This document shows, one piece after another, positions 1-64,000 of a stretch of 64,000 nt of DNA. The DNA comes from Marinimicrobium hydrolyticum (lineage in GTDB: Bacteria; Pseudomonadota; Gammaproteobacteria; Pseudomonadales; Cellvibrionaceae), in assembly GCF_030848505.1 (NCBI RefSeq), contig NZ_JAVDDU010000004.1:248001-312000 (forward strand). The letters are read 5' to 3'. Under the pieces are notes generated by a model. The model made no database searches. It was not told the DNA's origin and saw only the letters and a program-made list of their open reading frames with translations. The position numbers were made by a program, and so were the translations under genes. Position 1 is the stretch's first letter; every line of letters starts with the position of its first letter.

Positions 1-59
1 ACGTCGTAAAAAGGCACTGTCAGCTCAATGATTCCTTGAGGCAATTGCAGCTCAGTCAT
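1..59 (-). CDS. Acyl-CoA thioesterase, hotdog family (5' end only)
   Basis: An ATG at 59-57 overlaps the last codons of the ammonia-lyase gene and opens a frame that runs out of the window. The 19 visible residues begin MTELQLPQGIIELTVPF and continue YD. A short beta-strand followed by P-F-Y-D is the usual N-terminus of YbgC/FadM-type 4-hydroxybenzoyl-CoA thioesterases, in which the catalytic Asp follows shortly after. Such a thioesterase is a standard member of aryl polyene clusters, next to the ammonia-lyase and acyltransferase genes. The family call rests on few residues plus context. Confidence 0.55.
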   Translation of the reverse strand, partial: MTELQLPQGIIELTVPFYD

Positions 60-1608
60 GAGGATAGAAATCCCAAATTTGCTCGCGAATATGGTTAATG
101 GTTTCCCGCAAGGCTCCTTCCAGAGGACGATCCTCATCCACAACAGGGAAGTAGCCCCGTACCTGATCGTACATGGTTTCCAATGAAGGTGTGATGCTGC
201 TCTGATCAAAATCGGCGTCGTTCTTGCGCAAATACAGGGCCTGCGTACTGGCGAGTAAGCCAGCCGCCGCTACCTGTTCCGTCAACTCCAGTACTCGAAT
301 GCAGTCCCGCGCCGCGATGGTGCCCATGCTTACTTTATCCTGATTGTGGCATTCGGTGGAGCGAGAGAAAACGCTGGCGGGCATGGTGTTTTTCAGCGCT
401 TCGGCGGTCCAGGCGGAAATACCAATCTGCACCGCCTTGAAGCCGTGGTTGATCATGGCCCGCTCGGGCGTGGCGCCGGACAGGTTGGCCGGCAGGCCGT
501 TGTTGAATTTGGTGTCCATTAGCAATGCCATTTGCCGGTCGATCAAATCGGCGATGTTGGCCACGGCCACTTTAAGGGCATCCATGGCGAAGGCGATGTG
601 GCCACCGTAGAAATGTCCGCCGTGCAGGACGTGCTCTTCTTCGCCATCAATAATGGGATTGTCGTTGGCGCTATTCAGCTCGGTTTCGATGAACTGGCGC
701 ATCCAGCCCAGGGAATCCTGTAGCACGCCAATAATGTGCGGGGCACAACGCACAGAGTAACGATCCTGCAACCGGTCCGAATTGCGCGCCACCCGATCCA
801 TGTGCAGGTCGGAGCGAATCCAGGCGGCGATCTGGTTTTGGCCGGGGTGGGGTTTGACTGAAAACAGGCGCTCGTCAAAGTGGTTGGTGTTGCCTTTAAG
901 GCTCACGCTGACCATGGCGGTCAAGCGAGTGGCCAGCTTGGCCAAGTAGCTGGCCCGGTCGTAGGCCAAGCAGGCTACGGCGGTCATCACCGCCGTGCCG
1001 TTCATTATTGCCAGCCCCTCTTTGGGGTGCAGATGCAGCGGCTCAATACCCAGCTGCTTCAGTACCTGCGCCACCGGTACCGTTTCGCCTTGGTAGTAGA
1101 CGTCTCGCTCACCCAGCAAGGTGGCGGCCACATAGGACAAAGGCGTTAGATCACCGCTGGCGCCCACCGAGCCTTCTTGAGGAATCACCGGGACTATGTC
1201 CTGATTTATATACTCCACCAAGTGTTCCAGTAACTCCGGGCGCACGCCGGAATAACCGCGACTAAGAGAGGCCAAACGCGCGGCCAGAATGGCCCGCCCG
1301 TGGGCGTGGTCAAAATGAGCCCCGAGGCCACAGCCGTGGAAGCGAGTGAGATGAACGGGCAACTGCTCCACCAAATGGGGCGGCACGGTCACCGTGCAGG
1401 AATCACCGTAGCCGGTGGTAACCCCGTAGATCACGCCGTCTTCCCGCCACAAATCCTGCACAAAGCGTGCACTGGCTTCAATGCGTTTGCGCGCACCTTT
1501 GTCCTGAGTCAGGCTTGCCTGGCCGCCTTTGGCGATAGCGACGATATCCTCAATGGTTACGGCTTTGTGGCCGAAGACCACGGGCTTGTCTGAGCGGGAA
1601 TTTTTCAT
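52..1608 (-). CDS. MIO-type aromatic amino acid ammonia-lyase (HAL/TAL family)
   Basis: 518 residues, normal length for the histidine/phenylalanine/tyrosine ammonia-lyase family. The MIO prosthetic group triad Ala150-Ser151-Gly152 lies in GSVGASGDLTPLS. Catalytic Tyr61 is in YGVTTGYG and Asn203 in the NGT motif; QDRYSVR and SANDNP are also present. The enzyme removes ammonia from an aromatic amino acid to give a cinnamate-type acid. The substrate-selectivity pair reads Phe90-His91, which is neither the His-Leu of bacterial tyrosine lyases nor the Ser-His of housekeeping HutH, and no other hut gene is present. In this operon, together with an AMP-ligase and ACPs, it most likely supplies 4-hydroxycinnamate as the pigment starter, as in flexirubin biosynthesis. 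The gene follows the LpxL-like acyltransferase with a 15-nt gap and overlaps the next gene. Confidence 0.9.
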   Translation of the reverse strand: MKNSRSDKPVVFGHKAVTIEDIVAIAKGGQASLTQDKGARKRIEASARFVQDLWREDGVIYGVTTGYGDSCTVTVPPHLVEQLPVHLTRFHGCGLGAHFDHAHGRAILAARLASLSRGYSGVRPELLEHLVEYINQDIVPVIPQEGSVGASGDLTPLSYVAATLLGERDVYYQGETVPVAQVLKQLGIEPLHLHPKEGLAIMNGTAVMTAVACLAYDRASYLAKLATRLTAMVSVSLKGNTNHFDERLFSVKPHPGQNQIAAWIRSDLHMDRVARNSDRLQDRYSVRCAPHIIGVLQDSLGWMRQFIETELNSANDNPIIDGEEEHVLHGGHFYGGHIAFAMDALKVAVANIADLIDRQMALLMDTKFNNGLPANLSGATPERAMINHGFKAVQIGISAWTAEALKNTMPASVFSRSTECHNQDKVSMGTIAARDCIRVLELTEQVAAAGLLASTQALYLRKNDADFDQSSITPSLETMYDQVRGYFPVVDEDRPLEGALRETINHIREQIWDFYPHD

Positions 1609-1623
1609 GAATCACTGTCCTAC

Positions 1624-2607
1624 TTAAATGCTGTCGTTATCGTTGTTTGGGCGCACACCGGAGTTTGGGTCCGCCTGCGCCTCACGGGCGGGCGCGTCGT
1701 CGCCCCAATAATCGTAAAAATTAAACCACTGGTAGGGGTGGCGATGGCACAGGCCCTCCAGCACCCCCACGTATTTTTGCAAAAGCTCCTGGCACACCGT
1801 TTCGCGCTCCTGGCGCGGAACCTTTCCACCCGAGTACAGAGGCTTCAAGGTGGCTTGATAAACAAAGCCGGTGTGACAGGCGGCGATAAAAAACACCGGC
1901 GCCCCCAACATCAGAGCCAACCAGAAAGGACCGGCGGGCCACTGCACCTCCGAACCCAGAAAGGGCGCGCGCAGCGTCCGGTTCGGATTGTCCGGCGGCA
2001 GTCGATCCGCCAGCAAAATAACGAACTCTCCCTCGTCCAATCGCTCCCGCAGATAGATCGCGGTGGCGGGCGTAATCTCCTGCAGGGGTATCAAACGCAC
2101 CTGGGACTTCCGGTTTACATTTCCCATCACTCGATTGAACTTGCGGGTATTCTGGCCGTGCCGGATAACGTTGAGCTTTAAAGAACCATCGTTTTCCACC
2201 ACCGCGCGACACATTTCCAAGGTGCCAAAATGAGCCCCCAGCAACACAGCCCCGCGCTTGCTTTGTTGCAACTCCAGTAGCGTATGGTGGCCTTCAAAGG
2301 CCACATCGGAACGTTGAATCCGCCCCATCCAGGCCGCGACCCGCTCCATCAGATTGGCGCCAAAAGCCATGTGATGCCGCCACACCTGCCAGAGCCCGGC
2401 GGGCCGCCCCAGCGCCCGGCTTAAATACTGAGCGGAGTGGCGCCTCGTAGACCGGCGGGTCAGGAAGAAGTACGTCACCACTACTCCAACCAGCGGGTAC
2501 ATAAGCCAGCGGCCGAAAAACCGATACAGCACCACTAAAAAGGCCATACCCCAGTAATGGCCCCGCTCTTTCATACTGGCCCAATGGGTGCTCTGCGGCT
2601 CGGTCAT
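1624..2607 (-). CDS. LpxL/HtrB-family lipid A-type acyltransferase
   Basis: 327 residues from the ATG at 2607, which lies 7 nt after the glycosyltransferase stop. The longer frame to 2703 adds a Cys-rich stretch that overlaps the upstream gene and is unlikely to be translated. The protein has an N-terminal membrane segment (about residues 22-48) and the HX4(D/E) acyltransferase motif as His126-F-G-T-L-Glu131 within VLLGAHFGTLEM. This fold transfers acyl chains from ACP to a lipid or sugar acceptor at the inner-membrane face. Acyltransferases of this family occur next to a GT2 enzyme in aryl polyene clusters, where they help build the lipid anchor of the pigment. That role is inferred from context. 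Confidence 0.85.
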   Translation of the reverse strand: MTEPQSTHWASMKERGHYWGMAFLVVLYRFFGRWLMYPLVGVVVTYFFLTRRSTRRHSAQYLSRALGRPAGLWQVWRHHMAFGANLMERVAAWMGRIQRSDVAFEGHHTLLELQQSKRGAVLLGAHFGTLEMCRAVVENDGSLKLNVIRHGQNTRKFNRVMGNVNRKSQVRLIPLQEITPATAIYLRERLDEGEFVILLADRLPPDNPNRTLRAPFLGSEVQWPAGPFWLALMLGAPVFFIAACHTGFVYQATLKPLYSGGKVPRQERETVCQELLQKYVGVLEGLCHRHPYQWFNFYDYWGDDAPAREAQADPNSGVRPNNDNDSI

Positions 2608-2614
2608 GGCAATC

Positions 2615-3388
2615 TCACGGCTGACTTTCCCGCTCGCCGGAAGGCAGTTGGCGGCGTACCAGCCGATACAGTAGCAGTGGCAAGCGTGCCAGCATACCGA
2701 CACAGAGCCGCGTATGCATCCAACTGATGGCCAGGTTGTCGCGCCAGAGGCGAAAATTGGAAATGCCGTTTTCCGGATAGATCACCCGGGTGGGCACAGC
2801 CATCACTGGCATGCCCCGCCAGGACAGACGTACGGCCACTTCCGTGTCGAAGTCCATGCGTCGGCCGATACGTACCCGGTCCGCCAGCGCCAGGGTTTCC
2901 GCCAGTGGGTAGACCCGAAAGCCGCACATGGAATCGCGGATCTCCAAAGACAGCGTCTCCACCCAGACCCAAAAGTGGGTGATATAGCGGCTGTAAAAAC
3001 GATGCCGGGGCACCGACTCGTCGTATTCGGGTACGCCGGAAATCAGCGCCTGCGGAAATTGCTCGGCCAGGGCCAAAAAACGCGGTATGTCCTCTATGTT
3101 GTGCTGGCCGTCGGCATCCACTTGCACCGCGTGGGTGTAACCCAACTCGGCGGCCCGGCGCATGCCCAAAATCACAGCGCTGCCTTTGCCCCGGTTGGGA
3201 AACTGCTCGCACAGTTCGCTGCCGGTTTCGCGGCACAAGGTCCGAAGCAGTTCAGTGTCTTTGGGGTTACCACCGTCGTTCACCACCACGCAGGGCACGT
3301 CGAGGGCTCGAATGAGCGGCAATGACTCGGCCAGCAACTGCGCGTGATTGTAGACCGGAATGACCACACAGGGGGCGAAAGTTCGCAT
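2615..3388 (-). CDS. Family 2 glycosyltransferase
   Basis: 257 residues from the ATG at 3388; an upstream in-frame start at 3412 would overlap the dehydratase gene by 20 nt. The GT-A fold is shown by CVVIPVYNHAQLL at the N-terminus, VVNDGG at 35-40 and the metal-binding DXD as Asp91-Ala-Asp93 in QVDADGQH. The protein resembles DPM/polyprenol-type GT2 enzymes and is cytosolic or peripheral. It lies directly upstream of the LpxL-like acyltransferase, and in some APE clusters the two functions are fused. It probably glycosylates the lipid or resorcinol anchor of the pigment; the acceptor cannot be read from sequence. Confidence 0.88.
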   Translation of the reverse strand: MRTFAPCVVIPVYNHAQLLAESLPLIRALDVPCVVVNDGGNPKDTELLRTLCRETGSELCEQFPNRGKGSAVILGMRRAAELGYTHAVQVDADGQHNIEDIPRFLALAEQFPQALISGVPEYDESVPRHRFYSRYITHFWVWVETLSLEIRDSMCGFRVYPLAETLALADRVRIGRRMDFDTEVAVRLSWRGMPVMAVPTRVIYPENGISNFRLWRDNLAISWMHTRLCVGMLARLPLLLYRLVRRQLPSGERESQP

Positions 3389-3392
3389 CACT

Positions 3393-3743
3393 TCAGCCAC
3401 CCTCGGCAACACCGATGCCGCCTGTGGAACAGCGACCCCGCTGATTGTGGTAGCTGAATTTCAGCAGCTGGCGGTCCGCGAGCCAATCCAGGGTTAGCGT
3501 CAGCTGTACGGGCGGACGCACCAACTGCTGAAACTTTACCGAGCGAAAGCCACGAAATTGGAGTGTTTTGTTGAAGTGTTTCTGAGCCAAATCCAGAGCC
3601 CACCCGACCTGCACCACCCCCGCAAGCACGGGTAAGTTATCAAAGTGGCCCGCAAAGCAGGGCATATCCGGCTCCAGCTTCAAGGTAACCACCAAGTGCT
3701 CATCCGTTTGTTCCAGAATTTCGTAGGGAGGAAAGATCATCAC
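3393..3743 (-). CDS. Hotdog-fold 3-hydroxyacyl-ACP dehydratase (ApeI type)
   Basis: 116 residues with the FabA/FabZ-like active-site stretch GHFDNLPVLAGVVQ around residues 32-45, His being the catalytic base. It is shorter than FabZ (about 150), as is usual for the pigment-cluster ApeI type. It should dehydrate the 3-hydroxyacyl-ACP intermediate after each ketoreduction so that the chain stays fully conjugated. The start (3743 or 3740) overlaps the AMP-ligase stop by 4 nt, so the two are probably translationally coupled. Two further hotdog proteins lie at 18862-19149 and 19192-19623. Confidence 0.85.
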   Translation of the reverse strand: MMIFPPYEILEQTDEHLVVTLKLEPDMPCFAGHFDNLPVLAGVVQVGWALDLAQKHFNKTLQFRGFRSVKFQQLVRPPVQLTLTLDWLADRQLLKFSYHNQRGRCSTGGIGVAEGG

Positions 3744-5107
3744 CGATGGCTCCCGGTCAACAGCGTCTGCAAGTCAGTCTCGGTCACTTTGCCCTGAGCG
3801 TTGTACGGCAAATTGTCCACATAACGCCAGCGCCGCGGCAACAGGGGGGCTTCAAAGTAGGCCAGCAAATCACGGCGCAGTCGCTGGTTCAAGGCCAGTT
3901 TGCCCTGCGCATCCAACAGCGTCTGACCTTCTCTCGAGAGCGTCGCCACTACTCCAACTTCCTCGCGCCGGCCGCGCACGACCGTCACACGCGCCGAGGC
4001 GATGGCGGGGTGCGACTCCAAATGTTTTTGCATTTCGGTTAGCGAGAGGCGCTTGCCCTCAACTTTCACCACTCGGTCCGCCCGGCCTAGAAGCGCGAAG
4101 CGTCCATCCTCAAAAACTTCCGCCCGATCGCCCATATCAAATGAGTCTTCTGACCCCAGGTGAGGGCTATTAACCCGTAAACAACCTTGAGAAGAAAGAC
4201 TGATGGCAACACCGGGCAGAGGCTCCCAGCGGTCACCCTCAGTGCGTCGACGCCAGGCAACGCCACCGGTTTCGGTGCTGCCCAAAATCTCTAAAGGGGC
4301 TCGTCCCGTGAGTTCGGCCATGGCCAAGGCATACTGTTCGGCCAGGGGTCCGCCGGAAGAAACGATCTCCGCCAGACCACCCGGCTGGGCTTGGAAGGCA
4401 GGCGCTTGCGGCAAGCGCGATAAATGCGTTGGGCTGGACACCAGCGTGGCTGGCTGCCATTCCGCCAGACGCTTGACCAGCTCTTCCGGATACTGGCAGG
4501 GGGCCACCACAAAAGGCGCGCCCCGCCACCAGGGCCACAGCACGCTGTGCAAAAGTCCGTAAATATGTTGATGGGAAACCGTGGAGATAACGCTGGCTTT
4601 ACCCATCTGATCACCAAAGCAGCGCTGTAAAGTCGCCAGCTCGGACTCCAACAACACCAGAGTTTTGTGCACGGGTTGGGGTTCGCCCGTGGAGCCGGAC
4701 GTGAACAGTACCAATTCGATGGAAGTATCAGGGCTTGGCAGGTCAGAGCGTGGACCTTGGATCAGGCGATCTGGGGTGAGCTGCGTTTTGGCCAGTTCGG
4801 GTAGAGGTGCGTCGGTAAGCAGGACATCGAACGCTCGGGCCAACTGATGGGCCGTTCCCGCCTGCATATTGTGTGGCATAACGATTTGTTTGCCCGCCAG
4901 GGCCAGAGCCATAAACCCGCACAGAAAGTCCCAGGCATCTTGATACCAAATACCCCAACGCTGCTCAGGTCGTGCCGCCAGCGCCTGGCCCAGTGTGCTG
5001 GCGCGCTCGCGCAGCTGATCGCGACTGAAACTTCCGTGCGCGCTCAGGGCTACAGGCTGTGGGCCGCCTGCAAGGCAGTGTTGGCGTAAATCGATGGAAG
5101 GGGTCAT
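3740..5107 (-). CDS. AMP-dependent acyl/aryl ligase of the aryl polyene pathway
   Basis: 455 residues, an ANL-superfamily adenylating enzyme. The phosphate loop is LVLFTSGSTGEPQPVHK, with TSGSTG at 136-141. The A5-type motif is ILGSTETGG, the A7/A8 region contains DMGD and GRADRVVKVEGKRLSL, and the C-terminal catalytic Lys lies in NAQGKVTE near residue 445. It is expected to activate 4-hydroxycinnamate, the product of the ammonia-lyase in the same operon, and load it on an ACP as polyketide starter. It overlaps the membrane-protein gene upstream and the dehydratase downstream by 4 nt each. Confidence 0.92.
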   Translation of the reverse strand: MTPSIDLRQHCLAGGPQPVALSAHGSFSRDQLRERASTLGQALAARPEQRWGIWYQDAWDFLCGFMALALAGKQIVMPHNMQAGTAHQLARAFDVLLTDAPLPELAKTQLTPDRLIQGPRSDLPSPDTSIELVLFTSGSTGEPQPVHKTLVLLESELATLQRCFGDQMGKASVISTVSHQHIYGLLHSVLWPWWRGAPFVVAPCQYPEELVKRLAEWQPATLVSSPTHLSRLPQAPAFQAQPGGLAEIVSSGGPLAEQYALAMAELTGRAPLEILGSTETGGVAWRRRTEGDRWEPLPGVAISLSSQGCLRVNSPHLGSEDSFDMGDRAEVFEDGRFALLGRADRVVKVEGKRLSLTEMQKHLESHPAIASARVTVVRGRREEVGVVATLSREGQTLLDAQGKLALNQRLRRDLLAYFEAPLLPRRWRYVDNLPYNAQGKVTETDLQTLLTGSHR

Positions 5108-5670
5108 AGTCCGTGTTTTTTATAAAATACCAGGCGTCGGTAACCGTACTCGGCGGCGAACAAAGTGCCCACGACGACGTACGCCAGAAGGCCGTTGTAC
5201 AGCGCCCACACTTCCCGGCTGGCCACCAATGCCGTGAACGCGGAAACGCTGGCATTGAGCAGAAAAAAGCCCACCCACAATCGCGTCACCCAAAGGGTGT
5301 AGCGCAGCACAGCCGGGGGCAATTCCTGGTAGGACACACCTCGATGCAGAGCCGCCATCCGGGTAGGCACCGTGGGGGGCCAGATCAGGCCTGCGGCGAA
5401 CACCGCGGCCAAGGCCAGGTTGATTCCGGTTGGGAGAAGCCGCAGTAGCACTTCACTGTTGGCGTACCAGAGCAGTGCCGCCACGCCCGCGCTACAAACT
5501 ACCAAAGCGCCGCGCTGCCAAAACTTATCGGCTTTAAGCAGCGCCCGGAACAGGTAAACCGCGACCAGAGCCAAACCCAACACGCCGGGCTCCACCCACT
5601 GAATACCCAAGTAAACCATGAGCGGATAGAGGACCAGCAAGGCCCCCGCGAGGAGATTAGCCCAGCGCAT
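5104..5670 (-). CDS. Small integral membrane protein of APE clusters (COG4648-like)
   Basis: 188 residues with about five hydrophobic segments, among them residues 4-22, 26-42, 54-68 and 78-97, plus one near the C-terminus. I see no catalytic motif. A membrane protein of this size between the ACP genes and the AMP-ligase gene is a constant part of aryl polyene clusters, and its biochemical role is not established. It overlaps the ligase start by 4 nt and starts 7 nt after the ACP gene ends. Confidence 0.75.
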   Translation of the reverse strand: MRWANLLAGALLVLYPLMVYLGIQWVEPGVLGLALVAVYLFRALLKADKFWQRGALVVCSAGVAALLWYANSEVLLRLLPTGINLALAAVFAAGLIWPPTVPTRMAALHRGVSYQELPPAVLRYTLWVTRLWVGFFLLNASVSAFTALVASREVWALYNGLLAYVVVGTLFAAEYGYRRLVFYKKHGL

Positions 5671-5677
5671 CCGTGTG

Positions 5678-5920
5678 TTAGTTCATCAGCTGATCGATAA
5701 CATCCACGGCATCGCCAATGGTGCGCACGCCCTTGAATTGTTCGGGCTTTAGCTGTTTCCCGGTCACGCTGTGAATTTTTGCGGCCAGATCAATGGCATC
5801 AATGCTGTCAAAATCCAGATCCGCGTACAGATCGGCATCGAGGGTAATGTCTTCTTCATCCAGCATGAAGGATTTGACCAATACCGCTTTCAGTTCTGTA
5901 AAAATTTCTTCTTTGGTCAT
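5678..5920 (-). CDS. Acyl carrier protein (second of the tandem pair)
   Basis: 80 residues from the ATG at 5920, which lies 4 nt after the stop of the upstream ACP; the in-frame ATG at 5932 would overlap that gene. The phosphopantetheine attachment site is Ser39 in DLDFDSIDAID, and the protein is strongly acidic with the usual four-helix pattern. Paired ACPs of different type are typical for aryl polyene clusters, where they carry the starter and the growing polyene chain. A 4'-phosphopantetheinyl transferase was not seen in this window. Confidence 0.93.
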   Translation of the reverse strand: MTKEEIFTELKAVLVKSFMLDEEDITLDADLYADLDFDSIDAIDLAAKIHSVTGKQLKPEQFKGVRTIGDAVDVIDQLMN

Positions 5921-5924
5921 ACCA

Positions 5925-6194
5925 CTACCCACTCACTGTCTGCTGTTGTGCCAGAACGAAATCCCGCAGGGAGGCTACCGAGCGAAAATGCTCTTTATTG
6001 TGCTCCGAGTTCGCATCGATTTTAACATTGAAGTATTTCTGCAGAGCCAACCCTAACTCTAGCGCGTCGATAGAGTCGAGCCCCAACCCTTCCCCAAAAA
6101 GTGGGGCGTCGGTATCGATGTCATCGATGGTCATGTCTTCGAGTTCCAACTCATCAATGATCATTTGTTTAATTTGTACGGTGATATCAACCAT
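5925..6194 (-). CDS. Acyl carrier protein (first of the tandem pair)
   Basis: 89 residues, with attachment site Ser41 in LGLDSIDALEL and conserved acidic residues in helix II. The gene overlaps the acyltransferase stop by 8 nt and is followed 4 nt later by a second ACP gene. The two proteins differ clearly in sequence, suggesting separate partners (for example ligase/starter versus extension) rather than a recent duplication. Which ACP carries which intermediate cannot be decided here. Confidence 0.93.
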   Translation of the reverse strand: MVDITVQIKQMIIDELELEDMTIDDIDTDAPLFGEGLGLDSIDALELGLALQKYFNVKIDANSEHNKEHFRSVASLRDFVLAQQQTVSG

Positions 6195-7035
6195 ATAACT
6201 TCAAGCCTTGTTCAAAATAATTCTGTAAATAGCGGGTGAGCTGTCGGGCTGCCGCAGGTTTATCGTCGTAAGCTTCTATTAATTCCACTGGCTGCAATAT
6301 TTCGCCCACGTGAACGTTGATCTCGGCCCGACGAGGTGGAATCCGGTACCAGGGCTCTCCTTTAATCAGGGTGATCGGGTCGCAGGTGATAAACACTGTT
6401 AACACAGGCGCGCCGGTGCGCACCGCCACTTGTGCCATACCGCGCTTGAAGGCCAGGCCCTCACCCGGCACCGTGCGCGAACCTTCAGGAAAAATCAGTA
6501 TGGCCTCATCGTGGTCCAATGCCTGACGGCATCCCGCCAATAACTCACTGCCATTTTCATTGCTGATAAAACCCGCACCGCGCATCACGCCGCCGATAAA
6601 TCGGCTGCGCCACAGCTCGCCTTTGACCACGCAATTGGCACTGGGCAAATAGGCCAGCAAAATCACCACGTCAATCAAGGTCGGGTGATTGGCAATCACG
6701 ATACAGCCGCCTGATCGTTGCAGTAACTCCAGGTTGTGAAGTCGCACCCGAATCAGCCCCAGGGTTTCCATCATGGCCACAAAGAACCGGAAGTTACGCT
6801 TTTGCAAAGTCCGCACCCGCCCGGTCTTGGTGGCTTCGTCCCCCGGTAGGGCGCGCAGCAATGGAAACAACAGCAGCGTTTGTAAAAAACCGCCGACAAA
6901 AAAGAACGCAAAGCAGAACCCAGTTGCCAGGATTCGCCAGATGCGATCCGCGCTGTATCTAAGGTAGCTCAAGCTCTCGCTCCCAGTGCCAGTTGGTGCG
7001 CTCAGTACAAAATTCCAGATGCGGGGTCCGCCCAA
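6187..7035 (-). CDS. PlsC-family 1-acylglycerol-3-phosphate-type acyltransferase
   Basis: Up to 282 residues. The HX4D motif is His-P-T-L-I-Asp in VIANHPTLIDVV, and the second conserved block is FPEGSRTVPGEG. There is a hydrophobic N-terminal segment (about residues 36-60). The first ATG (7035) overlaps the upstream gene by 77 nt; a TTG near 6976, just before that gene's stop codon, is an alternative that would remove about 20 residues. The enzyme should move an acyl chain onto a lipid-like acceptor at the inner membrane. It is a regular member of APE clusters and probably helps form the membrane anchor of the pigment. Confidence 0.88.
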   Translation of the reverse strand: MGGPRIWNFVLSAPTGTGSESLSYLRYSADRIWRILATGFCFAFFFVGGFLQTLLLFPLLRALPGDEATKTGRVRTLQKRNFRFFVAMMETLGLIRVRLHNLELLQRSGGCIVIANHPTLIDVVILLAYLPSANCVVKGELWRSRFIGGVMRGAGFISNENGSELLAGCRQALDHDEAILIFPEGSRTVPGEGLAFKRGMAQVAVRTGAPVLTVFITCDPITLIKGEPWYRIPPRRAEINVHVGEILQPVELIEAYDDKPAAARQLTRYLQNYFEQGLKLYG

Positions 7036-7693
7036 ACCACCAGACCAGGAATGCCACCATCATGGACACATCCCCCGGCTCGCCGCTGTGTGGGGCCATA
7101 CTCAGAGAGACCCGTTCCCGCCCCGGTCCAGGCTCCGAGCTCAGGAGCAACGCCAACGCCGCGGGCATTTCCGCTTCATCAGCGTCCGGGCGATAAAAAT
7201 CCGCAAGCGGCTCATCGCAATGCACCAGAAGCACCTGTGGTGCACCTTCGGCAAGCCAGCCCTGCGCCTCTACCCAGGCTTGGGCAAAGGTGTCGCGTCC
7301 CGCTGCCAGCGCCAGCGAAGGCGCGGTGATGCGCTGAATAATGGTGAACAAACCCAAGGCGGCGTTGTGCACTGACAAACTAAACGCCGTGGGCGACAGG
7401 GGCTCTTCGTGCGCCAGGTCCTGCAGAAGCTTTTGCGTGCGCTGGGTATCGCCGTGACGTGAGCTGAAAATTACCGGAGCATCCGCCGCTAAATGACCTT
7501 CCACCGAGGTGGCCACTTCCAGAGCCAAGCGCCCCCAGCGGGTCAGCCGGCGACGGGTCATAGCCGGTACGGCGCGCACGGGAGGAGAAGCTTCGCTATC
7601 AAGAACGTCGGCCTGCTCGGCCCATGTTGCCCAGTCCGTGGGTGTGTCGAGCCCAGGCGCCCAGGCGGCGAACTGGGAGACGAAGAGATCCAT
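6959..7693 (-). CDS. Ketosynthase-like chain-length factor (short, no active-site Cys)
   Basis: 244 residues of the ketoacyl-synthase N-terminal-like family found in aryl polyene clusters (ApeC type). The protein starts MDLFVSQFAAWAPGL and contains a thiolase-like core with LSVHNAALGLF where a real ketosynthase would carry its nucleophilic Cys region. There is no Cys in the expected position and the C-terminal half of the thiolase fold is missing. Such proteins form a heterodimer with an active ketosynthase and set product length. The active partner is not in this operon within the window and may lie beyond the left edge. This is the first gene of the minus-strand operon; its promoter should lie in 7694-7971. 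Confidence 0.82.
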   Translation of the reverse strand: MDLFVSQFAAWAPGLDTPTDWATWAEQADVLDSEASPPVRAVPAMTRRRLTRWGRLALEVATSVEGHLAADAPVIFSSRHGDTQRTQKLLQDLAHEEPLSPTAFSLSVHNAALGLFTIIQRITAPSLALAAGRDTFAQAWVEAQGWLAEGAPQVLLVHCDEPLADFYRPDADEAEMPAALALLLSSEPGPGRERVSLSMAPHSGEPGDVSMMVAFLVWWFGRTPHLEFCTERTNWHWERELELP

Positions 7694-7971
7694 AGCTGCA
7701 TCCAGTGTTATTTCGGGACTTCGGCAACACCCGACGAACCCATGTGCGCTGTATTATCGGTGGGCGAAGACTACTGCCGGCACGCCCTTTATAAAAGACA
7801 AAAACCAATGTCTCTAAACCACTATAGGTAAAAAACACCCGTCGCGGTGAATATTGGCGTCAGTTTACTACAACCCGGCCTGTGGAGCCCAGAGCACAGG
7901 GCCTCTGGGTTTGGAAAAAAGTGCTTGGCTGGATTGAGCAGCGAATAGCTCCGCTTTGATGAGTTTCATTT

Positions 7972-8559
7972 TCCATGTTGGTTTGGTACGGGATTTGAGT
8001 TAGGGCAACTGGGGAGTCTATTCCGGACTAATCGGCACGATAGCCGATTAGCACAGCCGAAGGCTGCCCGAAGGGTTGGGCACAAGTATGTGCCCAATGA
8101 AACGCGGTAAACACGTCCATGTGGCTCCCCGCATGTTACAACCCAACCCCGGCGTACGATTGGAAACTAATGCTTGACTGTTCTCGTCGGAGGGCGGCAA
8201 CTATCTGGTCCGCCCGGGAGTGGGGTATGAGGTTCTGGAAACGCGGTAAACACATCCGTGTGGCTCCTGCGCGTCATCCATGACGCGAAGGTTCCAGAAC
8301 CTCATACCCCACTCCCGGGCTCCGTGCTGGACTGGAGGTCCGTGGCACCCCACCAAATTCGGGTTAAAAACGAATTCCCCTTCCAACCCAAATTGATACA
8401 TTACTATCGTCTCGACTGGCACCGAGGGCGGCTGGGGAGTCTATTCCGGAACCCTCGCGCCATGGATGGCGCGCGGGAGCCACACGGACGTGTTTACCGC
8501 GTTTCCGGAATATACTCCCCAGCTGCCCTGACTTTAAACCCGTACCAAACCAACATGGA
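7972..8559. repeat. Composite palindromic MITE-like element with 56-bp terminal inverted repeats
   Basis: The left arm 7972-8027 and the right arm 8504-8559 are inverted copies matching at about 50 of 56 positions. Between them lie nested palindromes. One is a perfect 29-bp inverted repeat (8212-8240 with 8292-8320). Three copies of a 30-bp core beginning GAAACGCGGTAAACACGTCC are at 8099-8128 (+), 8238-8267 (+) and 8476-8505 (-). Hairpins at 8028-8051, 8054-8066, 8076-8097, 8271-8286 and 8456-8473 have perfect stems of 5 to 9 bp. No credible protein is encoded; the frames across it are translations of the palindromes. The flanks (7694-7971 and 8560-8723) must hold the promoters of the two divergent operons, but I see no clear -35/-10 pair. 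Confidence 0.85.
8212..8320. repeat. Nested 29-bp perfect inverted repeat
   Basis: The arms 8212-8240 and 8292-8320 are perfectly complementary (outer end GCCCGGGAG, inner end TTCTGGAA) and enclose 51 nt. The enclosed part holds one copy of the 30-bp core and a second hairpin with 7-bp stem GCGTCAT/ATGACGC (8271-8286). It looks like a separate small mobile repeat unit lying inside the larger element at 7972-8559, with different arm sequences but the same core. Confidence 0.85.
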
Positions 8560-8723
8560 GAACCCATCTCTGTTGCTAGTTAGTTTCTCAAGCTTGACCC
8601 AACTACCAGCTGTGACCCGCGCGCACCTGCCCCCAACCTCGGAAAAAAGTACAAAACAGCGTATAGTGCCCGCTTTCAAACACCCATAAAAACGGGCTTC
8701 AAGCCCCCAAGAGCGAGTCGCCA

Positions 8724-9626
8724 TTGCTGAGTGTTGAAGCGCTGACTTTCGGCTACCGAAAACAGCAAACACAAATCGTCGACGTGTCGTTTAGTTTGGC
8801 CTCAGGGGACATACTTGGACTCCTGGGCCCCAACGGCGCGGGCAAGACCACGCTCGTCTCATTGATTGCCGGGCTACTTAAACCCCAGAGCGGGCGCGTC
8901 TTGATCGACGGCTCTCCGACCCACCTGGGTCGACGCGATATCGCCTTGGTGCCCCAGGAATACGCCTTTTACCCTCGTCTCACCGCACGCGAAAACCTCC
9001 TCTATTTTGCCGGCGCTCTGGGCCTTAGTCGTGCAGAAGCTCGAACTAGAACCGACAGCGCCCTGCAAAGCTGCGAACTTACGGATCGGCAGCACCAAAG
9101 GGCCGGGCACTATTCGGGTGGGCTCAAACGGCGCCTCAATTTTGCCATCGCGTTACTACAGCAGCCGCGCCTGCTGATTCTTGATGAACCCACAGCGGGT
9201 GTCGACCCCCAGTCGCGCGCTTTTCTATTGGACACCATTCGCCAACTCAACCAGCAGGGCACCACGCTCATCTACACCTCGCACCTGCTGTCGGAAGTGG
9301 AATCTCTCTGTCGTTCAGTGGCGGTACTAAACGCCGGGCGCATCATTTTGCAAGGAGATCTGGAAACGCTCCTGGCTGAACAGCACAGCCAAGTCCACGT
9401 AAAGCTGCCCCAAACTCCCGCGCCAGAATTGCTCGCTAAGAGCCCCGCGCAGTCCAAAGAACAGGGATGGTGGGCATTCGATCTGGAAGCCAGCGAACTG
9501 AGTGTCAGCGAATTACTGGGCAAGCTTGAGCAGGCAGGCAACAGCCCAACCCAAATTCGCTACGGCCAGCAGCGCCTGGAAGAAGTCTTTTTGACCGCCA
9601 CCCACCGGGAGGAGCGGCCATCGTGA
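8724..9626 (+). CDS. ABC transporter ATP-binding protein
   Basis: 300 residues. Walker A is GPNGAGKTT, the signature is YSGGLKRR (Tyr replaces the usual Leu), Walker B with catalytic Glu is LLILDEPTAGVDP, and the switch His is in YTSHLL. This matches the CcmA/DrrA-like subfamily that pairs with ABC-2 permeases. The start is a TTG preceded by GAGCGAG six bases upstream; no ATG is available in a suitable place. It overlaps the permease gene by 4 nt. An ABC-2 exporter of this kind also accompanies dar/flexirubin genes in Bacteroidetes, so it probably moves the finished or precursor pigment lipid across the inner membrane. Confidence 0.92.
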   Translation: MLSVEALTFGYRKQQTQIVDVSFSLASGDILGLLGPNGAGKTTLVSLIAGLLKPQSGRVLIDGSPTHLGRRDIALVPQEYAFYPRLTARENLLYFAGALGLSRAEARTRTDSALQSCELTDRQHQRAGHYSGGLKRRLNFAIALLQQPRLLILDEPTAGVDPQSRAFLLDTIRQLNQQGTTLIYTSHLLSEVESLCRSVAVLNAGRIILQGDLETLLAEQHSQVHVKLPQTPAPELLAKSPAQSKEQGWWAFDLEASELSVSELLGKLEQAGNSPTQIRYGQQRLEEVFLTATHREERPS

Positions 9627-10786
9627 ACGCTTTTTTGGCCTCCTTGCGCAAAGAGAGCCTCCTGCTGGTGCGAGATTGGCACGCCTTGTTGGTTTTGTTC
9701 GCCATGCCCGGCCTGTTCGTGCTCATCATGTCCATGGCGCTGGCGGAACGTTTCGAGGAGGGTGGTGTTCAACTGCCGGGCTACTTGGTCGTAGAAACCG
9801 ACGCAGACAGTGCCCAGGAGTTTGTGGCCGAACTGCAGGACGTGCCTCACCTTGGAATGACCCCCGCCGCCGCAGGGCAAGCCTTACACACTGGCGATGC
9901 CTTGTACGAGCTTCGATTGCCCGAATACTTTGACGACGCTCTGGAAGGCCTTCGGGATGGGGCGGGCATTTACCTTCGCTTTGCACCCGAGCTGTCCCGA
10001 CGGGATCGGGCGCTGATCCAGGCCGCCATTCAAGAAGCTTTTGCCCGTTACAACACCCTCGGCATCGCCCGAGAATTGGGTTATGACCGCGACTATGCGG
10101 AAACCGAATTGCTGCGCCAGGGGTTTATTGCCGTGGACCATGGCGAATTGGCTCAGACCCCCAGCGCCGTGCAGCAGAGCGTCTCCGCCTGGTTGATCTT
10201 TGCCATGTTTTTTATCGCCATTCCTATATCCACAACCGTGATCCAGGAGCGCCAACAGCGCACCTTGATGCGCTTGCGCACTCTGGGTATGCCAATCTGG
10301 GTGCTTTACAGCGCGAAGCTCTTTCCCTATTTTGTCGTCAACCTGCTGCAGTTGCTGGTCATGCTGGGCATCGGCATTGTGCTTCTGCCCCTGCTGGGCG
10401 CTCAGGGTTTATCTCTGGCCGGAGTGAATCTGGGCGCATTGTTGGTGATTGGCGCCAGCACCAGCTTGGCCGCTCTAGCGTTGGCTAGCCTGATTGCGAC
10501 TCTAGCCCGCTCAGTGGAACAGGCTACGGTGGCGAGCGGGGCTTTAAATATTGTGTTCGCGGCACTGGGTGGGATTATGATTCCCACCTTTGTGATGCCG
10601 CCCGCGCTGCAAACACTCGCCCAGGTATCACCCATGGCCTGGGCTCTGGACGGATTTTTGGACGTTCTGGTTCGCGGGGCGAACTACGGCGATATTGCCG
10701 GACCCAGTGCGCTTCTGCTCGGAAGCGCCGCCATTTTATGGCTGGCTTCGGCCGGTCTTCTAAAGCGAGGCGCCGACCATGACTAA
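9623..10786 (+). CDS. ABC-2 type transporter permease
   Basis: 387 residues beginning with GTG within the ATPase stop codon overlap. An N-terminal membrane segment (about residues 20-38) is followed by a soluble region of roughly 140 residues and then five C-terminal membrane segments from about residue 190 onward. This is the YhhJ/DrrB-like ABC-2 layout. The motif IQERQQRTLMRLRTLGMP is the typical cytoplasmic coupling stretch after the second membrane segment. With the ATPase it forms an exporter, and the immediate overlap with an ACP gene ties export to the polyketide genes that follow. Confidence 0.9.
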   Translation: MNAFLASLRKESLLLVRDWHALLVLFAMPGLFVLIMSMALAERFEEGGVQLPGYLVVETDADSAQEFVAELQDVPHLGMTPAAAGQALHTGDALYELRLPEYFDDALEGLRDGAGIYLRFAPELSRRDRALIQAAIQEAFARYNTLGIARELGYDRDYAETELLRQGFIAVDHGELAQTPSAVQQSVSAWLIFAMFFIAIPISTTVIQERQQRTLMRLRTLGMPIWVLYSAKLFPYFVVNLLQLLVMLGIGIVLLPLLGAQGLSLAGVNLGALLVIGASTSLAALALASLIATLARSVEQATVASGALNIVFAALGGIMIPTFVMPPALQTLAQVSPMAWALDGFLDVLVRGANYGDIAGPSALLLGSAAILWLASAGLLKRGADHD

Positions 10787-11045
10787 CGCGGTTACCGAAG
10801 AATTGAAGCTGGCTCTAAAACAAATGATTGTCGAGGAGTGCGATAAGGACTTTGAGCCCGAGTTTATCGGTGACGACACCCCTCTGGTAGGTGGCGACCT
10901 GGACCTGGACTCTCTGGACGTATTGCAGATTTGTATGGCCGTAAAGAATCAATACGACGTGCGTATTGAAGGATCCGCGGAAGCGCGCCGGGCTCTGAAA
11001 TCCGTGAATGTGCTCGCCCAGACCATCGTTGACGCCCGCCGCTGA
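10779..11045 (+). CDS. Acyl carrier protein (third ACP of the locus, DAR-side)
   Basis: 88 residues with phosphopantetheine site Ser45 in LDLDSLDVLQI. The start overlaps the permease end by 8 nt and its stop codon shares a base with the ketosynthase start. It is unlike the two ACPs of the minus-strand operon and is encoded with its own ketosynthase pair. It may therefore serve a separate chain, such as the second acyl arm of the dialkylresorcinol (DarC-like role); this assignment is inferred from position. Confidence 0.9.
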   Translation: MTNAVTEELKLALKQMIVEECDKDFEPEFIGDDTPLVGGDLDLDSLDVLQICMAVKNQYDVRIEGSAEARRALKSVNVLAQTIVDARR

Positions 11046-12205
11046 TGCCCACCTATATTCACCATGTTGATACCCACTGCGCTCTGGGACGAGGCCTGGA
11101 GCCGTGCGTCGCCGGTCTGCTGGCCGCCGAGAATCCCCTGTCGGAAATCCCCTTTGATCAGCTGCGCGATCCGGTCCACATGCCCTATTTCGCGCTTCCA
11201 CTGGACACGACCGAAGACGACTTTTATCAGCAGTTGGAATCACTGTGCGCCAATGCTGTGAAAGGGCTAAGCGCTGAGCAAAGACGGCGCACGGCGCTGC
11301 TGTTGGGCTCCTCCTCCTTCGACGTGCAAGTGTCTGAACAGCTGTATCGGGCCGATCTGGCGCGACGCGGCAATGATCAAGCCGTACCCATGCCCATTGT
11401 GGGTTACGGCAAACTGGCCCAGCGCATTGGCGACAAGCTGGGGCTGTCACTGCAACGGCACAGTTACAGCACCGCCTGCACTTCGAGCGCCAATGCTATT
11501 TTGTACGGCCACCGACTCTTGGAGGCCGGCCTCGTGGACCATGCCTTGGTGCTTGGGTTAGAGCGTTTTAATCACACCAGTGTATTGGGCTTTTACGGTC
11601 TGGGATTGATTTCGCCAGGGCGCGCCATGCGACCCTTCGCCCAAGAACGCGACGGCCTGCTGCTGGGCGAAGCGGTGGGTTTGCTGCTGCTCAGCCGGGA
11701 AACGCCCGCGGCGGGGAAGCCCTGGTTGCGACTCTGTGGTGGAGCCATCGGCACCGACAATCACAGCCTGACCGCCGCCAATACTGATGGCCAACAATTG
11801 GCTCAGGTGGTTCAACAGGCGCTGGCGGACAGCCAGATAGACGCCCAGGACTTAGTGGGCGTAAAAGTGCACGGCACCGCTTCCCTGAAAAACGACGAGG
11901 CGGAAGCCGCGGCCCTGGGCACCGTATTCGGCGGCTCCACGCCCCCGGCGTTTGCGCTGAAGCCCTTCCTCGGCCACACATTGGGCGCCTGTGGTGCGGT
12001 GGAAACCGCCTTGACCTTGGGTTGTTTGGGGCGTGGAAAAATGCCCGCCAACCCCGGAATAGCGCCGGATCCCGTATTGAAGGTCAACCTGGCCCAGAGC
12101 GTTCAACCCGCTGCCACAGGGCCCTACTTGTTCAACTGTTTTGCCTTTGGCGGCAACAACAATGCCCTGGTGATTAGCCTCGATCGCAAGGGGACGGCGG
12201 CATGA
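11045..12205 (+). CDS. Beta-ketoacyl-ACP synthase (FabF-like)
   Basis: 386 residues with a complete Cys-His-His catalytic set: Cys145 in YSTACTSSANAI, His276 in VKVHGTAS and His311 in FLGHTLGACG. The Gly-rich C-terminal motif CFAFGGNNNALV is present. It condenses malonyl-ACP with a growing acyl-ACP in the cytosol. It lies between a dedicated ACP and a Cys-less ketosynthase-like protein, a type II polyketide arrangement. It could elongate either the polyene or one of the two chains joined by DarB; the sequence does not decide. Confidence 0.92.
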   Translation: MPTYIHHVDTHCALGRGLEPCVAGLLAAENPLSEIPFDQLRDPVHMPYFALPLDTTEDDFYQQLESLCANAVKGLSAEQRRRTALLLGSSSFDVQVSEQLYRADLARRGNDQAVPMPIVGYGKLAQRIGDKLGLSLQRHSYSTACTSSANAILYGHRLLEAGLVDHALVLGLERFNHTSVLGFYGLGLISPGRAMRPFAQERDGLLLGEAVGLLLLSRETPAAGKPWLRLCGGAIGTDNHSLTAANTDGQQLAQVVQQALADSQIDAQDLVGVKVHGTASLKNDEAEAAALGTVFGGSTPPAFALKPFLGHTLGACGAVETALTLGCLGRGKMPANPGIAPDPVLKVNLAQSVQPAATGPYLFNCFAFGGNNNALVISLDRKGTAA

Positions 12206-13077
12206 AGGTAAGCTCCAGCTATTCTCTGCTGCATACCATAGACGCGGATGCAGAGGGCCCGCTGCCCGCCCTGGAGCCCTTGATCACCCGCTGGCATGGC
12301 AGCCGTATCCGGCGCATTGATCGCTACATCCAACTGTGCATTGCCGGCGGCCTCAACTGCGTTGCCGATAAACCGCTGGAGGAACGCACCGGCCTTTATT
12401 TGGCGAGCCGGGCAGGCGCTGTTTCCACTTCCGCCAAAGCCATGATCAACACCGAACAAAAAGGCGAAATGCCCAAGCCGCTGCACTTCGTAAACACCCT
12501 GGGAAATTCCGCCGGCTTTTACCTGACCCAACTGCTGGGCCTCACCGGCACAGTATTGGTGGTGTCCCAGGAGTGGTTGTCCTTTGAGTCCGCGCTACTG
12601 CATGCCTGGCTGGATTTGCATCAGGGCCGAGTCGATGCAGCACTGGTGGGTGGCTTTGATGAAGTGTGTTTGCCCACGGCTCATCACCTTGAGCGCTTGG
12701 GAGAGCAAACGACGCAACTGACCGAGGGCAGTCACTGGCTGTTGCTGGAACGGGAAGCACCCGCAAGCGGAGTGAGCCTGGAAGCCCCCAATTGGTTCGC
12801 CGACTCACAAGAACTGGCACACTGGATATCAACAGAAGCGCCGTTTGATTGGATCCAAACCGGTTTTGGGCCAAGCCCTGACGAACGGTCTTTATTGGCG
12901 TCGAACACCGGCGAACTTCAGGCCTTTACCCGTCCCGCTGCCCTCCATGGGGTGTTTTCCGGAGCGGCACTGGTGAGCTTATGTGAGCAACTGGCGGAAG
13001 GCCAAAAGTCCGGCCGGGCGCTGCACTTGGTACGGGGCACCGAAGGGCCTTATGGTGCCCTAGTCGTTACCTGTTAA
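12202..13077 (+). CDS. Ketosynthase-like protein without catalytic Cys (chain-length factor)
   Basis: 291 residues of the thiolase-like fold, starting inside the ketosynthase stop (ATGA overlap). The segment aligned with the nucleophile elbow reads VVSQEWLSFESALLHA and has no Cys; the following VDAALVGGFDEV is the conserved strand of KS/CLF proteins. Translational coupling to the active ketosynthase at 11045 points to a KS-CLF heterodimer. It is about 100 residues shorter than a normal ketosynthase. It ends 7 nt from the convergent GH43 gene. Confidence 0.8.
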   Translation: MKVSSSYSLLHTIDADAEGPLPALEPLITRWHGSRIRRIDRYIQLCIAGGLNCVADKPLEERTGLYLASRAGAVSTSAKAMINTEQKGEMPKPLHFVNTLGNSAGFYLTQLLGLTGTVLVVSQEWLSFESALLHAWLDLHQGRVDAALVGGFDEVCLPTAHHLERLGEQTTQLTEGSHWLLLEREAPASGVSLEAPNWFADSQELAHWISTEAPFDWIQTGFGPSPDERSLLASNTGELQAFTRPAALHGVFSGAALVSLCEQLAEGQKSGRALHLVRGTEGPYGALVVTC

Positions 13078-13084
13078 TCCTTTT

Positions 13085-14662
13085 TTAATCCGCCAGCTCC
13101 TTATATTCAAACCAATCGAAGTCCGCGTGCTGGCGCGTACCGGCCAAGTCCTGACACGCCACGCCGACAAAATTGCCGGTAAAGCCAATGGGCAGGGCGT
13201 GCTCGTCAGAGAGAATCGACGCGTCCTCTTCGCCCCCCGCGGCGCTCCACTGCTGGCCGTCTCGGGAGTAGAAAAACCGAATGCGGTCGTTTTTGATCTC
13301 CAGTTTCAGACACACCTGCTGCCAATCATCCAATGGGTATTCTTTTTCAATCAGGAAGCTGACCTTGCCTCGTTCGCAGCGCATTAACCCGAGGCAGCGC
13401 TTAGAGTGGGGCGCGTGAGTGAGAAACAAGTAGTAGAAGTTATCGGTGCTGTAGAAGGCCACCAGGCCTGCCATCTGCTGAAAGTTTTCGGGGTGGAAAT
13501 CGAGGCAGGTGGAGGCTTCAATATGGAAGCTCTTTTGGCGCCGCGCCACCAGACTCTGCTCAAAGCGAGAGACGATACTCTCCCGGCCGTATAGGCGCAG
13601 AAAACCTGGGCGCTCGGTCAAGCTCGCCATCTGTTCATCAATGGGCACGCGCGGCGCCTGCCAGTGTGGACCCAGGTGTGTGGTGTCGAATTCGTCCCGC
13701 CGGATCGGCTCTGGCCAAGGGTGCTCGGGCAGCTCGGGCGCTTCGAACCGATCCAGCGGCGTTTTGCCGCCCGAAGCCAAACGCGGCCAGCCGTCCACCC
13801 ACACAATTTTTTGTAACGAGGTTTCGCGGCCCAGGATGGAACGGCCGTTGGCCTGGGGCCTTCGGCACAAGTGAGCAAAGGCCCAGGTGCCGTCCCGGTG
13901 TTGCACCAGACTGCCGTGGCCGGCGGATTGCAAAGGCAGTTCGGGAACGCCAGCGCTGGTAATCAAAGGGTTATCCGGCATGAGCTCGTAGGGGCCGAGA
14001 ATATCCCGGGAACGCGCCACCGTTTCGGCATGCGTAGTAAAGGTGCCGCCCTCGGCGGTTAGCAGGTAATACCAGCCATCCACTTTATACAGGTGCGGAC
14101 CCTCTACCAGTCCCAGCTCAGAGCCACGAAAAATATTGGTCACCGGACCCACCAGCGCGCCTTTTTCCGCATCGAACTCCTGGATCAATATGCCGCCAAA
14201 ATTGTGCTCCTCCGGGCGGTGATCCCAGACCATGTTGAGCAGCCACTTGCGGCCATCGTCGTCATGAAACAGTGACGGGTCGAAGCCCGAAGCGTTAAGA
14301 AAAATAGGTTCGGACCAAGGGCCTTCGATATGGGGAGCGGTGACCAGAAAGTTACGCGCGTCTTTAAAGATACCGGTCCAGTCGCGCACGTCGGTGTAGA
14401 TCAAATAGAACATCCCATCCGCGTAGCTTAGGCTGGGCGCCCAGACGCCGCCGGAGTTGGGGCGACCGCGCAAATCCAGTTGGGAATAGCGCGTCAGTGG
14501 ATGAGTCAGCACCCGCCAGTTCACCAGATCCTTGGAGTGGGAAATCTGTACGCCGGGAAACCATTCAAAGGTGGATGTGGCGATGTAGTAGTCGTCCTCA
14601 ACGCGGACGATGGAGGGGTCCGGATTGAATCCGGTTAGCACTGGGTTGTTTACGGCTGTCAT
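13085..14662 (-). CDS. GH43 beta-xylosidase / alpha-L-arabinofuranosidase
   Basis: 525 residues from the ATG at 14662, preceded by AAGG at a spacing of about 8; a GTG two codons upstream is possible. The five-bladed propeller of family GH43 covers roughly residues 1-310. The general base Asp is in GFNPDPSI near the N-terminus, the pKa-modulating Asp in WLLNMVWDH, and the general acid Glu in GLVEGPHLY. The C-terminal 190 residues form the beta-sandwich typical of XynB-type xylosidases. No signal peptide is seen, so it should act in the cytosol on imported xylo-oligosaccharides. Its place inside a pigment locus is odd; a hairpin at 14704-14723 separates it from the BtrH-like gene. Confidence 0.93.
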   Translation of the reverse strand: MTAVNNPVLTGFNPDPSIVRVEDDYYIATSTFEWFPGVQISHSKDLVNWRVLTHPLTRYSQLDLRGRPNSGGVWAPSLSYADGMFYLIYTDVRDWTGIFKDARNFLVTAPHIEGPWSEPIFLNASGFDPSLFHDDDGRKWLLNMVWDHRPEEHNFGGILIQEFDAEKGALVGPVTNIFRGSELGLVEGPHLYKVDGWYYLLTAEGGTFTTHAETVARSRDILGPYELMPDNPLITSAGVPELPLQSAGHGSLVQHRDGTWAFAHLCRRPQANGRSILGRETSLQKIVWVDGWPRLASGGKTPLDRFEAPELPEHPWPEPIRRDEFDTTHLGPHWQAPRVPIDEQMASLTERPGFLRLYGRESIVSRFEQSLVARRQKSFHIEASTCLDFHPENFQQMAGLVAFYSTDNFYYLFLTHAPHSKRCLGLMRCERGKVSFLIEKEYPLDDWQQVCLKLEIKNDRIRFFYSRDGQQWSAAGGEEDASILSDEHALPIGFTGNFVGVACQDLAGTRQHADFDWFEYKELAD

Positions 14663-14703
14663 GCGCACACCTTGTTTGGGGTCCTTGCCAAACCGCCAAC
14701 AAG

Positions 14704-14723
14704 GCGGGGCTATTCAACCCCGC
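14704..14723 (-). terminator. GC-rich hairpin between BtrH-like gene and GH43 gene
   Basis: Stem GCGGGG (14704-14709) pairs with CCCCGC (14718-14723) around an 8-nt loop. It lies between the stop of the BtrH-like gene (14749) and the start of the GH43 gene (14662). There is no clear T-run on the minus strand, so it may attenuate rather than end transcription. Confidence 0.4.
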
Positions 14724-14748
14724 AGTATCGCAACGCTGCTAAAAACGG

Positions 14749-15768
14749 TCAACGAGACGCGACGGCCGAATCAGACTTTGGCACCTGCAGCCAAGTGCGT
14801 AAGTCCAGCCATAACTGTCGCTCCCCCTCGGCGCAGCTGAGCAGCAGTTGCGCCAGCAGGGCATGATCGATGGCTTCCGGTTGTTTGCACTGTTTGGCCA
14901 CCGCCAAAGCAAAATTTCTCCAGGTATCACCCACGGCGGTCATGGCCTCGGAGGCGCGCTCGAGTTCTGGCTCACTCAGGAGCTCTGCCGCCTCCTGCAG
15001 AAAGGATGCATAAATAAACCGAAACCCGGCTCCACCGGTACCAATCTCTTCCTGCATGCGCACTATGTGACCCAAAAACAAACGCTGCTCTTGCGGTGAA
15101 CCCTTGAGTTTGGCGATTTTGCGGGCCAAAAAGCGAATACCCTTAACGCCAATAATGGGGAGGGGTGCACCCAGCATGACCTTCACATTGCGGCTGATGG
15201 CGGCGCGAATGACGCGAGGATAATCGATGGACTCGGGCACGGACTCCACAGTGTACATAAGCCCTTTGGGTGCCAGAGGGCCGCGTACAAAGCGCGCCCG
15301 GTTCAAATGCTTGCCACTGACGGTCACCGGTTCTTCAAATATCGGGTCGCTGATTTGGTACTGGTCGCCCTCGCGGCCGTACACCATCAGGTTGTGAGCA
15401 TTGAAGTGAAAACGCATTTCTTCCGGAAAGTAAGGCAGGTAGTAGACGGACGTTTGTAGCCCCACTAACTGACCCTCGTCCAGCGCTTCGTCCAGCGCTT
15501 GGGCGCCGGCGATGGGATCTTTAAACCGCCGGAAGCTCACTTTCACCCCCAGACGTTTGCACAACCCTTTGATAATGAATTGCGGGGGCAAGCGGTAGGC
15601 GATCAGAGGCTGCCCGGAAAGCTTAACCACAGGGATATAAGCAAACGCTAGTGCATTGGCCAGACCAAACGCCATGGGCTCGGACACTTTCAGACCGCGC
15701 TGGGACAGCAGCGCCGAGATAACGCCGCTTTCACAGTGAGCGGACTGTTGATGCGAAAAGGAAGTCAT
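14749..15768 (-). CDS. BtrH-like Cys-dependent acyltransferase (BtrH N-terminal + DUF4872)
   Basis: 339 residues. The N-terminal half resembles the BtrH N-terminal domain, a papain-like fold. Cys12 follows His11 at the start of HCESGVISALL, His125 lies in HFNAHNLMVYG and Asp141 in YQISDP, giving a plausible Cys-His-Asp triad. The C-terminal half (about 155-330) is helical and resembles DUF4872, with GTGGAGFRFIYASFLQEA. In butirosin biosynthesis BtrH moves an acyl group from an ACP onto an amino sugar. Here, overlapping the small gene next to darB, it is a good candidate for joining the polyene acyl-ACP to the dialkylresorcinol hydroxyl; that function is inferred. Confidence 0.82.
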   Translation of the reverse strand: MTSFSHQQSAHCESGVISALLSQRGLKVSEPMAFGLANALAFAYIPVVKLSGQPLIAYRLPPQFIIKGLCKRLGVKVSFRRFKDPIAGAQALDEALDEGQLVGLQTSVYYLPYFPEEMRFHFNAHNLMVYGREGDQYQISDPIFEEPVTVSGKHLNRARFVRGPLAPKGLMYTVESVPESIDYPRVIRAAISRNVKVMLGAPLPIIGVKGIRFLARKIAKLKGSPQEQRLFLGHIVRMQEEIGTGGAGFRFIYASFLQEAAELLSEPELERASEAMTAVGDTWRNFALAVAKQCKQPEAIDHALLAQLLLSCAEGERQLWLDLRTWLQVPKSDSAVASR

Positions 15769-16169
15769 TGAGTGTCCGGTGTTTGAGTGAGTTGATCAAC
15801 GGAGATATCCAGCGCTTCGGCGTAGCGTTGCAGGAGAGACTGAGACAAACGCCGAAACGGCTTGGGCCGAAAATGCCACTTCACCCGCCAGCGGAACAAG
15901 CCGGTTACCTGCGCCAGCAGGGCAGGGTCCATGCGGCACTGATACATGTGATAAAACAGCGGCGACTTCTCGCCAGCGCGCACCTGCTCCAACGCTTGGT
16001 CGGCCAGTTGCTGGTAGAGGGCTACGGCGTCTTTAGTCGCGGCGGCCTCTACCTCCCAGCCGGTAGAAGGCACTTGGGTGTAGGTCCCGTCCTGATCACG
16101 GGCGTAGAGCAGTTTTTTGTGTCCGGCGTAGGTGCTGCTGTTGTCCTGAGGAACCTCATCGGTGCGCAT
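15765..16169 (-). CDS. Small protein of unknown function in the dar operon
   Basis: 134 residues from the ATG at 16169, 17 nt after the darB stop; a longer frame to 16247 would overlap darB. The protein is soluble and mainly charged. An N-terminal low-complexity part (to about 25) is followed by a helical region, then a basic stretch FRWRVKWHFRPKPFRRLS near residues 90-107, and a C-terminal helix ending DQLTQTPDTQ. I do not recognise a family. It is fixed between darB and the BtrH-like gene and overlaps the latter by 4 nt, so it is probably needed for the same step, for example as a partner of the acyltransferase or of an ACP. Confidence 0.7.
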   Translation of the reverse strand: MRTDEVPQDNSSTYAGHKKLLYARDQDGTYTQVPSTGWEVEAAATKDAVALYQQLADQALEQVRAGEKSPLFYHMYQCRMDPALLAQVTGLFRWRVKWHFRPKPFRRLSQSLLQRYAEALDISVDQLTQTPDTQ

Positions 16170-16186
16170 GTTTTGCTCCTGAGCCG

Positions 16187-17338
16187 CTATACCACTTCGA
16201 GCAGCATATAGGCGACGGAAAAACGGCCGCTTTCGGGGATGTAACACAAGACTTTCTCACCCGGCTGCAGACGGTCCGAACGCAGCAGGTCGTCGAGCAT
16301 AATGTACATGGAGGCGGAGCCGGTGTTGCCCTTCTCGGCCAGATTGGTAAACCACCGGCTCTGAGGAAGATCAAAACCCACCCGTTGCATACCGACGTAC
16401 AGCCGATCGCGGAAATAGTGGGACGAGTAATGGGGCAAAAAGTGGTGAATATCCTCCGCCTTCAGGCCCCGGCGCTCCTGCAGCGTTTCCAGGGGGCGCT
16501 CGGCAGTGTAGTGAATCACGTGCTCGTTCAGTTGCTTGACGTCCTGTTTGACGGCAAGGAAACCTTCCCGCTCACGAGTGGCACCATCCACCTGCGACCA
16601 GCCGGTCAAACGGCCGTCGTCTTCCTTGCGCGCGCCGGCATACATACACGCGCTCATTTCGTTGGCGTAAGAAAAGACATCGATCCAGTGGATTTTCAAA
16701 CAGCGCTGATCTGAACGAGGCTCACTTTCCAGCAACAGGGCTCCGGCCCCGTCCGAGAGCATCCAGCGCAAAAAGTCTTTTTCAAAGGCCAGCTCTGGAT
16801 GCTTTTCCAGTTGCTCCACCTTGTAGGCCACTTCTGGAGCGAAGTTTTCCGCGCGCATGACTTTTGACGCTGCTTCTGAAGCCGCCGCCACCGCGCTGCG
16901 GTGCACGCCAGCCGCGACGTTCAAGTAGGCGTATTTCAGGGCCGTCATGCCGCTGGCGCAAACGCCCGCTGTTGTAGCCACTTCACAGGGTGGCGAGGCG
17001 AGCTCACCGTGGACCATGGAGGCATGGCCGGGCATGAGTTGATCGGCGATGGTGGTCGCCGCCGCCAAACATGTCATGTCAGCGAGGGAAAACTGCTCGT
17101 CCTCCAGACCCTTGATAGCCTGCGCGCACAGTTGCGCGTTGGTGTAGTTGGGCTCACCGGTTTCAGGGTCAATGGCGTAGTAGCGGGTGGTGATCTTGTT
17201 GTTGCGCAAAACCATCTTGCGAGCGCGCGAAGGCCGGCCGTTGACCAGGCCCAGGCGCGCCTCCATGGCATTGTTATCCACCGGATCATTGGGCAGAAAC
17301 TGACTGGACTTGGTCACATAAACGGTGTTGTTGGACAT
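16187..17338 (-). CDS. darB: DarB, KAS III-like ketosynthase of dialkylresorcinol biosynthesis
   Basis: 383 residues with the KAS III triad: Cys127 in GVCASGMTAL, His in HHFLPHYSSHYF and Asn in KGNTGSASMY. The N-terminal signature FLPNDPVDNNAMEARLG and the following RPSRARK/RYYAID blocks are those of DarB proteins. DarB joins two beta-ketoacyl intermediates to give a cyclohexanedione that is aromatised to a 2,5-dialkylresorcinol. The gene lies 34 nt after darA and 17 nt before the small unknown gene. The presence of darA and darB beside aryl polyene genes is the hallmark of flexirubin or arcuflavin-type hybrid pigments. Confidence 0.92.
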   Translation of the reverse strand: MSNNTVYVTKSSQFLPNDPVDNNAMEARLGLVNGRPSRARKMVLRNNKITTRYYAIDPETGEPNYTNAQLCAQAIKGLEDEQFSLADMTCLAAATTIADQLMPGHASMVHGELASPPCEVATTAGVCASGMTALKYAYLNVAAGVHRSAVAAASEAASKVMRAENFAPEVAYKVEQLEKHPELAFEKDFLRWMLSDGAGALLLESEPRSDQRCLKIHWIDVFSYANEMSACMYAGARKEDDGRLTGWSQVDGATREREGFLAVKQDVKQLNEHVIHYTAERPLETLQERRGLKAEDIHHFLPHYSSHYFRDRLYVGMQRVGFDLPQSRWFTNLAEKGNTGSASMYIMLDDLLRSDRLQPGEKVLCYIPESGRFSVAYMLLEVV

Positions 17339-17372
17339 CGGAAACAGCTCAATCGAGTAGGCTAGATACAGG

Positions 17373-18308
17373 TTACTCGCCCGACGGCCAGGCGAAATGC
17401 TGGCGCTGCTGGGCGATACGTCGGCGCAACAGTGGCGAAAACAGCTTTTTTAGCAAAGCGCTGATGGGCACCAGGGTAAGTATCATAGTAATTAAAAAAA
17501 TCAGGTAGATAACCGCCAAGGGTTTACGCAGTGGCGCATCCGGGCCACCGCAGGCGAGAAAAAGCTTGCCCCAGATATAAAAACTGCGCGAGGCGATCTT
17601 CTCGCTGGGGATCAACTTATCGCGAATTTCCACCGCACCCATGCCCTGCCACACGGTTTCATCCAGGGGTTGTTCGCTATTCAGTCGCTGCCTAAGGGCC
17701 TCGCCGAAACGGCGCGCGCCCGCGATGTCCTTGTCAGACACGCCGGCCCGCGGGATGCCGAAGCGATAGGGCCCGCGGTTACCGGTCAGCAGCCACAGCG
17801 GCGTGGACAGAAAACTGGCGGCACTGCCGCCTTCGTCCACCAAAGCCATATTACCAATCAATCGAGCACCGAGACGCGTCATGTGCTTACGCACTTTTTC
17901 GTGGGCTTGCAGCCACATATTCCGGCAGGCGATAACTGTGACCACCGGCGTGTCCTTCAGCAGTTTTTCCGCCAGCTCGCCGCGCAGAAATGCCGACACT
18001 GGAATCGACGGGGCCAGATACCAGACCTGATAGCCGAGGATCACCAGATCGTAGGAATCCTTGAGTGCGCTGGTGTCCAGCGCCAATTCACAACCGGTCT
18101 CGTGCACCGATTCCGGGAAGGCATTGATAAAGCGGATCACCGGCCAGGGGTAAGGGTAGGGATTGGCTGGGCGCAGCTCGAGGAAATCCACCTCGACGGC
18201 GGGATCTTCCTGCAAGGCCGACACTACCGACTCCAGCACCCGATCCAGTTGCCCCGTCTGGGAATAGTGCAATACCAATAGGCGTTTTTTCGGTTCCATT
18301 TGCTGCAA
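17373..18308 (-). CDS. darA: DarA, dialkylresorcinol-forming enzyme (aromatase type)
   Basis: 311 residues. The N-terminus LLVLHYSQTGQLDRVL is a flavodoxin-like phosphate-binding loop, and LVILGYQVWYLAPSIPVSAFL and TPVVTVIACRNMW continue that fold. A C-terminal hydrophobic segment (about 265-290) suggests membrane association. This architecture belongs to DarA, which acts with DarB to convert the cyclic intermediate to the aromatic dialkylresorcinol. The start is the ATG at 18308 or the one three codons later. It is the first gene of its operon; the promoter should lie within 18309-18435 opposite the DUF2141 gene. Confidence 0.9.
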   Translation of the reverse strand: MQQMEPKKRLLVLHYSQTGQLDRVLESVVSALQEDPAVEVDFLELRPANPYPYPWPVIRFINAFPESVHETGCELALDTSALKDSYDLVILGYQVWYLAPSIPVSAFLRGELAEKLLKDTPVVTVIACRNMWLQAHEKVRKHMTRLGARLIGNMALVDEGGSAASFLSTPLWLLTGNRGPYRFGIPRAGVSDKDIAGARRFGEALRQRLNSEQPLDETVWQGMGAVEIRDKLIPSEKIASRSFYIWGKLFLACGGPDAPLRKPLAVIYLIFLITMILTLVPISALLKKLFSPLLRRRIAQQRQHFAWPSGE

Positions 18309-18435
18309 AGATAGTCCTCGGGACGGCTTTTGTGGTTATGATGTTGATGTGGCCCGGAGCCCGCTATTACCGACGCGTCTCGTGATAATGTGGCGCAAAG
18401 TCTACCATAGCCAATGAACCGTGTAAGTAAGCACT

Positions 18436-18873
18436 ATGCGCACTGTTTTGCTGTTAATTCTATTGGTCTTTGCCCGTGTTTCAGGGGCCTCAGAACCCTA
18501 CCAACTGACCGTGGAGGGCAATCGCTCTCCCGGGGCGGATCTGTACGTGGCCGTGTATCCAGAGAGAGCGAGAAGCTGGGATGCAGAACCGCTCGTGCAG
18601 CTACGCCATGTCCTGCCCGAATCCTCGGTTTTTACCATCGATCTGCCGCTGGACCCTGGCGCTTACGCCATTCGGGCTTTTGTGGATTTGAGTGGTGACG
18701 GGGAGCTGGCCACTGGCGAGCGGGGCAGACCTATAGAACCTTTCGCCATCAGCGTGGGGGAGGGGCGCCGGCAACCGTCCATGCACTTTAGGCGCTCGGT
18801 GTTCCTTCTGAGCGACGATCAGCCCGAGGTCACTCTGACATTGCGCTACCCGGAAGCGGCTTCAAACCATTAG
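18436..18873 (+). CDS. DUF2141 periplasmic or outer-membrane-associated protein
   Basis: 145 residues with an N-terminal signal peptide (about 1-18, cleavage after VSGA-S). The body matches DUF2141: a beta-rich domain with GAYAIRAFVDLSGDGELATG around residues 75-94 and a later GRPIEPFAIS block. Function of the family is unknown. It is often found next to lipid or pigment genes. It starts opposite darA and ends overlapping the convergent hotdog gene by 12 nt. Confidence 0.78.
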   Translation: MRTVLLLILLVFARVSGASEPYQLTVEGNRSPGADLYVAVYPERARSWDAEPLVQLRHVLPESSVFTIDLPLDPGAYAIRAFVDLSGDGELATGERGRPIEPFAISVGEGRRQPSMHFRRSVFLLSDDQPEVTLTLRYPEAASNH

Positions 18874-19149
18874 TGCAGTCGCCTGCAGCACATCGCCGTC
18901 CGGGCCCGAGATACGCACTTTGATCCGGGGCCAGGCGCTCTCGTCCACATGCATCTGGGCCAGCTCGCCCGGGCGCAAGGGAGAGAGAAACTTCACTTTT
19001 TTAAAGCTTTGCAATTGCGACTGAGGGTGCTCTGCCAGCAAGGTGCGCTCTATCCGGCCCAGCAGCCAAGCGCCAGGCGCCAAAGGCATTCCTGGGAAGT
19101 GCCCCTGTACACAGGGCTCATCGGCGCTAAGGGTAAATTCACTGCGCAT
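18862..19149 (-). CDS. Short hotdog-fold dehydratase/thioester-binding protein
   Basis: 95 residues with QGHFPGMPLAPGAWLL around residues 15-30, the FabA/FabZ active-site stretch with its His, and VKFLSPLRPGE as the second conserved block. It is shorter than typical FabZ but retains the full hotdog core. Divergent from the ApeP-like gene at 19192, it is probably a further dehydratase of the pigment pathway, for example for the dialkylresorcinol acyl chains. No start alternative is needed. Confidence 0.8.
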   Translation of the reverse strand: MRSEFTLSADEPCVQGHFPGMPLAPGAWLLGRIERTLLAEHPQSQLQSFKKVKFLSPLRPGELAQMHVDESAWPRIKVRISGPDGDVLQATALMV

Positions 19150-19191
19150 GGGCTAAGATGTTTCCTAATTTACTGTTCTGACAGGACGGCC

Positions 19192-19623
19192 ATGACCACC
19201 GCGTTAAAACCTGCTTCGCTACTCCCTCACACCGGCGCCATGGTGTTGCTGGACCGTATTGATCGGTGGGACGACGAAACCATAGTCTGTACCAGCCACT
19301 CCCATCTGGCAGCCGATAATCCGCTTCGGGATGACGGCAGGCTGTCTGTGTACGCGGGAGTGGAATACGCCGCTCAAGCCATGGCGGCCCATACCCGGTT
19401 GCTCATCAGCGACTCAGCGCCACCGCGTAAAGGCTTTTTGGCGGTCGCTTCCAAGGTCACCGCCCACGCAGCCACACTCGATGAGCACACTCAGGAACTG
19501 ACCATTGAGGCTCAGACCATCGCCCAAAACCGGGACAGCTCAATGTACCAGTTTCGGCTCAGTGCGCAAGGACAGTTGATTTTGGAGGGGCAGTTAACGG
19601 CCGTACTCAGTGACGCCCCTTAA
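19192..19623 (+). CDS. 3-hydroxyacyl-ACP dehydratase (ApeP / COG4706 type)
   Basis: 143 residues from the ATG at 19192; a longer frame would run antisense through the neighbouring hotdog gene. The N-terminal LLPHTGAMVLLDRI is the characteristic motif of the COG4706 dehydratases, with His as probable base, and VYAGVEYAAQAMAAH is the central helix. In Escherichia coli aryl polyene synthesis the ApeI-ApeP pair forms the active dehydratase. Here the two putative partners are about 15 kb apart, unless ApeP pairs with the hotdog protein encoded directly opposite. The gene overlaps the convergent GGDEF/EAL gene by 17 nt. Confidence 0.85.
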   Translation: MTTALKPASLLPHTGAMVLLDRIDRWDDETIVCTSHSHLAADNPLRDDGRLSVYAGVEYAAQAMAAHTRLLISDSAPPRKGFLAVASKVTAHAATLDEHTQELTIEAQTIAQNRDSSMYQFRLSAQGQLILEGQLTAVLSDAP

Positions 19624-22093
19624 CGTAAGCGTTTGTTGACGGCTGCGTACCCGTCGCGGGCCCGCCCTCCAAAAGCTCAATAAAACTGCTGGGGCGATGT
19701 ATGCCAAAACCTTGGAGATAATCCACACCCATCTCGCACAACAGCTCCAGGATGGTCTCATCTTCCACAAACTCAGCGATGGTAATTTTGTTCAAGGTCT
19801 GACCAATGTCATTGATGGCTCTCACCATGGCCAAATCCGTTTCATCGGTGGCCATATCACGCACGAAAACGCCATCGATTTTCAGAAAGTCCACGGGGAA
19901 GCGACGCAGGTAGCTGAACGAGGACAAGCCGGTGCCAAAATCGTCCAGAGCAAAACTGCACCCACGCTGACCTAAGGTCTCCATAAACGTAATCGCACCC
20001 ACCAAGTTGTTGACCGCAGCGGTTTCGGTGATTTCAAAGCAGATTTTATTCCCAGGCACTTGATGGCGATCCAACGCATCCAGGACAAAAGCCTGGAAAT
20101 CGGGCTGGTCAAAGGAGCGGCCGGAGAGGTTTACATGGCAGGCATCAAGCCCCTTCAAATGGGCAGGGTGGGCGGCGAGTTGACTGAAAACCTCTTCTAT
20201 CACCCAGCGATCAATCGCCGGAGCCGCACCAAAGCGCTCGGCAGCTGGCAGAAACATGCCGGGCGGGACTACTTCCCCCTGCGCATTGCGTAAGCGCACC
20301 AACACCTCGTAACGCAACCCGCTTTTGCCCGGCACCGAGGGCGTTATGAGCTGGGCTTCAAGGAACAAGCGGTTTTCCTGCAAAGCCTCGCGCAAGTGGG
20401 TCAACCATTCCATTTGCCCTCGATGTTCCGCCAGTTGCTCATCGTTTTCCCGAGATACATAGATACGGTTGCGACCCTGCTCTTTGGCGAGGAAACAAGC
20501 GATATCCGCTGCACGCAGCAGACCCTCAGAGTCGGGCGTGGTGGGCAGTATGGGTACTAAACCCATGCTGCAGTTGAGGGTGTAGCGGCGCTCCTGCCAG
20601 ACGAACTCGGATTCGCTCAAATTCTGGCGTACCTGTTCCGCAATTGCCGCGGCGGTGTCCAGATCGCGGTTCTCCAGGATGACACCGAATTCGTCCCCGC
20701 CCAAACGAGCCAGCATGTCATGCTCGCCCAAGGTTTGACGGAATACCTCCACCACTTGCCGCAGCATATGGTCACCGGCGAAATGACCCGAGGTGTCGTT
20801 AATGAGCTTGAACTGATCCAAGTCGATAAAGCACAAGGCGTGCTGGGTGCCCTCCGTACGGGCGCGCTGCAGAGCGTCACTCAAGCGACGTTCGAAAGCC
20901 CAGCGATTATAGAGCCCAGTCAGAGCATCGTGGCTGGCCTGATAATTGAGTTCCACGGACAGGCGGCGTGACTCAGAGACGTCCTCCAAAATGACAATGT
21001 AATAGGGCTCGGCGCCACCGGGCGGCGTCACGGTCGAAACCGTCAAGCGCACCCACAGGGGCGTGCCCTCAGCCTTGAGCAAACGTTGCTCCAGGGTGTA
21101 GTTATCCACCTCTCCCGCCACAATACGCGCCGCCTTTTTGCGCGCCACATCCCAATCCTCAGGATGCACCAGATCTCGGTAGCGCAACGCCAAAAGCCCA
21201 GGCTTCGGGTAATCCAGTACCTTACACAGGGCATGGTTCACATCCAGGATGCGACCGTCGCGGGCCACTTGGGCCATGCCAACAGCAGCCTGCTCAAAGA
21301 TCGCCCGGAACCTGTGCTCGCTGCCGCGCAAGGCTCGCACCAGCCCCCAACCCAATAGCCACACCAGAAGGGCGATGATAAACAAAAAGCCGACGCTGAC
21401 CACGGACAGAATCCTAGTCATCCATCGGGAAGCGTCCGTCATGGCCAAGCGGAACTGCATCGCCAAAAGCCCGAGCTCATCATTTACCTGAGCGAGACGC
21501 TCGCTCAACTCATCCAATTGTTCACGGTTCGGCTCGAACGATGCCCACTCAGCCTCCATAGTATTGGCAATGCCCTGCAACTCCAGGATGTACTGATCGG
21601 AGTCCCGCCAAACCTCCATGGCGCTGCGGAAATAGGCAAAGTCGGAAAAGTAGCGGAAGAGCCAAATCATCCGCCCCACATCGTCCGGATGATTCTGGCC
21701 ACGAATTAAAGCCTGCCGCGCCAGATCGCGATCGATGGGGCGCGCCTCCATGGCCAGGCGGGCCTCGCGATCGGCCAGGGGAATATCCAGCCAAACCCGC
21801 GCACTGGCCAGTGCATCTGGCTGACCCTCTTCGGCGTAACGGTAAAGGTAATGGACGCTGGCCACCTGCGCCCGAGACCAGACGCTCTGACCGGCAATGT
21901 ACGCCGATGCCGCCGCTTGGATCTGCACCGTGGCAAGAGTAAAACCCGCCGCCAGAATGACCAAAGCGATCAACCCAGTTACAAGGCCTAGGATTTTGAG
22001 CCGGTACGGTGTCTGTTTTCCTAGTGCTGTCTGTTGCTTCACGTGCTGTTCACCGGGCCGTGTTCCACAGGAATGCTGGAATATGTAGTGCAC
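19607..22093 (-). CDS. Membrane PAS-GGDEF-EAL cyclic-di-GMP enzyme
   Basis: Up to 828 residues; the first start is a GTG at 22093, and a later GTG about 17 codons on is possible. Order of domains: TM1 (about 32-54), periplasmic helical sensor (about 60-225), TM2 (228-250), PAS (about 258-375), GGDEF (about 380-550), EAL (about 560-810). The GGDEF motif is intact at 465-469, but the inhibitory RxxD site before it reads GEHD. The EAL signature is EVL (596-598), while ITET, DDFGTGLSSF, LKIDG and AEFVE are all present. It may therefore be a working phosphodiesterase, a cyclase without product inhibition, or both. Its ligand and target are unknown. Confidence 0.92.
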   Translation of the reverse strand: MHYIFQHSCGTRPGEQHVKQQTALGKQTPYRLKILGLVTGLIALVILAAGFTLATVQIQAAASAYIAGQSVWSRAQVASVHYLYRYAEEGQPDALASARVWLDIPLADREARLAMEARPIDRDLARQALIRGQNHPDDVGRMIWLFRYFSDFAYFRSAMEVWRDSDQYILELQGIANTMEAEWASFEPNREQLDELSERLAQVNDELGLLAMQFRLAMTDASRWMTRILSVVSVGFLFIIALLVWLLGWGLVRALRGSEHRFRAIFEQAAVGMAQVARDGRILDVNHALCKVLDYPKPGLLALRYRDLVHPEDWDVARKKAARIVAGEVDNYTLEQRLLKAEGTPLWVRLTVSTVTPPGGAEPYYIVILEDVSESRRLSVELNYQASHDALTGLYNRWAFERRLSDALQRARTEGTQHALCFIDLDQFKLINDTSGHFAGDHMLRQVVEVFRQTLGEHDMLARLGGDEFGVILENRDLDTAAAIAEQVRQNLSESEFVWQERRYTLNCSMGLVPILPTTPDSEGLLRAADIACFLAKEQGRNRIYVSRENDEQLAEHRGQMEWLTHLREALQENRLFLEAQLITPSVPGKSGLRYEVLVRLRNAQGEVVPPGMFLPAAERFGAAPAIDRWVIEEVFSQLAAHPAHLKGLDACHVNLSGRSFDQPDFQAFVLDALDRHQVPGNKICFEITETAAVNNLVGAITFMETLGQRGCSFALDDFGTGLSSFSYLRRFPVDFLKIDGVFVRDMATDETDLAMVRAINDIGQTLNKITIAEFVEDETILELLCEMGVDYLQGFGIHRPSSFIELLEGGPATGTQPSTNAYVKGRH

Positions 22094-22241
22094 TAAAGGT
22101 GTGTTATTTCTTCAAGTTAAGCAGTAAAAGCACCAAAGCGCCAATCGTGGGTTTGACTGTGGCGCATCGGCAACATACGGTATTCGGCGCTGTCCCAACA
22201 GCGACACAAACTGATAAAACAACGATAAATAGGACTACACA

Positions 22242-24818
22242 ATGTTTCCCAACATAAAGCTTGTCGGCATTCCTTTACTCGTTTTAACCCTGGTGGGCTG
22301 TGACAGGCAGCCCGAAAGTGCCAATGCGCCTGCTGCCCAAAGCGCCTTCGCACTGAACGACCTGGACTACTTTCAAAACCGCGGCGTGGGCGTTATGGCG
22401 TTCCACGACGACCACCCTGAAAGCCGCCAAGGCGGCGTGATTATGGTGATGCACGGCAATCGCATTGCCACCAACGGCGATTTGCGCCTGGAACCCACCC
22501 CCGGCCAGTGGTCACCGGTGCCTAAACTAGAGAACCGTGTGGTGGACCGCGAGGCGGGCGAAATCCGCACCACCTTGTCCTATCCAGACGAGCGACAAAA
22601 CCTGGTCGGCTTCAACCCTCTTTATTACCCCGATTTGGAACTCACCTATGACGTTGTGGTGAGCACCGAGGGTGACGCCATTAAAGTGCGGGTGGATCTG
22701 GATCGACCGATCCCCGATGAGTGGGTGGGCGAAATCGGTTTTAACCTGGAGCTGTATCCCGCCGATCTGTTCGGTATGAGCTGGATTATGGACGATCAAT
22801 CGGGGATTTTTCCGCGTCAGGCGTATGGCGTGACCGTGCCGGAAGGTTCGGAGCCGAATCCGCAAATTGTTCAGACCAGTCCGTTAAAGGGGCTGGTGCC
22901 TCTGGACAACCATCGCGCCCGTCCAGCCCCACTGGCCACCGGCAGAACCTTATCGGTCGCACCCGAATCCGACGAGATGCGTCTGCAAATTGAAACCCGC
23001 GACGGCCACTTGGAATTATTAGACGGTCGAGTGCAACACCAGAACGGCTGGTTTGTGGTGCGCACGACTATCCCAGGCGGCGTATCTGAAAACGCTCTGG
23101 AGTGGACCATTCGCCCCAATGTGATTCACGACTGGATTTACCAGCCGGTTATCCAACATTCCATGGTGGGCTACCATCCGCAGCAGTCCAAAGTCGCGGT
23201 GATTGAAACCGATCCCAATGATAACTTTGATCAGCCCATGCAACTGATACGGCTGACACCCAGCGGCGAGCACCAGGTGGTGTTGGACAAAAAGCCGCAG
23301 GCCTGGGGAGACTTCCTGCGTTATCGCTACTTCCACTTTGATTTCTCCGACGTCAAACAGGAAGGCATGTACCAACTGGTGTTGGGCAACCAAAGAAGCA
23401 AACCCTTCCGCATTGCCGATAATGTGTACGATCAAAACGTCTGGCAGCCCACATTGGAATACTTTCTGCCCATTCAAATGGGGCATATGCGCGTAAAAGA
23501 AAAATACAAGCTTTGGCACGACGCCAGCCACCTGGACGATGCCCTCATGGCGCAAGTGGATATCAATCACTTTGACGGTTATGTGCAAGGCCCCGACACG
23601 CTGACCGATTTTGCGCCAGGCGAACATGTTCCCGGGCTCAATCGCGGTGGTTGGTACGATGCCGGTGATGAAGACTTCCGCATCGAGAGCCAATCCGGTG
23701 AGGTATTTATTCTCAGCGCCGCCTATGAAGAGTTTGATGTCCAGCACGACAACACATTGATCGATCAGACACTGCGCCTGGTGGAAATTCGCGAACCCGA
23801 CGGCGTACCGGATATTCTTCAGCAAATAGAACACGGTTTGCTGACCGTAGTGGGTGGCTACCAAGCCCTGGGTCGACTCTATCGCGGTATTATCGTGCCC
23901 ACGTTGACTCAATACGTAATGGGCGGAGATTTCTCCGGCCAAACGGATAATCTGATTTACGATCCCGAACTGGAACCGCACGAGCGCACCGCCACCCACT
24001 CTGGGTTGCCGGATGACCGCTGGGTGTTTACCGAAAATAACCCCGGCCGGGAGTTCGATGCCATTGCCAACATAGCCGCCAGCGTTGGACCTATGCGTGA
24101 TTACGATGAAGAGCTGGCCAACGATGCGCTGACGGCGGCCACAGAATTGTGGCAAGTGGAGCGCCCGGTGGAGAACGACGGGGTGCGTCGCAATAAAGTT
24201 CGCGCGGCGGTAGAGCTGTTTCGAGCCACCGGTGCGGACGAGTACCGCGATTTCATTCTCAGTGAACGGGACTTTATCATTGACGAATTCCGCTCTGTTG
24301 GTTGGGCCGTAGCTCGCGCGGTACACCAGCTTAACGACGAAGCATTGACCCAAGCCATGCGCCAATCGGCCGCCGAGTTCTATCGGGACATTGAAGCATC
24401 TATGGCCGACACACCCTATGGTCTGACCTTTGAAATGCAACTGTGGGGCCGAGGCTGGGATCTGCAGCGTCAAGGGGTCGCTCATTACTTCCTGCACCAA
24501 GCCTTCCCTGAAGAATTTGGCAAAGAGTATCTGCTGAACATTCTTCACTATGTGCTAGGCACCAATCCCGGTTCCAACAACCAGTCGTACGCCTCGGGCG
24601 TGGGTGCCAAGTCCAAAATAGCGGCGTATGGCATTAACCGTATGGATTACAGCTATGTGCCCGGCGGCGTAATCGTTGGTACCGCGCTGATTGCTCCCGA
24701 CTTTCCAGAGCTAAAGGAATTCCCCTATCTCTGGCAGCAATCTGAGTATGTACTGGGCGGCGGCGCCAGCCGGTTTATGTTCCTGGCATTAGCGGCTGAC
24801 AAATTGCTTAACGAATAA
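22242..24818 (+). CDS. GH9 family glycoside hydrolase, lipoprotein
   Basis: 858 residues. The signal sequence ends with the lipobox LVGC (Cys20), followed by Asp21. After a long N-terminal beta region (to about 380) and an Ig-like N-terminal cellulase domain, the (alpha/alpha)6 GH9 catalytic domain begins near residue 405. The catalytic Asp pair is in GGWYDAGDEDF near residue 470, and the proton donor Glu near the C-terminus in WQQSEYVLGGGASRF. NPGSNNQSY matches the conserved active-site His/Arg loop region only loosely. Expected substrates are beta-1,4-glucan oligomers or related glucans. Ends before a strong terminator. Confidence 0.92.
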   Translation: MFPNIKLVGIPLLVLTLVGCDRQPESANAPAAQSAFALNDLDYFQNRGVGVMAFHDDHPESRQGGVIMVMHGNRIATNGDLRLEPTPGQWSPVPKLENRVVDREAGEIRTTLSYPDERQNLVGFNPLYYPDLELTYDVVVSTEGDAIKVRVDLDRPIPDEWVGEIGFNLELYPADLFGMSWIMDDQSGIFPRQAYGVTVPEGSEPNPQIVQTSPLKGLVPLDNHRARPAPLATGRTLSVAPESDEMRLQIETRDGHLELLDGRVQHQNGWFVVRTTIPGGVSENALEWTIRPNVIHDWIYQPVIQHSMVGYHPQQSKVAVIETDPNDNFDQPMQLIRLTPSGEHQVVLDKKPQAWGDFLRYRYFHFDFSDVKQEGMYQLVLGNQRSKPFRIADNVYDQNVWQPTLEYFLPIQMGHMRVKEKYKLWHDASHLDDALMAQVDINHFDGYVQGPDTLTDFAPGEHVPGLNRGGWYDAGDEDFRIESQSGEVFILSAAYEEFDVQHDNTLIDQTLRLVEIREPDGVPDILQQIEHGLLTVVGGYQALGRLYRGIIVPTLTQYVMGGDFSGQTDNLIYDPELEPHERTATHSGLPDDRWVFTENNPGREFDAIANIAASVGPMRDYDEELANDALTAATELWQVERPVENDGVRRNKVRAAVELFRATGADEYRDFILSERDFIIDEFRSVGWAVARAVHQLNDEALTQAMRQSAAEFYRDIEASMADTPYGLTFEMQLWGRGWDLQRQGVAHYFLHQAFPEEFGKEYLLNILHYVLGTNPGSNNQSYASGVGAKSKIAAYGINRMDYSYVPGGVIVGTALIAPDFPELKEFPYLWQQSEYVLGGGASRFMFLALAADKLLNE

Positions 24819-24836
24819 GGTTTACCCTTGCGCCAT

Positions 24837-24870
24837 AAAAAAAGCCCCGTTTGAAAGCGGGGCTTTTTTT
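24837..24870. terminator. Bidirectional Rho-independent terminator
   Basis: A perfect 13-bp stem: A7-GCCCCG (24837-24849) pairs with CGGGGC-T7 (24858-24870) around an 8-nt loop. It gives a U-run on both strands and lies between the convergent GH9 gene (ends 24818) and the MipA gene (ends 24890). Confidence 0.95.
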
Positions 24871-24889
24871 GTGCCTGACAAACGCTGGA

Positions 24890-25696
24890 CTAAAAAATGA
24901 TCCAGCTCACCGCCAGACCACCACTGACGTTGTGTTCGGTTTCCACCAAAGGACTATCGCGAAATTTTGTGCCCTGTAGATTGTTGTAGCGGGCAAACAA
25001 ACCGTACCAGAAGCTGCCCTTGCGCCGGCTGACGATGACCTGAGAATTGAGTCCGCTGTAGCCGCTGCGGGCGCGATACGCCGGGCGTTCGGGCAGAGCG
25101 TGTTCGGTTGGAACACTGTAATAGTAGCTGTGGAAATCACCTGAGCCAAAAGCCGGGCCGGCGCGCAGGCTCCAATCCCACTGCAGCCAAGTGGTTCGGT
25201 ACATCAGGTGTGGTTCCAGCATCCAACCCACATGCTCCGGGGAGCGACGCCCAAAGGCAATAATGGCGCGCACGGGCAAGTGCAGCAATAATCCGCGCCG
25301 CAGGTCTTCTCCGGTAAGGTTCACATCCAGGGCCGGACCCAGCTCCACGGTGGAGTCCAGCGGGCGCATGCCTTCACGCAATTCATTCTTATGGCTGTCC
25401 GGGGTCAAGGTCGCCAGAACGCTGAGAGTTAACTCCATCTCGTCCGTAGCCCAGAATTCCCCTCGCACCCCCTCGTCATCTGAACGCAAAAAGCGGCCCC
25501 GGTAAACCAAGTAAGGAACCGGTGATACATAGGCCCGGTAGGTTTCCGAACCACGGTAATCCGGCCCCGCCACAGTGCCTATGCCGATGCCAGCGGACCA
25601 GGTCTGGTCCGGGGGGAGATCAATTCGGTCGGCCAGGGAGCCGTGGCTGGTAAAGGCCAGCAGGCTTGCGGCGAGCCAGCAACTCAAGTTCTTCAT
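24890..25696 (-). CDS. MipA/OmpV family outer membrane protein
   Basis: 268 residues with a signal peptide (about 1-22, ending in SLADR). The start of the mature part, WSAGIGIGTVAGPDYRGSE, is typical of MipA/OmpV, followed by alternating amphipathic strands and a C-terminal strand ending SWIIF with terminal Phe, as for outer-membrane barrels. Family members act as scaffolds for peptidoglycan enzymes or as porin-like proteins. It shares a 182-nt divergent promoter region with the DUF432 gene. Confidence 0.88.
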   Translation of the reverse strand: MKNLSCWLAASLLAFTSHGSLADRIDLPPDQTWSAGIGIGTVAGPDYRGSETYRAYVSPVPYLVYRGRFLRSDDEGVRGEFWATDEMELTLSVLATLTPDSHKNELREGMRPLDSTVELGPALDVNLTGEDLRRGLLLHLPVRAIIAFGRRSPEHVGWMLEPHLMYRTTWLQWDWSLRAGPAFGSGDFHSYYYSVPTEHALPERPAYRARSGYSGLNSQVIVSRRKGSFWYGLFARYNNLQGTKFRDSPLVETEHNVSGGLAVSWIIF

Positions 25697-25878
25697 CAGT
25701 CGGTCCCATCAATAGGTACAGTCATCCATCAAGGTCAATCCGCGTCTGCGGACTTGCCGACGAAAGCCTACCATACGCCAGCGTTCAATGCCTTCCCGTG
25801 CCGTTTGTACGGTTAGCGGTTATTGACAGTCTTTTGGCAAAACTCCAGACTCTGAGCACACTCCGGAGCCTGGAACTT

Positions 25879-26682
25879 ATGAATCAAGTTGAGATTGAAG
25901 CGAGCGTGAAACTGCACCCCTGGTGGGAGTCTGTTAGTTTGAATATCGGCCAATCCTGGCACTACGCCGTGGGGCCACTCTCACTCTACCTGCAACGCAT
26001 GGAAAGCCAATGGCTATTGGCCTGGGAACAGGCAGACGAGGCAGAAACACAATCCCGGTTAATCAGTGAAGAAACCGATGGAATCCCCGAAGCATTAACA
26101 CCCACTCGTTATATATTTGGCCAATCCCCCGCCAGTTTTTGCTTGACGCCACTGTTGCTTGATCGAGCCATAGTGGTAAAAACCGCACACCCGGTCAAAG
26201 TGCCCCCAGGCGAAAACGTCACCTTCTATATCGGCTCGCCGGTGGCGATAAACATACACTTGGAGCAATCGCCCGCCGCGTTGATGGAGATTCCCACTCT
26301 GCGCTTATCGGATACCTGGTTCGGTCCCACCACTCAGGTGGGTGAGTTGTGCTACGCCGCCAAAACCCAGGCGCGCAACAGCCGCAGCGAAGTACCGCTC
26401 AGACCCCACCGGGCCGTCACCCCCGTAACCATTAGCAACCAATCAGAGGAATTGCTGGCCATTGATAAGTTGAGCATTCCCGTGCCTCACTTAGCCGTGT
26501 ACGGCCAAAGCAATGGCACCCTGTGGACCAGCCCAGTGTCACTAAAACATACCCACGGCGATCAACTCGCGATACTCGAAGTGGGCGCCAGTCCCGCTGG
26601 AGCGGAAATACTGTCACCTGCACGCGAACCTTTACAAAAAGGTGGTTTAGTGCGGGCCTTCACCAGCATATTTACTGACTAG
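25879..26682 (+). CDS. DUF432 domain protein
   Basis: 267 residues from the ATG at 25879; a longer frame reaches back over the MipA gene and is unlikely. The protein is soluble and beta-rich, without signal peptide, and contains VKVPPGENVTFYIGSPVAINI around residues 110-130 and LLAIDKLSIPVPHLAVYG near 192-209, both typical of DUF432. The function is unknown. It ends 11 nt before an MscS channel gene, and a DUF432-MscS pairing suggests that it modulates the channel. Confidence 0.8.
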   Translation: MNQVEIEASVKLHPWWESVSLNIGQSWHYAVGPLSLYLQRMESQWLLAWEQADEAETQSRLISEETDGIPEALTPTRYIFGQSPASFCLTPLLLDRAIVVKTAHPVKVPPGENVTFYIGSPVAINIHLEQSPAALMEIPTLRLSDTWFGPTTQVGELCYAAKTQARNSRSEVPLRPHRAVTPVTISNQSEELLAIDKLSIPVPHLAVYGQSNGTLWTSPVSLKHTHGDQLAILEVGASPAGAEILSPAREPLQKGGLVRAFTSIFTD

Positions 26683-26693
26683 GACGAGCCTTA

Positions 26694-27533
26694 ATGGATA
26701 CAGCAGTGGCAATAAGTGAATACGAACCCCTGATCCACCTGATACAAGCCGCGATGCTGGTGCTTGCGGGTTTTGTGGTGGCCAGTGTGGTGGCGCGAGC
26801 CTCTTACAAAATCATGATCAAGCACCTCAGTGCGCATCACAGCTCACTGTTCAAGCGGTTGTTGTACTGGTTGATCTTAGCCTTGTTCCTAGCCTCCGCC
26901 TTGCATCAAATGGGGTTCAGCCTGGGCGTACTCCTTGGGGCCGCGGGTGTACTTTCCGTCGCCATTGGCTTTGCCTCCCAGACGTCAGCCTCCAACCTGA
27001 TCAGCGGTTTGTTTTTGGTGGGCGAGAAACCGTTCCAGTTGGGCGACTTTATCAAAGTGGGTGAAACCATTGGCGAGGTGTTATCCATTGATTTGTTGTC
27101 GGTAAAGTTGCGCACGTTTGACAATCTTTATGTGCGCATTCCCAACGAGAGTTTGATCAAGACAGAAGTAACGAATCTGACTCGGTTTCCCATTCGCCGG
27201 TTTGATATGCAGGTGGGTGTCGCCTATCGGGAGAATATTGCCCGGGTGCGCGAAGTGTTGATGAAGGTTGCCGACGAGAACCCGCTCAGCCTGGACGAAC
27301 CCGCACCGCTGTTTTTCTTCACCGGGTTTGGTGATTCTTCCCTCAACATCCAGTTTTCAGTCTGGGCCAAACGGGAGAACTTTCGCGATTTGCGCAACAG
27401 CTTGCACGAGGGCGTTAAGAACGCTTTCGATGAGGCAGGTATTGAAATTCCCTTTCCCCATCGCACTTTGTATACCGGTAGCGCAACGACGCCTTTCCCG
27501 GTTCAGGTGGTGTCTGCGCCAGAAAAGGAGTAG
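26694..27533 (+). CDS. Small-conductance mechanosensitive channel (MscS family)
   Basis: 279 residues with three membrane segments (about 15-38, 58-78, 82-108). The pore-lining TM3 has the Gly/Ala pattern LGVLLGAAGVLSVAIGFASQ, followed by the beta domain with PFQLGDFIKVG and VRIPNESLI, and the C-terminal alpha/beta domain. This is a minimal MscS that opens on membrane tension to release solutes from the inner membrane. It is second in a run of four plus-strand genes, 41 nt before the ATP-grasp gene. Confidence 0.93.
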   Translation: MDTAVAISEYEPLIHLIQAAMLVLAGFVVASVVARASYKIMIKHLSAHHSSLFKRLLYWLILALFLASALHQMGFSLGVLLGAAGVLSVAIGFASQTSASNLISGLFLVGEKPFQLGDFIKVGETIGEVLSIDLLSVKLRTFDNLYVRIPNESLIKTEVTNLTRFPIRRFDMQVGVAYRENIARVREVLMKVADENPLSLDEPAPLFFFTGFGDSSLNIQFSVWAKRENFRDLRNSLHEGVKNAFDEAGIEIPFPHRTLYTGSATTPFPVQVVSAPEKE

Positions 27534-27574
27534 CGTAGTCATGGTGTTAACGTAAAAAATTGGAGAATTGGAAG

Positions 27575-28816
27575 ATGACAAAGCAAGAAGCGAACAATTT
27601 TAACCCCGAGAAAGGCTATGTCGCGCTGTTGGGATGGAGCCTTAATGCTATCGAAGCGGCGGATAAATTTGATCGGCGCTATGTCGTCGTAGCGCCCGAC
27701 TGGGCCGAAGACTATTGCAAAGAGCATTCCATTCCCTACCTGCCCTGGAATTTCGAGCGTTTAAATGACCGCTCCATGGAGATCGCGCAAACGTTGAAAG
27801 ACATGAAAGTGGACGTTGCCATCCCTTTGTTTGAGGAAACCGTAGAGTGGGCCGGAGCGATCAACTCTGTACTCATGGACAATCCGCGCCTGTTTGGTCA
27901 AGCCATGCTGCTTAGAGACAAAGCCTTGATGAAGCGCCGAGCGCAACTGGGTGGCATCCGTGTCGGCATTTTTGAGGAAGCGCACGACAAAGAAGATGTG
28001 GTCCGCTTCCTCAAGCGCGTCAACCAAACTTTGCTCAAGCTCGACGGCGACCCCAATGACCCGATTCACCTCAAGGCCTTCGATAAGGCGGGTTGTTTGG
28101 GTCACAGAGTGATTCGCACCCCCGATGAAGTGGATACCATCCCCGACGAAGAATTTCCGGTGTTGATGGAATCCCATTTGGACGGCTGGGAATTTGCGGT
28201 TGAGGCCTGGGTCCATAATGGCAAGATCCGCTTCTTGAACATTTCTGAATACGTCACGCTAGGCTATTCCGTGTTTGTGCCAGCCACACCGGAGCTGGAG
28301 AAATATCGACCCGAAATTGTGAAGCAAATTGAAAAGCTGATTAAAACCTTCGATATCGAATTTGGCTTTGTTCATCCCGAGTACTTCGTCACCAGTGACG
28401 GAGAAATGTACTTTGGTGAAGTGGCGTACCGGCCACCGGGCTTTAAAGTGTTCGAGCTGCTGGAAAGAGCCTATGGCTTTAACGGCTATCAAGGCTTGAT
28501 TTTGTCCTTTGACCCGAAAACCACTGAAGAAGAAATTACCGCCTTCTTCCCGACAGAGCTGAAAGATGCCAAAGGGGTAGCAGGTTGTTTTGGCGTTTAC
28601 CCGCGTCGCCGGGTGGTCAGCAAGCTGGAAATTCCCGAGGAGACCGAAGACCACGAGTATTTCGAGTCTCACGAGCTGACTCCGCCGTTGGAAGAAACGG
28701 TCACTAAACGTACGGCTTTCGGCACCCATTGGGGCTTAATTTACTTCTTTGGCAAAGATCCACACGTCATGCGCGATTTACTGAAGCACCAGGAAGAACT
28801 GGATTTCTATGTATAA
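27575..28816 (+). CDS. ATP-grasp ligase of unknown substrate
   Basis: 413 residues from the ATG at 27575, which has GGAG nine bases upstream; a TTG at 27560 is weaker. An N-terminal pre-ATP-grasp part begins YVALLGWSLNAIEAADKF. The ATP-binding region has a Lys in HLKAFDKAGCLG and the metal-binding Glu residues in LNISEYVTLG and MYFGEVAYRPPGF, the last corresponding to the E-x-N-x-R-x-x-G motif with Tyr for Asn. ATP-grasp enzymes join a carboxylate to an amine, thiol or other nucleophile through an acylphosphate. The acceptor is unknown. It is followed 29 nt later by a large protein with a possible Cys-His-Asn triad. Confidence 0.85.
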   Translation: MTKQEANNFNPEKGYVALLGWSLNAIEAADKFDRRYVVVAPDWAEDYCKEHSIPYLPWNFERLNDRSMEIAQTLKDMKVDVAIPLFEETVEWAGAINSVLMDNPRLFGQAMLLRDKALMKRRAQLGGIRVGIFEEAHDKEDVVRFLKRVNQTLLKLDGDPNDPIHLKAFDKAGCLGHRVIRTPDEVDTIPDEEFPVLMESHLDGWEFAVEAWVHNGKIRFLNISEYVTLGYSVFVPATPELEKYRPEIVKQIEKLIKTFDIEFGFVHPEYFVTSDGEMYFGEVAYRPPGFKVFELLERAYGFNGYQGLILSFDPKTTEEEITAFFPTELKDAKGVAGCFGVYPRRRVVSKLEIPEETEDHEYFESHELTPPLEETVTKRTAFGTHWGLIYFFGKDPHVMRDLLKHQEELDFYV

Positions 28817-28845
28817 TCCGCCACACCGAGGTTTAAGGAGGTTGT

Positions 28846-30864
28846 GTGGGGTCCCAAGAAGTAGACAATTCAATCGACACCGATAAGCTGGATAGCCTGT
28901 GCGAGAAGCTGGATGATGCCATTAGGGTGTTGGCTGAAGCACGGGAGTTTGCCAAGCCCGGCAAAATGCGACGTGTGTTTGATACCTGCCGCCGCCTGCT
29001 GCAACAGCCTGGCGGCTGTGCTCGAGTGGAAGCTCGGGCGCAAAACTTGGAAGAAGCTGGGATGTTTTTGGGCTCGGACTGGGCCCATCCCCAAATTCTC
29101 ATTCCTTCGCTGAGCACCTTTTCCCTGAAAAGTGCCGACCCCGATACTGTGGTGGTGGAAGCGATCAGTGAATTGCGGTTACTGGCTATCGCCTTGGGGG
29201 ATTACATTCACCCCAATATGTCGGCCGAGCAAGCTCACCACTACCTGACGCAAGTGCTGGCCATTAATCTCGAGCTGTTGTTCAGCACCCCGAGCGAAGC
29301 AGAGCGGGAGCAGCAGGGCAAACTGGCGCTGGTGACCCGGGCACTGTTCCGCCATCTGGCCGAGCGCATCGGTTATGAGCATGTGATCGATCAGCTCATC
29401 GAAGAGATTTGGCGCATATTACGCCAGCGCCCGATTCAGGTGGACAGCGTTAAGCAGATGATCACCCAGATCGCCATCTGTCAGAACAATCCAGAGATCG
29501 ACCTGGGCAGCAGCGGCCAAGGGGCGGACCGTTTAATCAGCAGTTTGTACGGCACCACCCAAGCCTGCCGTGAGGATCCCGGCGTCGCCGTCTATGTAGA
29601 GCGGCTTGAAAGTATGGACACTGGGGCGCTGCAGTACGAAGCCACCGGCTTTGCACGCGCCATGCACGATACCGGCCTGGTGTCGCCCTACCATGCCGTT
29701 CTGCTGCGCTTTTTGCTGGAGCACGGAGACCACTTGCTATCGGAAGCCATGGGGTTGTCCGCCACTGGGCGGGACTGCCTACTGTGTTATGGCGAGCTGG
29801 TTCGGGCTCTGATTGAAGAGGCCATTCACCCGGAGACTGCCCAGGGCATTTATGGCCTGGCCTTGCTTTTGGAGCGGGGGCTGCTTTATCAGCCACCAGC
29901 CGCGCCCGCCCTCTGGCGTCAGTTGGCTCTGCCGCTTTCGAGCTATTCAGAACAACGGCTGGCGCTAACTTTCGGCCCGTCCCCCAGTCCGCGCGCCTGG
30001 TTGATGCAGGGTGTTCTATGCGTGCTGGGACAGCCGCTGGGTGTGGGCCAGGGCAATAACCCGACTTGCCAGTCCGCGCGAGCGATGTCCATGTGGGCCT
30101 ACAACGACCCGGACTATCTATTGCAAATGGTGGCTTGGGCGGCGCGGGATGACGAAATCATCATCCACTTTGAAGGTCAGCCAGTTTCTTCCCGGGACAG
30201 TGCGCCAGGGCTGGCCACGGAAATGCCTTTGGATTTGGACCCGGTCTCACTGCTAGTGGTACCGCATCTGGACCGGATTTACGCCGAGATGGGACGACGC
30301 TGCGAGGGCCGGGAGGGCGACCCGCACCGGTGGATCAATCCGGAATTCCACGGCTGGTGGTCCGGCCGGGGCTTTCGGATTAACGTGGATGTGGACTCCG
30401 GCAAGTTGCATGACCTGGATAACTTTCTGCGGCATTTTTATGCCAGTTATCACCCCTATTACAACGGCAATCAGCCGCTGATTCATCCTCAGCCTGCGGG
30501 CATAGCGGTCACTGACAGTGCGGCGCGATTTGTGGGCTGGCATGCCATAACCTTGTTGCGTGTGGCGCTGGATCCGAAGGACGTGATGCGGGTTTACTTC
30601 TTCAACCCCAATAATGACAGTGGTCAAAATTGGGGCGACGGCGTGGAGGTAAGCACCGCAGGCAAGGGCGAACGATTCGGTGAAGCGTCTCTGCCGTTCG
30701 AGCAGTTTGCTTCACGGGTGTACATTTTTCACTACGACCCGCTGGAGAGAGGCGAACTGGCGCTGATTTCCGACGACGAACTGCAACAGGTAAAAGACTA
30801 CGTCTATCGCAGTTGGGGGGCGGATCGCCTGCCCGATGAGCGATTACAGGCGCAAGAGTACTAA
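28846..30864 (+). CDS. Large protein with possible papain-like Cys-His-Asn triad, function unknown
   Basis: 672 residues starting with GTG, with AAGGAGG 4 nt upstream. Residues 1-390 are mostly helical and match no family I know. The C-terminal region (about 395-640) carries GQGNNPTCQSARAMSMW (Gln402, Cys408), VGWHAITLLRVAL (His566) and VYFFNPNND (Asn587). The order Gln-Cys-His-Asn with these spacings fits a papain- or C39-like cysteine enzyme. I see no signal peptide or membrane segment. Immediate coupling to an ATP-grasp ligase recalls ligase/amidase pairs such as glutathionylspermidine synthetase/amidase. The function is a proposal only. Confidence 0.75.
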   Translation: MGSQEVDNSIDTDKLDSLCEKLDDAIRVLAEAREFAKPGKMRRVFDTCRRLLQQPGGCARVEARAQNLEEAGMFLGSDWAHPQILIPSLSTFSLKSADPDTVVVEAISELRLLAIALGDYIHPNMSAEQAHHYLTQVLAINLELLFSTPSEAEREQQGKLALVTRALFRHLAERIGYEHVIDQLIEEIWRILRQRPIQVDSVKQMITQIAICQNNPEIDLGSSGQGADRLISSLYGTTQACREDPGVAVYVERLESMDTGALQYEATGFARAMHDTGLVSPYHAVLLRFLLEHGDHLLSEAMGLSATGRDCLLCYGELVRALIEEAIHPETAQGIYGLALLLERGLLYQPPAAPALWRQLALPLSSYSEQRLALTFGPSPSPRAWLMQGVLCVLGQPLGVGQGNNPTCQSARAMSMWAYNDPDYLLQMVAWAARDDEIIIHFEGQPVSSRDSAPGLATEMPLDLDPVSLLVVPHLDRIYAEMGRRCEGREGDPHRWINPEFHGWWSGRGFRINVDVDSGKLHDLDNFLRHFYASYHPYYNGNQPLIHPQPAGIAVTDSAARFVGWHAITLLRVALDPKDVMRVYFFNPNNDSGQNWGDGVEVSTAGKGERFGEASLPFEQFASRVYIFHYDPLERGELALISDDELQQVKDYVYRSWGADRLPDERLQAQEY

Positions 30865-30904
30865 CGGCCATGAGCGTGTCTGCGGCGAAGGTAAAACTTG
30901 GCCG

Positions 30905-31654
30905 CTATTTTTGCGCACAGATAAAGAATTCCCGGTTGCCATCGCCGCCGGTAATGGGGCTGGGGAAATAGTCACGCACGCTCAGGCCCACAGTCTCGCA
31001 GCAACGGCGCAAAGTCTGCTCGACGTCCCGATACAGGCTTTCATCCCGCACTATGCCACCTTTGCCGATACCTTCTTTACCCACTTCAAACTGAGGTTTC
31101 ACTAAACTCACCAAAAAGCCGCCGGGCTTCAGCATCCTGCACAGGCCGGGCAGTATGAGCGTTTGCGAAATAAACGACACATCCATCACCACCAAATCAA
31201 AACCACCTGTCGTATGTTGCAACAAATCCTCTGGTAGTTCACGAGCGTTAATGCCTTCAAAACAGACAACGTTAGGATGTGCGCGCAGACTGTCGACCAG
31301 TTGGCCGTGTCCCACGTCTACCCCAACCACCTGACGCGCTCCCGTCTGCACCAGGCAATCCGTGAAGCCTCCGGTGGATTGACCCACATCCAGCACCGTC
31401 CAACCGTTGGGATCAATGCCAGTATGTGACAGCGCCCCCGCCAGCTTAATGCCACCGCGAGAGACATAGGGTTCTTTTGCGCCAGGCGCGATTTTCAGGG
31501 GCTGACCTGCTGGAAGCTTTTGGCTGGCCTTTGTAGCCTGACGCCACTCCAACCCCTCTTGCCAGAGTACCGCGCCCGCGTCGATCAACCGTTGCGCCTG
31601 ACTGCGGCTCGCCGCCAAACCACTCTCTACTAACAGAACATCCAAGCGCTTCAC
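30905..31654 (-). CDS. tlyA: TlyA family rRNA (cytidine-2'-O)-methyltransferase
   Basis: 249 residues. The N-terminal S4 RNA-binding domain (about 1-62) begins MKRLDVLLVESGLAASRSQA. The FtsJ-like methyltransferase domain follows, with SAM-binding VLDVGQSTGGFTDCLVQ near residues 88-104 and the catalytic Lys/Asp pattern including DLVVMDVSFIS. The family methylates 16S and 23S rRNA cytidines. Some members were long annotated as hemolysins. Its start overlaps the stop of the YdjM-like gene by 4 nt. Confidence 0.93.
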   Translation of the reverse strand: MKRLDVLLVESGLAASRSQAQRLIDAGAVLWQEGLEWRQATKASQKLPAGQPLKIAPGAKEPYVSRGGIKLAGALSHTGIDPNGWTVLDVGQSTGGFTDCLVQTGARQVVGVDVGHGQLVDSLRAHPNVVCFEGINARELPEDLLQHTTGGFDLVVMDVSFISQTLILPGLCRMLKPGGFLVSLVKPQFEVGKEGIGKGGIVRDESLYRDVEQTLRRCCETVGLSVRDYFPSPITGGDGNREFFICAQK

Positions 31655-32670
31655 GGCTCACTCCCCGTTTGAATCCACGGCGGTTCCGACGGCTCGCCCT
31701 GAAGCCGCCGCCCTATCCACTGCAATCCGGCACGAACCGGCGGCCGACCCCACTCCTGGCGATACGGCACGGGCTCCACACCTTCTGGCCCCTTTTCCGC
31801 CACCACAAAATTAAAGGTGTAGTAGGGCTCTTGGCCCATGCGCAGATCCGTAATCAGGATCTCCCGATCCCGTTGCTGCATTTTGAAGTAACCTTTGGTG
31901 AACCAGGCCATACGAGCGACGCCCCAATCGTCTTCAAGCCGCTCGTACAGGTCCATGCCGCGCGGGTAGGCTCGAAACTCCACAGGCCGACCCCGATCCG
32001 CCAGTGCGTAAAAACCTTCCAGGTATTCATCGGGCGTGATCACCAGTACCCGCCATAGCAAAGTGTTAAAAGCGGTCGGCGTCACTAAGCGTTGTTCCAC
32101 TATCCAACCCTGATCGCGTAACGACTCATCCACTACCGATTGAACGTGCAGTTGTGCGGCAAAACTCCAGGCCAAATACCCACTGCTTAGCGCCAGACCC
32201 ACGCTGTTCCACACCAGGCTGTGTCGTTTCAGAGTGATAACAATCCCCAACAACAGGGGCAAGGTGTACAGAGGATCAATGATAAAAATGCTGCCAAGGC
32301 CCACCGGATAATCGCTAAACGGGCGCCACAACTGAGTACCGTATACTGTGAACGCATCCAGCAACGGGTGGGTGACTAGCGCCAGCCAAACCGCGAACAG
32401 CCAACGGCGATAGCGCCGGGGCCTATCCAACACACGCGCCGCCAACCAAGCCAGAAGAGGTGCCACCAGAGTGAGATAAAAGAACGCGTGGCTGAAGCCG
32501 CGATGGTAAGTGACATCGCTGATGGGATCGCCGTAGTCGATAACGACATCCAAATCCGGTAGTGTCCCGCACAGGGCACCCACCAACGCCGACTTCCACA
32601 AGGGCGTGTGGCGCCCCATCACCGCCATACCGACGGCAGAACCCAAAGCGATTTGTGTGACCGAATCCAT
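31651..32670 (-). CDS. YdjM-family membrane-bound metal-dependent hydrolase
   Basis: 339 residues beginning MDSVTQIALGSAVGMAVMG. The conserved metal-site signature is LCGTLPDLDVVI and the following YHRGFSHAFFYL, typical of the YdjM/DUF457 family. Four to five membrane segments lie in the first 190 residues. The C-terminal 150 residues are soluble and resemble the LexA-regulated subfamily. The physiological substrate is unknown. It is upstream of tlyA in a two-gene operon. Confidence 0.88.
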   Translation of the reverse strand: MDSVTQIALGSAVGMAVMGRHTPLWKSALVGALCGTLPDLDVVIDYGDPISDVTYHRGFSHAFFYLTLVAPLLAWLAARVLDRPRRYRRWLFAVWLALVTHPLLDAFTVYGTQLWRPFSDYPVGLGSIFIIDPLYTLPLLLGIVITLKRHSLVWNSVGLALSSGYLAWSFAAQLHVQSVVDESLRDQGWIVEQRLVTPTAFNTLLWRVLVITPDEYLEGFYALADRGRPVEFRAYPRGMDLYERLEDDWGVARMAWFTKGYFKMQQRDREILITDLRMGQEPYYTFNFVVAEKGPEGVEPVPYRQEWGRPPVRAGLQWIGRRLQGEPSEPPWIQTGSEP

Positions 32671-32855
32671 AGGTGAGCGGCGCTCGACAAAAAAGAAGGC
32701 TACACCTTAAAGGCTGGCCTAGCGCAAAGAAAGCATTTTTCGGCGCCTTCCCGCGGATTGCTCCGATGAAAACTAAACCTTAGCGATTCTGGCTACTCAA
32801 ATGGCCTGACACCGTGGACACGCCCTGTATTCAGCGACCAGCCAGGAGGCCTATC

Positions 32856-34184
32856 ATGGATTCGCGAACAAAATTTCTGCTACTTGTTCTACTTAGCGCG
32901 CTCGGCCTGGGTGCCGGACAACTCGCCGCCAAGGACCGAGAGCCCCAACCCGTCGAATGGTGGGAGCCCGTTACGGTGGCCACCGGTAACGCCATGGTCG
33001 GTCCTTGGGAGATGAACGACTCGGAGTTTCACTATCTGGACGATGCCACGCCCGCACTGACGGACGACGGGGACGCCGTTCTGGTGTGGGTCGATAACCA
33101 AGCCCAGGATGTATTTCTGCAATACTACGATGACCAGGATCAACCCCGCTTTGGTGAGCCGGTAAACGTCTCCGGCAGCCCGGATATTTTCTCCTGGTTG
33201 CCCCGGATTCAAGTGGCGGATTCGGGCCACATTTATGTGCTTTGGCAGGAAATTGTTTTTTCAGGCGGCTCTCATGGCGGGGAGATATTTTTCGCCCGCT
33301 CCACCGACGGCGGCGAAAACTTTAGCGAACCGCTGAACCTGTCCCAAACCACCCAAGGCGCAGGCAAAGGCCGCCTAACGGAGGAGCAATGGGACAACGG
33401 TAGCCTGGACTTTGTATTGAGCCCCGAGGGAGACATTTACGTGGCTTGGACCGAGTACGAGGGTGAACTCTACGTGCGGCGCTCCACCGATGATGGCGAG
33501 AGTTTTAACGCTGCCGTCCAGGTTGTGGCCGACCACGACCGACCCGCCCGAGCTCCCGCTCTGGCCGTTGGAACAAAAGGCACGATTTATTTAGCGTGGA
33601 CCGAGGGAGAAGACCCTCAGGCCAACATCCAATGGGCCTACTCGACAGACGGTGGTGATAGCTTCGACCTTCAAGGGCCCGTACACACAACCGATGGTCA
33701 CGACGATACCCCAAGTCTGGCACGAGACGAAGTGGGCGGGGCACACTTGGTGTACGCCCACAGCTCCATCGGGCCCAATGATCAGGCCCAAGTGTTCCAT
33801 GCCCACCTTTTTCACGATGGACAGCCCGCCTCTGAACCCACGCAGGTCAGTCAGCCAACCACCGGGACGGAGAGCGCCCGCGCGCCCACCATCGACGTGG
33901 ACGGGGAAGGCCAGTTGTATCTGATCTGGGAGCATCACCCACACCCCGGCTCACGCGCCCAAGGACTGGGCTTCGCCTTTTCCGCCGACGGCGGCAAGAG
34001 CTTTACTGAGCCAGAACTGATTCCCGGCAGCGACGACCCTCCCAGCGTAAACGGCAGCCTGCAGGGCCAAATGGGACACAAGCTGGCGGTCAACAGTGCG
34101 GGTGGCCTGGCGGTCGCCAACAGCCATTTTCGCTTAGCGCAGGAAAGCCGAGTGGTGATGATTCGTGGGACAATGACACAGTAG
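32856..34184 (+). CDS. Secreted BNR/Asp-box repeat protein (sialidase-like propeller)
   Basis: 442 residues from the ATG at 32856, with AGGAGG six bases upstream; an earlier in-frame ATG lacks a ribosome site. A signal peptide (about 1-25) ends near QLAAKD. At least four Asp-boxes are visible: STDGGENF, STDDGESF, STDGGDSF and SADGGKSF, spaced as in a six-bladed propeller. The Arg triad of true sialidases is not evident, so a binding or other hydrolase role is as likely as sialidase. It stands alone between divergent neighbours. Confidence 0.85.
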   Translation: MDSRTKFLLLVLLSALGLGAGQLAAKDREPQPVEWWEPVTVATGNAMVGPWEMNDSEFHYLDDATPALTDDGDAVLVWVDNQAQDVFLQYYDDQDQPRFGEPVNVSGSPDIFSWLPRIQVADSGHIYVLWQEIVFSGGSHGGEIFFARSTDGGENFSEPLNLSQTTQGAGKGRLTEEQWDNGSLDFVLSPEGDIYVAWTEYEGELYVRRSTDDGESFNAAVQVVADHDRPARAPALAVGTKGTIYLAWTEGEDPQANIQWAYSTDGGDSFDLQGPVHTTDGHDDTPSLARDEVGGAHLVYAHSSIGPNDQAQVFHAHLFHDGQPASEPTQVSQPTTGTESARAPTIDVDGEGQLYLIWEHHPHPGSRAQGLGFAFSADGGKSFTEPELIPGSDDPPSVNGSLQGQMGHKLAVNSAGGLAVANSHFRLAQESRVVMIRGTMTQ

Positions 34185-34345
34185 ACTTAAAATCTAGGCG
34201 GGCTTACTCAAGCCGCCGGAATGAATTTCGAATACGGTGCTTGTACACTTTCGTTCGTCAAACTTCGCTCGCTTAGTTTCCGCAGAATACGATGGAGATA
34301 AGCGGTTTTTTCCGTAGTTAAGCGCCGTTTAATAGTGTGTTACTT

Positions 34346-35137
34346 ATGTGTGAACTGCTGGCCATGAGTGCCAATACCCCCACCGACCTGTGCTTCAGCT
34401 TTACCGGCCTAACCCGCCGCGGCGGTGAAACCGGGCCCCACAAAGACGGATGGGGAGTGGCTTTTTACGAGGGCAAGGGGGTTCGCTGCTTTCATGATGT
34501 GGGTGCAAGCGCCTCATCACGTATCGCCGAAATGGTGCAAACCCACCCAATCAAAAGCGAGGTGGCCATTTGCCATATCCGCCAAGCCAACGTGGGGAAA
34601 GTCTGCCTGGCGAACACCCATCCGTTTACACGGGAGCTTTGGGGCCGCTACTGGGTGTTCGCCCATAACGGCCAGCTATCGGATTTTTCAGCGGAGCCCG
34701 GATTTTACGAGCCAGTAGGCACCACCGATAGCGAAGTGCTGTTCTGCGATATCCTCAACTATCTACGCCGGCACTGCGACAGGGATACACCCACGGACGA
34801 AGTGGTTAACTGCTTGGTCACACTGTCAAAACGCTACGCCCGTCAAGGCGTGTTCAACCTGTTGTTGAGCAATGGCGACTGGCTGTTCACCTATTGCTCA
34901 ACCAAAATGGCCAGTATTACTCGCCGCGCCCCCTTCGGACCGGCCCGCTTAAGGGACGCGGATATGGTGGTGGATTTCGAATCCGAAACCACACCCAATG
35001 ATGTCGTCAGCGTCATAGTCACCGAGCCACTCACCAGTGATGAAACCTGGGATGTTTACCAACCTGGAGAATGGCGATTGTGGCGCAAGGGCGAAGTCGT
35101 CCTGAGAGAACCGACTTTAGCTAGCGACGGAAATTAA
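34346..35137 (+). CDS. Class II glutamine amidotransferase (YafJ family)
   Basis: 263 residues from the ATG at 34346, which makes Cys2 (MCELLAMS) the N-terminal nucleophile after Met removal, as required for Ntn amidotransferases. Other conserved blocks are HKDGWGVAFYEG, ICHIRQAN, NTHPF and VFAHNGQL. The glutaminase domain is not attached to a synthase domain, so the ammonia acceptor is unknown. It overlaps the convergent cytochrome gene by 17 nt. Confidence 0.92.
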   Translation: MCELLAMSANTPTDLCFSFTGLTRRGGETGPHKDGWGVAFYEGKGVRCFHDVGASASSRIAEMVQTHPIKSEVAICHIRQANVGKVCLANTHPFTRELWGRYWVFAHNGQLSDFSAEPGFYEPVGTTDSEVLFCDILNYLRRHCDRDTPTDEVVNCLVTLSKRYARQGVFNLLLSNGDWLFTYCSTKMASITRRAPFGPARLRDADMVVDFESETTPNDVVSVIVTEPLTSDETWDVYQPGEWRLWRKGEVVLREPTLASDGN

Positions 35138-35666
35138 GCATTCTACGCAGCGTATGATCTTTATTGAAAAAATGATGCTTGATCGCCGCAGCAATATGGA
35201 TGGCGACGGCCCCGGCCAACAAATAACTCAGCCATTCATGTACCCAACGGGTCAGCGTATCCCAAAACGGAGAGGGTATCAGTACGGCGCCCGGGTTGGC
35301 GGGATCTGGTACGCGTGGGAACACGTCAAGGCCAAAAATGGATAAGCCATAGCCGTTTGTTGCGCTCATGATCACGCCAGATACTGGCATACCAACCATG
35401 GCAATCAACAACACCCAATGTACAGTTCGGGCGGCGGTAATTTCCCGTTTTTTATGTGGCTCCAACGGTTTTGGCCAACCTTCTCGCAGTCTCCAAACCA
35501 CCCTGGGTAGTATCAATAGTAAAGACAGGGCGCCAAGCGCTTTGTGTAGCGGATATAGAGAATTAGTGTTGGTGTTGGCCATATAGAAGCCCAAGCCCAT
35601 GAGACCGAGGATGGTAATGGCCGTCAGCCAGTGAAAGGCAATGGTAGGTCGACTGAGTTTGTACAT
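35121..35666 (-). CDS. Cytochrome b561
   Basis: 181 residues with four membrane helices. Putative heme-ligating His residues are in TIAFHWLTA (helix 1), LYPLHKALGAL (helix 2), VHWVLLIAMV (helix 3) and AVAIHIAAAIKHHF (helix 4). The YodB/CybB family moves electrons between quinol and periplasmic acceptors, some reducing superoxide. The start lies next to a hairpin (35669-35703) that covers its ribosome-binding site. Confidence 0.92.
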   Translation of the reverse strand: MYKLSRPTIAFHWLTAITILGLMGLGFYMANTNTNSLYPLHKALGALSLLLILPRVVWRLREGWPKPLEPHKKREITAARTVHWVLLIAMVGMPVSGVIMSATNGYGLSIFGLDVFPRVPDPANPGAVLIPSPFWDTLTRWVHEWLSYLLAGAVAIHIAAAIKHHFFNKDHTLRRMLNFRR

Positions 35667-35668
35667 AG

Positions 35669-35703
35669 CGCTCGTTTCCAGATGCTGTAATGGAAACGCG
35701 AGC
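35669..35703 (-). promoter_or_regulatory. Hairpin covering the cytochrome b561 ribosome-binding site
   Basis: GTTTCC (35674-35679) pairs with GGAAAC (35692-35697), extended by GCTC (35670-35673) with GAGC (35700-35703) across a 2-nt bulge; the loop is 12 nt. On the mRNA, the 3' arm ends within a few bases of the ATG at 35666 and contains the GGAAACGAG that serves as the only ribosome-binding sequence. Confidence 0.45.
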
Positions 35704-35733
35704 CTACTAAATCAAGGTGAATTCTAAGTGAAT

Positions 35734-37065
35734 TTAAGTACGGGACCCCTGTGCATCGGGTGTTCTCGTAACAACACCCGGCGGCACGGTGAGAACAGAT
35801 TCAGCCAGACCTTCCGAAATAGTGAGCGTAAATTGCCAGTCGAGTGCTTTGGCAATCTTCGCGGTTAACAACAAGCCAATACCAAAACCTCTGTTGCTGA
35901 CTATTCCGGATGCCAGAATGTCCTCCTGGCTTAGCTTTACCGATCCTGCAGCGGTGTTTCTCACCACGATTCGGTTTTCTTCAAGAATGATGTTCGCACG
36001 CCGATCGAGCGCATGCTTGGACGCGTTGGTGAGCATATTTCTTAGACAGATTTCGAGAAGGGTAGGGGGAACACACCAATAAATGTCTGCACTTGGAGTT
36101 GCTAGAGTCCACGCTTGTTCATCTTCGCTAAACGCCTCGGCCGCTACAACTTGTACCAACTTGGCCACCGCCACAGGCGAGGGATCTTCTACGCCCTGAC
36201 TTTCAATGCGACTCAACCAGAGCAAGCTGTCGATAACCGCTTTCATCGTCTGGCCGGAACGCTCAATGCGTGCTAGTGGTTGAGTAAAGTCGCTGCGCCC
36301 CATCTCAAGCTGTTTGCGGATCAGTTCCGCCGCGTTGCGCACCACCGAGACAGGCGTTCGCAGTTCATGGCTAGCACTCTCCAGAAATTTCTTTTCTCTG
36401 GCGTAGAGCTGGTAGTTTTGCTGCAAGCTCTGTTTCAACTCGTGAGCAACTTCACCGATCTCGTCTTTTTTAATCGCCGTAGGAAGATCTCCGGGTGGGG
36501 CATGAGGCGTCAACTGCCGCACCCAACCGTGCAGAGCGCTTATGGGTCTCACCACTTGGCGTAGCAGGATATAAGACCCCAGGAGCACCAGCAGTATCGC
36601 CGCCACTCCGAACCCCATCTGAATTTGTCTTATGGTGGAAAACGCATGTTCCGGACGCTTTTGAATATCGATTTTCTGAAATTGATAAAGGGTAGTGCCT
36701 GTCTCTCCCAACTGTTGCTTGTAGAAGTAGCAGACGATAATGGTCCCATCCTCATGCCACTCTTCCAAGTACGTCCTCCCAAACTCCAGATCTTTTATGT
36801 GAAATCGACGACGCAAATTTTCGGGAATTTCTTCGTAGGATAGGTAGCTTAGGAGCTCCCTGGTTTGCACCGGCTCTGCAGACGAATCTTGCAGATACCG
36901 CTGCTCGAAATCGTTGGCCTGGGCATAGAGCACGCCCGAGCTGGAGTCGATCATGCCGCGCAAATAGATCTGCGGCAAAATGACAACGATGGTTAAACAG
37001 AGCACCGCGACCACCGCGATAAGCAACAAGCGGAAGCGGTTATGTAGGGAAAGGTTGAATATCAT
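35734..37065 (-). CDS. Sensor histidine kinase
   Basis: 443 residues: TM1 (about 10-31), a periplasmic sensor (about 35-150), TM2 (about 152-174), HAMP, then the HisKA domain with phospho-acceptor His in ASHELRTPVSV. The ATPase domain has an N-box in LRNMLTNASKHAL and a G-box in NRGFGIGLLLTAKI. It is encoded 13 nt after the response regulator gene. The signal is unknown. Confidence 0.93.
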   Translation of the reverse strand: MIFNLSLHNRFRLLLIAVVAVLCLTIVVILPQIYLRGMIDSSSGVLYAQANDFEQRYLQDSSAEPVQTRELLSYLSYEEIPENLRRRFHIKDLEFGRTYLEEWHEDGTIIVCYFYKQQLGETGTTLYQFQKIDIQKRPEHAFSTIRQIQMGFGVAAILLVLLGSYILLRQVVRPISALHGWVRQLTPHAPPGDLPTAIKKDEIGEVAHELKQSLQQNYQLYAREKKFLESASHELRTPVSVVRNAAELIRKQLEMGRSDFTQPLARIERSGQTMKAVIDSLLWLSRIESQGVEDPSPVAVAKLVQVVAAEAFSEDEQAWTLATPSADIYWCVPPTLLEICLRNMLTNASKHALDRRANIILEENRIVVRNTAAGSVKLSQEDILASGIVSNRGFGIGLLLTAKIAKALDWQFTLTISEGLAESVLTVPPGVVTRTPDAQGSRT

Positions 37066-37078
37066 GGAGCCGGGCTCA

Positions 37079-37780
37079 TTAGTCGGGCTTTAAGCATAGA
37101 CCCACACCGCGTATTGTGTGGATAAGCTTGAGTTCATGCCCCTCATCGACCGCCTTACGTAAGCTGTAAATATGCGATTTGAGTGCTTCAGAATTTGCCG
37201 GTTTGTCGGGCCACAAGAGGTGTTCCAGATTTTCTTTGGTAACTACACGCGGGGACTGCTGCATCAGCTCACGCAACAATTGCCAACCGACTCGAGTGAG
37301 CTTCAGAGGCGTATCACCGCGCTTCACTGAGTGTGTGTCCGTGTTCATTCGCAAATCGGCCACCGTGAGTTCACGGCTTACGGCCGGCAGGCGATTAAAT
37401 CGTCGATGCAAGACTCGCAAGCGTGCCTCAAGCTCAATGAGGTCAAAGGGCTTTACGACATAATCCTCTGCCCCGGAATCAAACCCTGTGAGTTTGTCGG
37501 CAAGGGTATCACGCGCGGTTAGCATCAATACCGGCGTATCCAAGGATTTCGCGCGCAACCCAGCGCACCAGTCAAACCCGTTTATACCCGGCAGCTGTAT
37601 ATCCAGCACAATGACATCGTAGCGATTGCTTTCAAGAAGGCTTGATGCACGCTCGGCACTATCGCAGTAATCACACTCTATGCCGACCAAAGCGAGGTAA
37701 TCGATAATATTGCCGGCCAAATCCCGGTCGTCTTCGACCAGTAGGACTTCGGGCGCGGAGTTTATTTTTAAATCACCCAT
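37079..37780 (-). CDS. OmpR-family response regulator
   Basis: 233 residues. The receiver domain has an acidic pocket in LLVEDDRD and phospho-acceptor Asp60 in VIVLDIQLPG; Lys is in DYVVKPFDL. The C-terminal winged helix (about 135-233) ends with SHIYSLRKAVDEG and IRGVGLCL. It is first in a two-gene operon with the kinase. The divergent barrel gene at 38259 is a possible target. Confidence 0.94.
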   Translation of the reverse strand: MGDLKINSAPEVLLVEDDRDLAGNIIDYLALVGIECDYCDSAERASSLLESNRYDVIVLDIQLPGINGFDWCAGLRAKSLDTPVLMLTARDTLADKLTGFDSGAEDYVVKPFDLIELEARLRVLHRRFNRLPAVSRELTVADLRMNTDTHSVKRGDTPLKLTRVGWQLLRELMQQSPRVVTKENLEHLLWPDKPANSEALKSHIYSLRKAVDEGHELKLIHTIRGVGLCLKPD

Positions 37781-38258
37781 TGGTTTTCTACCAGCCTTCC
37801 GGAACGCAGATCATACGGGACAGGCATCGATTGAACATTATTCACGGTAGCCTAGCAAGTCATTGGAGCAGGTTGTCTCGGGTGTTGGGGGTCGGCTAAC
37901 TGGATTTTCCGAGAGCTGAACGTGTTACACTAACCCCGTGTCTTATCCGACCCTACAAGCCGCGTTGTCCGGCGCTCAGTAAAATAACACCCCGCGATAT
38001 TATTAGCTGGGGTACGCCTTTAGGCTCATTGTTATGCTCGTGTGGGGCAAGCAATATCTTGATCCATTGAGAAAGCGGGAATACTATCCGCGGCGACCTC
38101 CAGGGCGCCGCTTCAACGCCTGCACAAAAGTGAACTTGGTTGTGGGAACTCATGCCAACAACCTTTGTCGGTAAAGCAGCAGCGCAGCAAAGGCCACTGC
38201 TATGGAAACCGGTTTCGCTCTCAGCTGAACCACTACACTAAATTCAAAGGATGTTGCT
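37781..38258. other. 478-nt intergenic region without recognised gene
   Basis: This stretch separates the response regulator gene (-) from the outer-membrane barrel gene (+). The two short frames in it have no conserved look and no ribosome site. It should contain both promoters; AAAGGA seven bases upstream of 38259 is the ribosome site of the barrel gene. No strong hairpin or repeat was seen. Confidence 0.6.
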
Positions 38259-39080
38259 ATGTTGAAGTCCGTTAAATGTGTTTCTCTTGCCGCTTTAGGC
38301 GCCATATCCCTCCCAATGTACGCCAGTGCCGGCACTTACCAGTCCGAAATCAACGCCCGTTACAGTCACTCGAATTCTGATTTCACCAATTCCGACTTCT
38401 ACCACTTGAGTGGCACCTATTACTTCAATTCGGTAGACATCCGTCAGGGCCCCTGGGCAGAGGCGGCTTTCTTGCAGCGCGCCAGCAGCATTTCACTGCA
38501 TTACACACACGGCGATATGGAGAACTTCTTGTTTGATGGAACGGTGCACAGCAATGTGACAAACGACACCTATGCCGTTAGCACCGAATTCTACATTCCC
38601 AATAGCATCCTCTTCGCTGGCTTGACGGTGTCGCGCGGAAGCTACCAGTACCAACGTGCGGCGAATTTGATAGATGACGAACTTTCTGATGAAGGTTCCC
38701 GTACCACGGTAAGCGGCGAACTCGGTATAACCCCTATTGATGGCTTAAAGATCAGCAGCTTTTTTTATGAGCGGCAGGACTTAAGTGAATCCTGGAACAT
38801 CGGCGCCCGCTGGGTGACGGAGGTTTTGGGCAGTGCCATCGCATTGGACGGCCGCTACCACTATTCGGATTTTGTTGACATGGTCGACGTTGGGGCCGAC
38901 TTCTACATCAATCAAACCTTTAGTATTGGCCTCACACACAGCACCACGTTAGAAAGCGACCGTTTTTCAGCCACAGGCATCAGAGCGCGCAAATTCTTTA
39001 CCGAGAATTTCAGTATCGATGCCAACTATACAGACCAACATGGTGACCACTACAGTGCGGGTGCAACGCTTAGATTTTAA
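38259..39080 (+). CDS. Putative outer-membrane beta-barrel (porin-like) protein
   Basis: 273 residues with a clear signal peptide (about 1-24, ending MYASAG). The mature part is a series of alternating strands with aromatic girdles, such as GTYYFNSVDIR, YAVSTEFYIP and IALDGRYHYSDF, and the last strand ends ATLRF with terminal Phe, the usual signal for BAM assembly. No specific family is recognised. It is divergent from a two-component system and followed by a terminator. Confidence 0.75.
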   Translation: MLKSVKCVSLAALGAISLPMYASAGTYQSEINARYSHSNSDFTNSDFYHLSGTYYFNSVDIRQGPWAEAAFLQRASSISLHYTHGDMENFLFDGTVHSNVTNDTYAVSTEFYIPNSILFAGLTVSRGSYQYQRAANLIDDELSDEGSRTTVSGELGITPIDGLKISSFFYERQDLSESWNIGARWVTEVLGSAIALDGRYHYSDFVDMVDVGADFYINQTFSIGLTHSTTLESDRFSATGIRARKFFTENFSIDANYTDQHGDHYSAGATLRF

Positions 39081-39114
39081 AGTGCCTTGCCTAGCTTAGT
39101 AACTTAAAAGCTTT

Positions 39115-39151
39115 GAGTTCGCCCCCCTTTTTACGCTAGGCGGGCGAACTC
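39115..39151 (+). terminator. Terminator hairpin after the barrel gene
   Basis: Perfect 10-bp stem GAGTTCGCCC (39115-39124) with GGGCGAACTC (39142-39151), a 17-nt loop, then a short ATATTTTC stretch. It lies 34 nt after the barrel gene and before the convergent serine hydrolase gene. Confidence 0.7.
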
Positions 39152-39252
39152 ATATTTTCAAACGGCTGGCTGTATTTCGAGTTCCACTTCTGTTTCAGTC
39201 AACTGCTGATTTGCAGCCAACCTCGCCTCAGTGCCCTCCGCAACCCAACTAC

Positions 39253-41112
39253 CTACGCCCATACTCGGAAAGCCAGAAATCCGTAGGACCCCAAGTACGT
39301 AGCCAGAAAAGCATGTGCGAAAACGACTGTGGCTGAGTACCAATATACGCCTTTGGCGACGTCCAGTGATTTGACTCTGTAGAGCGCGTAGAGGGCTGCT
39401 ATAACCGCTAAGGGGTATATCAGGCTCACGACGAAGACAAAAATACTGATGGACGTTGATTGCATGGTCATCAATGGATCTGTTCCCGATACCATGAAGA
39501 ACAGTGGTATTGCCAGCAACAGAAGGCTTAGTGCGGCGGGAACCAAACGAATTTTGTTACCCGGCTTTTCTTGCTTTCTCGAGACCAAGCGCTTCAGAAG
39601 CCATGCAGCCAGGTAAACGAAGCTGCTAATCACCAAGATCAAACTCAGGGCAAGCAAAATGAGTCGGCCGTACACAACGACTGGCGATACTTTTTTGTAT
39701 AGCTTGCCTTCCACTTGTACCGTTTCACCCAGCAGCGGGTCGTGGACAATGGCAACAGACGGCAAACCGGTCCAGTCTGAGAATAGAACATCTTCGCTTG
39801 CACCTTCGCGCTGGTAATCGCTGCTTTTCCAGCCGCCAAAGAACGGGCTGCGGTGCAGATAGGTTTCGTTGGTTTCAAAGCGCATCACGTCGCCAATATC
39901 GGACATGAACTTCATATCGCTGGACAAGGGATTAACCGGTACATAGAAACCATTCAAGCTCTGAAATTTTTCGGGCAGGGGCTGCGGTGCAAACTCACGG
40001 CGATCCTGATCTTTTAGTAAGTAGGCGCGCAGCGTATCGGAAACCCGCATAAACGCTTCACGATTAGCCTGGTTCATCATAAAGGCGTAGCCGGCTTCCA
40101 GCTCTGGCTGGTAGATCACTTCGGAAACACCGCCGGGAATTCCTCCGGTATGTCCATAGAAAGGGATATTCCAATCTTCGTAGCCGAACGCGTCTACCGT
40201 CAGGCCGTAACCGGGATGTATACCTACGTTAGAGCCTAGGGTGGTTTCACCATTTTCCATGCGAGTTACGGCATCAGTGCTTAGAAATTGCTGCCCCTGA
40301 TAGGCGCCGCGGTTTATCAACATTTCCAGGTAGTTTGCCATGTCTTTGGGCGAGGCATTCAGCGATGACGATGGGCGGGTGTGAAAAAGGTGGTAGTGCG
40401 TGGGCCCTTCCCGCGTGTAGCCGGTCACACCCCGTTCTTCAAACGCTTGGGTTTTTACAAACGCGCTGGAATCCATGCCCAGAGGCGCAAAGATGTGACG
40501 CTCGGAGTATTCATCGAAGCTCATGCCGGTTAGCTTCTCAACAATCACGGCGGCGACTACCGGTCCAGTGTTGCTGTACGTTTGGCGCGTACCCGGAACC
40601 CAGCGCGACACGCGCCCGCCGGTATGCCGATTTAAGCCTTCTTCCAGGCTCATGCTATCCGGGGATTCACCGACGTATTCGCCCAGATGCACGTCCCAGC
40701 CGGTGGTGTGCTCGAGAAGGTGGACAACCCGTATCGGGTCGGTCTCCTCCCAGCGATTCTGAAACTCAAATTCCGGGAGCAAATCCGCGAGCCGGTCTTC
40801 CAGAGACAGACGACCTTGATCTACCAATTGCATGACCGCCACACCCGCGAACATCTTGGAGACTGAGCCCATCCGGTAGATGCTGTCCGCCGTGGCCGGC
40901 TTTTGGTGTTCAATATCCGCCTGACCAATAGCCGAGACCCAGACCGGGCCATCGCTGTCGACCAGTGCGACGCCGATACTGGGTACGCCAGTCTCCTGTT
41001 GAATGGTGTTGAGGGCCTGCTGCAGTTCAGACAGGTTTTGCGGCGCAGCCGCCATGGTCACGGTGCTAAATAGTGCAAGTATGAAGGTTAGTGTGGTCCG
41101 GTAGAATTTCAT
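39253..41112 (-). CDS. Serine hydrolase (class C beta-lactamase family) with C-terminal membrane helices
   Basis: 619 residues. A signal peptide (about 1-23) is followed by a beta-lactamase/transpeptidase-like domain with the SxxK motif as Ser83-V-S-Lys86, Tyr180-Ser-Asn182 and YGHTGGIPGG as the third motif. The C-terminal 140 residues form four membrane helices, an arrangement known from penicillin-binding-like esterases of the Pbp-E/FmtA-like group. It probably acts on peptides or esters in the periplasm, anchored in the inner membrane. Activity on beta-lactams cannot be inferred. Confidence 0.88.
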   Translation of the reverse strand: MKFYRTTLTFILALFSTVTMAAAPQNLSELQQALNTIQQETGVPSIGVALVDSDGPVWVSAIGQADIEHQKPATADSIYRMGSVSKMFAGVAVMQLVDQGRLSLEDRLADLLPEFEFQNRWEETDPIRVVHLLEHTTGWDVHLGEYVGESPDSMSLEEGLNRHTGGRVSRWVPGTRQTYSNTGPVVAAVIVEKLTGMSFDEYSERHIFAPLGMDSSAFVKTQAFEERGVTGYTREGPTHYHLFHTRPSSSLNASPKDMANYLEMLINRGAYQGQQFLSTDAVTRMENGETTLGSNVGIHPGYGLTVDAFGYEDWNIPFYGHTGGIPGGVSEVIYQPELEAGYAFMMNQANREAFMRVSDTLRAYLLKDQDRREFAPQPLPEKFQSLNGFYVPVNPLSSDMKFMSDIGDVMRFETNETYLHRSPFFGGWKSSDYQREGASEDVLFSDWTGLPSVAIVHDPLLGETVQVEGKLYKKVSPVVVYGRLILLALSLILVISSFVYLAAWLLKRLVSRKQEKPGNKIRLVPAALSLLLLAIPLFFMVSGTDPLMTMQSTSISIFVFVVSLIYPLAVIAALYALYRVKSLDVAKGVYWYSATVVFAHAFLATYLGSYGFLAFRVWA

Positions 41113-41232
41113 GGTGCTATCTCCTTAGTTGATAGCGCCAGCTTCTATGTTGAACCGCTTGGAGGGGCCAGAAAGGTGCCGAATGGCGAAATAACGGTAT
41201 GAATGGCTAAAAACTGCGATTTTCCTACAGTG

Positions 41233-41254
41233 GGGACCGCTTCCTTGCGGTCCC
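41233..41254 (-). terminator. GC-rich hairpin after glmS
   Basis: Stem GGGACCGC (41233-41240) pairs with GCGGTCCC (41247-41254) around a 6-nt loop, about 12 nt after the glmS stop. There is no immediate U-run, so it may terminate only partly or stabilise the transcript end. Confidence 0.55.
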
Positions 41255-41266
41255 GACGTCAATTTT

Positions 41267-43096
41267 CTATTCCACAGTCACACTTTTGGCCAGATTGCGC
41301 GGCTGATCCACATCCGTGCCTTTAATGATGGCCACGTAGTAGCTCAGCAGCTGAAGGGGGATGGTGTACAAAATTGGCGCCAGCCAGCGGGTGTGGGGCA
41401 GATTGATAACGCGCATGGTGGCGTCAGACTCGAAGTGTGCTTCGCTGTCCGCAAACACGTACAGAATACCCCCACGAGCGCGCACTTCTTCCACGTTGGA
41501 TTTGAGTTTTTCCAGCAAGTCGTTGTTGGGCGCCACGACGATAATGGGCATGTCCGCATCAATCAGGGCCAGGGGGCCATGTTTGAGTTCGCCAGCGGCA
41601 TAGGCTTCTGCATGGATGTAAGAAATCTCCTTGAGCTTCAGCGCTCCTTCCATCGCGATGGGGTATTGTTCGCCGCGGCCCAAAAACAGGGAGTGGTGTT
41701 TGTCGGCGAACTCTTCGGCAAGCTCCTCAATCTGACTGGCCAGCTCCAAGGTTTCATCCAGCTTGCCGGGCAGGTTTTTCAGCGCCAGCACCATGCCGTG
41801 TTGTTCGTCTTCGCTCAAGCCGTTGTATTTGCCGATGGCCAAAACCAACATGGCCAGGCCCACCAATTGAGTGGTAAAGGCTTTGGTGGAGGCCACGCCA
41901 ATTTCAGCGCCCGCGCGGGTCATAAAGGCTAGATCGGACTCCCGTACCAGGGATGATCCGGCCACATTGCATATCGCCAAGCTGCCTAGGTAACCGAGGT
42001 CTTTCGCCAGACGCAACGCCGCCAGGGTGTCCGCGGTTTCCCCGGATTGGCTGATGGTCACTACCAGGCTATTCGGTTGCACATAGGATTTCCGGTAGCG
42101 GAATTCGCTGGCGATCTCCACATTGCAGGACACACCGCCGAAGCATTCCAGCCAATAGCGCGCCACCATGGCGGAGTGGTAGCTGGTGCCGCAGGCGACG
42201 ATCTGTACATGTTTGACCTGCTTGAAAAGTTCGGTCGCGCCGTTACCAAACGTCTCGTCCAAAACGCCGGTTTCGCTCAAGCGACCTTCTAGGGTGTTGG
42301 CCACAGCCTGGGGCTGCTCGTAGATTTCCTTGAGCATGTAATGCCGATAGGGGCCTTTGTCACCGGCGTCATAACTGGCGGTGGATTCGTGGATTTCACG
42401 CTCCACCGGCGCGCCGCTTTTGTCGAAAATTCGAACGTCGCTACGAGTAATCTCCGCCACGTCGCCTTCTTCCAAAAAGATGAACCGGCGCGTAACGGGC
42501 AGCAAAGCCAGTTGGTCCGAAGCGATAAAGTTTTCGCCGATACCCAAGCCAATTACCAGCGGGCTGCCGGAGCGGGCGACGACCAGACGCTCCGGATCGG
42601 CACGATCCAAAAGTACAGTGCCATAAGCGCCTTCCAGCTCTTGAGCGGTGGCTTGCATGGCCTCTAACAGGCTGGCGGTGTTCTGACGGTTGTAGTGCAC
42701 CAAGTGGGCGATGACTTCGGTGTCGGTGTCGGAATCGAAACGATAGCCCGCTTCTTCCAAGCGACGACGCAAAGCCGCGTGGTTTTCAATAATACCGTTA
42801 TGCACCACCGCCAGATCGTTGTTGGACAGGTGAGGGTGGGCATTGCGCTCGCTGGGCTCCCCATGGGTGGCCCAGCGGGTATGGGCTATGCCTGTGCCGC
42901 CCGGAGTTGGGGTTTCAGACAAGGCGTCTGTTAGGGCCTGGACTTTACCCAGGCGCCGCACCCGCTGCAGCTCGCCAGCGTTATTCACCACCGCGACCCC
43001 GGCGGAGTCGTAACCCCGATATTCCAGGCGGCGAAGACCTTCGACTAGAATTTCAACCACATCCCTTTGCGCTACTGCGCCTACAATGCCACACAT
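41267..43096 (-). CDS. glmS: Glutamine-fructose-6-phosphate aminotransferase
   Basis: 609 residues, the family's normal length. Cys2 (MCGIVGAV) is the glutaminase nucleophile, with RWATHG and NGII blocks. The two SIS isomerase domains (about 285-425 and 455-600) contain [17 protein letters not shown] and the C-terminal LAKSVTVE. It makes glucosamine-6-phosphate, the first step to UDP-GlcNAc for peptidoglycan and LPS. AAAGGAG lies seven bases upstream of the ATG. The DeoR-type gene 70 nt upstream is a plausible regulator. Confidence 0.97.
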
Positions 43097-43166
43097 AATG
43101 TCACTCCTTTAAATGTCAAATAACGTTTTGAATAGTCAGTTAAATTCGTTTTTTGCGCGTTAGTTC

Positions 43167-43928
43167 TCATGCCCGAATTACCCGCACACCGTGTTTTTCC
43201 AACCGCTCCGTCGCGAGGTCGGGAAAATCCCGGTCGGTTACCAGGACCGCGATGGCGGACCAGGGAAGCTCCAAATTGTGAATTTTGCGGCCCAGTTTTT
43301 CCGACTCCGCCATAACCACCACTTCCCGCGCCACTTCTGCCATGACCTGGCTCAGACTATAGAGTTCGTTGAACGTCGTGGTGCCCCGATCCAGGTCAAG
43401 GCCGTCCGCGCCGATAAAGAGTTGGTCAAAGTTGTAGGAGCGCAGTACCTGCTCGGCCAGCTGGCCCTGAAACCCTTCTGACCGGGGGTCCCAGGTACCT
43501 CCGGTCATCAGCAGCGTGGGTTCATTCTCCAGCTCCCGCAGTGCGTTGGCGATGTGCAGGGAGTTGGTCATAACCACCAGGCCCTGTTTAGAGGACAATT
43601 CCGGCAGCAGGGCAGCGGTGGTACTGCCGCTGTCGATGATGATTCGGTTGTGGTCTGCAATCAGCTCCGCCGCCGCCTGCGCCAAGGCTTGCTTTCGTTC
43701 CGAAATTTTTTCCGCCCCGGCGTCCGCCATCATTTCCTGGGGTACCGGCACGGCTCCACCATAACGACGCAACAACAGGCCGTTGGCCTCCAAAGCCGCC
43801 AAATCCTTACGGATGGTGACTTCAGAGGTGGCGAACTGGTGCGCCAGCGCTTCAACACTGACCTCCCCGCTGGAGTTCAGGGTGTCGATGATGGCCCGAC
43901 GACGCTGCTGTGTGTTGCGTTTGCTCAT
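43167..43928 (-). CDS. DeoR-family transcriptional regulator (probable glm regulator)
   Basis: 253 residues. The N-terminal helix-turn-helix (about 20-58) reads VSVEALAHQFATSEVTIRKD. The C-terminal sugar-phosphate-binding domain has IIIDSGSTTAALL and FIGADGLDLDRG. DeoR regulators usually bind phosphorylated sugars. In Pseudomonas a DeoR-type gene also lies between glmU and glmS. Directly upstream is a perfect 10-bp inverted repeat that is probably its operator. The gene has no strong ribosome-binding site. Confidence 0.92.
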   Translation of the reverse strand: MSKRNTQQRRRAIIDTLNSSGEVSVEALAHQFATSEVTIRKDLAALEANGLLLRRYGGAVPVPQEMMADAGAEKISERKQALAQAAAELIADHNRIIIDSGSTTAALLPELSSKQGLVVMTNSLHIANALRELENEPTLLMTGGTWDPRSEGFQGQLAEQVLRSYNFDQLFIGADGLDLDRGTTTFNELYSLSQVMAEVAREVVVMAESEKLGRKIHNLELPWSAIAVLVTDRDFPDLATERLEKHGVRVIRA

Positions 43929-43945
43929 TAGATCGGCACATTAAG

Positions 43946-43978
43946 TTTCGTTTCGAAACATATTGTACCGAAACGAAA
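43946..43978. promoter_or_regulatory. Putative DeoR operator (inverted repeat)
   Basis: TTTCGTTTCG (43946-43955) and CGAAACGAAA (43969-43978) form a perfect 10-bp inverted repeat with a 13-nt spacer, each arm itself a double TTTCG. It lies 18-50 nt upstream of the regulator's ATG. TTTCG-type repeats are the classic binding elements of DeoR/GlpR-family proteins, so autoregulation is likely. Confidence 0.65.
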
Positions 43979-44077
43979 GATAAGAGCAAGGGACTCGGGT
44001 GCCGCCTGACGGGGAGCTAGAAAATATTTATACTGGTGCTAACCGTTCGGTCACTGACTAAGCTAAGGAGTACTAGC

Positions 44078-44542
44078 ATGGTGATGAAGCCCGAAACCAT
44101 GAACGACATACTGGAGATCACCCAGAAACTGCACCGACAGTTGGCAGACAATCTGGTCTCCAGCGCCGACCAGTCGCCCCCAGAGCGAGAAAAACTGCTG
44201 CTCGAGTACCTCTCCGAACACGAGGATACACTTGCCAGAACCCTGGATACTTTCCAAAAGGAGAGCGATCTGGGCCCGCTGGACACCTGGTTTTACACCT
44301 ATACGGACCGACACAATATCGTTGAGCGGGATCTCAGCAAAATACCCTTTGGCGAGATGGATACCGGTGAAATAGCGGCTGAAATTGCCAATCTTCACGA
44401 TCAGCTGATCGACTTGTACTCACACTTGTATGAGCGCGCTGAAAGCGATTCCGCCAGAAAGGTGTTGTCACAGTTGCTGGATGTGGAAAAAAGTAAGGGC
44501 AAATTGATCAGTTACGAGTCCGGGCAAAGCGGAGATTTTTAA
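44078..44542 (+). CDS. Small helical, probably ferritin-like protein
   Basis: 154 residues from the ATG at 44078, with AAGGAG seven bases upstream. The protein is all-helical: residues about 5-30, 36-60, 90-120 and 122-148. The C-terminal part, LHDQLIDLYSHLYERAES followed by SQLLDVEKSKGKLI, resembles the second half of rubrerythrin-like helix bundles with an E-x6-Y spacing. The metal-ligand Glu/His set is not complete, so a metal-free structural or stress protein is possible. No partner gene is evident. Confidence 0.65.
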   Translation: MVMKPETMNDILEITQKLHRQLADNLVSSADQSPPEREKLLLEYLSEHEDTLARTLDTFQKESDLGPLDTWFYTYTDRHNIVERDLSKIPFGEMDTGEIAAEIANLHDQLIDLYSHLYERAESDSARKVLSQLLDVEKSKGKLISYESGQSGDF

Positions 44543-44572
44543 GCCCGGACCCGAGCCGATGGGACAGGCGGT

Positions 44573-45637
44573 TCAGTCAACCACTAAACCGGCCTCGGTA
44601 AGGGCTGCGCCTATGCTGGCGAAAGCTTTTTCAGCATTCGCTATCTGGCCGTACTGCTCCGCACAGGTCGCCACGATCACCGCATCTTCCGGCTTGTGCG
44701 CATTCAATATGCCCACGTTACAGGCACGCGCTACCTGTGTGCCGGTTTTGTGGGCGAGTACCGCATCCCCCGGCAGGCCAGCCTGAAGACGCGCCCGCCC
44801 GGTGCTGACGTTTTTCATATAGCCCAACAGCCGTTCGGTGTTTTCCTCATTCAGGTATTCACCCTGAATCAAACGCTCCAGCACTTCCCCCATGGCCACC
44901 AAACTGCCGGAGTTTTTGCCGTGTTTGTAGTACTGCTCGAACGCTTCCCCATAACTGGACAGTTCCGTATCGTCGGCAGACAACCCGAGCTTTTCCAACA
45001 AGGTTTCGAAGCGCGCGGAGTGCGGGGATGCTCTACGAATGTCCATAATGTCGGCATTGCTTAACGACTTGGCGCTGCCATGAACTTCACTGTAGGTGTC
45101 GTGACGTACAGCGACAATCGTAGTGATCGGGCCAAAGCCCTCGGACGAAATTCGCGCTTGCACGTGCTTATTAAAGTCGTCTTCTCCGATAAAACGGATC
45201 AGCATGTCAGTGGCGGTGCTGTCACTGTCCTGGATGGAGTTTTTATTCAACTCGTCGATCGTGTAACGACTTCCCGGTTGTGCGAGAAGTAATTGGCCGG
45301 AGCCGTCGATGAAATCCGAGCTCTGCAACTCCAGCTTGTGTTCCCTATCAAAAACACCGTCTTCCTCTAGCTGCAATACGGCGATGCCCAAAGGGATTTT
45401 CGTTGTAGACGCCAAGTACCAGTCCCGGTCCGTTCGATGATTGACTTCAGCACCGTCCGAGAGCCGCTTGATGTAGACACCAAGATTTCCCGGCATCTCA
45501 TCGTCAATGCGTTGCATTTCTTCCGCCATACCGGACAGATCAGCCAGTGCCGATAAGGGTGCCAATAGAACCAATGGCAACAACGCCGGTCGCAAAACAT
45601 GTGAGGTGAAGGATCGAACAGCTCGGGGTAAGCGCAT
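44573..45637 (-). CDS. Class A beta-lactamase-like serine hydrolase
   Basis: 354 residues from the ATG at 45637; a longer frame to 45712 lacks a signal-like N-terminus. A signal peptide (about 1-32) precedes Ser77-T-T-Lys80 (SxxK), Ser138-Asp139-Ser140 in place of the usual SDN, and the KTG triad at 297-299. The protein is about 60 residues longer than class A beta-lactamases, with an insert before the last motif. The equivalent of deacylating Glu166 is not clear. It fits the beta-lactamase2 family (PF13354); real resistance activity is doubtful. Confidence 0.82.
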   Translation of the reverse strand: MRLPRAVRSFTSHVLRPALLPLVLLAPLSALADLSGMAEEMQRIDDEMPGNLGVYIKRLSDGAEVNHRTDRDWYLASTTKIPLGIAVLQLEEDGVFDREHKLELQSSDFIDGSGQLLLAQPGSRYTIDELNKNSIQDSDSTATDMLIRFIGEDDFNKHVQARISSEGFGPITTIVAVRHDTYSEVHGSAKSLSNADIMDIRRASPHSARFETLLEKLGLSADDTELSSYGEAFEQYYKHGKNSGSLVAMGEVLERLIQGEYLNEENTERLLGYMKNVSTGRARLQAGLPGDAVLAHKTGTQVARACNVGILNAHKPEDAVIVATCAEQYGQIANAEKAFASIGAALTEAGLVVD

Positions 45638-45819
45638 TGGAAAACAGCTCCGGTAAGCAAATTGAAAAAGTCTTGCTTTTGGCTGCCGCTCGCGGTGAAG
45701 GACGCCATGCAAATTCTAGGGGTCCGACTACGGCCTGTTGCGTTTGGTTCCCTTGTCTTGAGGGGGTCTTGTCTCGGCCAACGTAACTAATGTGGAATTC
45801 GACGGCAGGGAGTTGCTCA

Positions 45820-46974
45820 ATGACCAACAGCGGTCGCATTGAAAGCCTGGATGCTTTAAGGGGCTTTGCCCTTCTGGGAATCCTGGTGGTGAACATTCAA
45901 ATGTTCTCCGGCTGGGGATTTCTTGGCACCGAAGGCCGCGCAAGTTTATCCTGGTCCGATTTCGATTCGGAGATTCATCGATTTCTAACCATCGTCGCCC
46001 ACGACAAATTCTACAGTTTGTTTTCCCTGCTGTTTGGCTACAGCTTTGTTATGTTAGCGGGGAAAAAGGGCGGCCGCTATCATCTTCGCCGCATGGTCGG
46101 GCTAATGGTGATTGGGCTTGCTCACGCGGTATTTTTGTGGCCCTGGGACATCTTGTTTCTCTACGCGTTTTTAGGGCTGTTTCTTACGCCGTTCTTGAAC
46201 GCTAAGGTAGGAACTCTTTGGGTCGCCGTAGCCCTACTTTTATTGATTACTGCCGTGGGACGCTGGTTGATTCTTACCTTTGAACCAGCCGGGGGTTGGA
46301 GTACCGTCTATGTAGAGCAGCTGCAAGCCGGCGTACCGGATATGGCACGTGGCACTTACGGTGAAGTCGTGGGAACCAACGCACTCTTGTCCTTGGGGAT
46401 TGCCCTGGACCGCATCGAAGACCTTCAACCTCTGCGAGTGTTAACCATGTTTCTCATCGGCGCTGTGGGCGCTCGATTGCACTTGGCTGAAGCAGACAAT
46501 GCCTACCGGAAACCGTTGCTACTGGTTGCCTTAGCCGGGCTCCCTGTAGCCCTGGTGATAGCATCACTCGAACGAATGCTGATCTTTGGCGATGGTATAT
46601 ACAGTTGGTTATTCGTGACGCTGGAAACCATAGCCGCGCCACTAACAGCTGTAGGCTATGCGGCGTTATTGACACTGTGGTGGAACAACAACGGTCCAGT
46701 GGCGGCCGGGGTTCGATCTACCTTTGCGCCCGCAGGGCGCATGGCACTGACCAATTATCTGGCCCAGTCTGCGTTTTGCGTCCCAGTGTTTTATGGCTTT
46801 GGGCTTGGCCTGTTCGCCGAGTTTTCTCTGGCTAAGTTACTGTTATGGTGCTTGGGCATTTTTGTTATGCAGTTGATCGCCAGTCGCCTATGGCTAAGTT
46901 GTTTTCGCCAGGGGCCGATGGAGTGGCTGTGGCGCTGGCAGATCCAGGGTTCGCGGCCTCCTTTCGTAAAGTGA
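45820..46974 (+). CDS. DUF418 family membrane protein
   Basis: 384 residues from the ATG at 45820, with GGGAG seven bases upstream. The N-terminus RIESLDALRGFALLGILVVN is characteristic for DUF418 and related acyltransferase-like membrane proteins. About nine membrane segments follow, and the C-terminal DUF418 domain contains GRMALTNYLAQS. The family is thought to include transporters or acyltransferases but is uncharacterised. It ends 13 nt from the convergent ClpP-like gene. Confidence 0.9.
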   Translation: MTNSGRIESLDALRGFALLGILVVNIQMFSGWGFLGTEGRASLSWSDFDSEIHRFLTIVAHDKFYSLFSLLFGYSFVMLAGKKGGRYHLRRMVGLMVIGLAHAVFLWPWDILFLYAFLGLFLTPFLNAKVGTLWVAVALLLLITAVGRWLILTFEPAGGWSTVYVEQLQAGVPDMARGTYGEVVGTNALLSLGIALDRIEDLQPLRVLTMFLIGAVGARLHLAEADNAYRKPLLLVALAGLPVALVIASLERMLIFGDGIYSWLFVTLETIAAPLTAVGYAALLTLWWNNNGPVAAGVRSTFAPAGRMALTNYLAQSAFCVPVFYGFGLGLFAEFSLAKLLLWCLGIFVMQLIASRLWLSCFRQGPMEWLWRWQIQGSRPPFVK

Positions 46975-46987
46975 AGCCGCGAATGAC

Positions 46988-47836
46988 TCAATCCCAGTAG
47001 CAGATGACTGGTTCTAGATCCCGTAACAATGGAATCGAATCGATTTCCTCCTGTGAGGTAGGGCCTTGATAGACGGTGTATTCATAGCCAAACGTGCTGA
47101 GCTTTTCGGGAGAGTAAACCCGCATGTGCGTTCTTGGTGGACAGTGTTTAAGACGCTCTTCCTCTGGCATATAGGCGTACAAATCCATCCAACGAAAAAA
47201 GTGTCGACTTACGCCGGCCCGCTCCATGAGGGTTTCCTGACGGTCTACTTGGCGTTGTAAATCTTTGCGGATGGCTTCGATGTTTTCCTCGGCTCCTTCT
47301 TGGCCTTTCAGTTCATAGATGTGATACACCTCATCCGCAACATCACTAAGAATATCCATCTGCGCGCCGCCGTGAAACATAACAAGGCCGTGATCCAACA
47401 CAATCTTCCGATCGCCAACGGGAAGAATGTAATTTGCGCAGGCGGATGCACAGTACTCATGAACCACCACGGTACTGTTTTTGGAGAGCAGCCATTCGGC
47501 GATGGTCATAGCGGAATCGATTTCGCCGCCAGGGGAGCGAATTACCATGATCACATCGTCATTCATTTCCACCGCTTCAATGACAGACATAACCTTTCGG
47601 TCGTCACCTAACGTGAAATTTCCATCTAAGCATAAGACATCACCGCGCACACTAAACAGAAGCGGCGTCTGTACTGTGCCCGCCAACTGCAGGTCGCCAT
47701 TGTCCTCCATCCAATCGATGCAGTAGTCAATAGCCGACTGTTCGCGGTCGTAGAATTTGTCGACGGTAACGCCGTGCACGTGAAGAGAAAGCACTGTGAG
47801 ACTGAGCAGACAGATTTTTGCCATTAGACACCGCAT
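46988..47836 (-). CDS. Periplasmic ClpP/SppA-like serine protease homologue
   Basis: 282 residues with a signal peptide (about 1-22) and GGGAG upstream of the ATG. The crotonase/ClpP fold is shown by VIRSPGGEIDSAMTIAEWL (oxyanion region), the nucleophile Ser131 in YCASACANYIL and His155 in VMFHGG, matching the ClpP order Ser-His. An Asp for the triad is not certain. The C-terminal 100 residues are family-specific. It is probably a secreted protease-like protein, with unknown substrate. Confidence 0.8.
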   Translation of the reverse strand: MRCLMAKICLLSLTVLSLHVHGVTVDKFYDREQSAIDYCIDWMEDNGDLQLAGTVQTPLLFSVRGDVLCLDGNFTLGDDRKVMSVIEAVEMNDDVIMVIRSPGGEIDSAMTIAEWLLSKNSTVVVHEYCASACANYILPVGDRKIVLDHGLVMFHGGAQMDILSDVADEVYHIYELKGQEGAEENIEAIRKDLQRQVDRQETLMERAGVSRHFFRWMDLYAYMPEEERLKHCPPRTHMRVYSPEKLSTFGYEYTVYQGPTSQEEIDSIPLLRDLEPVICYWD

Positions 47837-48053
47837 AAACAGCTCCCTCGTTAATGCCGTGGTGATTTGGAATTCAAAACGTTAGAACAACGGATTGCCT
47901 GTGTCGAGGAAAAATTTCCGTTTGATGAACACTTGACGCCGGAGGTTATTTTTTGGCGTGTCCATCAAACCAGAGGGGGGAATTGAACGCTGCCCATTCC
48001 TTCGGTGGCATTGCAGTTACCCATAGTTTCGTTGGTCCAAAGGTATCTGAACG

Positions 48054-48917
48054 CTAATCCAGAGCTGCTCTCAGAGAGCGTTTTTCAGCCACTCGTTTCT
48101 GACAGAAACGAACAGCTCCTGCGATGAAGATCAGCATCCAGATTACCGCCACATAAACTAAGTACATGGTCTGTTTACTTTCAGTACCTATGTCCGGAAA
48201 GAGCATGGCGGTTGTGGTGCCACTGGCGTTCATACTCAGGTGAAGTATCACCGCGATCAAGACACTTCCCGAAGTGTGACGAAACATCCAGGTATAGATG
48301 AAGCTGGAGCCGATTACCGCCAACAGAAAAAGACCAACAGAAAAGATGGTGATTGGCAAACCACTTACGGCGGTGCCGGTTTCGGCCCAAAACAAAGGTG
48401 CGTGCCAAATAGCCCAAATGATCCCTATCAAGATACTGGATGCGACAAAATGATTTTTAGTGTCCAGGCAGGGGAGGGCGAAGCCACGCCAACCCAACTC
48501 TTCTGCCAGCGGTCCAAGCACGATCGACACTACGACTACTACGGGAATCCAAGGCAAAAGACCAAGATTGATCTGACCTAATTCTCCTCCCAACAGTGAA
48601 TAGATGGCGGTGGAGAGGGCATAAATGCCGGGACCTACCAGCAATGCTAGAGCAATCCAACGTAACCCTACTCGCCATAGAATCAATTTTTTCATTAAGG
48701 CCGCTAGGCCCGCTCGACCATCAAAGTACCAGGTCAATACCACTGCCGCGATCGTTGGACCGTAGGCGCCCAGAAAAAACAGGACTAGAGTGCTCGCTGA
48801 AGACTGAAACAAATTTCCATCTATGTCCATGATGATGGGAAGCCAGCAGGCCCAGGAAATACCATAGGCCAGAAGGGTAAACACCCACAATCTAGAGTTG
48901 TCCATAAAGTTTTTCAT
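48054..48917 (-). CDS. CPBP family intramembrane glutamic protease
   Basis: 287 residues with eight hydrophobic segments. The CPBP motifs are LAEELGWRGFALP (Glu-Glu...Arg), IWHAPLFW and HLSMNAS, with the catalytic Glu and His residues in membrane segments. The family includes type II CAAX prenyl proteases and bacterial immunity or regulatory proteases; PrsW, which cleaves an anti-sigma factor, is a distant relative. It lies 28 nt after the small membrane protein of the ECF sigma module and is probably in the same operon. Confidence 0.9.
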   Translation of the reverse strand: MKNFMDNSRLWVFTLLAYGISWACWLPIIMDIDGNLFQSSASTLVLFFLGAYGPTIAAVVLTWYFDGRAGLAALMKKLILWRVGLRWIALALLVGPGIYALSTAIYSLLGGELGQINLGLLPWIPVVVVVSIVLGPLAEELGWRGFALPCLDTKNHFVASSILIGIIWAIWHAPLFWAETGTAVSGLPITIFSVGLFLLAVIGSSFIYTWMFRHTSGSVLIAVILHLSMNASGTTTAMLFPDIGTESKQTMYLVYVAVIWMLIFIAGAVRFCQKRVAEKRSLRAALD

Positions 48918-48945
48918 TCCAATAATTTCCCTTTTGATTAAGGAG

Positions 48946-49284
48946 TTATACCAAGTCCATTTCTCGGGCGAGCCACGTGAAGCTGGCTAAAAGAATACCA
49001 GCGGATATAGCCGCACCCGTCTTTAGCAGCGTTGTCGGATCGGCGGTAAGCACGAAATGCAAAAGTTGCATGGCGTTTTCCACAAGCGACAGCTGGCTGA
49101 GAACCAGTAACCCGATCAAAAGTACTGGCAGTAAGGTCAGAGGCCGTTGCCACCAAGAGTGGGTTGGCTTGGGCGCAGGCAGCTTTGCCAGCACTTGCTC
49201 GGTAAATCCGTCGTCAGCCGGGTAGGTTTGCTTCGCGCTTAGCTCCCGAGACAGGAACTCTTCGAAGTTATCTTTTCGGTTCAT
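48946..49284 (-). CDS. Small membrane protein, putative anti-sigma factor
   Basis: 112 residues. An N-terminal soluble part (about 1-48) includes an acidic helix, then two membrane segments lie at about 49-66 and 86-104. It overlaps the sigma gene by 4 nt, the usual arrangement for an ECF sigma and its anti-sigma. The zinc-binding HxxxCxxC motif of ZAS anti-sigmas is missing, so the assignment rests on position and topology. Confidence 0.7.
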   Translation of the reverse strand: MNRKDNFEEFLSRELSAKQTYPADDGFTEQVLAKLPAPKPTHSWWQRPLTLLPVLLIGLLVLSQLSLVENAMQLLHFVLTADPTTLLKTGAAISAGILLASFTWLAREMDLV

Positions 49285-49823
49285 TCGTCGTTACTCCAAG
49301 AAGCGAGTAGTTGCTCCAGTTTCTGCTTGCCGCGCAGCACATGGGTTTTTACGGTTCCAAGAGGCACGCCCATGATTTCCGCCACCTCGCTGTGGGAAAA
49401 CCCATCCTCGAAACTCAGTTTTATGGCCAGTTGTTGGGGTGCGCTTAGCTGACGGATGGCCGCCTCGACATCTCTCTTTACGGCAAAATCGTGTACTTCA
49501 TTGCTTGCTTCATCTTGCTGGTCGCGCTCGTCCAACTGGCACCACTGAAGTTTTTTGGCGCGCCAGCGATTGGCAGCGATGTTGAACGTAATGCGGTACA
49601 GCCAAGTCGAAAATTTGGCCTCGGCTCTGTAGGCAGGAAGTGCAGCGTAGGCTTTGATAAACGCCTCTTGAGCCAAATCGTCCGCCAAGTGATGATCGCC
49701 ATCACAGAGCCGTCGCGCCCAGGTGCGCAGCTGTGATTGGTAGCGCAAGACCAACTGCGCAAACGCGTGCTGATCCTGTTTGGCCACCACTCGGGCAATC
49801 AGCGCCTGATCGGAAATTGACAT
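49281..49823 (-). CDS. ECF-family RNA polymerase sigma factor
   Basis: 180 residues with sigma region 2 (about 22-90) containing LADDLAQEAFIKAYAALPAY and FSTWLYRITFNIAANR, and region 4 (about 120-170) with LAIKLSFEDGFSHSEVAEIM and GTVKTHVLRGKQKL. No C-terminal extension is present. It directs RNA polymerase to a specific promoter class; a shared motif upstream of the DUF6249 and head-GIN genes is the probable target. It is 12 nt after the DUF6249 gene. Confidence 0.94.
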   Translation of the reverse strand: MSISDQALIARVVAKQDQHAFAQLVLRYQSQLRTWARRLCDGDHHLADDLAQEAFIKAYAALPAYRAEAKFSTWLYRITFNIAANRWRAKKLQWCQLDERDQQDEASNEVHDFAVKRDVEAAIRQLSAPQQLAIKLSFEDGFSHSEVAEIMGVPLGTVKTHVLRGKQKLEQLLASWSNDE

Positions 49824-49835
49824 GGAGCCCTGTTC

Positions 49836-50474
49836 CTAGGCCGGGTCGTTTTTTCGTGGGCTTTCCAGCTTCCAAAGCACGAGCTGGGCCCCACCTATAG
49901 CCACCAGTACAAAGCCCAGTGCACCTATGTCGAAACCCACCAAAAACGAGAGTCCCGCCACCACGCCAATACCCAGACCGACATTTTTCACCCCTTTGCG
50001 CAGATTGTCCTCTGGGGTCGCCCGGTTATTCTGCTCGGCCAGCTCTGTCGGTAATTCGCGGCCCGTTTCCAAAGCCCTAAGGGTCAACTCTGCCTTTATT
50101 TGAGCCCGCCGGTTTTTCGACCGGTAGTGGAGAACCGCTATTACGATTATCAAGACAATTGGCCCGCCAAAAATAAAAGCAATGGCTACAATGGGAATTA
50201 AGAGCCCCCAATCGAAGCCCTCAGCGCCTTTTTCCTTTAAAGCCAATTGAAGCTGTTCAGTTACGCCTTGATCAACGCTGCCTTGGTTTCGCTCCGTGCT
50301 GGACGTTTCGATTGTCGAGCTCGCCTGAGTCTCGGCTTGGGTTTGACTTTCAACCGGTACGGGAGCTCCCGTCGGCTCCAAGCGGGTGGCGGAGTCCGCG
50401 ATACTGTATCCCGCGCCCAAAAGAAGGCATAAAAGCGCTGTTTGGATGGTGCGCTTGGATAAAATGGTGGTCAT
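49836..50474 (-). CDS. DUF6249 domain membrane protein
   Basis: 212 residues. A signal-like N-terminus (about 1-27) is followed by a Gln/Thr-rich linker, a membrane segment LLIPIVAIAFIFGGPIVLII (about 93-112), the DUF6249-type cytoplasmic motif KAELTLRALETGRELP, and a C-terminal hydrophobic hairpin. Function is unknown. It is first in the operon with the ECF sigma gene, and DUF6249 proteins are often found next to sigma genes. Its ATG has AGGAGAGG upstream. Confidence 0.82.
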   Translation of the reverse strand: MTTILSKRTIQTALLCLLLGAGYSIADSATRLEPTGAPVPVESQTQAETQASSTIETSSTERNQGSVDQGVTEQLQLALKEKGAEGFDWGLLIPIVAIAFIFGGPIVLIIVIAVLHYRSKNRRAQIKAELTLRALETGRELPTELAEQNNRATPEDNLRKGVKNVGLGIGVVAGLSFLVGFDIGALGFVLVAIGGAQLVLWKLESPRKNDPA

Positions 50475-50506
50475 GGAGCCTCTCCTGTTGATGTTCTAAG
50501 GCCTTG

Positions 50507-50534
50507 GACGTGCAGTCACTGCACTTTGGATTCA
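50507..50534 (-). promoter_or_regulatory. Putative ECF promoter of the DUF6249-sigma operon
   Basis: On the minus strand, TGAATCCAAAG (50534-50524) is followed after exactly 13 nt by CGTC (50510-50507), 33 nt before the ATG. CGTC is a common -10 core for ECF sigma factors. A GTGCAGT-C-ACTGCAC palindrome fills the spacer (50510-50524). Confidence 0.6.
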
Positions 50535-50613
50535 GGGTTCACAATTATTTTTCTAATGGACAGAGAGTTTAGTGTCTGTCGTCGATGTGAAGTACGAAAT
50601 ATTTACCTGAAGG

Positions 50614-50641
50614 TGAATCCAAAGCGGTGTTTCGTCCCGTC
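50614..50641 (+). promoter_or_regulatory. Putative ECF promoter of the head-GIN gene
   Basis: TGAATCCAAAG (50614-50624), 13 nt, then CGTC (50638-50641): the same sequence and spacing as the motif in front of the divergent sigma operon, with unrelated spacer. The start codon lies 83 nt further on. Confidence 0.6.
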
Positions 50642-50724
50642 TAACGCTGTATCTAGGATAAGTCACTAGAGAAGCGCGGCGCCGGATTCCGGCACCAATC
50701 AGACAACCTTCAAGGTAGAAAGCC

Positions 50725-51501
50725 ATGAAAATTCGATCGCTGTTAATAATCTGTCTATGTCTGCTGGCGCCAACCAGCGCTGTGGCAGAGGAGCTGAGCC
50801 AGTCATACGCCATAGAGAATATTCGCTATATTGAAGTCGGTCACGCCGCCAGAATCGAAATCCAACAGGGGGCAACGGAATCACTCCAAGCTCTGGGCAC
50901 GGCCGACGTATTGGAGCGCGTGACCGTTGATGTCAAAGGCGATCGCTTGATTCTTGGGGTTAGGAGAAAGACGGGTAGGCTATTCAACTGGTTCGGCTCC
51001 GATGACGACATCAAATTTGTGGTTCAGGTACAGGAACTGTCAGGGTTGCAACTGAGAGGCGCAGCACACGCCGCTGTCGGCGCTCTGCAAGGCCAAAGCC
51101 TGAGCTTGGATGCCAGCGGTGCCAGCCAGATCCAGTTTGAGCGTTTGGAGTATGAACAGCTGGCTTTGGAGCTATCTGGCGCGACCCAAGCGGTAGTCAA
51201 TGACGCTCATCTCAAGCGACTAACGCTGTCCGCTTCAGGGGCCTCTAAGGTGGAGCTCAAAGGCGCATCCACGTTGGACGAACTGAGTATCGACCTTAGC
51301 GGCGCGAGCAAATACTTTGGCCGCGGTTTGGATGCGATACAGGCAAGAATCAAAGCCAGTGGCGCATCAAACGCCGACATTGGCGTGATCGAATCGTTGG
51401 AGGTAAGAGCCAGCGGCGCCTCCTCTGTTCACTACGCGGGTAGGCCCCAAATTAAGCAACACACTTCCGGGGCCAGCAATATAAATTCCCGGGAAGACTA
51501 G
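50725..51501 (+). CDS. Head-GIN domain (DUF2807) secreted protein
   Basis: 258 residues with a signal peptide (about 1-21). The mature part is a right-handed beta-helix-like DUF2807 domain with the repeated motif S-G-A-S/T: DASGASQIQF, LSGATQAVV, ASGASKVEL, LSGASKYF, ASGASNADI, ASGASSVHY and TSGASNINS. Seven repeats of about 22 residues are visible. The family is an adhesin-like or cell-envelope domain of unknown function. It is divergent from the ECF sigma operon and shares its promoter motif. Confidence 0.88.
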   Translation: MKIRSLLIICLCLLAPTSAVAEELSQSYAIENIRYIEVGHAARIEIQQGATESLQALGTADVLERVTVDVKGDRLILGVRRKTGRLFNWFGSDDDIKFVVQVQELSGLQLRGAAHAAVGALQGQSLSLDASGASQIQFERLEYEQLALELSGATQAVVNDAHLKRLTLSASGASKVELKGASTLDELSIDLSGASKYFGRGLDAIQARIKASGASNADIGVIESLEVRASGASSVHYAGRPQIKQHTSGASNINSRED

Positions 51502-51528
51502 CGAGTTTTCACGCAACAAGCCGAATCA

Positions 51529-51567
51529 GAGCCCTTGCGCAAAAGGGCTCGAACGGGCTATTTTTTC
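51529..51567 (+). terminator. Terminator hairpin after the head-GIN gene
   Basis: GAGCCCTT (51529-51536) pairs with AAGGGCTC (51543-51550) around a 6-nt loop. An alternative fold pairs AGCCC (51530-51534) with GGGCT (51555-51559), which puts the T-run (from 51561) directly after the stem. It overlaps the end of the convergent glmU gene. Confidence 0.55.
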
Positions 51568-52925
51568 TTGGGTCTTTGCCATCCCTGAATATTGCGCTGT
51601 TTTCCGCGAGCAATGGACAGTTCACCGTCAGCCACTGCGCGGGTAACCACTGACCCGGCGCCTACGGTGCTACCTTTGCCCAGTTTCACAGGGGCGACCA
51701 AAGCGGTATTGGAGCCGACAAAGACATCATCCTCGATTTCGGTCTGGTATTTGTTCACCCCGTCGTAATTGCAGGTGATGGTGCCAGCGCCGATGTTGAC
51801 CCCGGAACCCATGGTGGTGTCGCCGATGTAGCTGAGGTGATTAACTTTACTGCCGGCGCCGATACGAGCCTTTTTGGTTTCCACGAAGTTGCCGATCTTG
51901 GCGCCTTCGGCCAAGTGTGTGCCCGGACGCAGGCGGGCGAAAGGACCGATGGTGCAACTGGCTTCTACCTGGGCCTCTTCGATAATACTGTTGGCTTCTA
52001 TTCGAGTGCCGGCGCCGATGGTGCAATTCTTCAACAGACAGTTCGGACCTATCTGAACACCATCAGCAAGCGTTACTTCGCCTTCAAACACGCAGTTGAT
52101 GTCGATCACCACATCTCGACCGGCGTGCAAGGTCCCACGGCAATCAAAGCGGGTAGGGTCCATCAAGGTGACACCCTCGACCATTAAGGCGTCAGCTTGT
52201 TGCCGTTGAAAGAAACGCTCTAGCGCGGCCTGTTGCTGGCGGTTGTTAATGCCTTCGACTTCCTCAACCCGCTCGGGCTGCTCAACATGAATGCCAACAC
52301 CGCTGTTGCGGGCCATGGCAATCAAATCGGTAAGATAGTATTCGCCCTGGGCGTTGTCGTTACTGAGCTGTGGCAGCCAATCGCGTAGCTGCTGAGCGGT
52401 GGCGGCGAGAATTCCGGTATTGATTTCCGTGATGCGCAACTGGTCTTCAGTGGCATCTTTTTGTTCGACAATGGCTTCCACGTGTCCCTGTTGGTCACGG
52501 ATGATTCGTCCGTAACCGGTTGGATTCGGCAAGGTCATGGTGAGCAGGGCCATCTGCTGGTCGTTCACGGCCGCCACCAGGCGCTCCAATGTGGTTGCCC
52601 GAGTGAGTGGAACATCGCCATAAAGAATCAGCACTCGCGCGTTGTCGCGCAAGAAGGGTAGGGCTTGTTGAACAGCGTGGCCGGTGCCCAGTTGTTCAGT
52701 CTGAAGGACGTATTTGATGTCTTCACCGGTCAGGCGTTGTTCTACCTGTTCCGCCCCATGACCAATAACGGTCAGGAGTTGGCCGGCACCCAATTCCCGC
52801 GCCGTGTCGATGACGTGCTGTAGCAGTGGGCGACCGCCGATGGGGTGTAGGACCTTGGGCAGGTCCGAGCGCATACGCGTGCCTTTACCGGCGGCGAGAA
52901 TGACAATATCCAGGGGAAAACTCAT
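51558..52925 (-). CDS. glmU: Bifunctional GlcNAc-1-phosphate uridyltransferase / GlcN-1-P acetyltransferase
   Basis: 455 residues, normal length. The N-terminal pyrophosphorylase domain (about 1-228) begins with ILAAGKGTRMRSDLPK and contains YGDVPL. The C-terminal left-handed beta-helix (about 250-455) has hexapeptide repeats, and NYDGVNKYQTEI and VGSNTALVAPV line the acetyl-CoA site. It makes UDP-GlcNAc from glucosamine-1-phosphate. It lies downstream of the atp operon on the same strand, 224 nt after atpC and beyond a terminator. Confidence 0.97.
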   Translation of the reverse strand: MSFPLDIVILAAGKGTRMRSDLPKVLHPIGGRPLLQHVIDTARELGAGQLLTVIGHGAEQVEQRLTGEDIKYVLQTEQLGTGHAVQQALPFLRDNARVLILYGDVPLTRATTLERLVAAVNDQQMALLTMTLPNPTGYGRIIRDQQGHVEAIVEQKDATEDQLRITEINTGILAATAQQLRDWLPQLSNDNAQGEYYLTDLIAMARNSGVGIHVEQPERVEEVEGINNRQQQAALERFFQRQQADALMVEGVTLMDPTRFDCRGTLHAGRDVVIDINCVFEGEVTLADGVQIGPNCLLKNCTIGAGTRIEANSIIEEAQVEASCTIGPFARLRPGTHLAEGAKIGNFVETKKARIGAGSKVNHLSYIGDTTMGSGVNIGAGTITCNYDGVNKYQTEIEDDVFVGSNTALVAPVKLGKGSTVGAGSVVTRAVADGELSIARGKQRNIQGWQRPKKK

Positions 52926-53085
52926 AGTGGTGTCGGCTCCTTCAACTTAGCTGCCATAACGGGTCGGTGAAAGTGGCTGAAGAAAGGCACCTGCAAGGTG
53001 TTCTGGGTGCACAAATCTATGCCGCTAGAGGGCAAAAGATATTTTCAACAATCCCTTTCTTTAAACACAAAAGCCGATAGTCTGA

Positions 53086-53114
53086 ACCAAAAAAGGGTAG
53101 CTAGGCTACCCTTT
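53086..53114 (-). terminator. Terminator of the atp operon
   Basis: On the minus strand a 10-bp stem AAAGGGTAGC (53114-53105) pairs with GCTACCCTTT (53101-53092) around a 3-nt loop and runs into TTTTGG. It lies 36 nt after the atpC stop and before glmU. Confidence 0.85.
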
Positions 53115-53149
53115 GATGGAACATTCGTGAACGCGGTGTCCGAGCGGAG

Positions 53150-53581
53150 CTACTTATTGCTGCCCAGCTTCTTGCGAATGGATTGCAATGTACGCAACTG
53201 CGCTGAAGCCTCGGCCAGCTGAATAGCGGCGCGAGAATAATCAAACTCACTGGACTGGTTCGCCAGGGCTTTTTTGGCATCTTCCTGTGCCTGGAGTGCA
53301 GCGGCTTCGTCCATATCACCGGCTCGCAAAGCGGTGTCGGCCAATACCGTGACGTGGTAAGGCTGAACCTCAAGGTAGCCACCGGAGACGTAGTAAATCT
53401 CCTCTTCACCACCGTGCTTTTTGACCCGGATGGGGCCAGGCTCAAGCTCGGTAAGCAGAGGCGAATGTCCGTATATAACACCCAGTGGGCCTTCGATACC
53501 GGGCGCGACCACCATCTCCACCAGGCCGGAGAATATTTCCTGCTCTGCACTGACGATATCGCAGTGGACCGTCATAGCCAT
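53150..53581 (-). CDS. atpC: ATP synthase epsilon subunit
   Basis: 143 residues. The N-terminal beta-sandwich (about 1-88) contains [13 protein letters not shown] and [18 protein letters not shown], and the C-terminal helical hairpin (about 90-140) ends with [12 protein letters not shown]. It is the central-stalk subunit that couples to gamma and inhibits ATP hydrolysis. Last gene of the operon, with a 12-bp palindrome in front. Confidence 0.97.
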
Positions 53582-53601
53582 AATCTTAACCTCGGTGTTA
53601 T

Positions 53602-53626
53602 CGCCGGGTGACTAAGTCACCCGGCG
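53602..53626 (-). other. Intercistronic hairpin between atpD and atpC
   Basis: A 12-bp perfect inverted repeat: CGCCGGGTGACT (53602-53613) and AGTCACCCGGCG (53615-53626) with one central base. It fills most of the 51-nt gap between atpD and atpC. No U-run follows, so it is more likely an mRNA processing or stability element than a terminator. Confidence 0.6.
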
Positions 53627-53632
53627 AAAGAC

Positions 53633-55030
<1,398 letters not shown>

Positions 55031-55098
55031 TCAGATCAGGCCGATCAATCGGCTTCTACCTGAAGGATTTAACTCAAAATCAATGTTTCGGCGCCGGC

Positions 55099-55965
55099 TT
55101 AGGACGAAACTGCAGCCGCACCACCGACAATTTCTGACAACTCTTGGGTGATCGCGGCCTGGCGTGCCTTGTTGTATACCAACTGCAAACCATCAATCAG
55201 GTCACCAGCGTTGTCGGTAGCACTCTTCATGGCCACCATGCGCGCTGCCTGTTCACAAGCGGCGTTTTCAACCACCGCTTGGTACACCTGAGATTCGATA
55301 TAACGAATCAAAAGCCCTTCCAACAGATCTTGTGCGCTGGGCTCATAGATATAGTCCCAGTTATGCTTCAATTTTTCGTTGGGTTCGGCTTCAAGGGGCA
55401 GGAGCTGCTTGATGCTGGGCACCTGCGTCATGGTGTTCACAAACTCGTTGCTCACCAGATACAGTCGGTCAATTTTGCCTTCGGAATAACCGTCGAGCAT
55501 AACCTTTACGCTGCCGATCAGGTCTTCCAGCGAGGGCGCCTCACCCACATCGCGCGTAGTCGCCACTACGTTGCCGCCGAAACTGTTAAAAAACGCGGCT
55601 GCTTTGGCTCCGATCAGACAGAGATCAACCTCAACCTTGGCGTCAGACCAGCCTTTCATCGCCTTGATGGCTTGCTTGAACAGATTGATGTTCAAACCAC
55701 CACACAAACCGCGGTCTGTGGACACAAGGATGTAGCCGACACGCTCAACTTCACGCGATTCGAGGTACTTGTGCTGATACTCGGGATTGGCGTTGGCAAT
55801 GTGGCCAACCACCTTCCGAATACGAGTGGCGTAGGGCTTACCCACTTCCATCCGCTCTTGAGCACGACGCATCTTACTGGCCGCCACCATTTCCATGGCG
55901 CTGGTAATTTTCTGCGTACTTTTGATGCTCGAAATCTGCGTTCGAATTTCTTTTGCGCCTGCCAT
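55099..55965 (-). CDS. atpG: ATP synthase gamma subunit
   Basis: 288 residues. The N-terminal helix [20 protein letters not shown] and C-terminal helix ending [14 protein letters not shown] form the rotor coiled coil, with the globular part between ([11 protein letters not shown]). It is separated from atpD by an 86-nt gap that contains a short GCCGA/TCGGC hairpin near 55040-55053. Confidence 0.97.
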
Positions 55966-56017
55966 ACTAAAAGGCCCTCAAGCGTTTTGTTGGGGTGCGC
56001 GAGAGCGCACCACCGTC

Positions 56018-57559
56018 TTACCCGTTCTGGCTTTTGAAGTTTTCCACCAGCTCTTTAAAGCGGGCTTCCAAGTCCTTATTCCAGTCACCTGTCTCGTTGA
56101 TGCTGTCCATCATGTCTTTGGCTTCATGCTCAGCAAAGGCCAACAGGTCTTTCTCGAACTTCAGGACGTCGTTTACTTCTACATCCTTCAAGTAGCCTTC
56201 GTTGGCGCAATAGAGCATCAAAGCCATCTGCGCGACAGTCATGGGTGAGTACTGTTGTTGCTTCATCAACTCAGTCACACGCTCACCGTGATCCAACTGA
56301 GCCTTGGTGGCTTCGTCCAGATCAGAGGCGAACTGAGAGAAGGCGGCCAGTTCACGGTACTGAGCCAGTGCGGTACGGATACCACCGGAGAGCTTCTTGA
56401 TGATTTTGGTCTGTGCCGAACCACCCACACGCGATACGGAAACACCGGCGTTCATGGCCGGGCGAACGCCCGAGTTGAACATCGAGGTTTCCAAAAAGAT
56501 CTGACCATCGGTAATGGAGATCACGTTGGTGGGTACGAAGGCCGATACGTCACCCGCCTGGGTTTCGATCAAGGGCAGGGCGGTCAGAGAACCGGTTTTG
56601 CCTTTCACTTTACCTTCGGTAAATTTCTCGACGTAGTCCACGCTCACTCGAGAGGCGCGCTCCAACAGGCGAGAGTGCAAGTAGAAGACGTCACCAGGAT
56701 AGGCTTCACGGCCGGGGGGACGACGCAGCAACAGAGAGATTTGCCGGTATGCCCAAGCTTGCTTGGTCAAGTCATCATAAATAATCAGCGCGTCTTCACC
56801 GCGGTCACGGTAGTACTCACCAATGGTACAGCCGGCAAAAGGTGCCAGGTACTGCATGGCGGCTGGATCAGCAGCGGTCGCCGCAACCACAACGGTGTGG
56901 TCCATGGCACCATGCTCTTCCAGCTTGCGAACAACGGCGGCAACGGAAGAGGCTTTTTGACCTACAGCCACGTAGATACATTTAATACCAGAGTTTTTCT
57001 GGTTAATGATCGCATCTACGGCAATGGCGGTCTTACCAATCTGACGGTCACCAATAATCAGCTCACGCTGACCGCGACCGATGGGTACCATGGAGTCAAC
57101 CGCTTTCAGACCAATCTGTACCGGCTGGTCTACCGATTGACGCCAAATAACACCGGGCGCCACTTTTTCAATGGCATCGGTTTGCGTGGTCTTAATAGCG
57201 CCTTTACCGTCAATGGGGTTACCCAGAGCGTCGATCACTCGGCCTTCCAGTTCGGGACCTACTGGCACTTCAAGAATCCGGGCGGTGCGCTTACAGCTTT
57301 GACCTTCTGCCACACCCAACTGATCGCCCAACAGTACCGCGCCAACAGAGTCGCGTTCCAGGTTTAGGGCGATGCCGAAGCGACTACCTTCAAACTCGAT
57401 CATTTCGCCGTACATCACGTCCATAAGACCGTGGATGCGCACGATACCGTCGGAAACGGAAACCACTGTACCCACTTGGCGGGCTTCGGCAGACACATCG
57501 AGTTGATCAATGCGCTTCTTAATAACTTCGCTAATCTCGGATGGATTCAGCTGCTGCAT
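56018..57559 (-). CDS. atpA: ATP synthase alpha subunit
   Basis: 513 residues. Walker A is GDRQIGKTA, the non-catalytic site Arg is in the later [10 protein letters not shown] region, and the N-terminus is [14 protein letters not shown]. It forms the alpha3beta3 head with AtpD. It follows atpH by 16 nt and precedes atpG by 52 nt. Confidence 0.98.
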
Positions 57560-57575
57560 GCTTTGTTCCTCAATC

Positions 57576-58112
57576 CTACGAATTGATTGCTTTGGCGAGT
57601 TTTTCTAACCGACCGCGCATTGAGCCATCGATGACTAAATCACCCGCTTTGATAATCGCCCCAGCCATCAGGCTTTGGTCGACTACCGTATGAATGTTCA
57701 CCTTACGAGCCAGTTTTTCTGTCAGAGCTTTTGCCAGTTTTTTCTCGGTGCTTTCGTCCAGCGCCATGGCAGTGGTGAGCTCAACATCCACTGCTTTCTC
57801 GTGACCAAGCTTAAGCTGATCAAAAAGGCGACTGATTTCCGGCAACAACGGCAAGCGCTTGTTTTCCGCCAGCAGTTCTACAAAATTGCCTACCGGCTTG
57901 CTGACCTCTTTGCCGCAAACATCCGTAACCACTTTAGCCTGAGCACTGGCTGTCAGCGATGGAGAAGCGATAAGACTGCGCACTTTTTCATGCTGATAGA
58001 CACTTGCCAGCACGGCCAATTGCCGGCCCCAGTCGTCTAGCTTTTTGGCATCGCGCGCGTAAGAAAACGCGGCCCTGGCGTAAGGTCTAGCGAGCGTACT
58101 CAATTCAGCCAC
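57576..58112 (-). CDS. atpH: ATP synthase delta subunit
   Basis: 178 residues. The N-terminal helical domain starts [18 protein letters not shown], and the C-terminus [21 protein letters not shown] is the family signature. It joins the peripheral stalk (AtpF) to the top of alpha3beta3. Twelve nt separate it from atpF. Confidence 0.97.
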
Positions 58113-58124
58113 AGATCACCTCGC

Positions 58125-58595
58125 TTATAGATTGACTGCCAGTTTGTCGAGCATGGCTTTGTGAGCGGACTCGTCAACAGACGCTTCCAACACCTTCGCC
58201 GCTCCGGCAAGTGCCAGGGTGGAGACTTGCGAGCGAAGCTGCTCTTTGGCGCGATCCAATTCCTGATTGATTTCCGCTTGCGCGGCAATCTTGATGCGCT
58301 CAGCTTCAACCCGGCCTTTTTCTTTTGCTTCGTCGACGATCTTCGCCGCGCGCTTATTGGCCGCATCCACGATGCCGGAAGCTTCTTGCTTTGCTTCACG
58401 AATGATTTTGGTGGCGCGTTCCTGAGCGAGCTCTAGATCTTTGCTCGCCCGATCAGCCGACATCAAACCATCGGCAATGATCTTGCGCCGATCTTCGATG
58501 GCCGCCAAAAGTGGCGGCCAAACGAATTTGGTACAAAACCAAACGAAGATGGCAAAGGCGATGATTTGTCCGACAAAGGTCAAATTAAAATTCAC
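58125..58595 (-). CDS. atpF: ATP synthase b subunit
   Basis: 156 residues. One N-terminal membrane helix (about 5-25) is followed by a long charged helix rich in Ala, Glu, Lys and Arg, the dimeric peripheral stalk. The length matches Escherichia coli AtpF. Confidence 0.97.
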
Positions 58596-58655
58596 GGCTT
58601 TACCTCATCTCTTGTTGGGTTGCCCTAACTTTGTGCCCAATGGGCGCAGGCGTGA

Positions 58656-58874
58656 TTAAGCAACAACGAAGATAAGGATCAGGGAAATACCAACACCCAT
58701 GATCGGAATCGCTTCTACCAGACCCGCAATAATGAAGAACTTGGTTTGTAGTGCAGGAGCCAGCTCGGGCTGACGGGCGGAAGTTTCAAGCAACTTACTA
58801 CCCAGCAAAGACATGCCAAAAGCGGCACCCAGGGCAGCAGCAGCCAGAATAATTGCGACGGCGATAAAGATCAT
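58656..58874 (-). CDS. atpE: ATP synthase c subunit
   Basis: 72 residues forming two helices joined by the polar loop ARQPELAP. The ion-binding carboxylate is Glu54 in [11 protein letters not shown], followed by Ala rather than Ser/Thr, which argues for proton rather than sodium coupling. Escherichia coli has Asp here. Confidence 0.97.
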
Positions 58875-58965
58875 ACGTTTCTCCTAGACTTACGTCAGTT
58901 TCAAGTTACAGTGGTTAAAGGTTGTACAAAATGTTTCCGGGGTGCTGATTGACACCCCGTTTTTA

Positions 58966-59877
<912 letters not shown>

Positions 59878-60282
59878 TCAGCGTAGTCGTGAAATTAAAA
59901 TCGGTGCTGCCAGAGCAGCCAGGGTGTTTAACGCAAATACCGTCACCATAGAGGCTGCAACGGAGACGTCCGGGTGGCTTCGCCACAACAACACCAGGCC
60001 AACCGCCAAAATGACCCACTTGCCAATCATTCCGCTAGTGGCGCCCGCCAAATAACTTTTGCTTTCTGAGTCACCAAAGCCGCGCAACGTACGCCAGATC
60101 CAGTAGCCTTGCGCCAAGATAGTAATGAGACCTGCCCACACTATACTTAAGGTGTAATCGGGCCAGAGCAGGGCAAAAACGGCCACTGCCAAAAGCCAGA
60201 GTGCACATTGAAACAGGCTCAGGTGCCATAATGCTGGTCGAGGTAAAGGCCTAGCTTGGGAGGATTTGCGCAACCCCTTCAC
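59878..60282 (-). CDS. atpI: ATP synthase assembly protein I
   Basis: 134 residues with four membrane segments and a GTG start. It has the low conservation usual for AtpI and is placed directly upstream of atpB. AtpI helps assemble the c-ring. The operon promoter should lie in the 288 nt upstream (60283-60570), where I see no definite -35/-10 pair. Confidence 0.9.
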   Translation of the reverse strand: MKGLRKSSQARPLPRPALWHLSLFQCALWLLAVAVFALLWPDYTLSIVWAGLITILAQGYWIWRTLRGFGDSESKSYLAGATSGMIGKWVILAVGLVLLWRSHPDVSVAASMVTVFALNTLAALAAPILISRLR

Positions 60283-60550
60283 AATTCAGCATGCCTCTAA
60301 GAGCTCGTCTGTAACCCGGCACCCAAATCCTTGGGGAGTTTCAGCCAAGATACTTGCTCACTCTGGCGCAATGTAGCGCACCAACGATTCTCGAGGAGCA
60401 TGGCACCTTGGTGCTTTGCCAATGTTTGGGAGTTTGGCCACTTGGCGACGACTTCCCAGCGAAAGGCCGCAGCATTATAGGGATATTGACGCTTGGCTTC
60501 AACCGCAAGGCGTTGGGAATCGCTCGATCAAACGTGAGTAATCACTTCAA

Positions 60551-60568
60551 AGTCGCTTTTGAGCGACT
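60551..60568 (-). terminator. Hairpin directly after parB
   Basis: AGTCGCT (60551-60557) pairs with AGCGACT (60562-60568), 4-nt loop, three nt after the parB stop. Only a short TTTG follows on the minus strand, so termination is probably weak. Confidence 0.5.
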
Positions 60569-60570
60569 CC

Positions 60571-61470
60571 TTAGCGGATGTGGGCGAGGATGCCGTCTAA
60601 TTCATCCAGGTTATTGTAGTTAATCACAAGCTTTCCCTTGCCCTTGGCGGTGTGCTGAATGGACACACCCGCACCCAATTTTTGGGAGAGATCTTCTTCC
60701 AAATGACGGATGTCCGCAGAGGGTGCTTCCGGGGTATTGATCTCCGGCTTGTTCTTGCGCTCCTGATAGTTGCGTACCAGTGTTTCCGTCTGGCGCACCG
60801 ACAAACCTTTGGCGACAATTTGCCGGGCTATGTCCCGTTGCTCCAGTGGTTCCAGTGTGAGCAATGCTCGGGCGTGACCCATTTCCAAATCACCGTGCTC
60901 GAGCAGAGTTTTCACTTCGTCGCTCAATGCAATCAAACGCAGGAGGTTGGTGACAGTCGTGCGGGATTTTCCCACCGCCTGTGCCACTTCCTGATGGGTG
61001 AGCTCAAATTCATCCTGCAATCGCTTGAGCGCCATAGCCTCTTCGATGGGATTTAAATCTTCGCGCTGAATATTCTCGATCAGCGCCATGGCGATGGCGG
61101 CTTCATCCGGCACGTCGCGAATGACCGCGGGGATCTTGTCCAAGCCCGCCAACTGGGAGGCGCGCCAACGGCGCTCACCGGCAATGATTTCGTATCGGTC
61201 GTCGCCGATGGGACGCACCACAATGGGCTGCATCACGCCTTGGGCGCGAATAGACGAGGCCAGCTCTTCCAAAGCTTCCTGATGCATATCCCGCCGGGGC
61301 TGGTAGCGCCCGCGCTGTACCAGCTCTACGGGCAATTGCGCCAGACGGCCATCCTCCACAGCGGATTCAATCTCTTCCGGACTCGCCATAGGGTCTGGCG
61401 TTCGGGGTACGGCACCCGCCCCCAGCAATGCATCCAAGCCTTTCCCTAAACCTTTGCGCTTTCCCGCCAT
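60571..61470 (-). CDS. parB: Chromosome partitioning protein ParB
   Basis: 299 residues. The N-terminus KRKGLGKGLDALLG is followed by the CTP-binding ParB/Srx domain with GERRWRASQLAG and ENIQREDLNP. The helix-turn-helix is THQEVAQAVGKSRTTVTNLL. The C-terminal dimerisation domain ends NNLDELDGILAHIR. It binds parS and loads the partition complex; no clear parS site was seen in the window. It is 26 nt after parA. Confidence 0.97.
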   Translation of the reverse strand: MAGKRKGLGKGLDALLGAGAVPRTPDPMASPEEIESAVEDGRLAQLPVELVQRGRYQPRRDMHQEALEELASSIRAQGVMQPIVVRPIGDDRYEIIAGERRWRASQLAGLDKIPAVIRDVPDEAAIAMALIENIQREDLNPIEEAMALKRLQDEFELTHQEVAQAVGKSRTTVTNLLRLIALSDEVKTLLEHGDLEMGHARALLTLEPLEQRDIARQIVAKGLSVRQTETLVRNYQERKNKPEINTPEAPSADIRHLEEDLSQKLGAGVSIQHTAKGKGKLVINYNNLDELDGILAHIR

Positions 61471-61496
61471 CTTCTGGACCTAGTCAGTAAAAATCG

Positions 61497-62291
61497 TTAT
61501 TCAGCAGCCGCGGCTGCCTTGGTTTGTAATTCGTTGCGACGAAGAATTTCTCCGGCCAGCGCTAAGTAAGCGATGGCGCCCTTGGACTGGCGATCATAGC
61601 TGAGCACTGGCTCGCCAAAACTGGGCGCTTCCGCCAAACGCACATTGCGCGGCACGCAGGTACGGTACACCTTGTCACCAAAGTGTTGGGTCAGCTGCGC
61701 TGAGACGTCGTTGGTCAAGCTGTTGCGCGGGTCGTACATGGTGCGCAAGAGCCCTTCGATTTTCAGCTCTGGATTCACCCGTTCACGGATGCCTTCCAAA
61801 GTATTCATCAGCGCCGTCAAACCCTCCAGAGCGTAGTATTCACACTGCATGGGGATTATCACGCCATTGCACGCGGCGAGGGCGTTGACCGTGAGCATAT
61901 TCAAGGACGGCGGGCAGTCGATAATAATGTAGTCGTAGTCGCCATTGACCTCGGTAAGCGCCTTGTGCAGCAACTTTTCTTTGCCGTCCAAATGCAGCAT
62001 TTCCACTTCCGCGGCGGTCAGGTCGCCGTTGGCGGGCAACAGGTGGTATTTCCCGGCCTCGGAAATGGCCAGGCAATCTTTAACGCCAGCCCTCTGAGTT
62101 AAAACGTCGTAGACGGTTTTGTCCAACTCGCTTTTATCCACACCACTGCCCATGGTGGCGTTGCCCTGGGGATCCAGATCCACCAACAGCACACGTTTTT
62201 TGGTGGCCACCAGGGAGGCAGCCAGATTGACACAGGTGGTGGTTTTGCCAACCCCGCCTTTCTGGTTGGCAACCGCGTAAATTCGGGTCAA
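61497..62291 (-). CDS. parA: Chromosome partitioning ATPase ParA (Soj)
   Basis: 264 residues. The deviant Walker A is NQKGGVGKTTTCVN, Walker A' includes VDLDPQGNATMGSGV, and Walker B is YIIIDCPPSL. The short N-terminus marks it as chromosomal type Ib. It drives segregation of the ParB-parS complex. Confidence 0.97.
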   Translation of the reverse strand: MTRIYAVANQKGGVGKTTTCVNLAASLVATKKRVLLVDLDPQGNATMGSGVDKSELDKTVYDVLTQRAGVKDCLAISEAGKYHLLPANGDLTAAEVEMLHLDGKEKLLHKALTEVNGDYDYIIIDCPPSLNMLTVNALAACNGVIIPMQCEYYALEGLTALMNTLEGIRERVNPELKIEGLLRTMYDPRNSLTNDVSAQLTQHFGDKVYRTCVPRNVRLAEAPSFGEPVLSYDRQSKGAIAYLALAGEILRRNELQTKAAAAAE

Positions 62292-62378
62292 AGTTATTAT
62301 CCTTCTGCCGTCGCCGGTGCATTGAGGAGCCCGCTATTGTGTGTCACTTAAGAAGCTGCGACAAGTGCGGGACGGGAT

Positions 62379-63035
62379 TTAAGCTCGTTCGAGCGGCTGC
62401 AAAACAACCAGGTGACGCTCGCCCTCGGTTTCCGGAACGTTTAGTTTGTGGGTACTTACTATTCTATAGGTGGCCTCGATTTCCGCAAGCTCCTGGGCCG
62501 GATATTGGCCTTTCATGGCAAGAAACACGCCTTTAGGCGCCAGCAGATGGAAGCAATTGGACGTCATGTCCGCGAGACTGGCAAAGGCCCGACTCAGCAC
62601 TACAGGGTACAAGGTCTTGGGTTGAAACGACTCGACCCGACGGTTCTCTACGCGCACATTCTCCAAACCCAGTTTGGTGACAACATGAAACAGAAACCGG
62701 GTTTTTTTGCCCGCACTGTCGAGCAGGGTAAATTGGCATTCGGGGAGCATAATCGCCAAGGGAATGCCCGGAAGGCCGCCGCCGGTACCCACGTCGATTG
62801 CAGACGCGGGGTTGAGCTCTCGTAACGTTTGAAGGACGCTTAAACTGTCCAACAGGTGTCGGCTGACCATGGCGCGTACATCCCGAACAGCCGACAAATT
62901 GTAAGCGTGATTCCACTTATCCAGCTCAGCCAAGTAGATCAACAGTTGATCTAGCTGCAACTCGGTGAGTGCCAAGCCCATTTCGGCAGCGCCCGCTTCC
63001 AAGGCGGGCCGGAGTGCTTCTACCGGATCACTCAT
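62379..63035 (-). CDS. rsmG: 16S rRNA (guanine-N7)-methyltransferase
   Basis: 218 residues. The SAM-binding motif is [17 protein letters not shown] and the substrate-facing block is [13 protein letters not shown]. It methylates G527 of 16S rRNA. Its ATG overlaps the mnmG stop by 4 nt, as in many gammaproteobacteria. Confidence 0.97.
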
Positions 63036-64000
63036 GACGCGCGGCTGGTCTTCTGGCGCAAAAGACCCCGTTTTTTCAAGAAAATGAGCAGTAGTGACAC
63101 CGCCGCCGGAGTGACACCGGGGACTCTTGACGCCCTGGCCAAGGTCGCCGGTCGCGCTTCCGTTAGTTTCTGTTTGACCTCGTTGGACAAACCCTCGACT
63201 CGGGAAAAGTCAAAGTCGTCGGGAATGGCCGTTTCCTCATAAGCTCTCAGCCGATCGATTTCACCCTGCTGGCGGTCGATATAGCCGGAGTATTTGGCGT
63301 CAATTTCAATCTGCTGGGCTACGCGAAGATCCTGCACGGCTACCCCTTTCAAGGGCGCTACATCACTGTACGTCAGTTCTGGACGCTTAAGCAGCTCGAA
63401 CAGGTTGTATTCCCGGCTGAGCTTGGCCTCCATCTTGTTTTCCAACTGTAGCGCTTCCGGCGACCCGGCTTGTACCCAGGTGCTTTTCAAACGCTGCTGT
63501 TCCTGGGCTATAGCCTCGCGCTGTTCACAAAAAGTTCGCCAGTGATCGTCGGCAATCAAGCCTAGGTTTCGACCCTGTTCGGTAAGGCGCAAGTCCGCAT
63601 TGTCTTCGCGCAGCAACAGCCGGTATTCCGCGCGGCTGGTAAACATACGGTAGGGTTCACTGGTACCGTGGGTAATCAGATCATCGACCAATACACCCAG
63701 GTAAGCCTGATCACGGCGAGGACACCAGGGCTCTTTTTCCTGCACGCGCAGTGCCGCGTTTACGCCCGCCAATAGACCTTGGGCGCCAGCCTCTTCGTAA
63801 CCGGTGGTGCCATTAATTTGCCCAGCAAAGAAAAGCCCTTCAATGGCCTTGGTTTCCAGGTTGTACTGCAAATCCTGCGGGTTAAAAAAGTCGTATTCGA
63901 TGGCGTAGCCCGGGCGGGTGATATGGGCATTTTCAAAGCCCTTGATGGACCGCACCAGGGCAATTTGCACGTCGAACGGCAAGCTAGTGGATATACCGTT
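63032..64000 (-). CDS. mnmG: tRNA uridine-5-carboxymethylaminomethyl modification enzyme MnmG (3' part only)
   Basis: 322 C-terminal residues are present; the gene continues past the right edge without a start. The reading frame at the edge is [12 protein letters not shown], a conserved MnmG stretch, followed by [12 protein letters not shown] and the FAD-binding [21 protein letters not shown] split over two blocks. The C-terminal domain for MnmE interaction and tRNA binding includes [19 protein letters not shown]. With MnmE it modifies wobble uridine 34. Confidence 0.97.

Follow-up and report, generated by a model that had tools for sequence, protein, structure and literature searches.

The window, a stretch of 64,000 nucleotides from Marinimicrobium hydrolyticum, contains genes for aryl polyene (APE) biosynthesis directly beside genes for a dialkylresorcinol (DAR). 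The whole APE and DAR cluster is about 30 kb in size, comprises 32 genes, each a single open frame, and spans C25:237979-267623 of the host genome (about -10021 to 19623 in window numbering), its left half being located on the same contig beyond window position 1. The genes within the window are as follows (family scores in brackets):

52..1608, minus strand: aromatic amino-acid ammonia-lyase (MIO type), PAL/TAL-like (PF00221, 561.8 bits)
1624..2703, minus strand: LpxL-like acyltransferase (PF03279, 52 bits, cut-off 22.3)
2615..3412, minus strand: GT2 glycosyltransferase (PF00535, 42.3 bits)
3393..3743, minus strand: ApeI-type dehydratase (PF22818, 53 bits, cut-off 28.5)
3740..5107, minus strand: AMP-ligase, ApeH/ArcT-like (PF00501, 78.5 bits)
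5104..5670, minus strand: membrane protein, ApeG-like by position only, without a family match over cut-off
5678..5932, minus strand: acyl carrier protein 1 (PF00550, 43.9 bits)
5925..6194, minus strand: acyl carrier protein 2 (PF00550, 37.2 bits)
6187..7035, minus strand: PlsC-like acyltransferase, ApeD-like (PF01553, 73.1 bits)
6959..7693, minus strand: ApeC, half-size chain-length factor (PF13723, 209 bits)
8724..9626, plus strand: ABC exporter ATPase of the DAR block (PF00005, 116.5 bits), adjoining DAR genes in relatives
9623..10786, plus strand: ABC exporter permease of the DAR block (PF12698, 90 bits)
10779..11045, plus strand: acyl carrier protein of the DAR block (PF00550, 23.6 bits, cut-off 20.8)
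11045..12205, plus strand: ketosynthase of the DAR block (PF02801, 65.1 bits), Cys-His-His set kept
12202..13077, plus strand: CLF-like ketosynthase partner (PF00109, 25.6 bits), lacking the active-site Cys and the catalytic set
13085..14668, minus strand: GH43 beta-xylosidase (PF04616, 329 bits)
14749..15768, minus strand: DarH, BtrH-related acyltransferase (NF053550, 479.1 bits, cut-off 300)
15765..16247, minus strand: DarG-family protein (NF053536, 175.9 bits, cut-off 70), by position darD in Azoarcus naming
16187..17338, minus strand: DarB, StlD/DarB-family DAR cyclase (subfamily NF005293, 590.6 bits, cut-off 450)
17373..18308, minus strand: DarA, DAR aromatase by neighbourhood, without a library match over cut-off
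18436..18873, plus strand: DUF2141 protein (PF09912, 38.3 bits), its edge position conserved in family loci
18862..19149, minus strand: weak FabZ/FabA-like hotdog protein (PF07977, 19.6 bits, cut-off 23)
18949..19623, plus strand: weak second ApeP-like dehydratase (PF22817, 17.6 bits, cut-off 27), position conserved

The AMP-ligase, acyl carrier protein pair, GT2, acyltransferases and ammonia-lyase named in the initial annotation were all confirmed by family matches at window 52-7035. It had also listed ApeI/ApeP-like dehydratases, of which the ApeI-type gene stands, whereas the "ApeP-like" gene at the right edge falls below its cut-off; the true start of the latter probably lies further inside the annotated frame. 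The ammonia-lyase possesses the ASG triad, F-H at motif 1 and NQD at motif 2, and scores below cut-off against the NCBIfam models FlxA (NF053541, 356/700) and HutH (410/539). A histidine ammonia-lyase is rejected because of the NQD motif and the HutH score; motif 1, which is F-H in all but one of 13 sequences (Y-H in 1/13), decides nothing about the starter amino acid. The best NCBIfam match of the AMP-ligase is 4-coumarate-CoA ligase (117 bits, below the cut-off of 334.7), and its role would be starter loading. By comparison with ApeJ as described in PMC8253772, the GT2 and LpxL-like genes perhaps represent a split ApeJ, and the name COG4648 for the ApeG-like gene is taken from E. coli ApeG in the same source.

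A ketoreductase and APE ketosynthases had been forecast to the left of the window, and both were found there when the same contig was examined, together with ApeP (32.6 bits, cut-off 27), an MMPL protein and a halogenase-like flavoenzyme. The ketosynthases are ApeO (L002:11656-12843; best solved match 6qsp_A, 348 bits) and two ApeR-type proteins, both of which exceed the NF006587 cut-off and one of which matches the structures 4ewg (563 bits) and 7f27 (496 bits); the ketoreductase is likewise over cut-off in the NCBIfam scan, which took in 20 cluster proteins. As regards the earlier statement that the window lacks an active APE ketosynthase, a ketosynthase with a Cys-His-His set is present at 11045-12205, but it belongs to the DAR block. 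The solved-structure matches of ApeC are confined to 6qsp_B (108.9 bits) and 7f28_A (69.7 bits), and the best solved matches of ApeO, ApeC and ApeR are enzymes of Xenorhabdus, Acinetobacter and Paraburkholderia. The locus contains the ApeO-ApeC pair of ketosynthase and half-size chain-length factor, ApeR, a ketoreductase, ApeI/ApeP, an acyl carrier protein pair and an AMP-ligase, and judged by ApeO, ApeC and ApeR its APE half is of the proteobacterial type known from E. coli, Acinetobacter and Xenorhabdus. Scores below cut-off were obtained for the proteins assigned as thioesterase, LolA-like, DUF3261 and hotdog. Among solved structures the halogenase-like enzyme is closest to 3nix, titled "flavoprotein/dehydrogenase" and presumably of Cytophaga origin.

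The DAR half consists of DarA, DarB, DarG, DarH, an ABC exporter, an acyl carrier protein, a ketosynthase and a CLF-like protein. That darA and darB lie beside the APE genes is upheld for DarB by score and for DarA by neighbourhood. DarB has StlD (5gk0, 472.9 bits) as its best solved match and retains the Cys-His-Asn catalytic columns in our alignment; it is below cut-off with the narrow resorcinol_DarB model (493/550), and DarB, DarG and DarH each pass the cut-off of their broader DAR model. One row of the DarB alignment (G014) lacks the Cys column, probably because its 629-aa frame was trimmed to the last 400 residues. No curated DarA model was matched in the NCBIfam scan, and a DarA fold model built on a two-row alignment is poor (pLDDT 45.6). 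DarA adjoins DarB and is conserved across 14 aligned sequences, and we accept its identity because, of 31 other loci with an over-cut-off DarB, 30 have a relative of DarA close by, as against 0/7 loci with below-cut-off DarB-like proteins. The sole exception (G377) has its DarB starting 355 bases before its contig ends.

The GH43 gene is located in the convergent gap between the operons, where some relatives hold other open frames, and no GH43 match is found in the corresponding loci of relatives (0/21 family stretches and 0/17 class stretches). A pathway glycosidase is rejected on account of this absence and of the variable content of the gap, and the gene is, from these sequence comparisons, most likely an inserted passenger outside the pathway.

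Hybrids of this kind were published in 2014 (PMC3949708) and, for marine Pseudomonas, in 2023 (PMC10165715), and the present cluster is a further case. The dar locus of Azoarcus sp. BH72, as listed in PMC3949708, similarly contains DarA, DarB, a small darD, a BtrH-like gene, an ABC exporter, an acyl carrier protein and a ketosynthase, and the arcuflavin polyene genes given there include an AMP-ligase, ketosynthases, a reductase, dehydratases, a glycosyltransferase, acyltransferases, LolA, an exporter and a halogenase-like gene. In contrast to our single locus, Azoarcus has two unlinked arc loci, one of which is separated from the dar locus by about 20 genes, and by locus-tag order the ABC/acyl carrier protein/ketosynthase block is inverted here. 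Azoarcus also encodes a XanB2-type chorismatase, supplying a 3-hydroxybenzoate starter, and a methyltransferase (PMC3949708), whereas our cluster has an ammonia-lyase; neither a methyltransferase nor a XanB2/ArcB chorismatase was recognised among the cluster genes scanned. The marine Pseudomonas variants V1-V3 are likewise gammaproteobacterial, V1 joining an APE cluster like that of E. coli and V. fischeri to DAR genes, and their product is given as unknown (PMC10165715). The APE clusters of E. coli, Acinetobacter and Xenorhabdus described in PMC8253772 and PMC8358021 share ApeC, ApeO, ApeR, a ketoreductase, ApeI/ApeP, two acyl carrier proteins, an AMP-ligase, a thioesterase, a LolA-like protein and an RND/MMPL exporter. 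As described there, however, they lack DAR genes, and no ammonia-lyase is listed among the E. coli genes and pathway steps considered; our cluster, moreover, has two ApeR-type genes and an additional halogenase-like one.

Within the stretches examined, 8 further family genomes and one from another family (G431) show the same gene order, and our tree places the DarB of this cluster together with the DarB proteins of eight further hybrid family genomes, its own genus and G395 (97/91). In a sample of 369 gammaproteobacterial genomes, an ApeC-type protein is encoded in all 21 with an over-cut-off DarB, in 66 of the 348 others, and in none of the four with only a below-cut-off DarB-like protein. 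One genome that is 56% complete (G763) carries a DarH piece over cut-off with an ApeC-type protein on the same contig.

The hybrid APE and DAR cluster first proposed for this gammaproteobacterium is borne out by family scores over cut-off for both halves. From the gene content and order, the catalytic sets and the conservation among relatives, all observed directly, the locus is probably a complete hybrid pigment cluster whose product would be an ester of a polyene and a resorcinol, of which arcuflavin and flexirubin are known examples (PMC3949708, PMC3992019). The ammonia-lyase would convert phenylalanine or tyrosine to cinnamate or 4-coumarate, which the AMP-ligase would load onto an acyl carrier protein; ApeO-ApeC and the ApeR-type ketosynthases would extend the chain by malonyl units, and the ketoreductase with ApeI/ApeP would reduce and dehydrate each unit to give a polyene acid. 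The halogenase-like enzyme may halogenate the ring, but need not, since the arcuflavin described is not brominated despite the halogenase listed in its locus (PMC3949708). DarB would condense two fatty-acid intermediates and DarA aromatise the product to a 2,5-dialkylresorcinol. Esterification of polyene and resorcinol would most likely fall to DarH, named a BtrH-related acyltransferase in NCBIfam, although this candidacy is a guess. A specific tie of DarH to APE is weakened because three genomes (G247, G341 and G364) combine DarA/DarB and an ApeC-type protein without DarH in the 19-20 kb examined around DarB. Transport of the pigment to the outer membrane would depend on the ABC exporter together with the MMPL and LolA-like proteins; there, by analogy with xanthomonadins, it would probably act as antioxidant and light shield. 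Arcuflavin and flexirubin absorb near 420 nm. More tentatively, because the co-occurrence is complete whether or not the genes are linked and ApeC-type proteins are absent from the below-cut-off genomes, StlD/DarB-type resorcinols may occur in Gammaproteobacteria almost only as aryl polyene partners, the product here possibly being a dialkylresorcinol esterified with a halogenated polyene started from a phenylpropanoid, flexirubin-like but built by means of another ammonia-lyase, the halves being joined by DarH, as yet unproven in this role.

It is unlikely that the locus instead comprises two adjacent, chemically separate pathways, one making an aryl polyene bound to lipid, as E. coli does, and the other a free dialkylresorcinol that leaves through the ABC exporter. 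The DAR block does have its own acyl carrier protein, ketosynthase and exporter, several relatives have the APE and DAR genes at separate loci, and the APE half carries GT2, LpxL and PlsC genes of the kind thought in E. coli to fix the polyene onto lipid (PMC8253772). Nevertheless, over-cut-off DarB was confined to ApeC-type genomes in the class sample, the two blocks are interlocked in an order conserved in the family, and the Azoarcus loci described are scattered while their product is a hybrid (PMC3949708).

Uptake of a flexirubin cluster from Bacteroidetes is very improbable. The kinship of the halogenase-like enzyme to 3nix would fit such an origin. In Chitinophaga pinensis and Flavobacterium johnsoniae the flexirubin clusters, as described in PMC3992019, resemble ours in starting with an ammonia-lyase and ligase and in containing type II polyene genes, LolA and DarA/DarB. 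In contrast, the four flexirubin-named models that gave matches are all below cut-off here (the FlxA tyrosine ammonia-lyase as above, FlxB 286/340, LolA2_flexi 47/125 and flexirubin_DarG 137/170), as is resorcinol_DarB, ApeC, ApeO and ApeR are of the proteobacterial kind, and DarB groups with the family hybrids. That tree was confined to gammaproteobacterial and plasmid sequences. The Bacteroidota DarB-like proteins found were limited to four plasmids (from Bacteroides ovatus and faecis, Phocaeicola and Prevotella); for three of the four regions, PLSDB's incomplete gene table lists no DarA or APE genes and a DarA search gave no match. These regions are not flexirubin loci, and the tree is for that reason uninformative on a flexirubin origin; transfer from Bacteroidetes is unsupported. 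The exporter-acyl carrier protein-ketosynthase block and BtrH-like gene, initially read as flexirubin-like, are ordinary DAR-locus genes also listed for the Azoarcus dar locus (PMC3949708), and the independent assembly or transfer suggested from them finds no support; members of the family share the arrangement, which also occurs once outside it, and the APE half is of a known proteobacterial type. A decayed or silent cluster without a product is scarcely credible, for although the GH43 gene suggests that insertions are tolerated at one junction, it lies in an inter-operon gap where some relatives carry other passengers, and the frames are open throughout with catalytic sets retained.

The locus adds a complete single-locus hybrid cluster in Marinimicrobium relatives, in an arrangement conserved in the family. 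Together with the published hybrids, it counts against the use of flexirubin-like pigments as a marker of Bacteroidetes, an argument also made by Schoner and others in 2014 (PMC3949708). The tight co-occurrence of DarB and ApeC makes the joining of the two halves directly testable, with DarH as the first candidate.

The cluster was interrupted at window base 1, so we read the contig to the left of the window (C25:248001-312000 of a 3.99 Mb host genome in 30 contigs) as stretch L002, in which window position equals L002 position minus 18000. The rest of the hybrid aryl polyene (APE)-dialkylresorcinol (DAR) cluster lies on this same contig, giving a total of ~29.6 kb and 32 genes over the window and L002, the GH43 gene not counted. 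The left half comprises the following genes.

Left half of the cluster in L002, all on the minus strand (paired values are score/cut-off)
7979-9205, minus, ApeR-type ketosynthase 1 (KS1; NF006587, 688 bits, cut-off 470)
9227-10447, minus, ApeR-type ketosynthase 2 (KS2; NF006587, 694 bits, cut-off 470)
10451-11194, minus, ketoreductase (NF004200, 392/273)
11204-11722, minus, ApeP-type dehydratase (32.6/27)
11656-12843, minus, ApeO (top solved relative 6qsp_A, 348 bits)
L002, minus, weak DUF3261 protein (16.3/22.3, under cut-off)
13355-14605, minus, halogenase-like flavoenzyme (PF04820, 85.7/21)
14621-16984, minus, MMPL exporter (39.6/20.5)
16981-17799, minus, LolA-like protein (LolA2_flexi, 47/125, under cut-off)
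17616-18209, minus, YbgC-like thioesterase (TIGR00051, 58.2/68.7, under cut-off)

With the ketoreductase, both ApeR-type ketosynthases and ApeO present in L002, the forecast of the initial annotation that a ketoreductase and an active APE ketosynthase lie left of the window was therefore right. The ApeR-type gene is doubled in adjacent copies (L002:7979-10447); the E. coli cluster has one. Beyond the left end of the cluster are genes for a YaeQ protein, an ABC exporter and a helicase-like protein, the last presumably UvrD-like.

The closest solved structures to the ketosynthase at L002 9227-10447 are 4ewg (563 bits) and 7f27 (496 bits), and ApeC, a half-size CLF, has just two solved matches, 6qsp_B and 7f28_A. 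We take 7f27 and 7f28 to be Acinetobacter structures from the study that names 6QSP and 4EWG. DarB matches StlD at 473 bits and is 88% identical to the DarB of a Marinimicrobium MAG. In a DarB alignment of 44 rows, 43 retain the Cys, His and Asn columns; the remaining row, G014, is a shortened one. The halogenase-like enzyme has 3nix as its top solved match (344 bits), followed by CmlS (151) and further halogenases, and the WxWxIP, GESLLP and KxGAxF motifs that mark flavin halogenases occur in 16/16 sequences compared, its own among them. All 13 ammonia-lyase sequences compared carry the ASG triad and NQD at motif 2, and 12 of the 13 show F-H at motif 1; these motifs speak against a plain histidine lyase, and either Phe or Tyr may be the substrate. 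FlxA, likewise described with an unexpected motif 1, was a tyrosine lyase (PMC3992019). In the literature, 6QSP is the ApeO-ApeC of X. doucetiae and 4EWG an ApeR (PMC8358021).

Within the family Cellvibrionaceae, DarB exceeds the cut-off in 15/144 genomes, and we examined the surroundings of all 15, the host included. APE genes share a stretch with DarB in ten (the host, G017, G040, G043, G044, G045, G046, G048, G049 and G116). In G053, which belongs to the host's genus, the contig breaks off within the APE genes, leaving ApeC and a piece of PlsC, while G111, G143, G126 and G032 carry APE genes on a contig other than that of the DAR genes (13, 13, 12 and 8 APE-type genes around ApeC, respectively; DAR contigs <18 kb in two of the four). 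Passengers apart, the window's order recurs in eight genomes (the linked ones other than the host and G116) over 32-40 kb stretches that stop short of KS1 and KS2; the genes of G116 are ordered differently. A PAS-GGDEF-EAL protein (window 19607-22093) directly adjoins the cluster and is also present in G053; judging by this neighbour, the pigment may possibly be linked to cyclic-di-GMP.

A GH43 beta-xylosidase gene (window 13085-14668) of ordinary GC (0.585; neighbours 0.567-0.61) occupies the gap where the CLF-like gene and DarH converge; this gene is absent from the sister genome G053. Between match ends the gap is 164 bases long in G053 and ranges from 15 to 158 bases in G040, G044, G046 and G048. 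Other open frames fill it in G045 (L036/L037; two enzyme-like frames), G049 (L038) and G043 (L045), both with a GGDEF protein whose orientation towards the dar genes is the same in the two genomes, and G017 (L034), and G116 has a 981-base gap without a clear gene. We take the GH43 gene for a passenger; the gap is an insertion-tolerant spot.

Across the class Gammaproteobacteria, DarH exceeds the cut-off in 18/369 genomes, the host included. Eight of the 17 other loci are linked to APE genes (G395, G490, G298, G214, G501, G431, G384 and G215, the last counted with its next stretch included), and the remaining nine either lack such linkage or lie on short contigs (G322, G496, G229, G305, G377, G274, G411, G461 and G300). 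The window's order is present outside the family in G431, whose locus gave no matches to the halogenase-like gene, to the ACP of the DAR block, to DUF3261 or to the three right-edge genes.

Since PF13723, the family of ApeC, is broad, we call proteins over its cut-off ApeC-type. They occur in 87/369 class genomes, and DarB over its own cut-off in 21/369: all 21 DarB genomes (host included) have one, compared with 66/348 others (Fisher p about 9e-15, genomes treated as unrelated and kinship uncorrected). An ApeC-type protein is absent from all four genomes with just a below-cut-off DarB-like protein (G220, G445, G162 and G367), and outside the 369 it is found in 22/22 further DarH genomes (14 from the family, 7 from a phylum sample, and G763). 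Of 20 stretches around such ApeC-type genes, taken from genomes whose linkage was either not apparent or not covered by the reading, 18 contain at least five APE-type genes (G377 has 2, G869 has 3). A reading of the resorcinol-APE link centred on DarH is countered by G247, G341 and G364, where DarH was not found within 19-20 kb around DarB and where DarA, DarB and an ApeC-type protein are present.

In a midpoint-rooted DarB tree with no flexirubin producer among its rows, the same-order family hybrids form one group of 11 with G053 and G395 (97/91). Because the family members G116, G111, G143, G126 and G032 are placed elsewhere, and hybrid and DAR-only loci intermingle, the DAR genes have probably moved or doubled within the class; model scores speak against the suggested transfer from Bacteroidetes. 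DarB-like proteins under the cut-off are placed outside, and some of their branches are long and unsure. Open frames of ~624-645 aa, much longer than DarB, are seen among these proteins (G014, G016, G018-G024, G030, G031, G162 and G367), and DarA was not found at G014, the single such locus read; they appear to be a separate ketosynthase group, possibly fused. On three Bacteroidota plasmids (Prevotella L115, Bacteroides ovatus L116 and Phocaeicola L118) a regulator gene of TetR or helix-turn-helix type immediately precedes a DarB-like ketosynthase, and the annotation nearby shows neither DarA nor an APE gene. The linear plasmid of Streptomyces sp. NBC_00008 (L119) encodes a DarB-like protein, then DarA at 33% identity, amid ACPs, FabF, a P450 and an FAD monooxygenase, a resorcinol-type cluster.

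The open literature yielded no paper for Marinimicrobium with resorcinol, nor for arylpolyene, resorcinol and Cellvibrionaceae together. Elsewhere, published work lists DAR clusters in 16/39 genomes, nine within or adjoining a polyene cluster (arcuflavin paper, PMC3949708), three hybrid types in marine Pseudomonas (PMC10165715), further Pseudomonas hybrids (PMC8704066), and a resorcinol-arylpolyene cluster in P. fulva 12-X, together with an ammonia-lyase among the genes that the P. donghuensis APE cluster has in common with V. fischeri (PMC5851621). For the present cluster, four points are inferences: the ester as product, its halogenation, the starter unit and what DarH does. The APE-DAR hybrid cluster itself, as first proposed, is real, complete and conserved, and belongs with hybrids of a kind already known.
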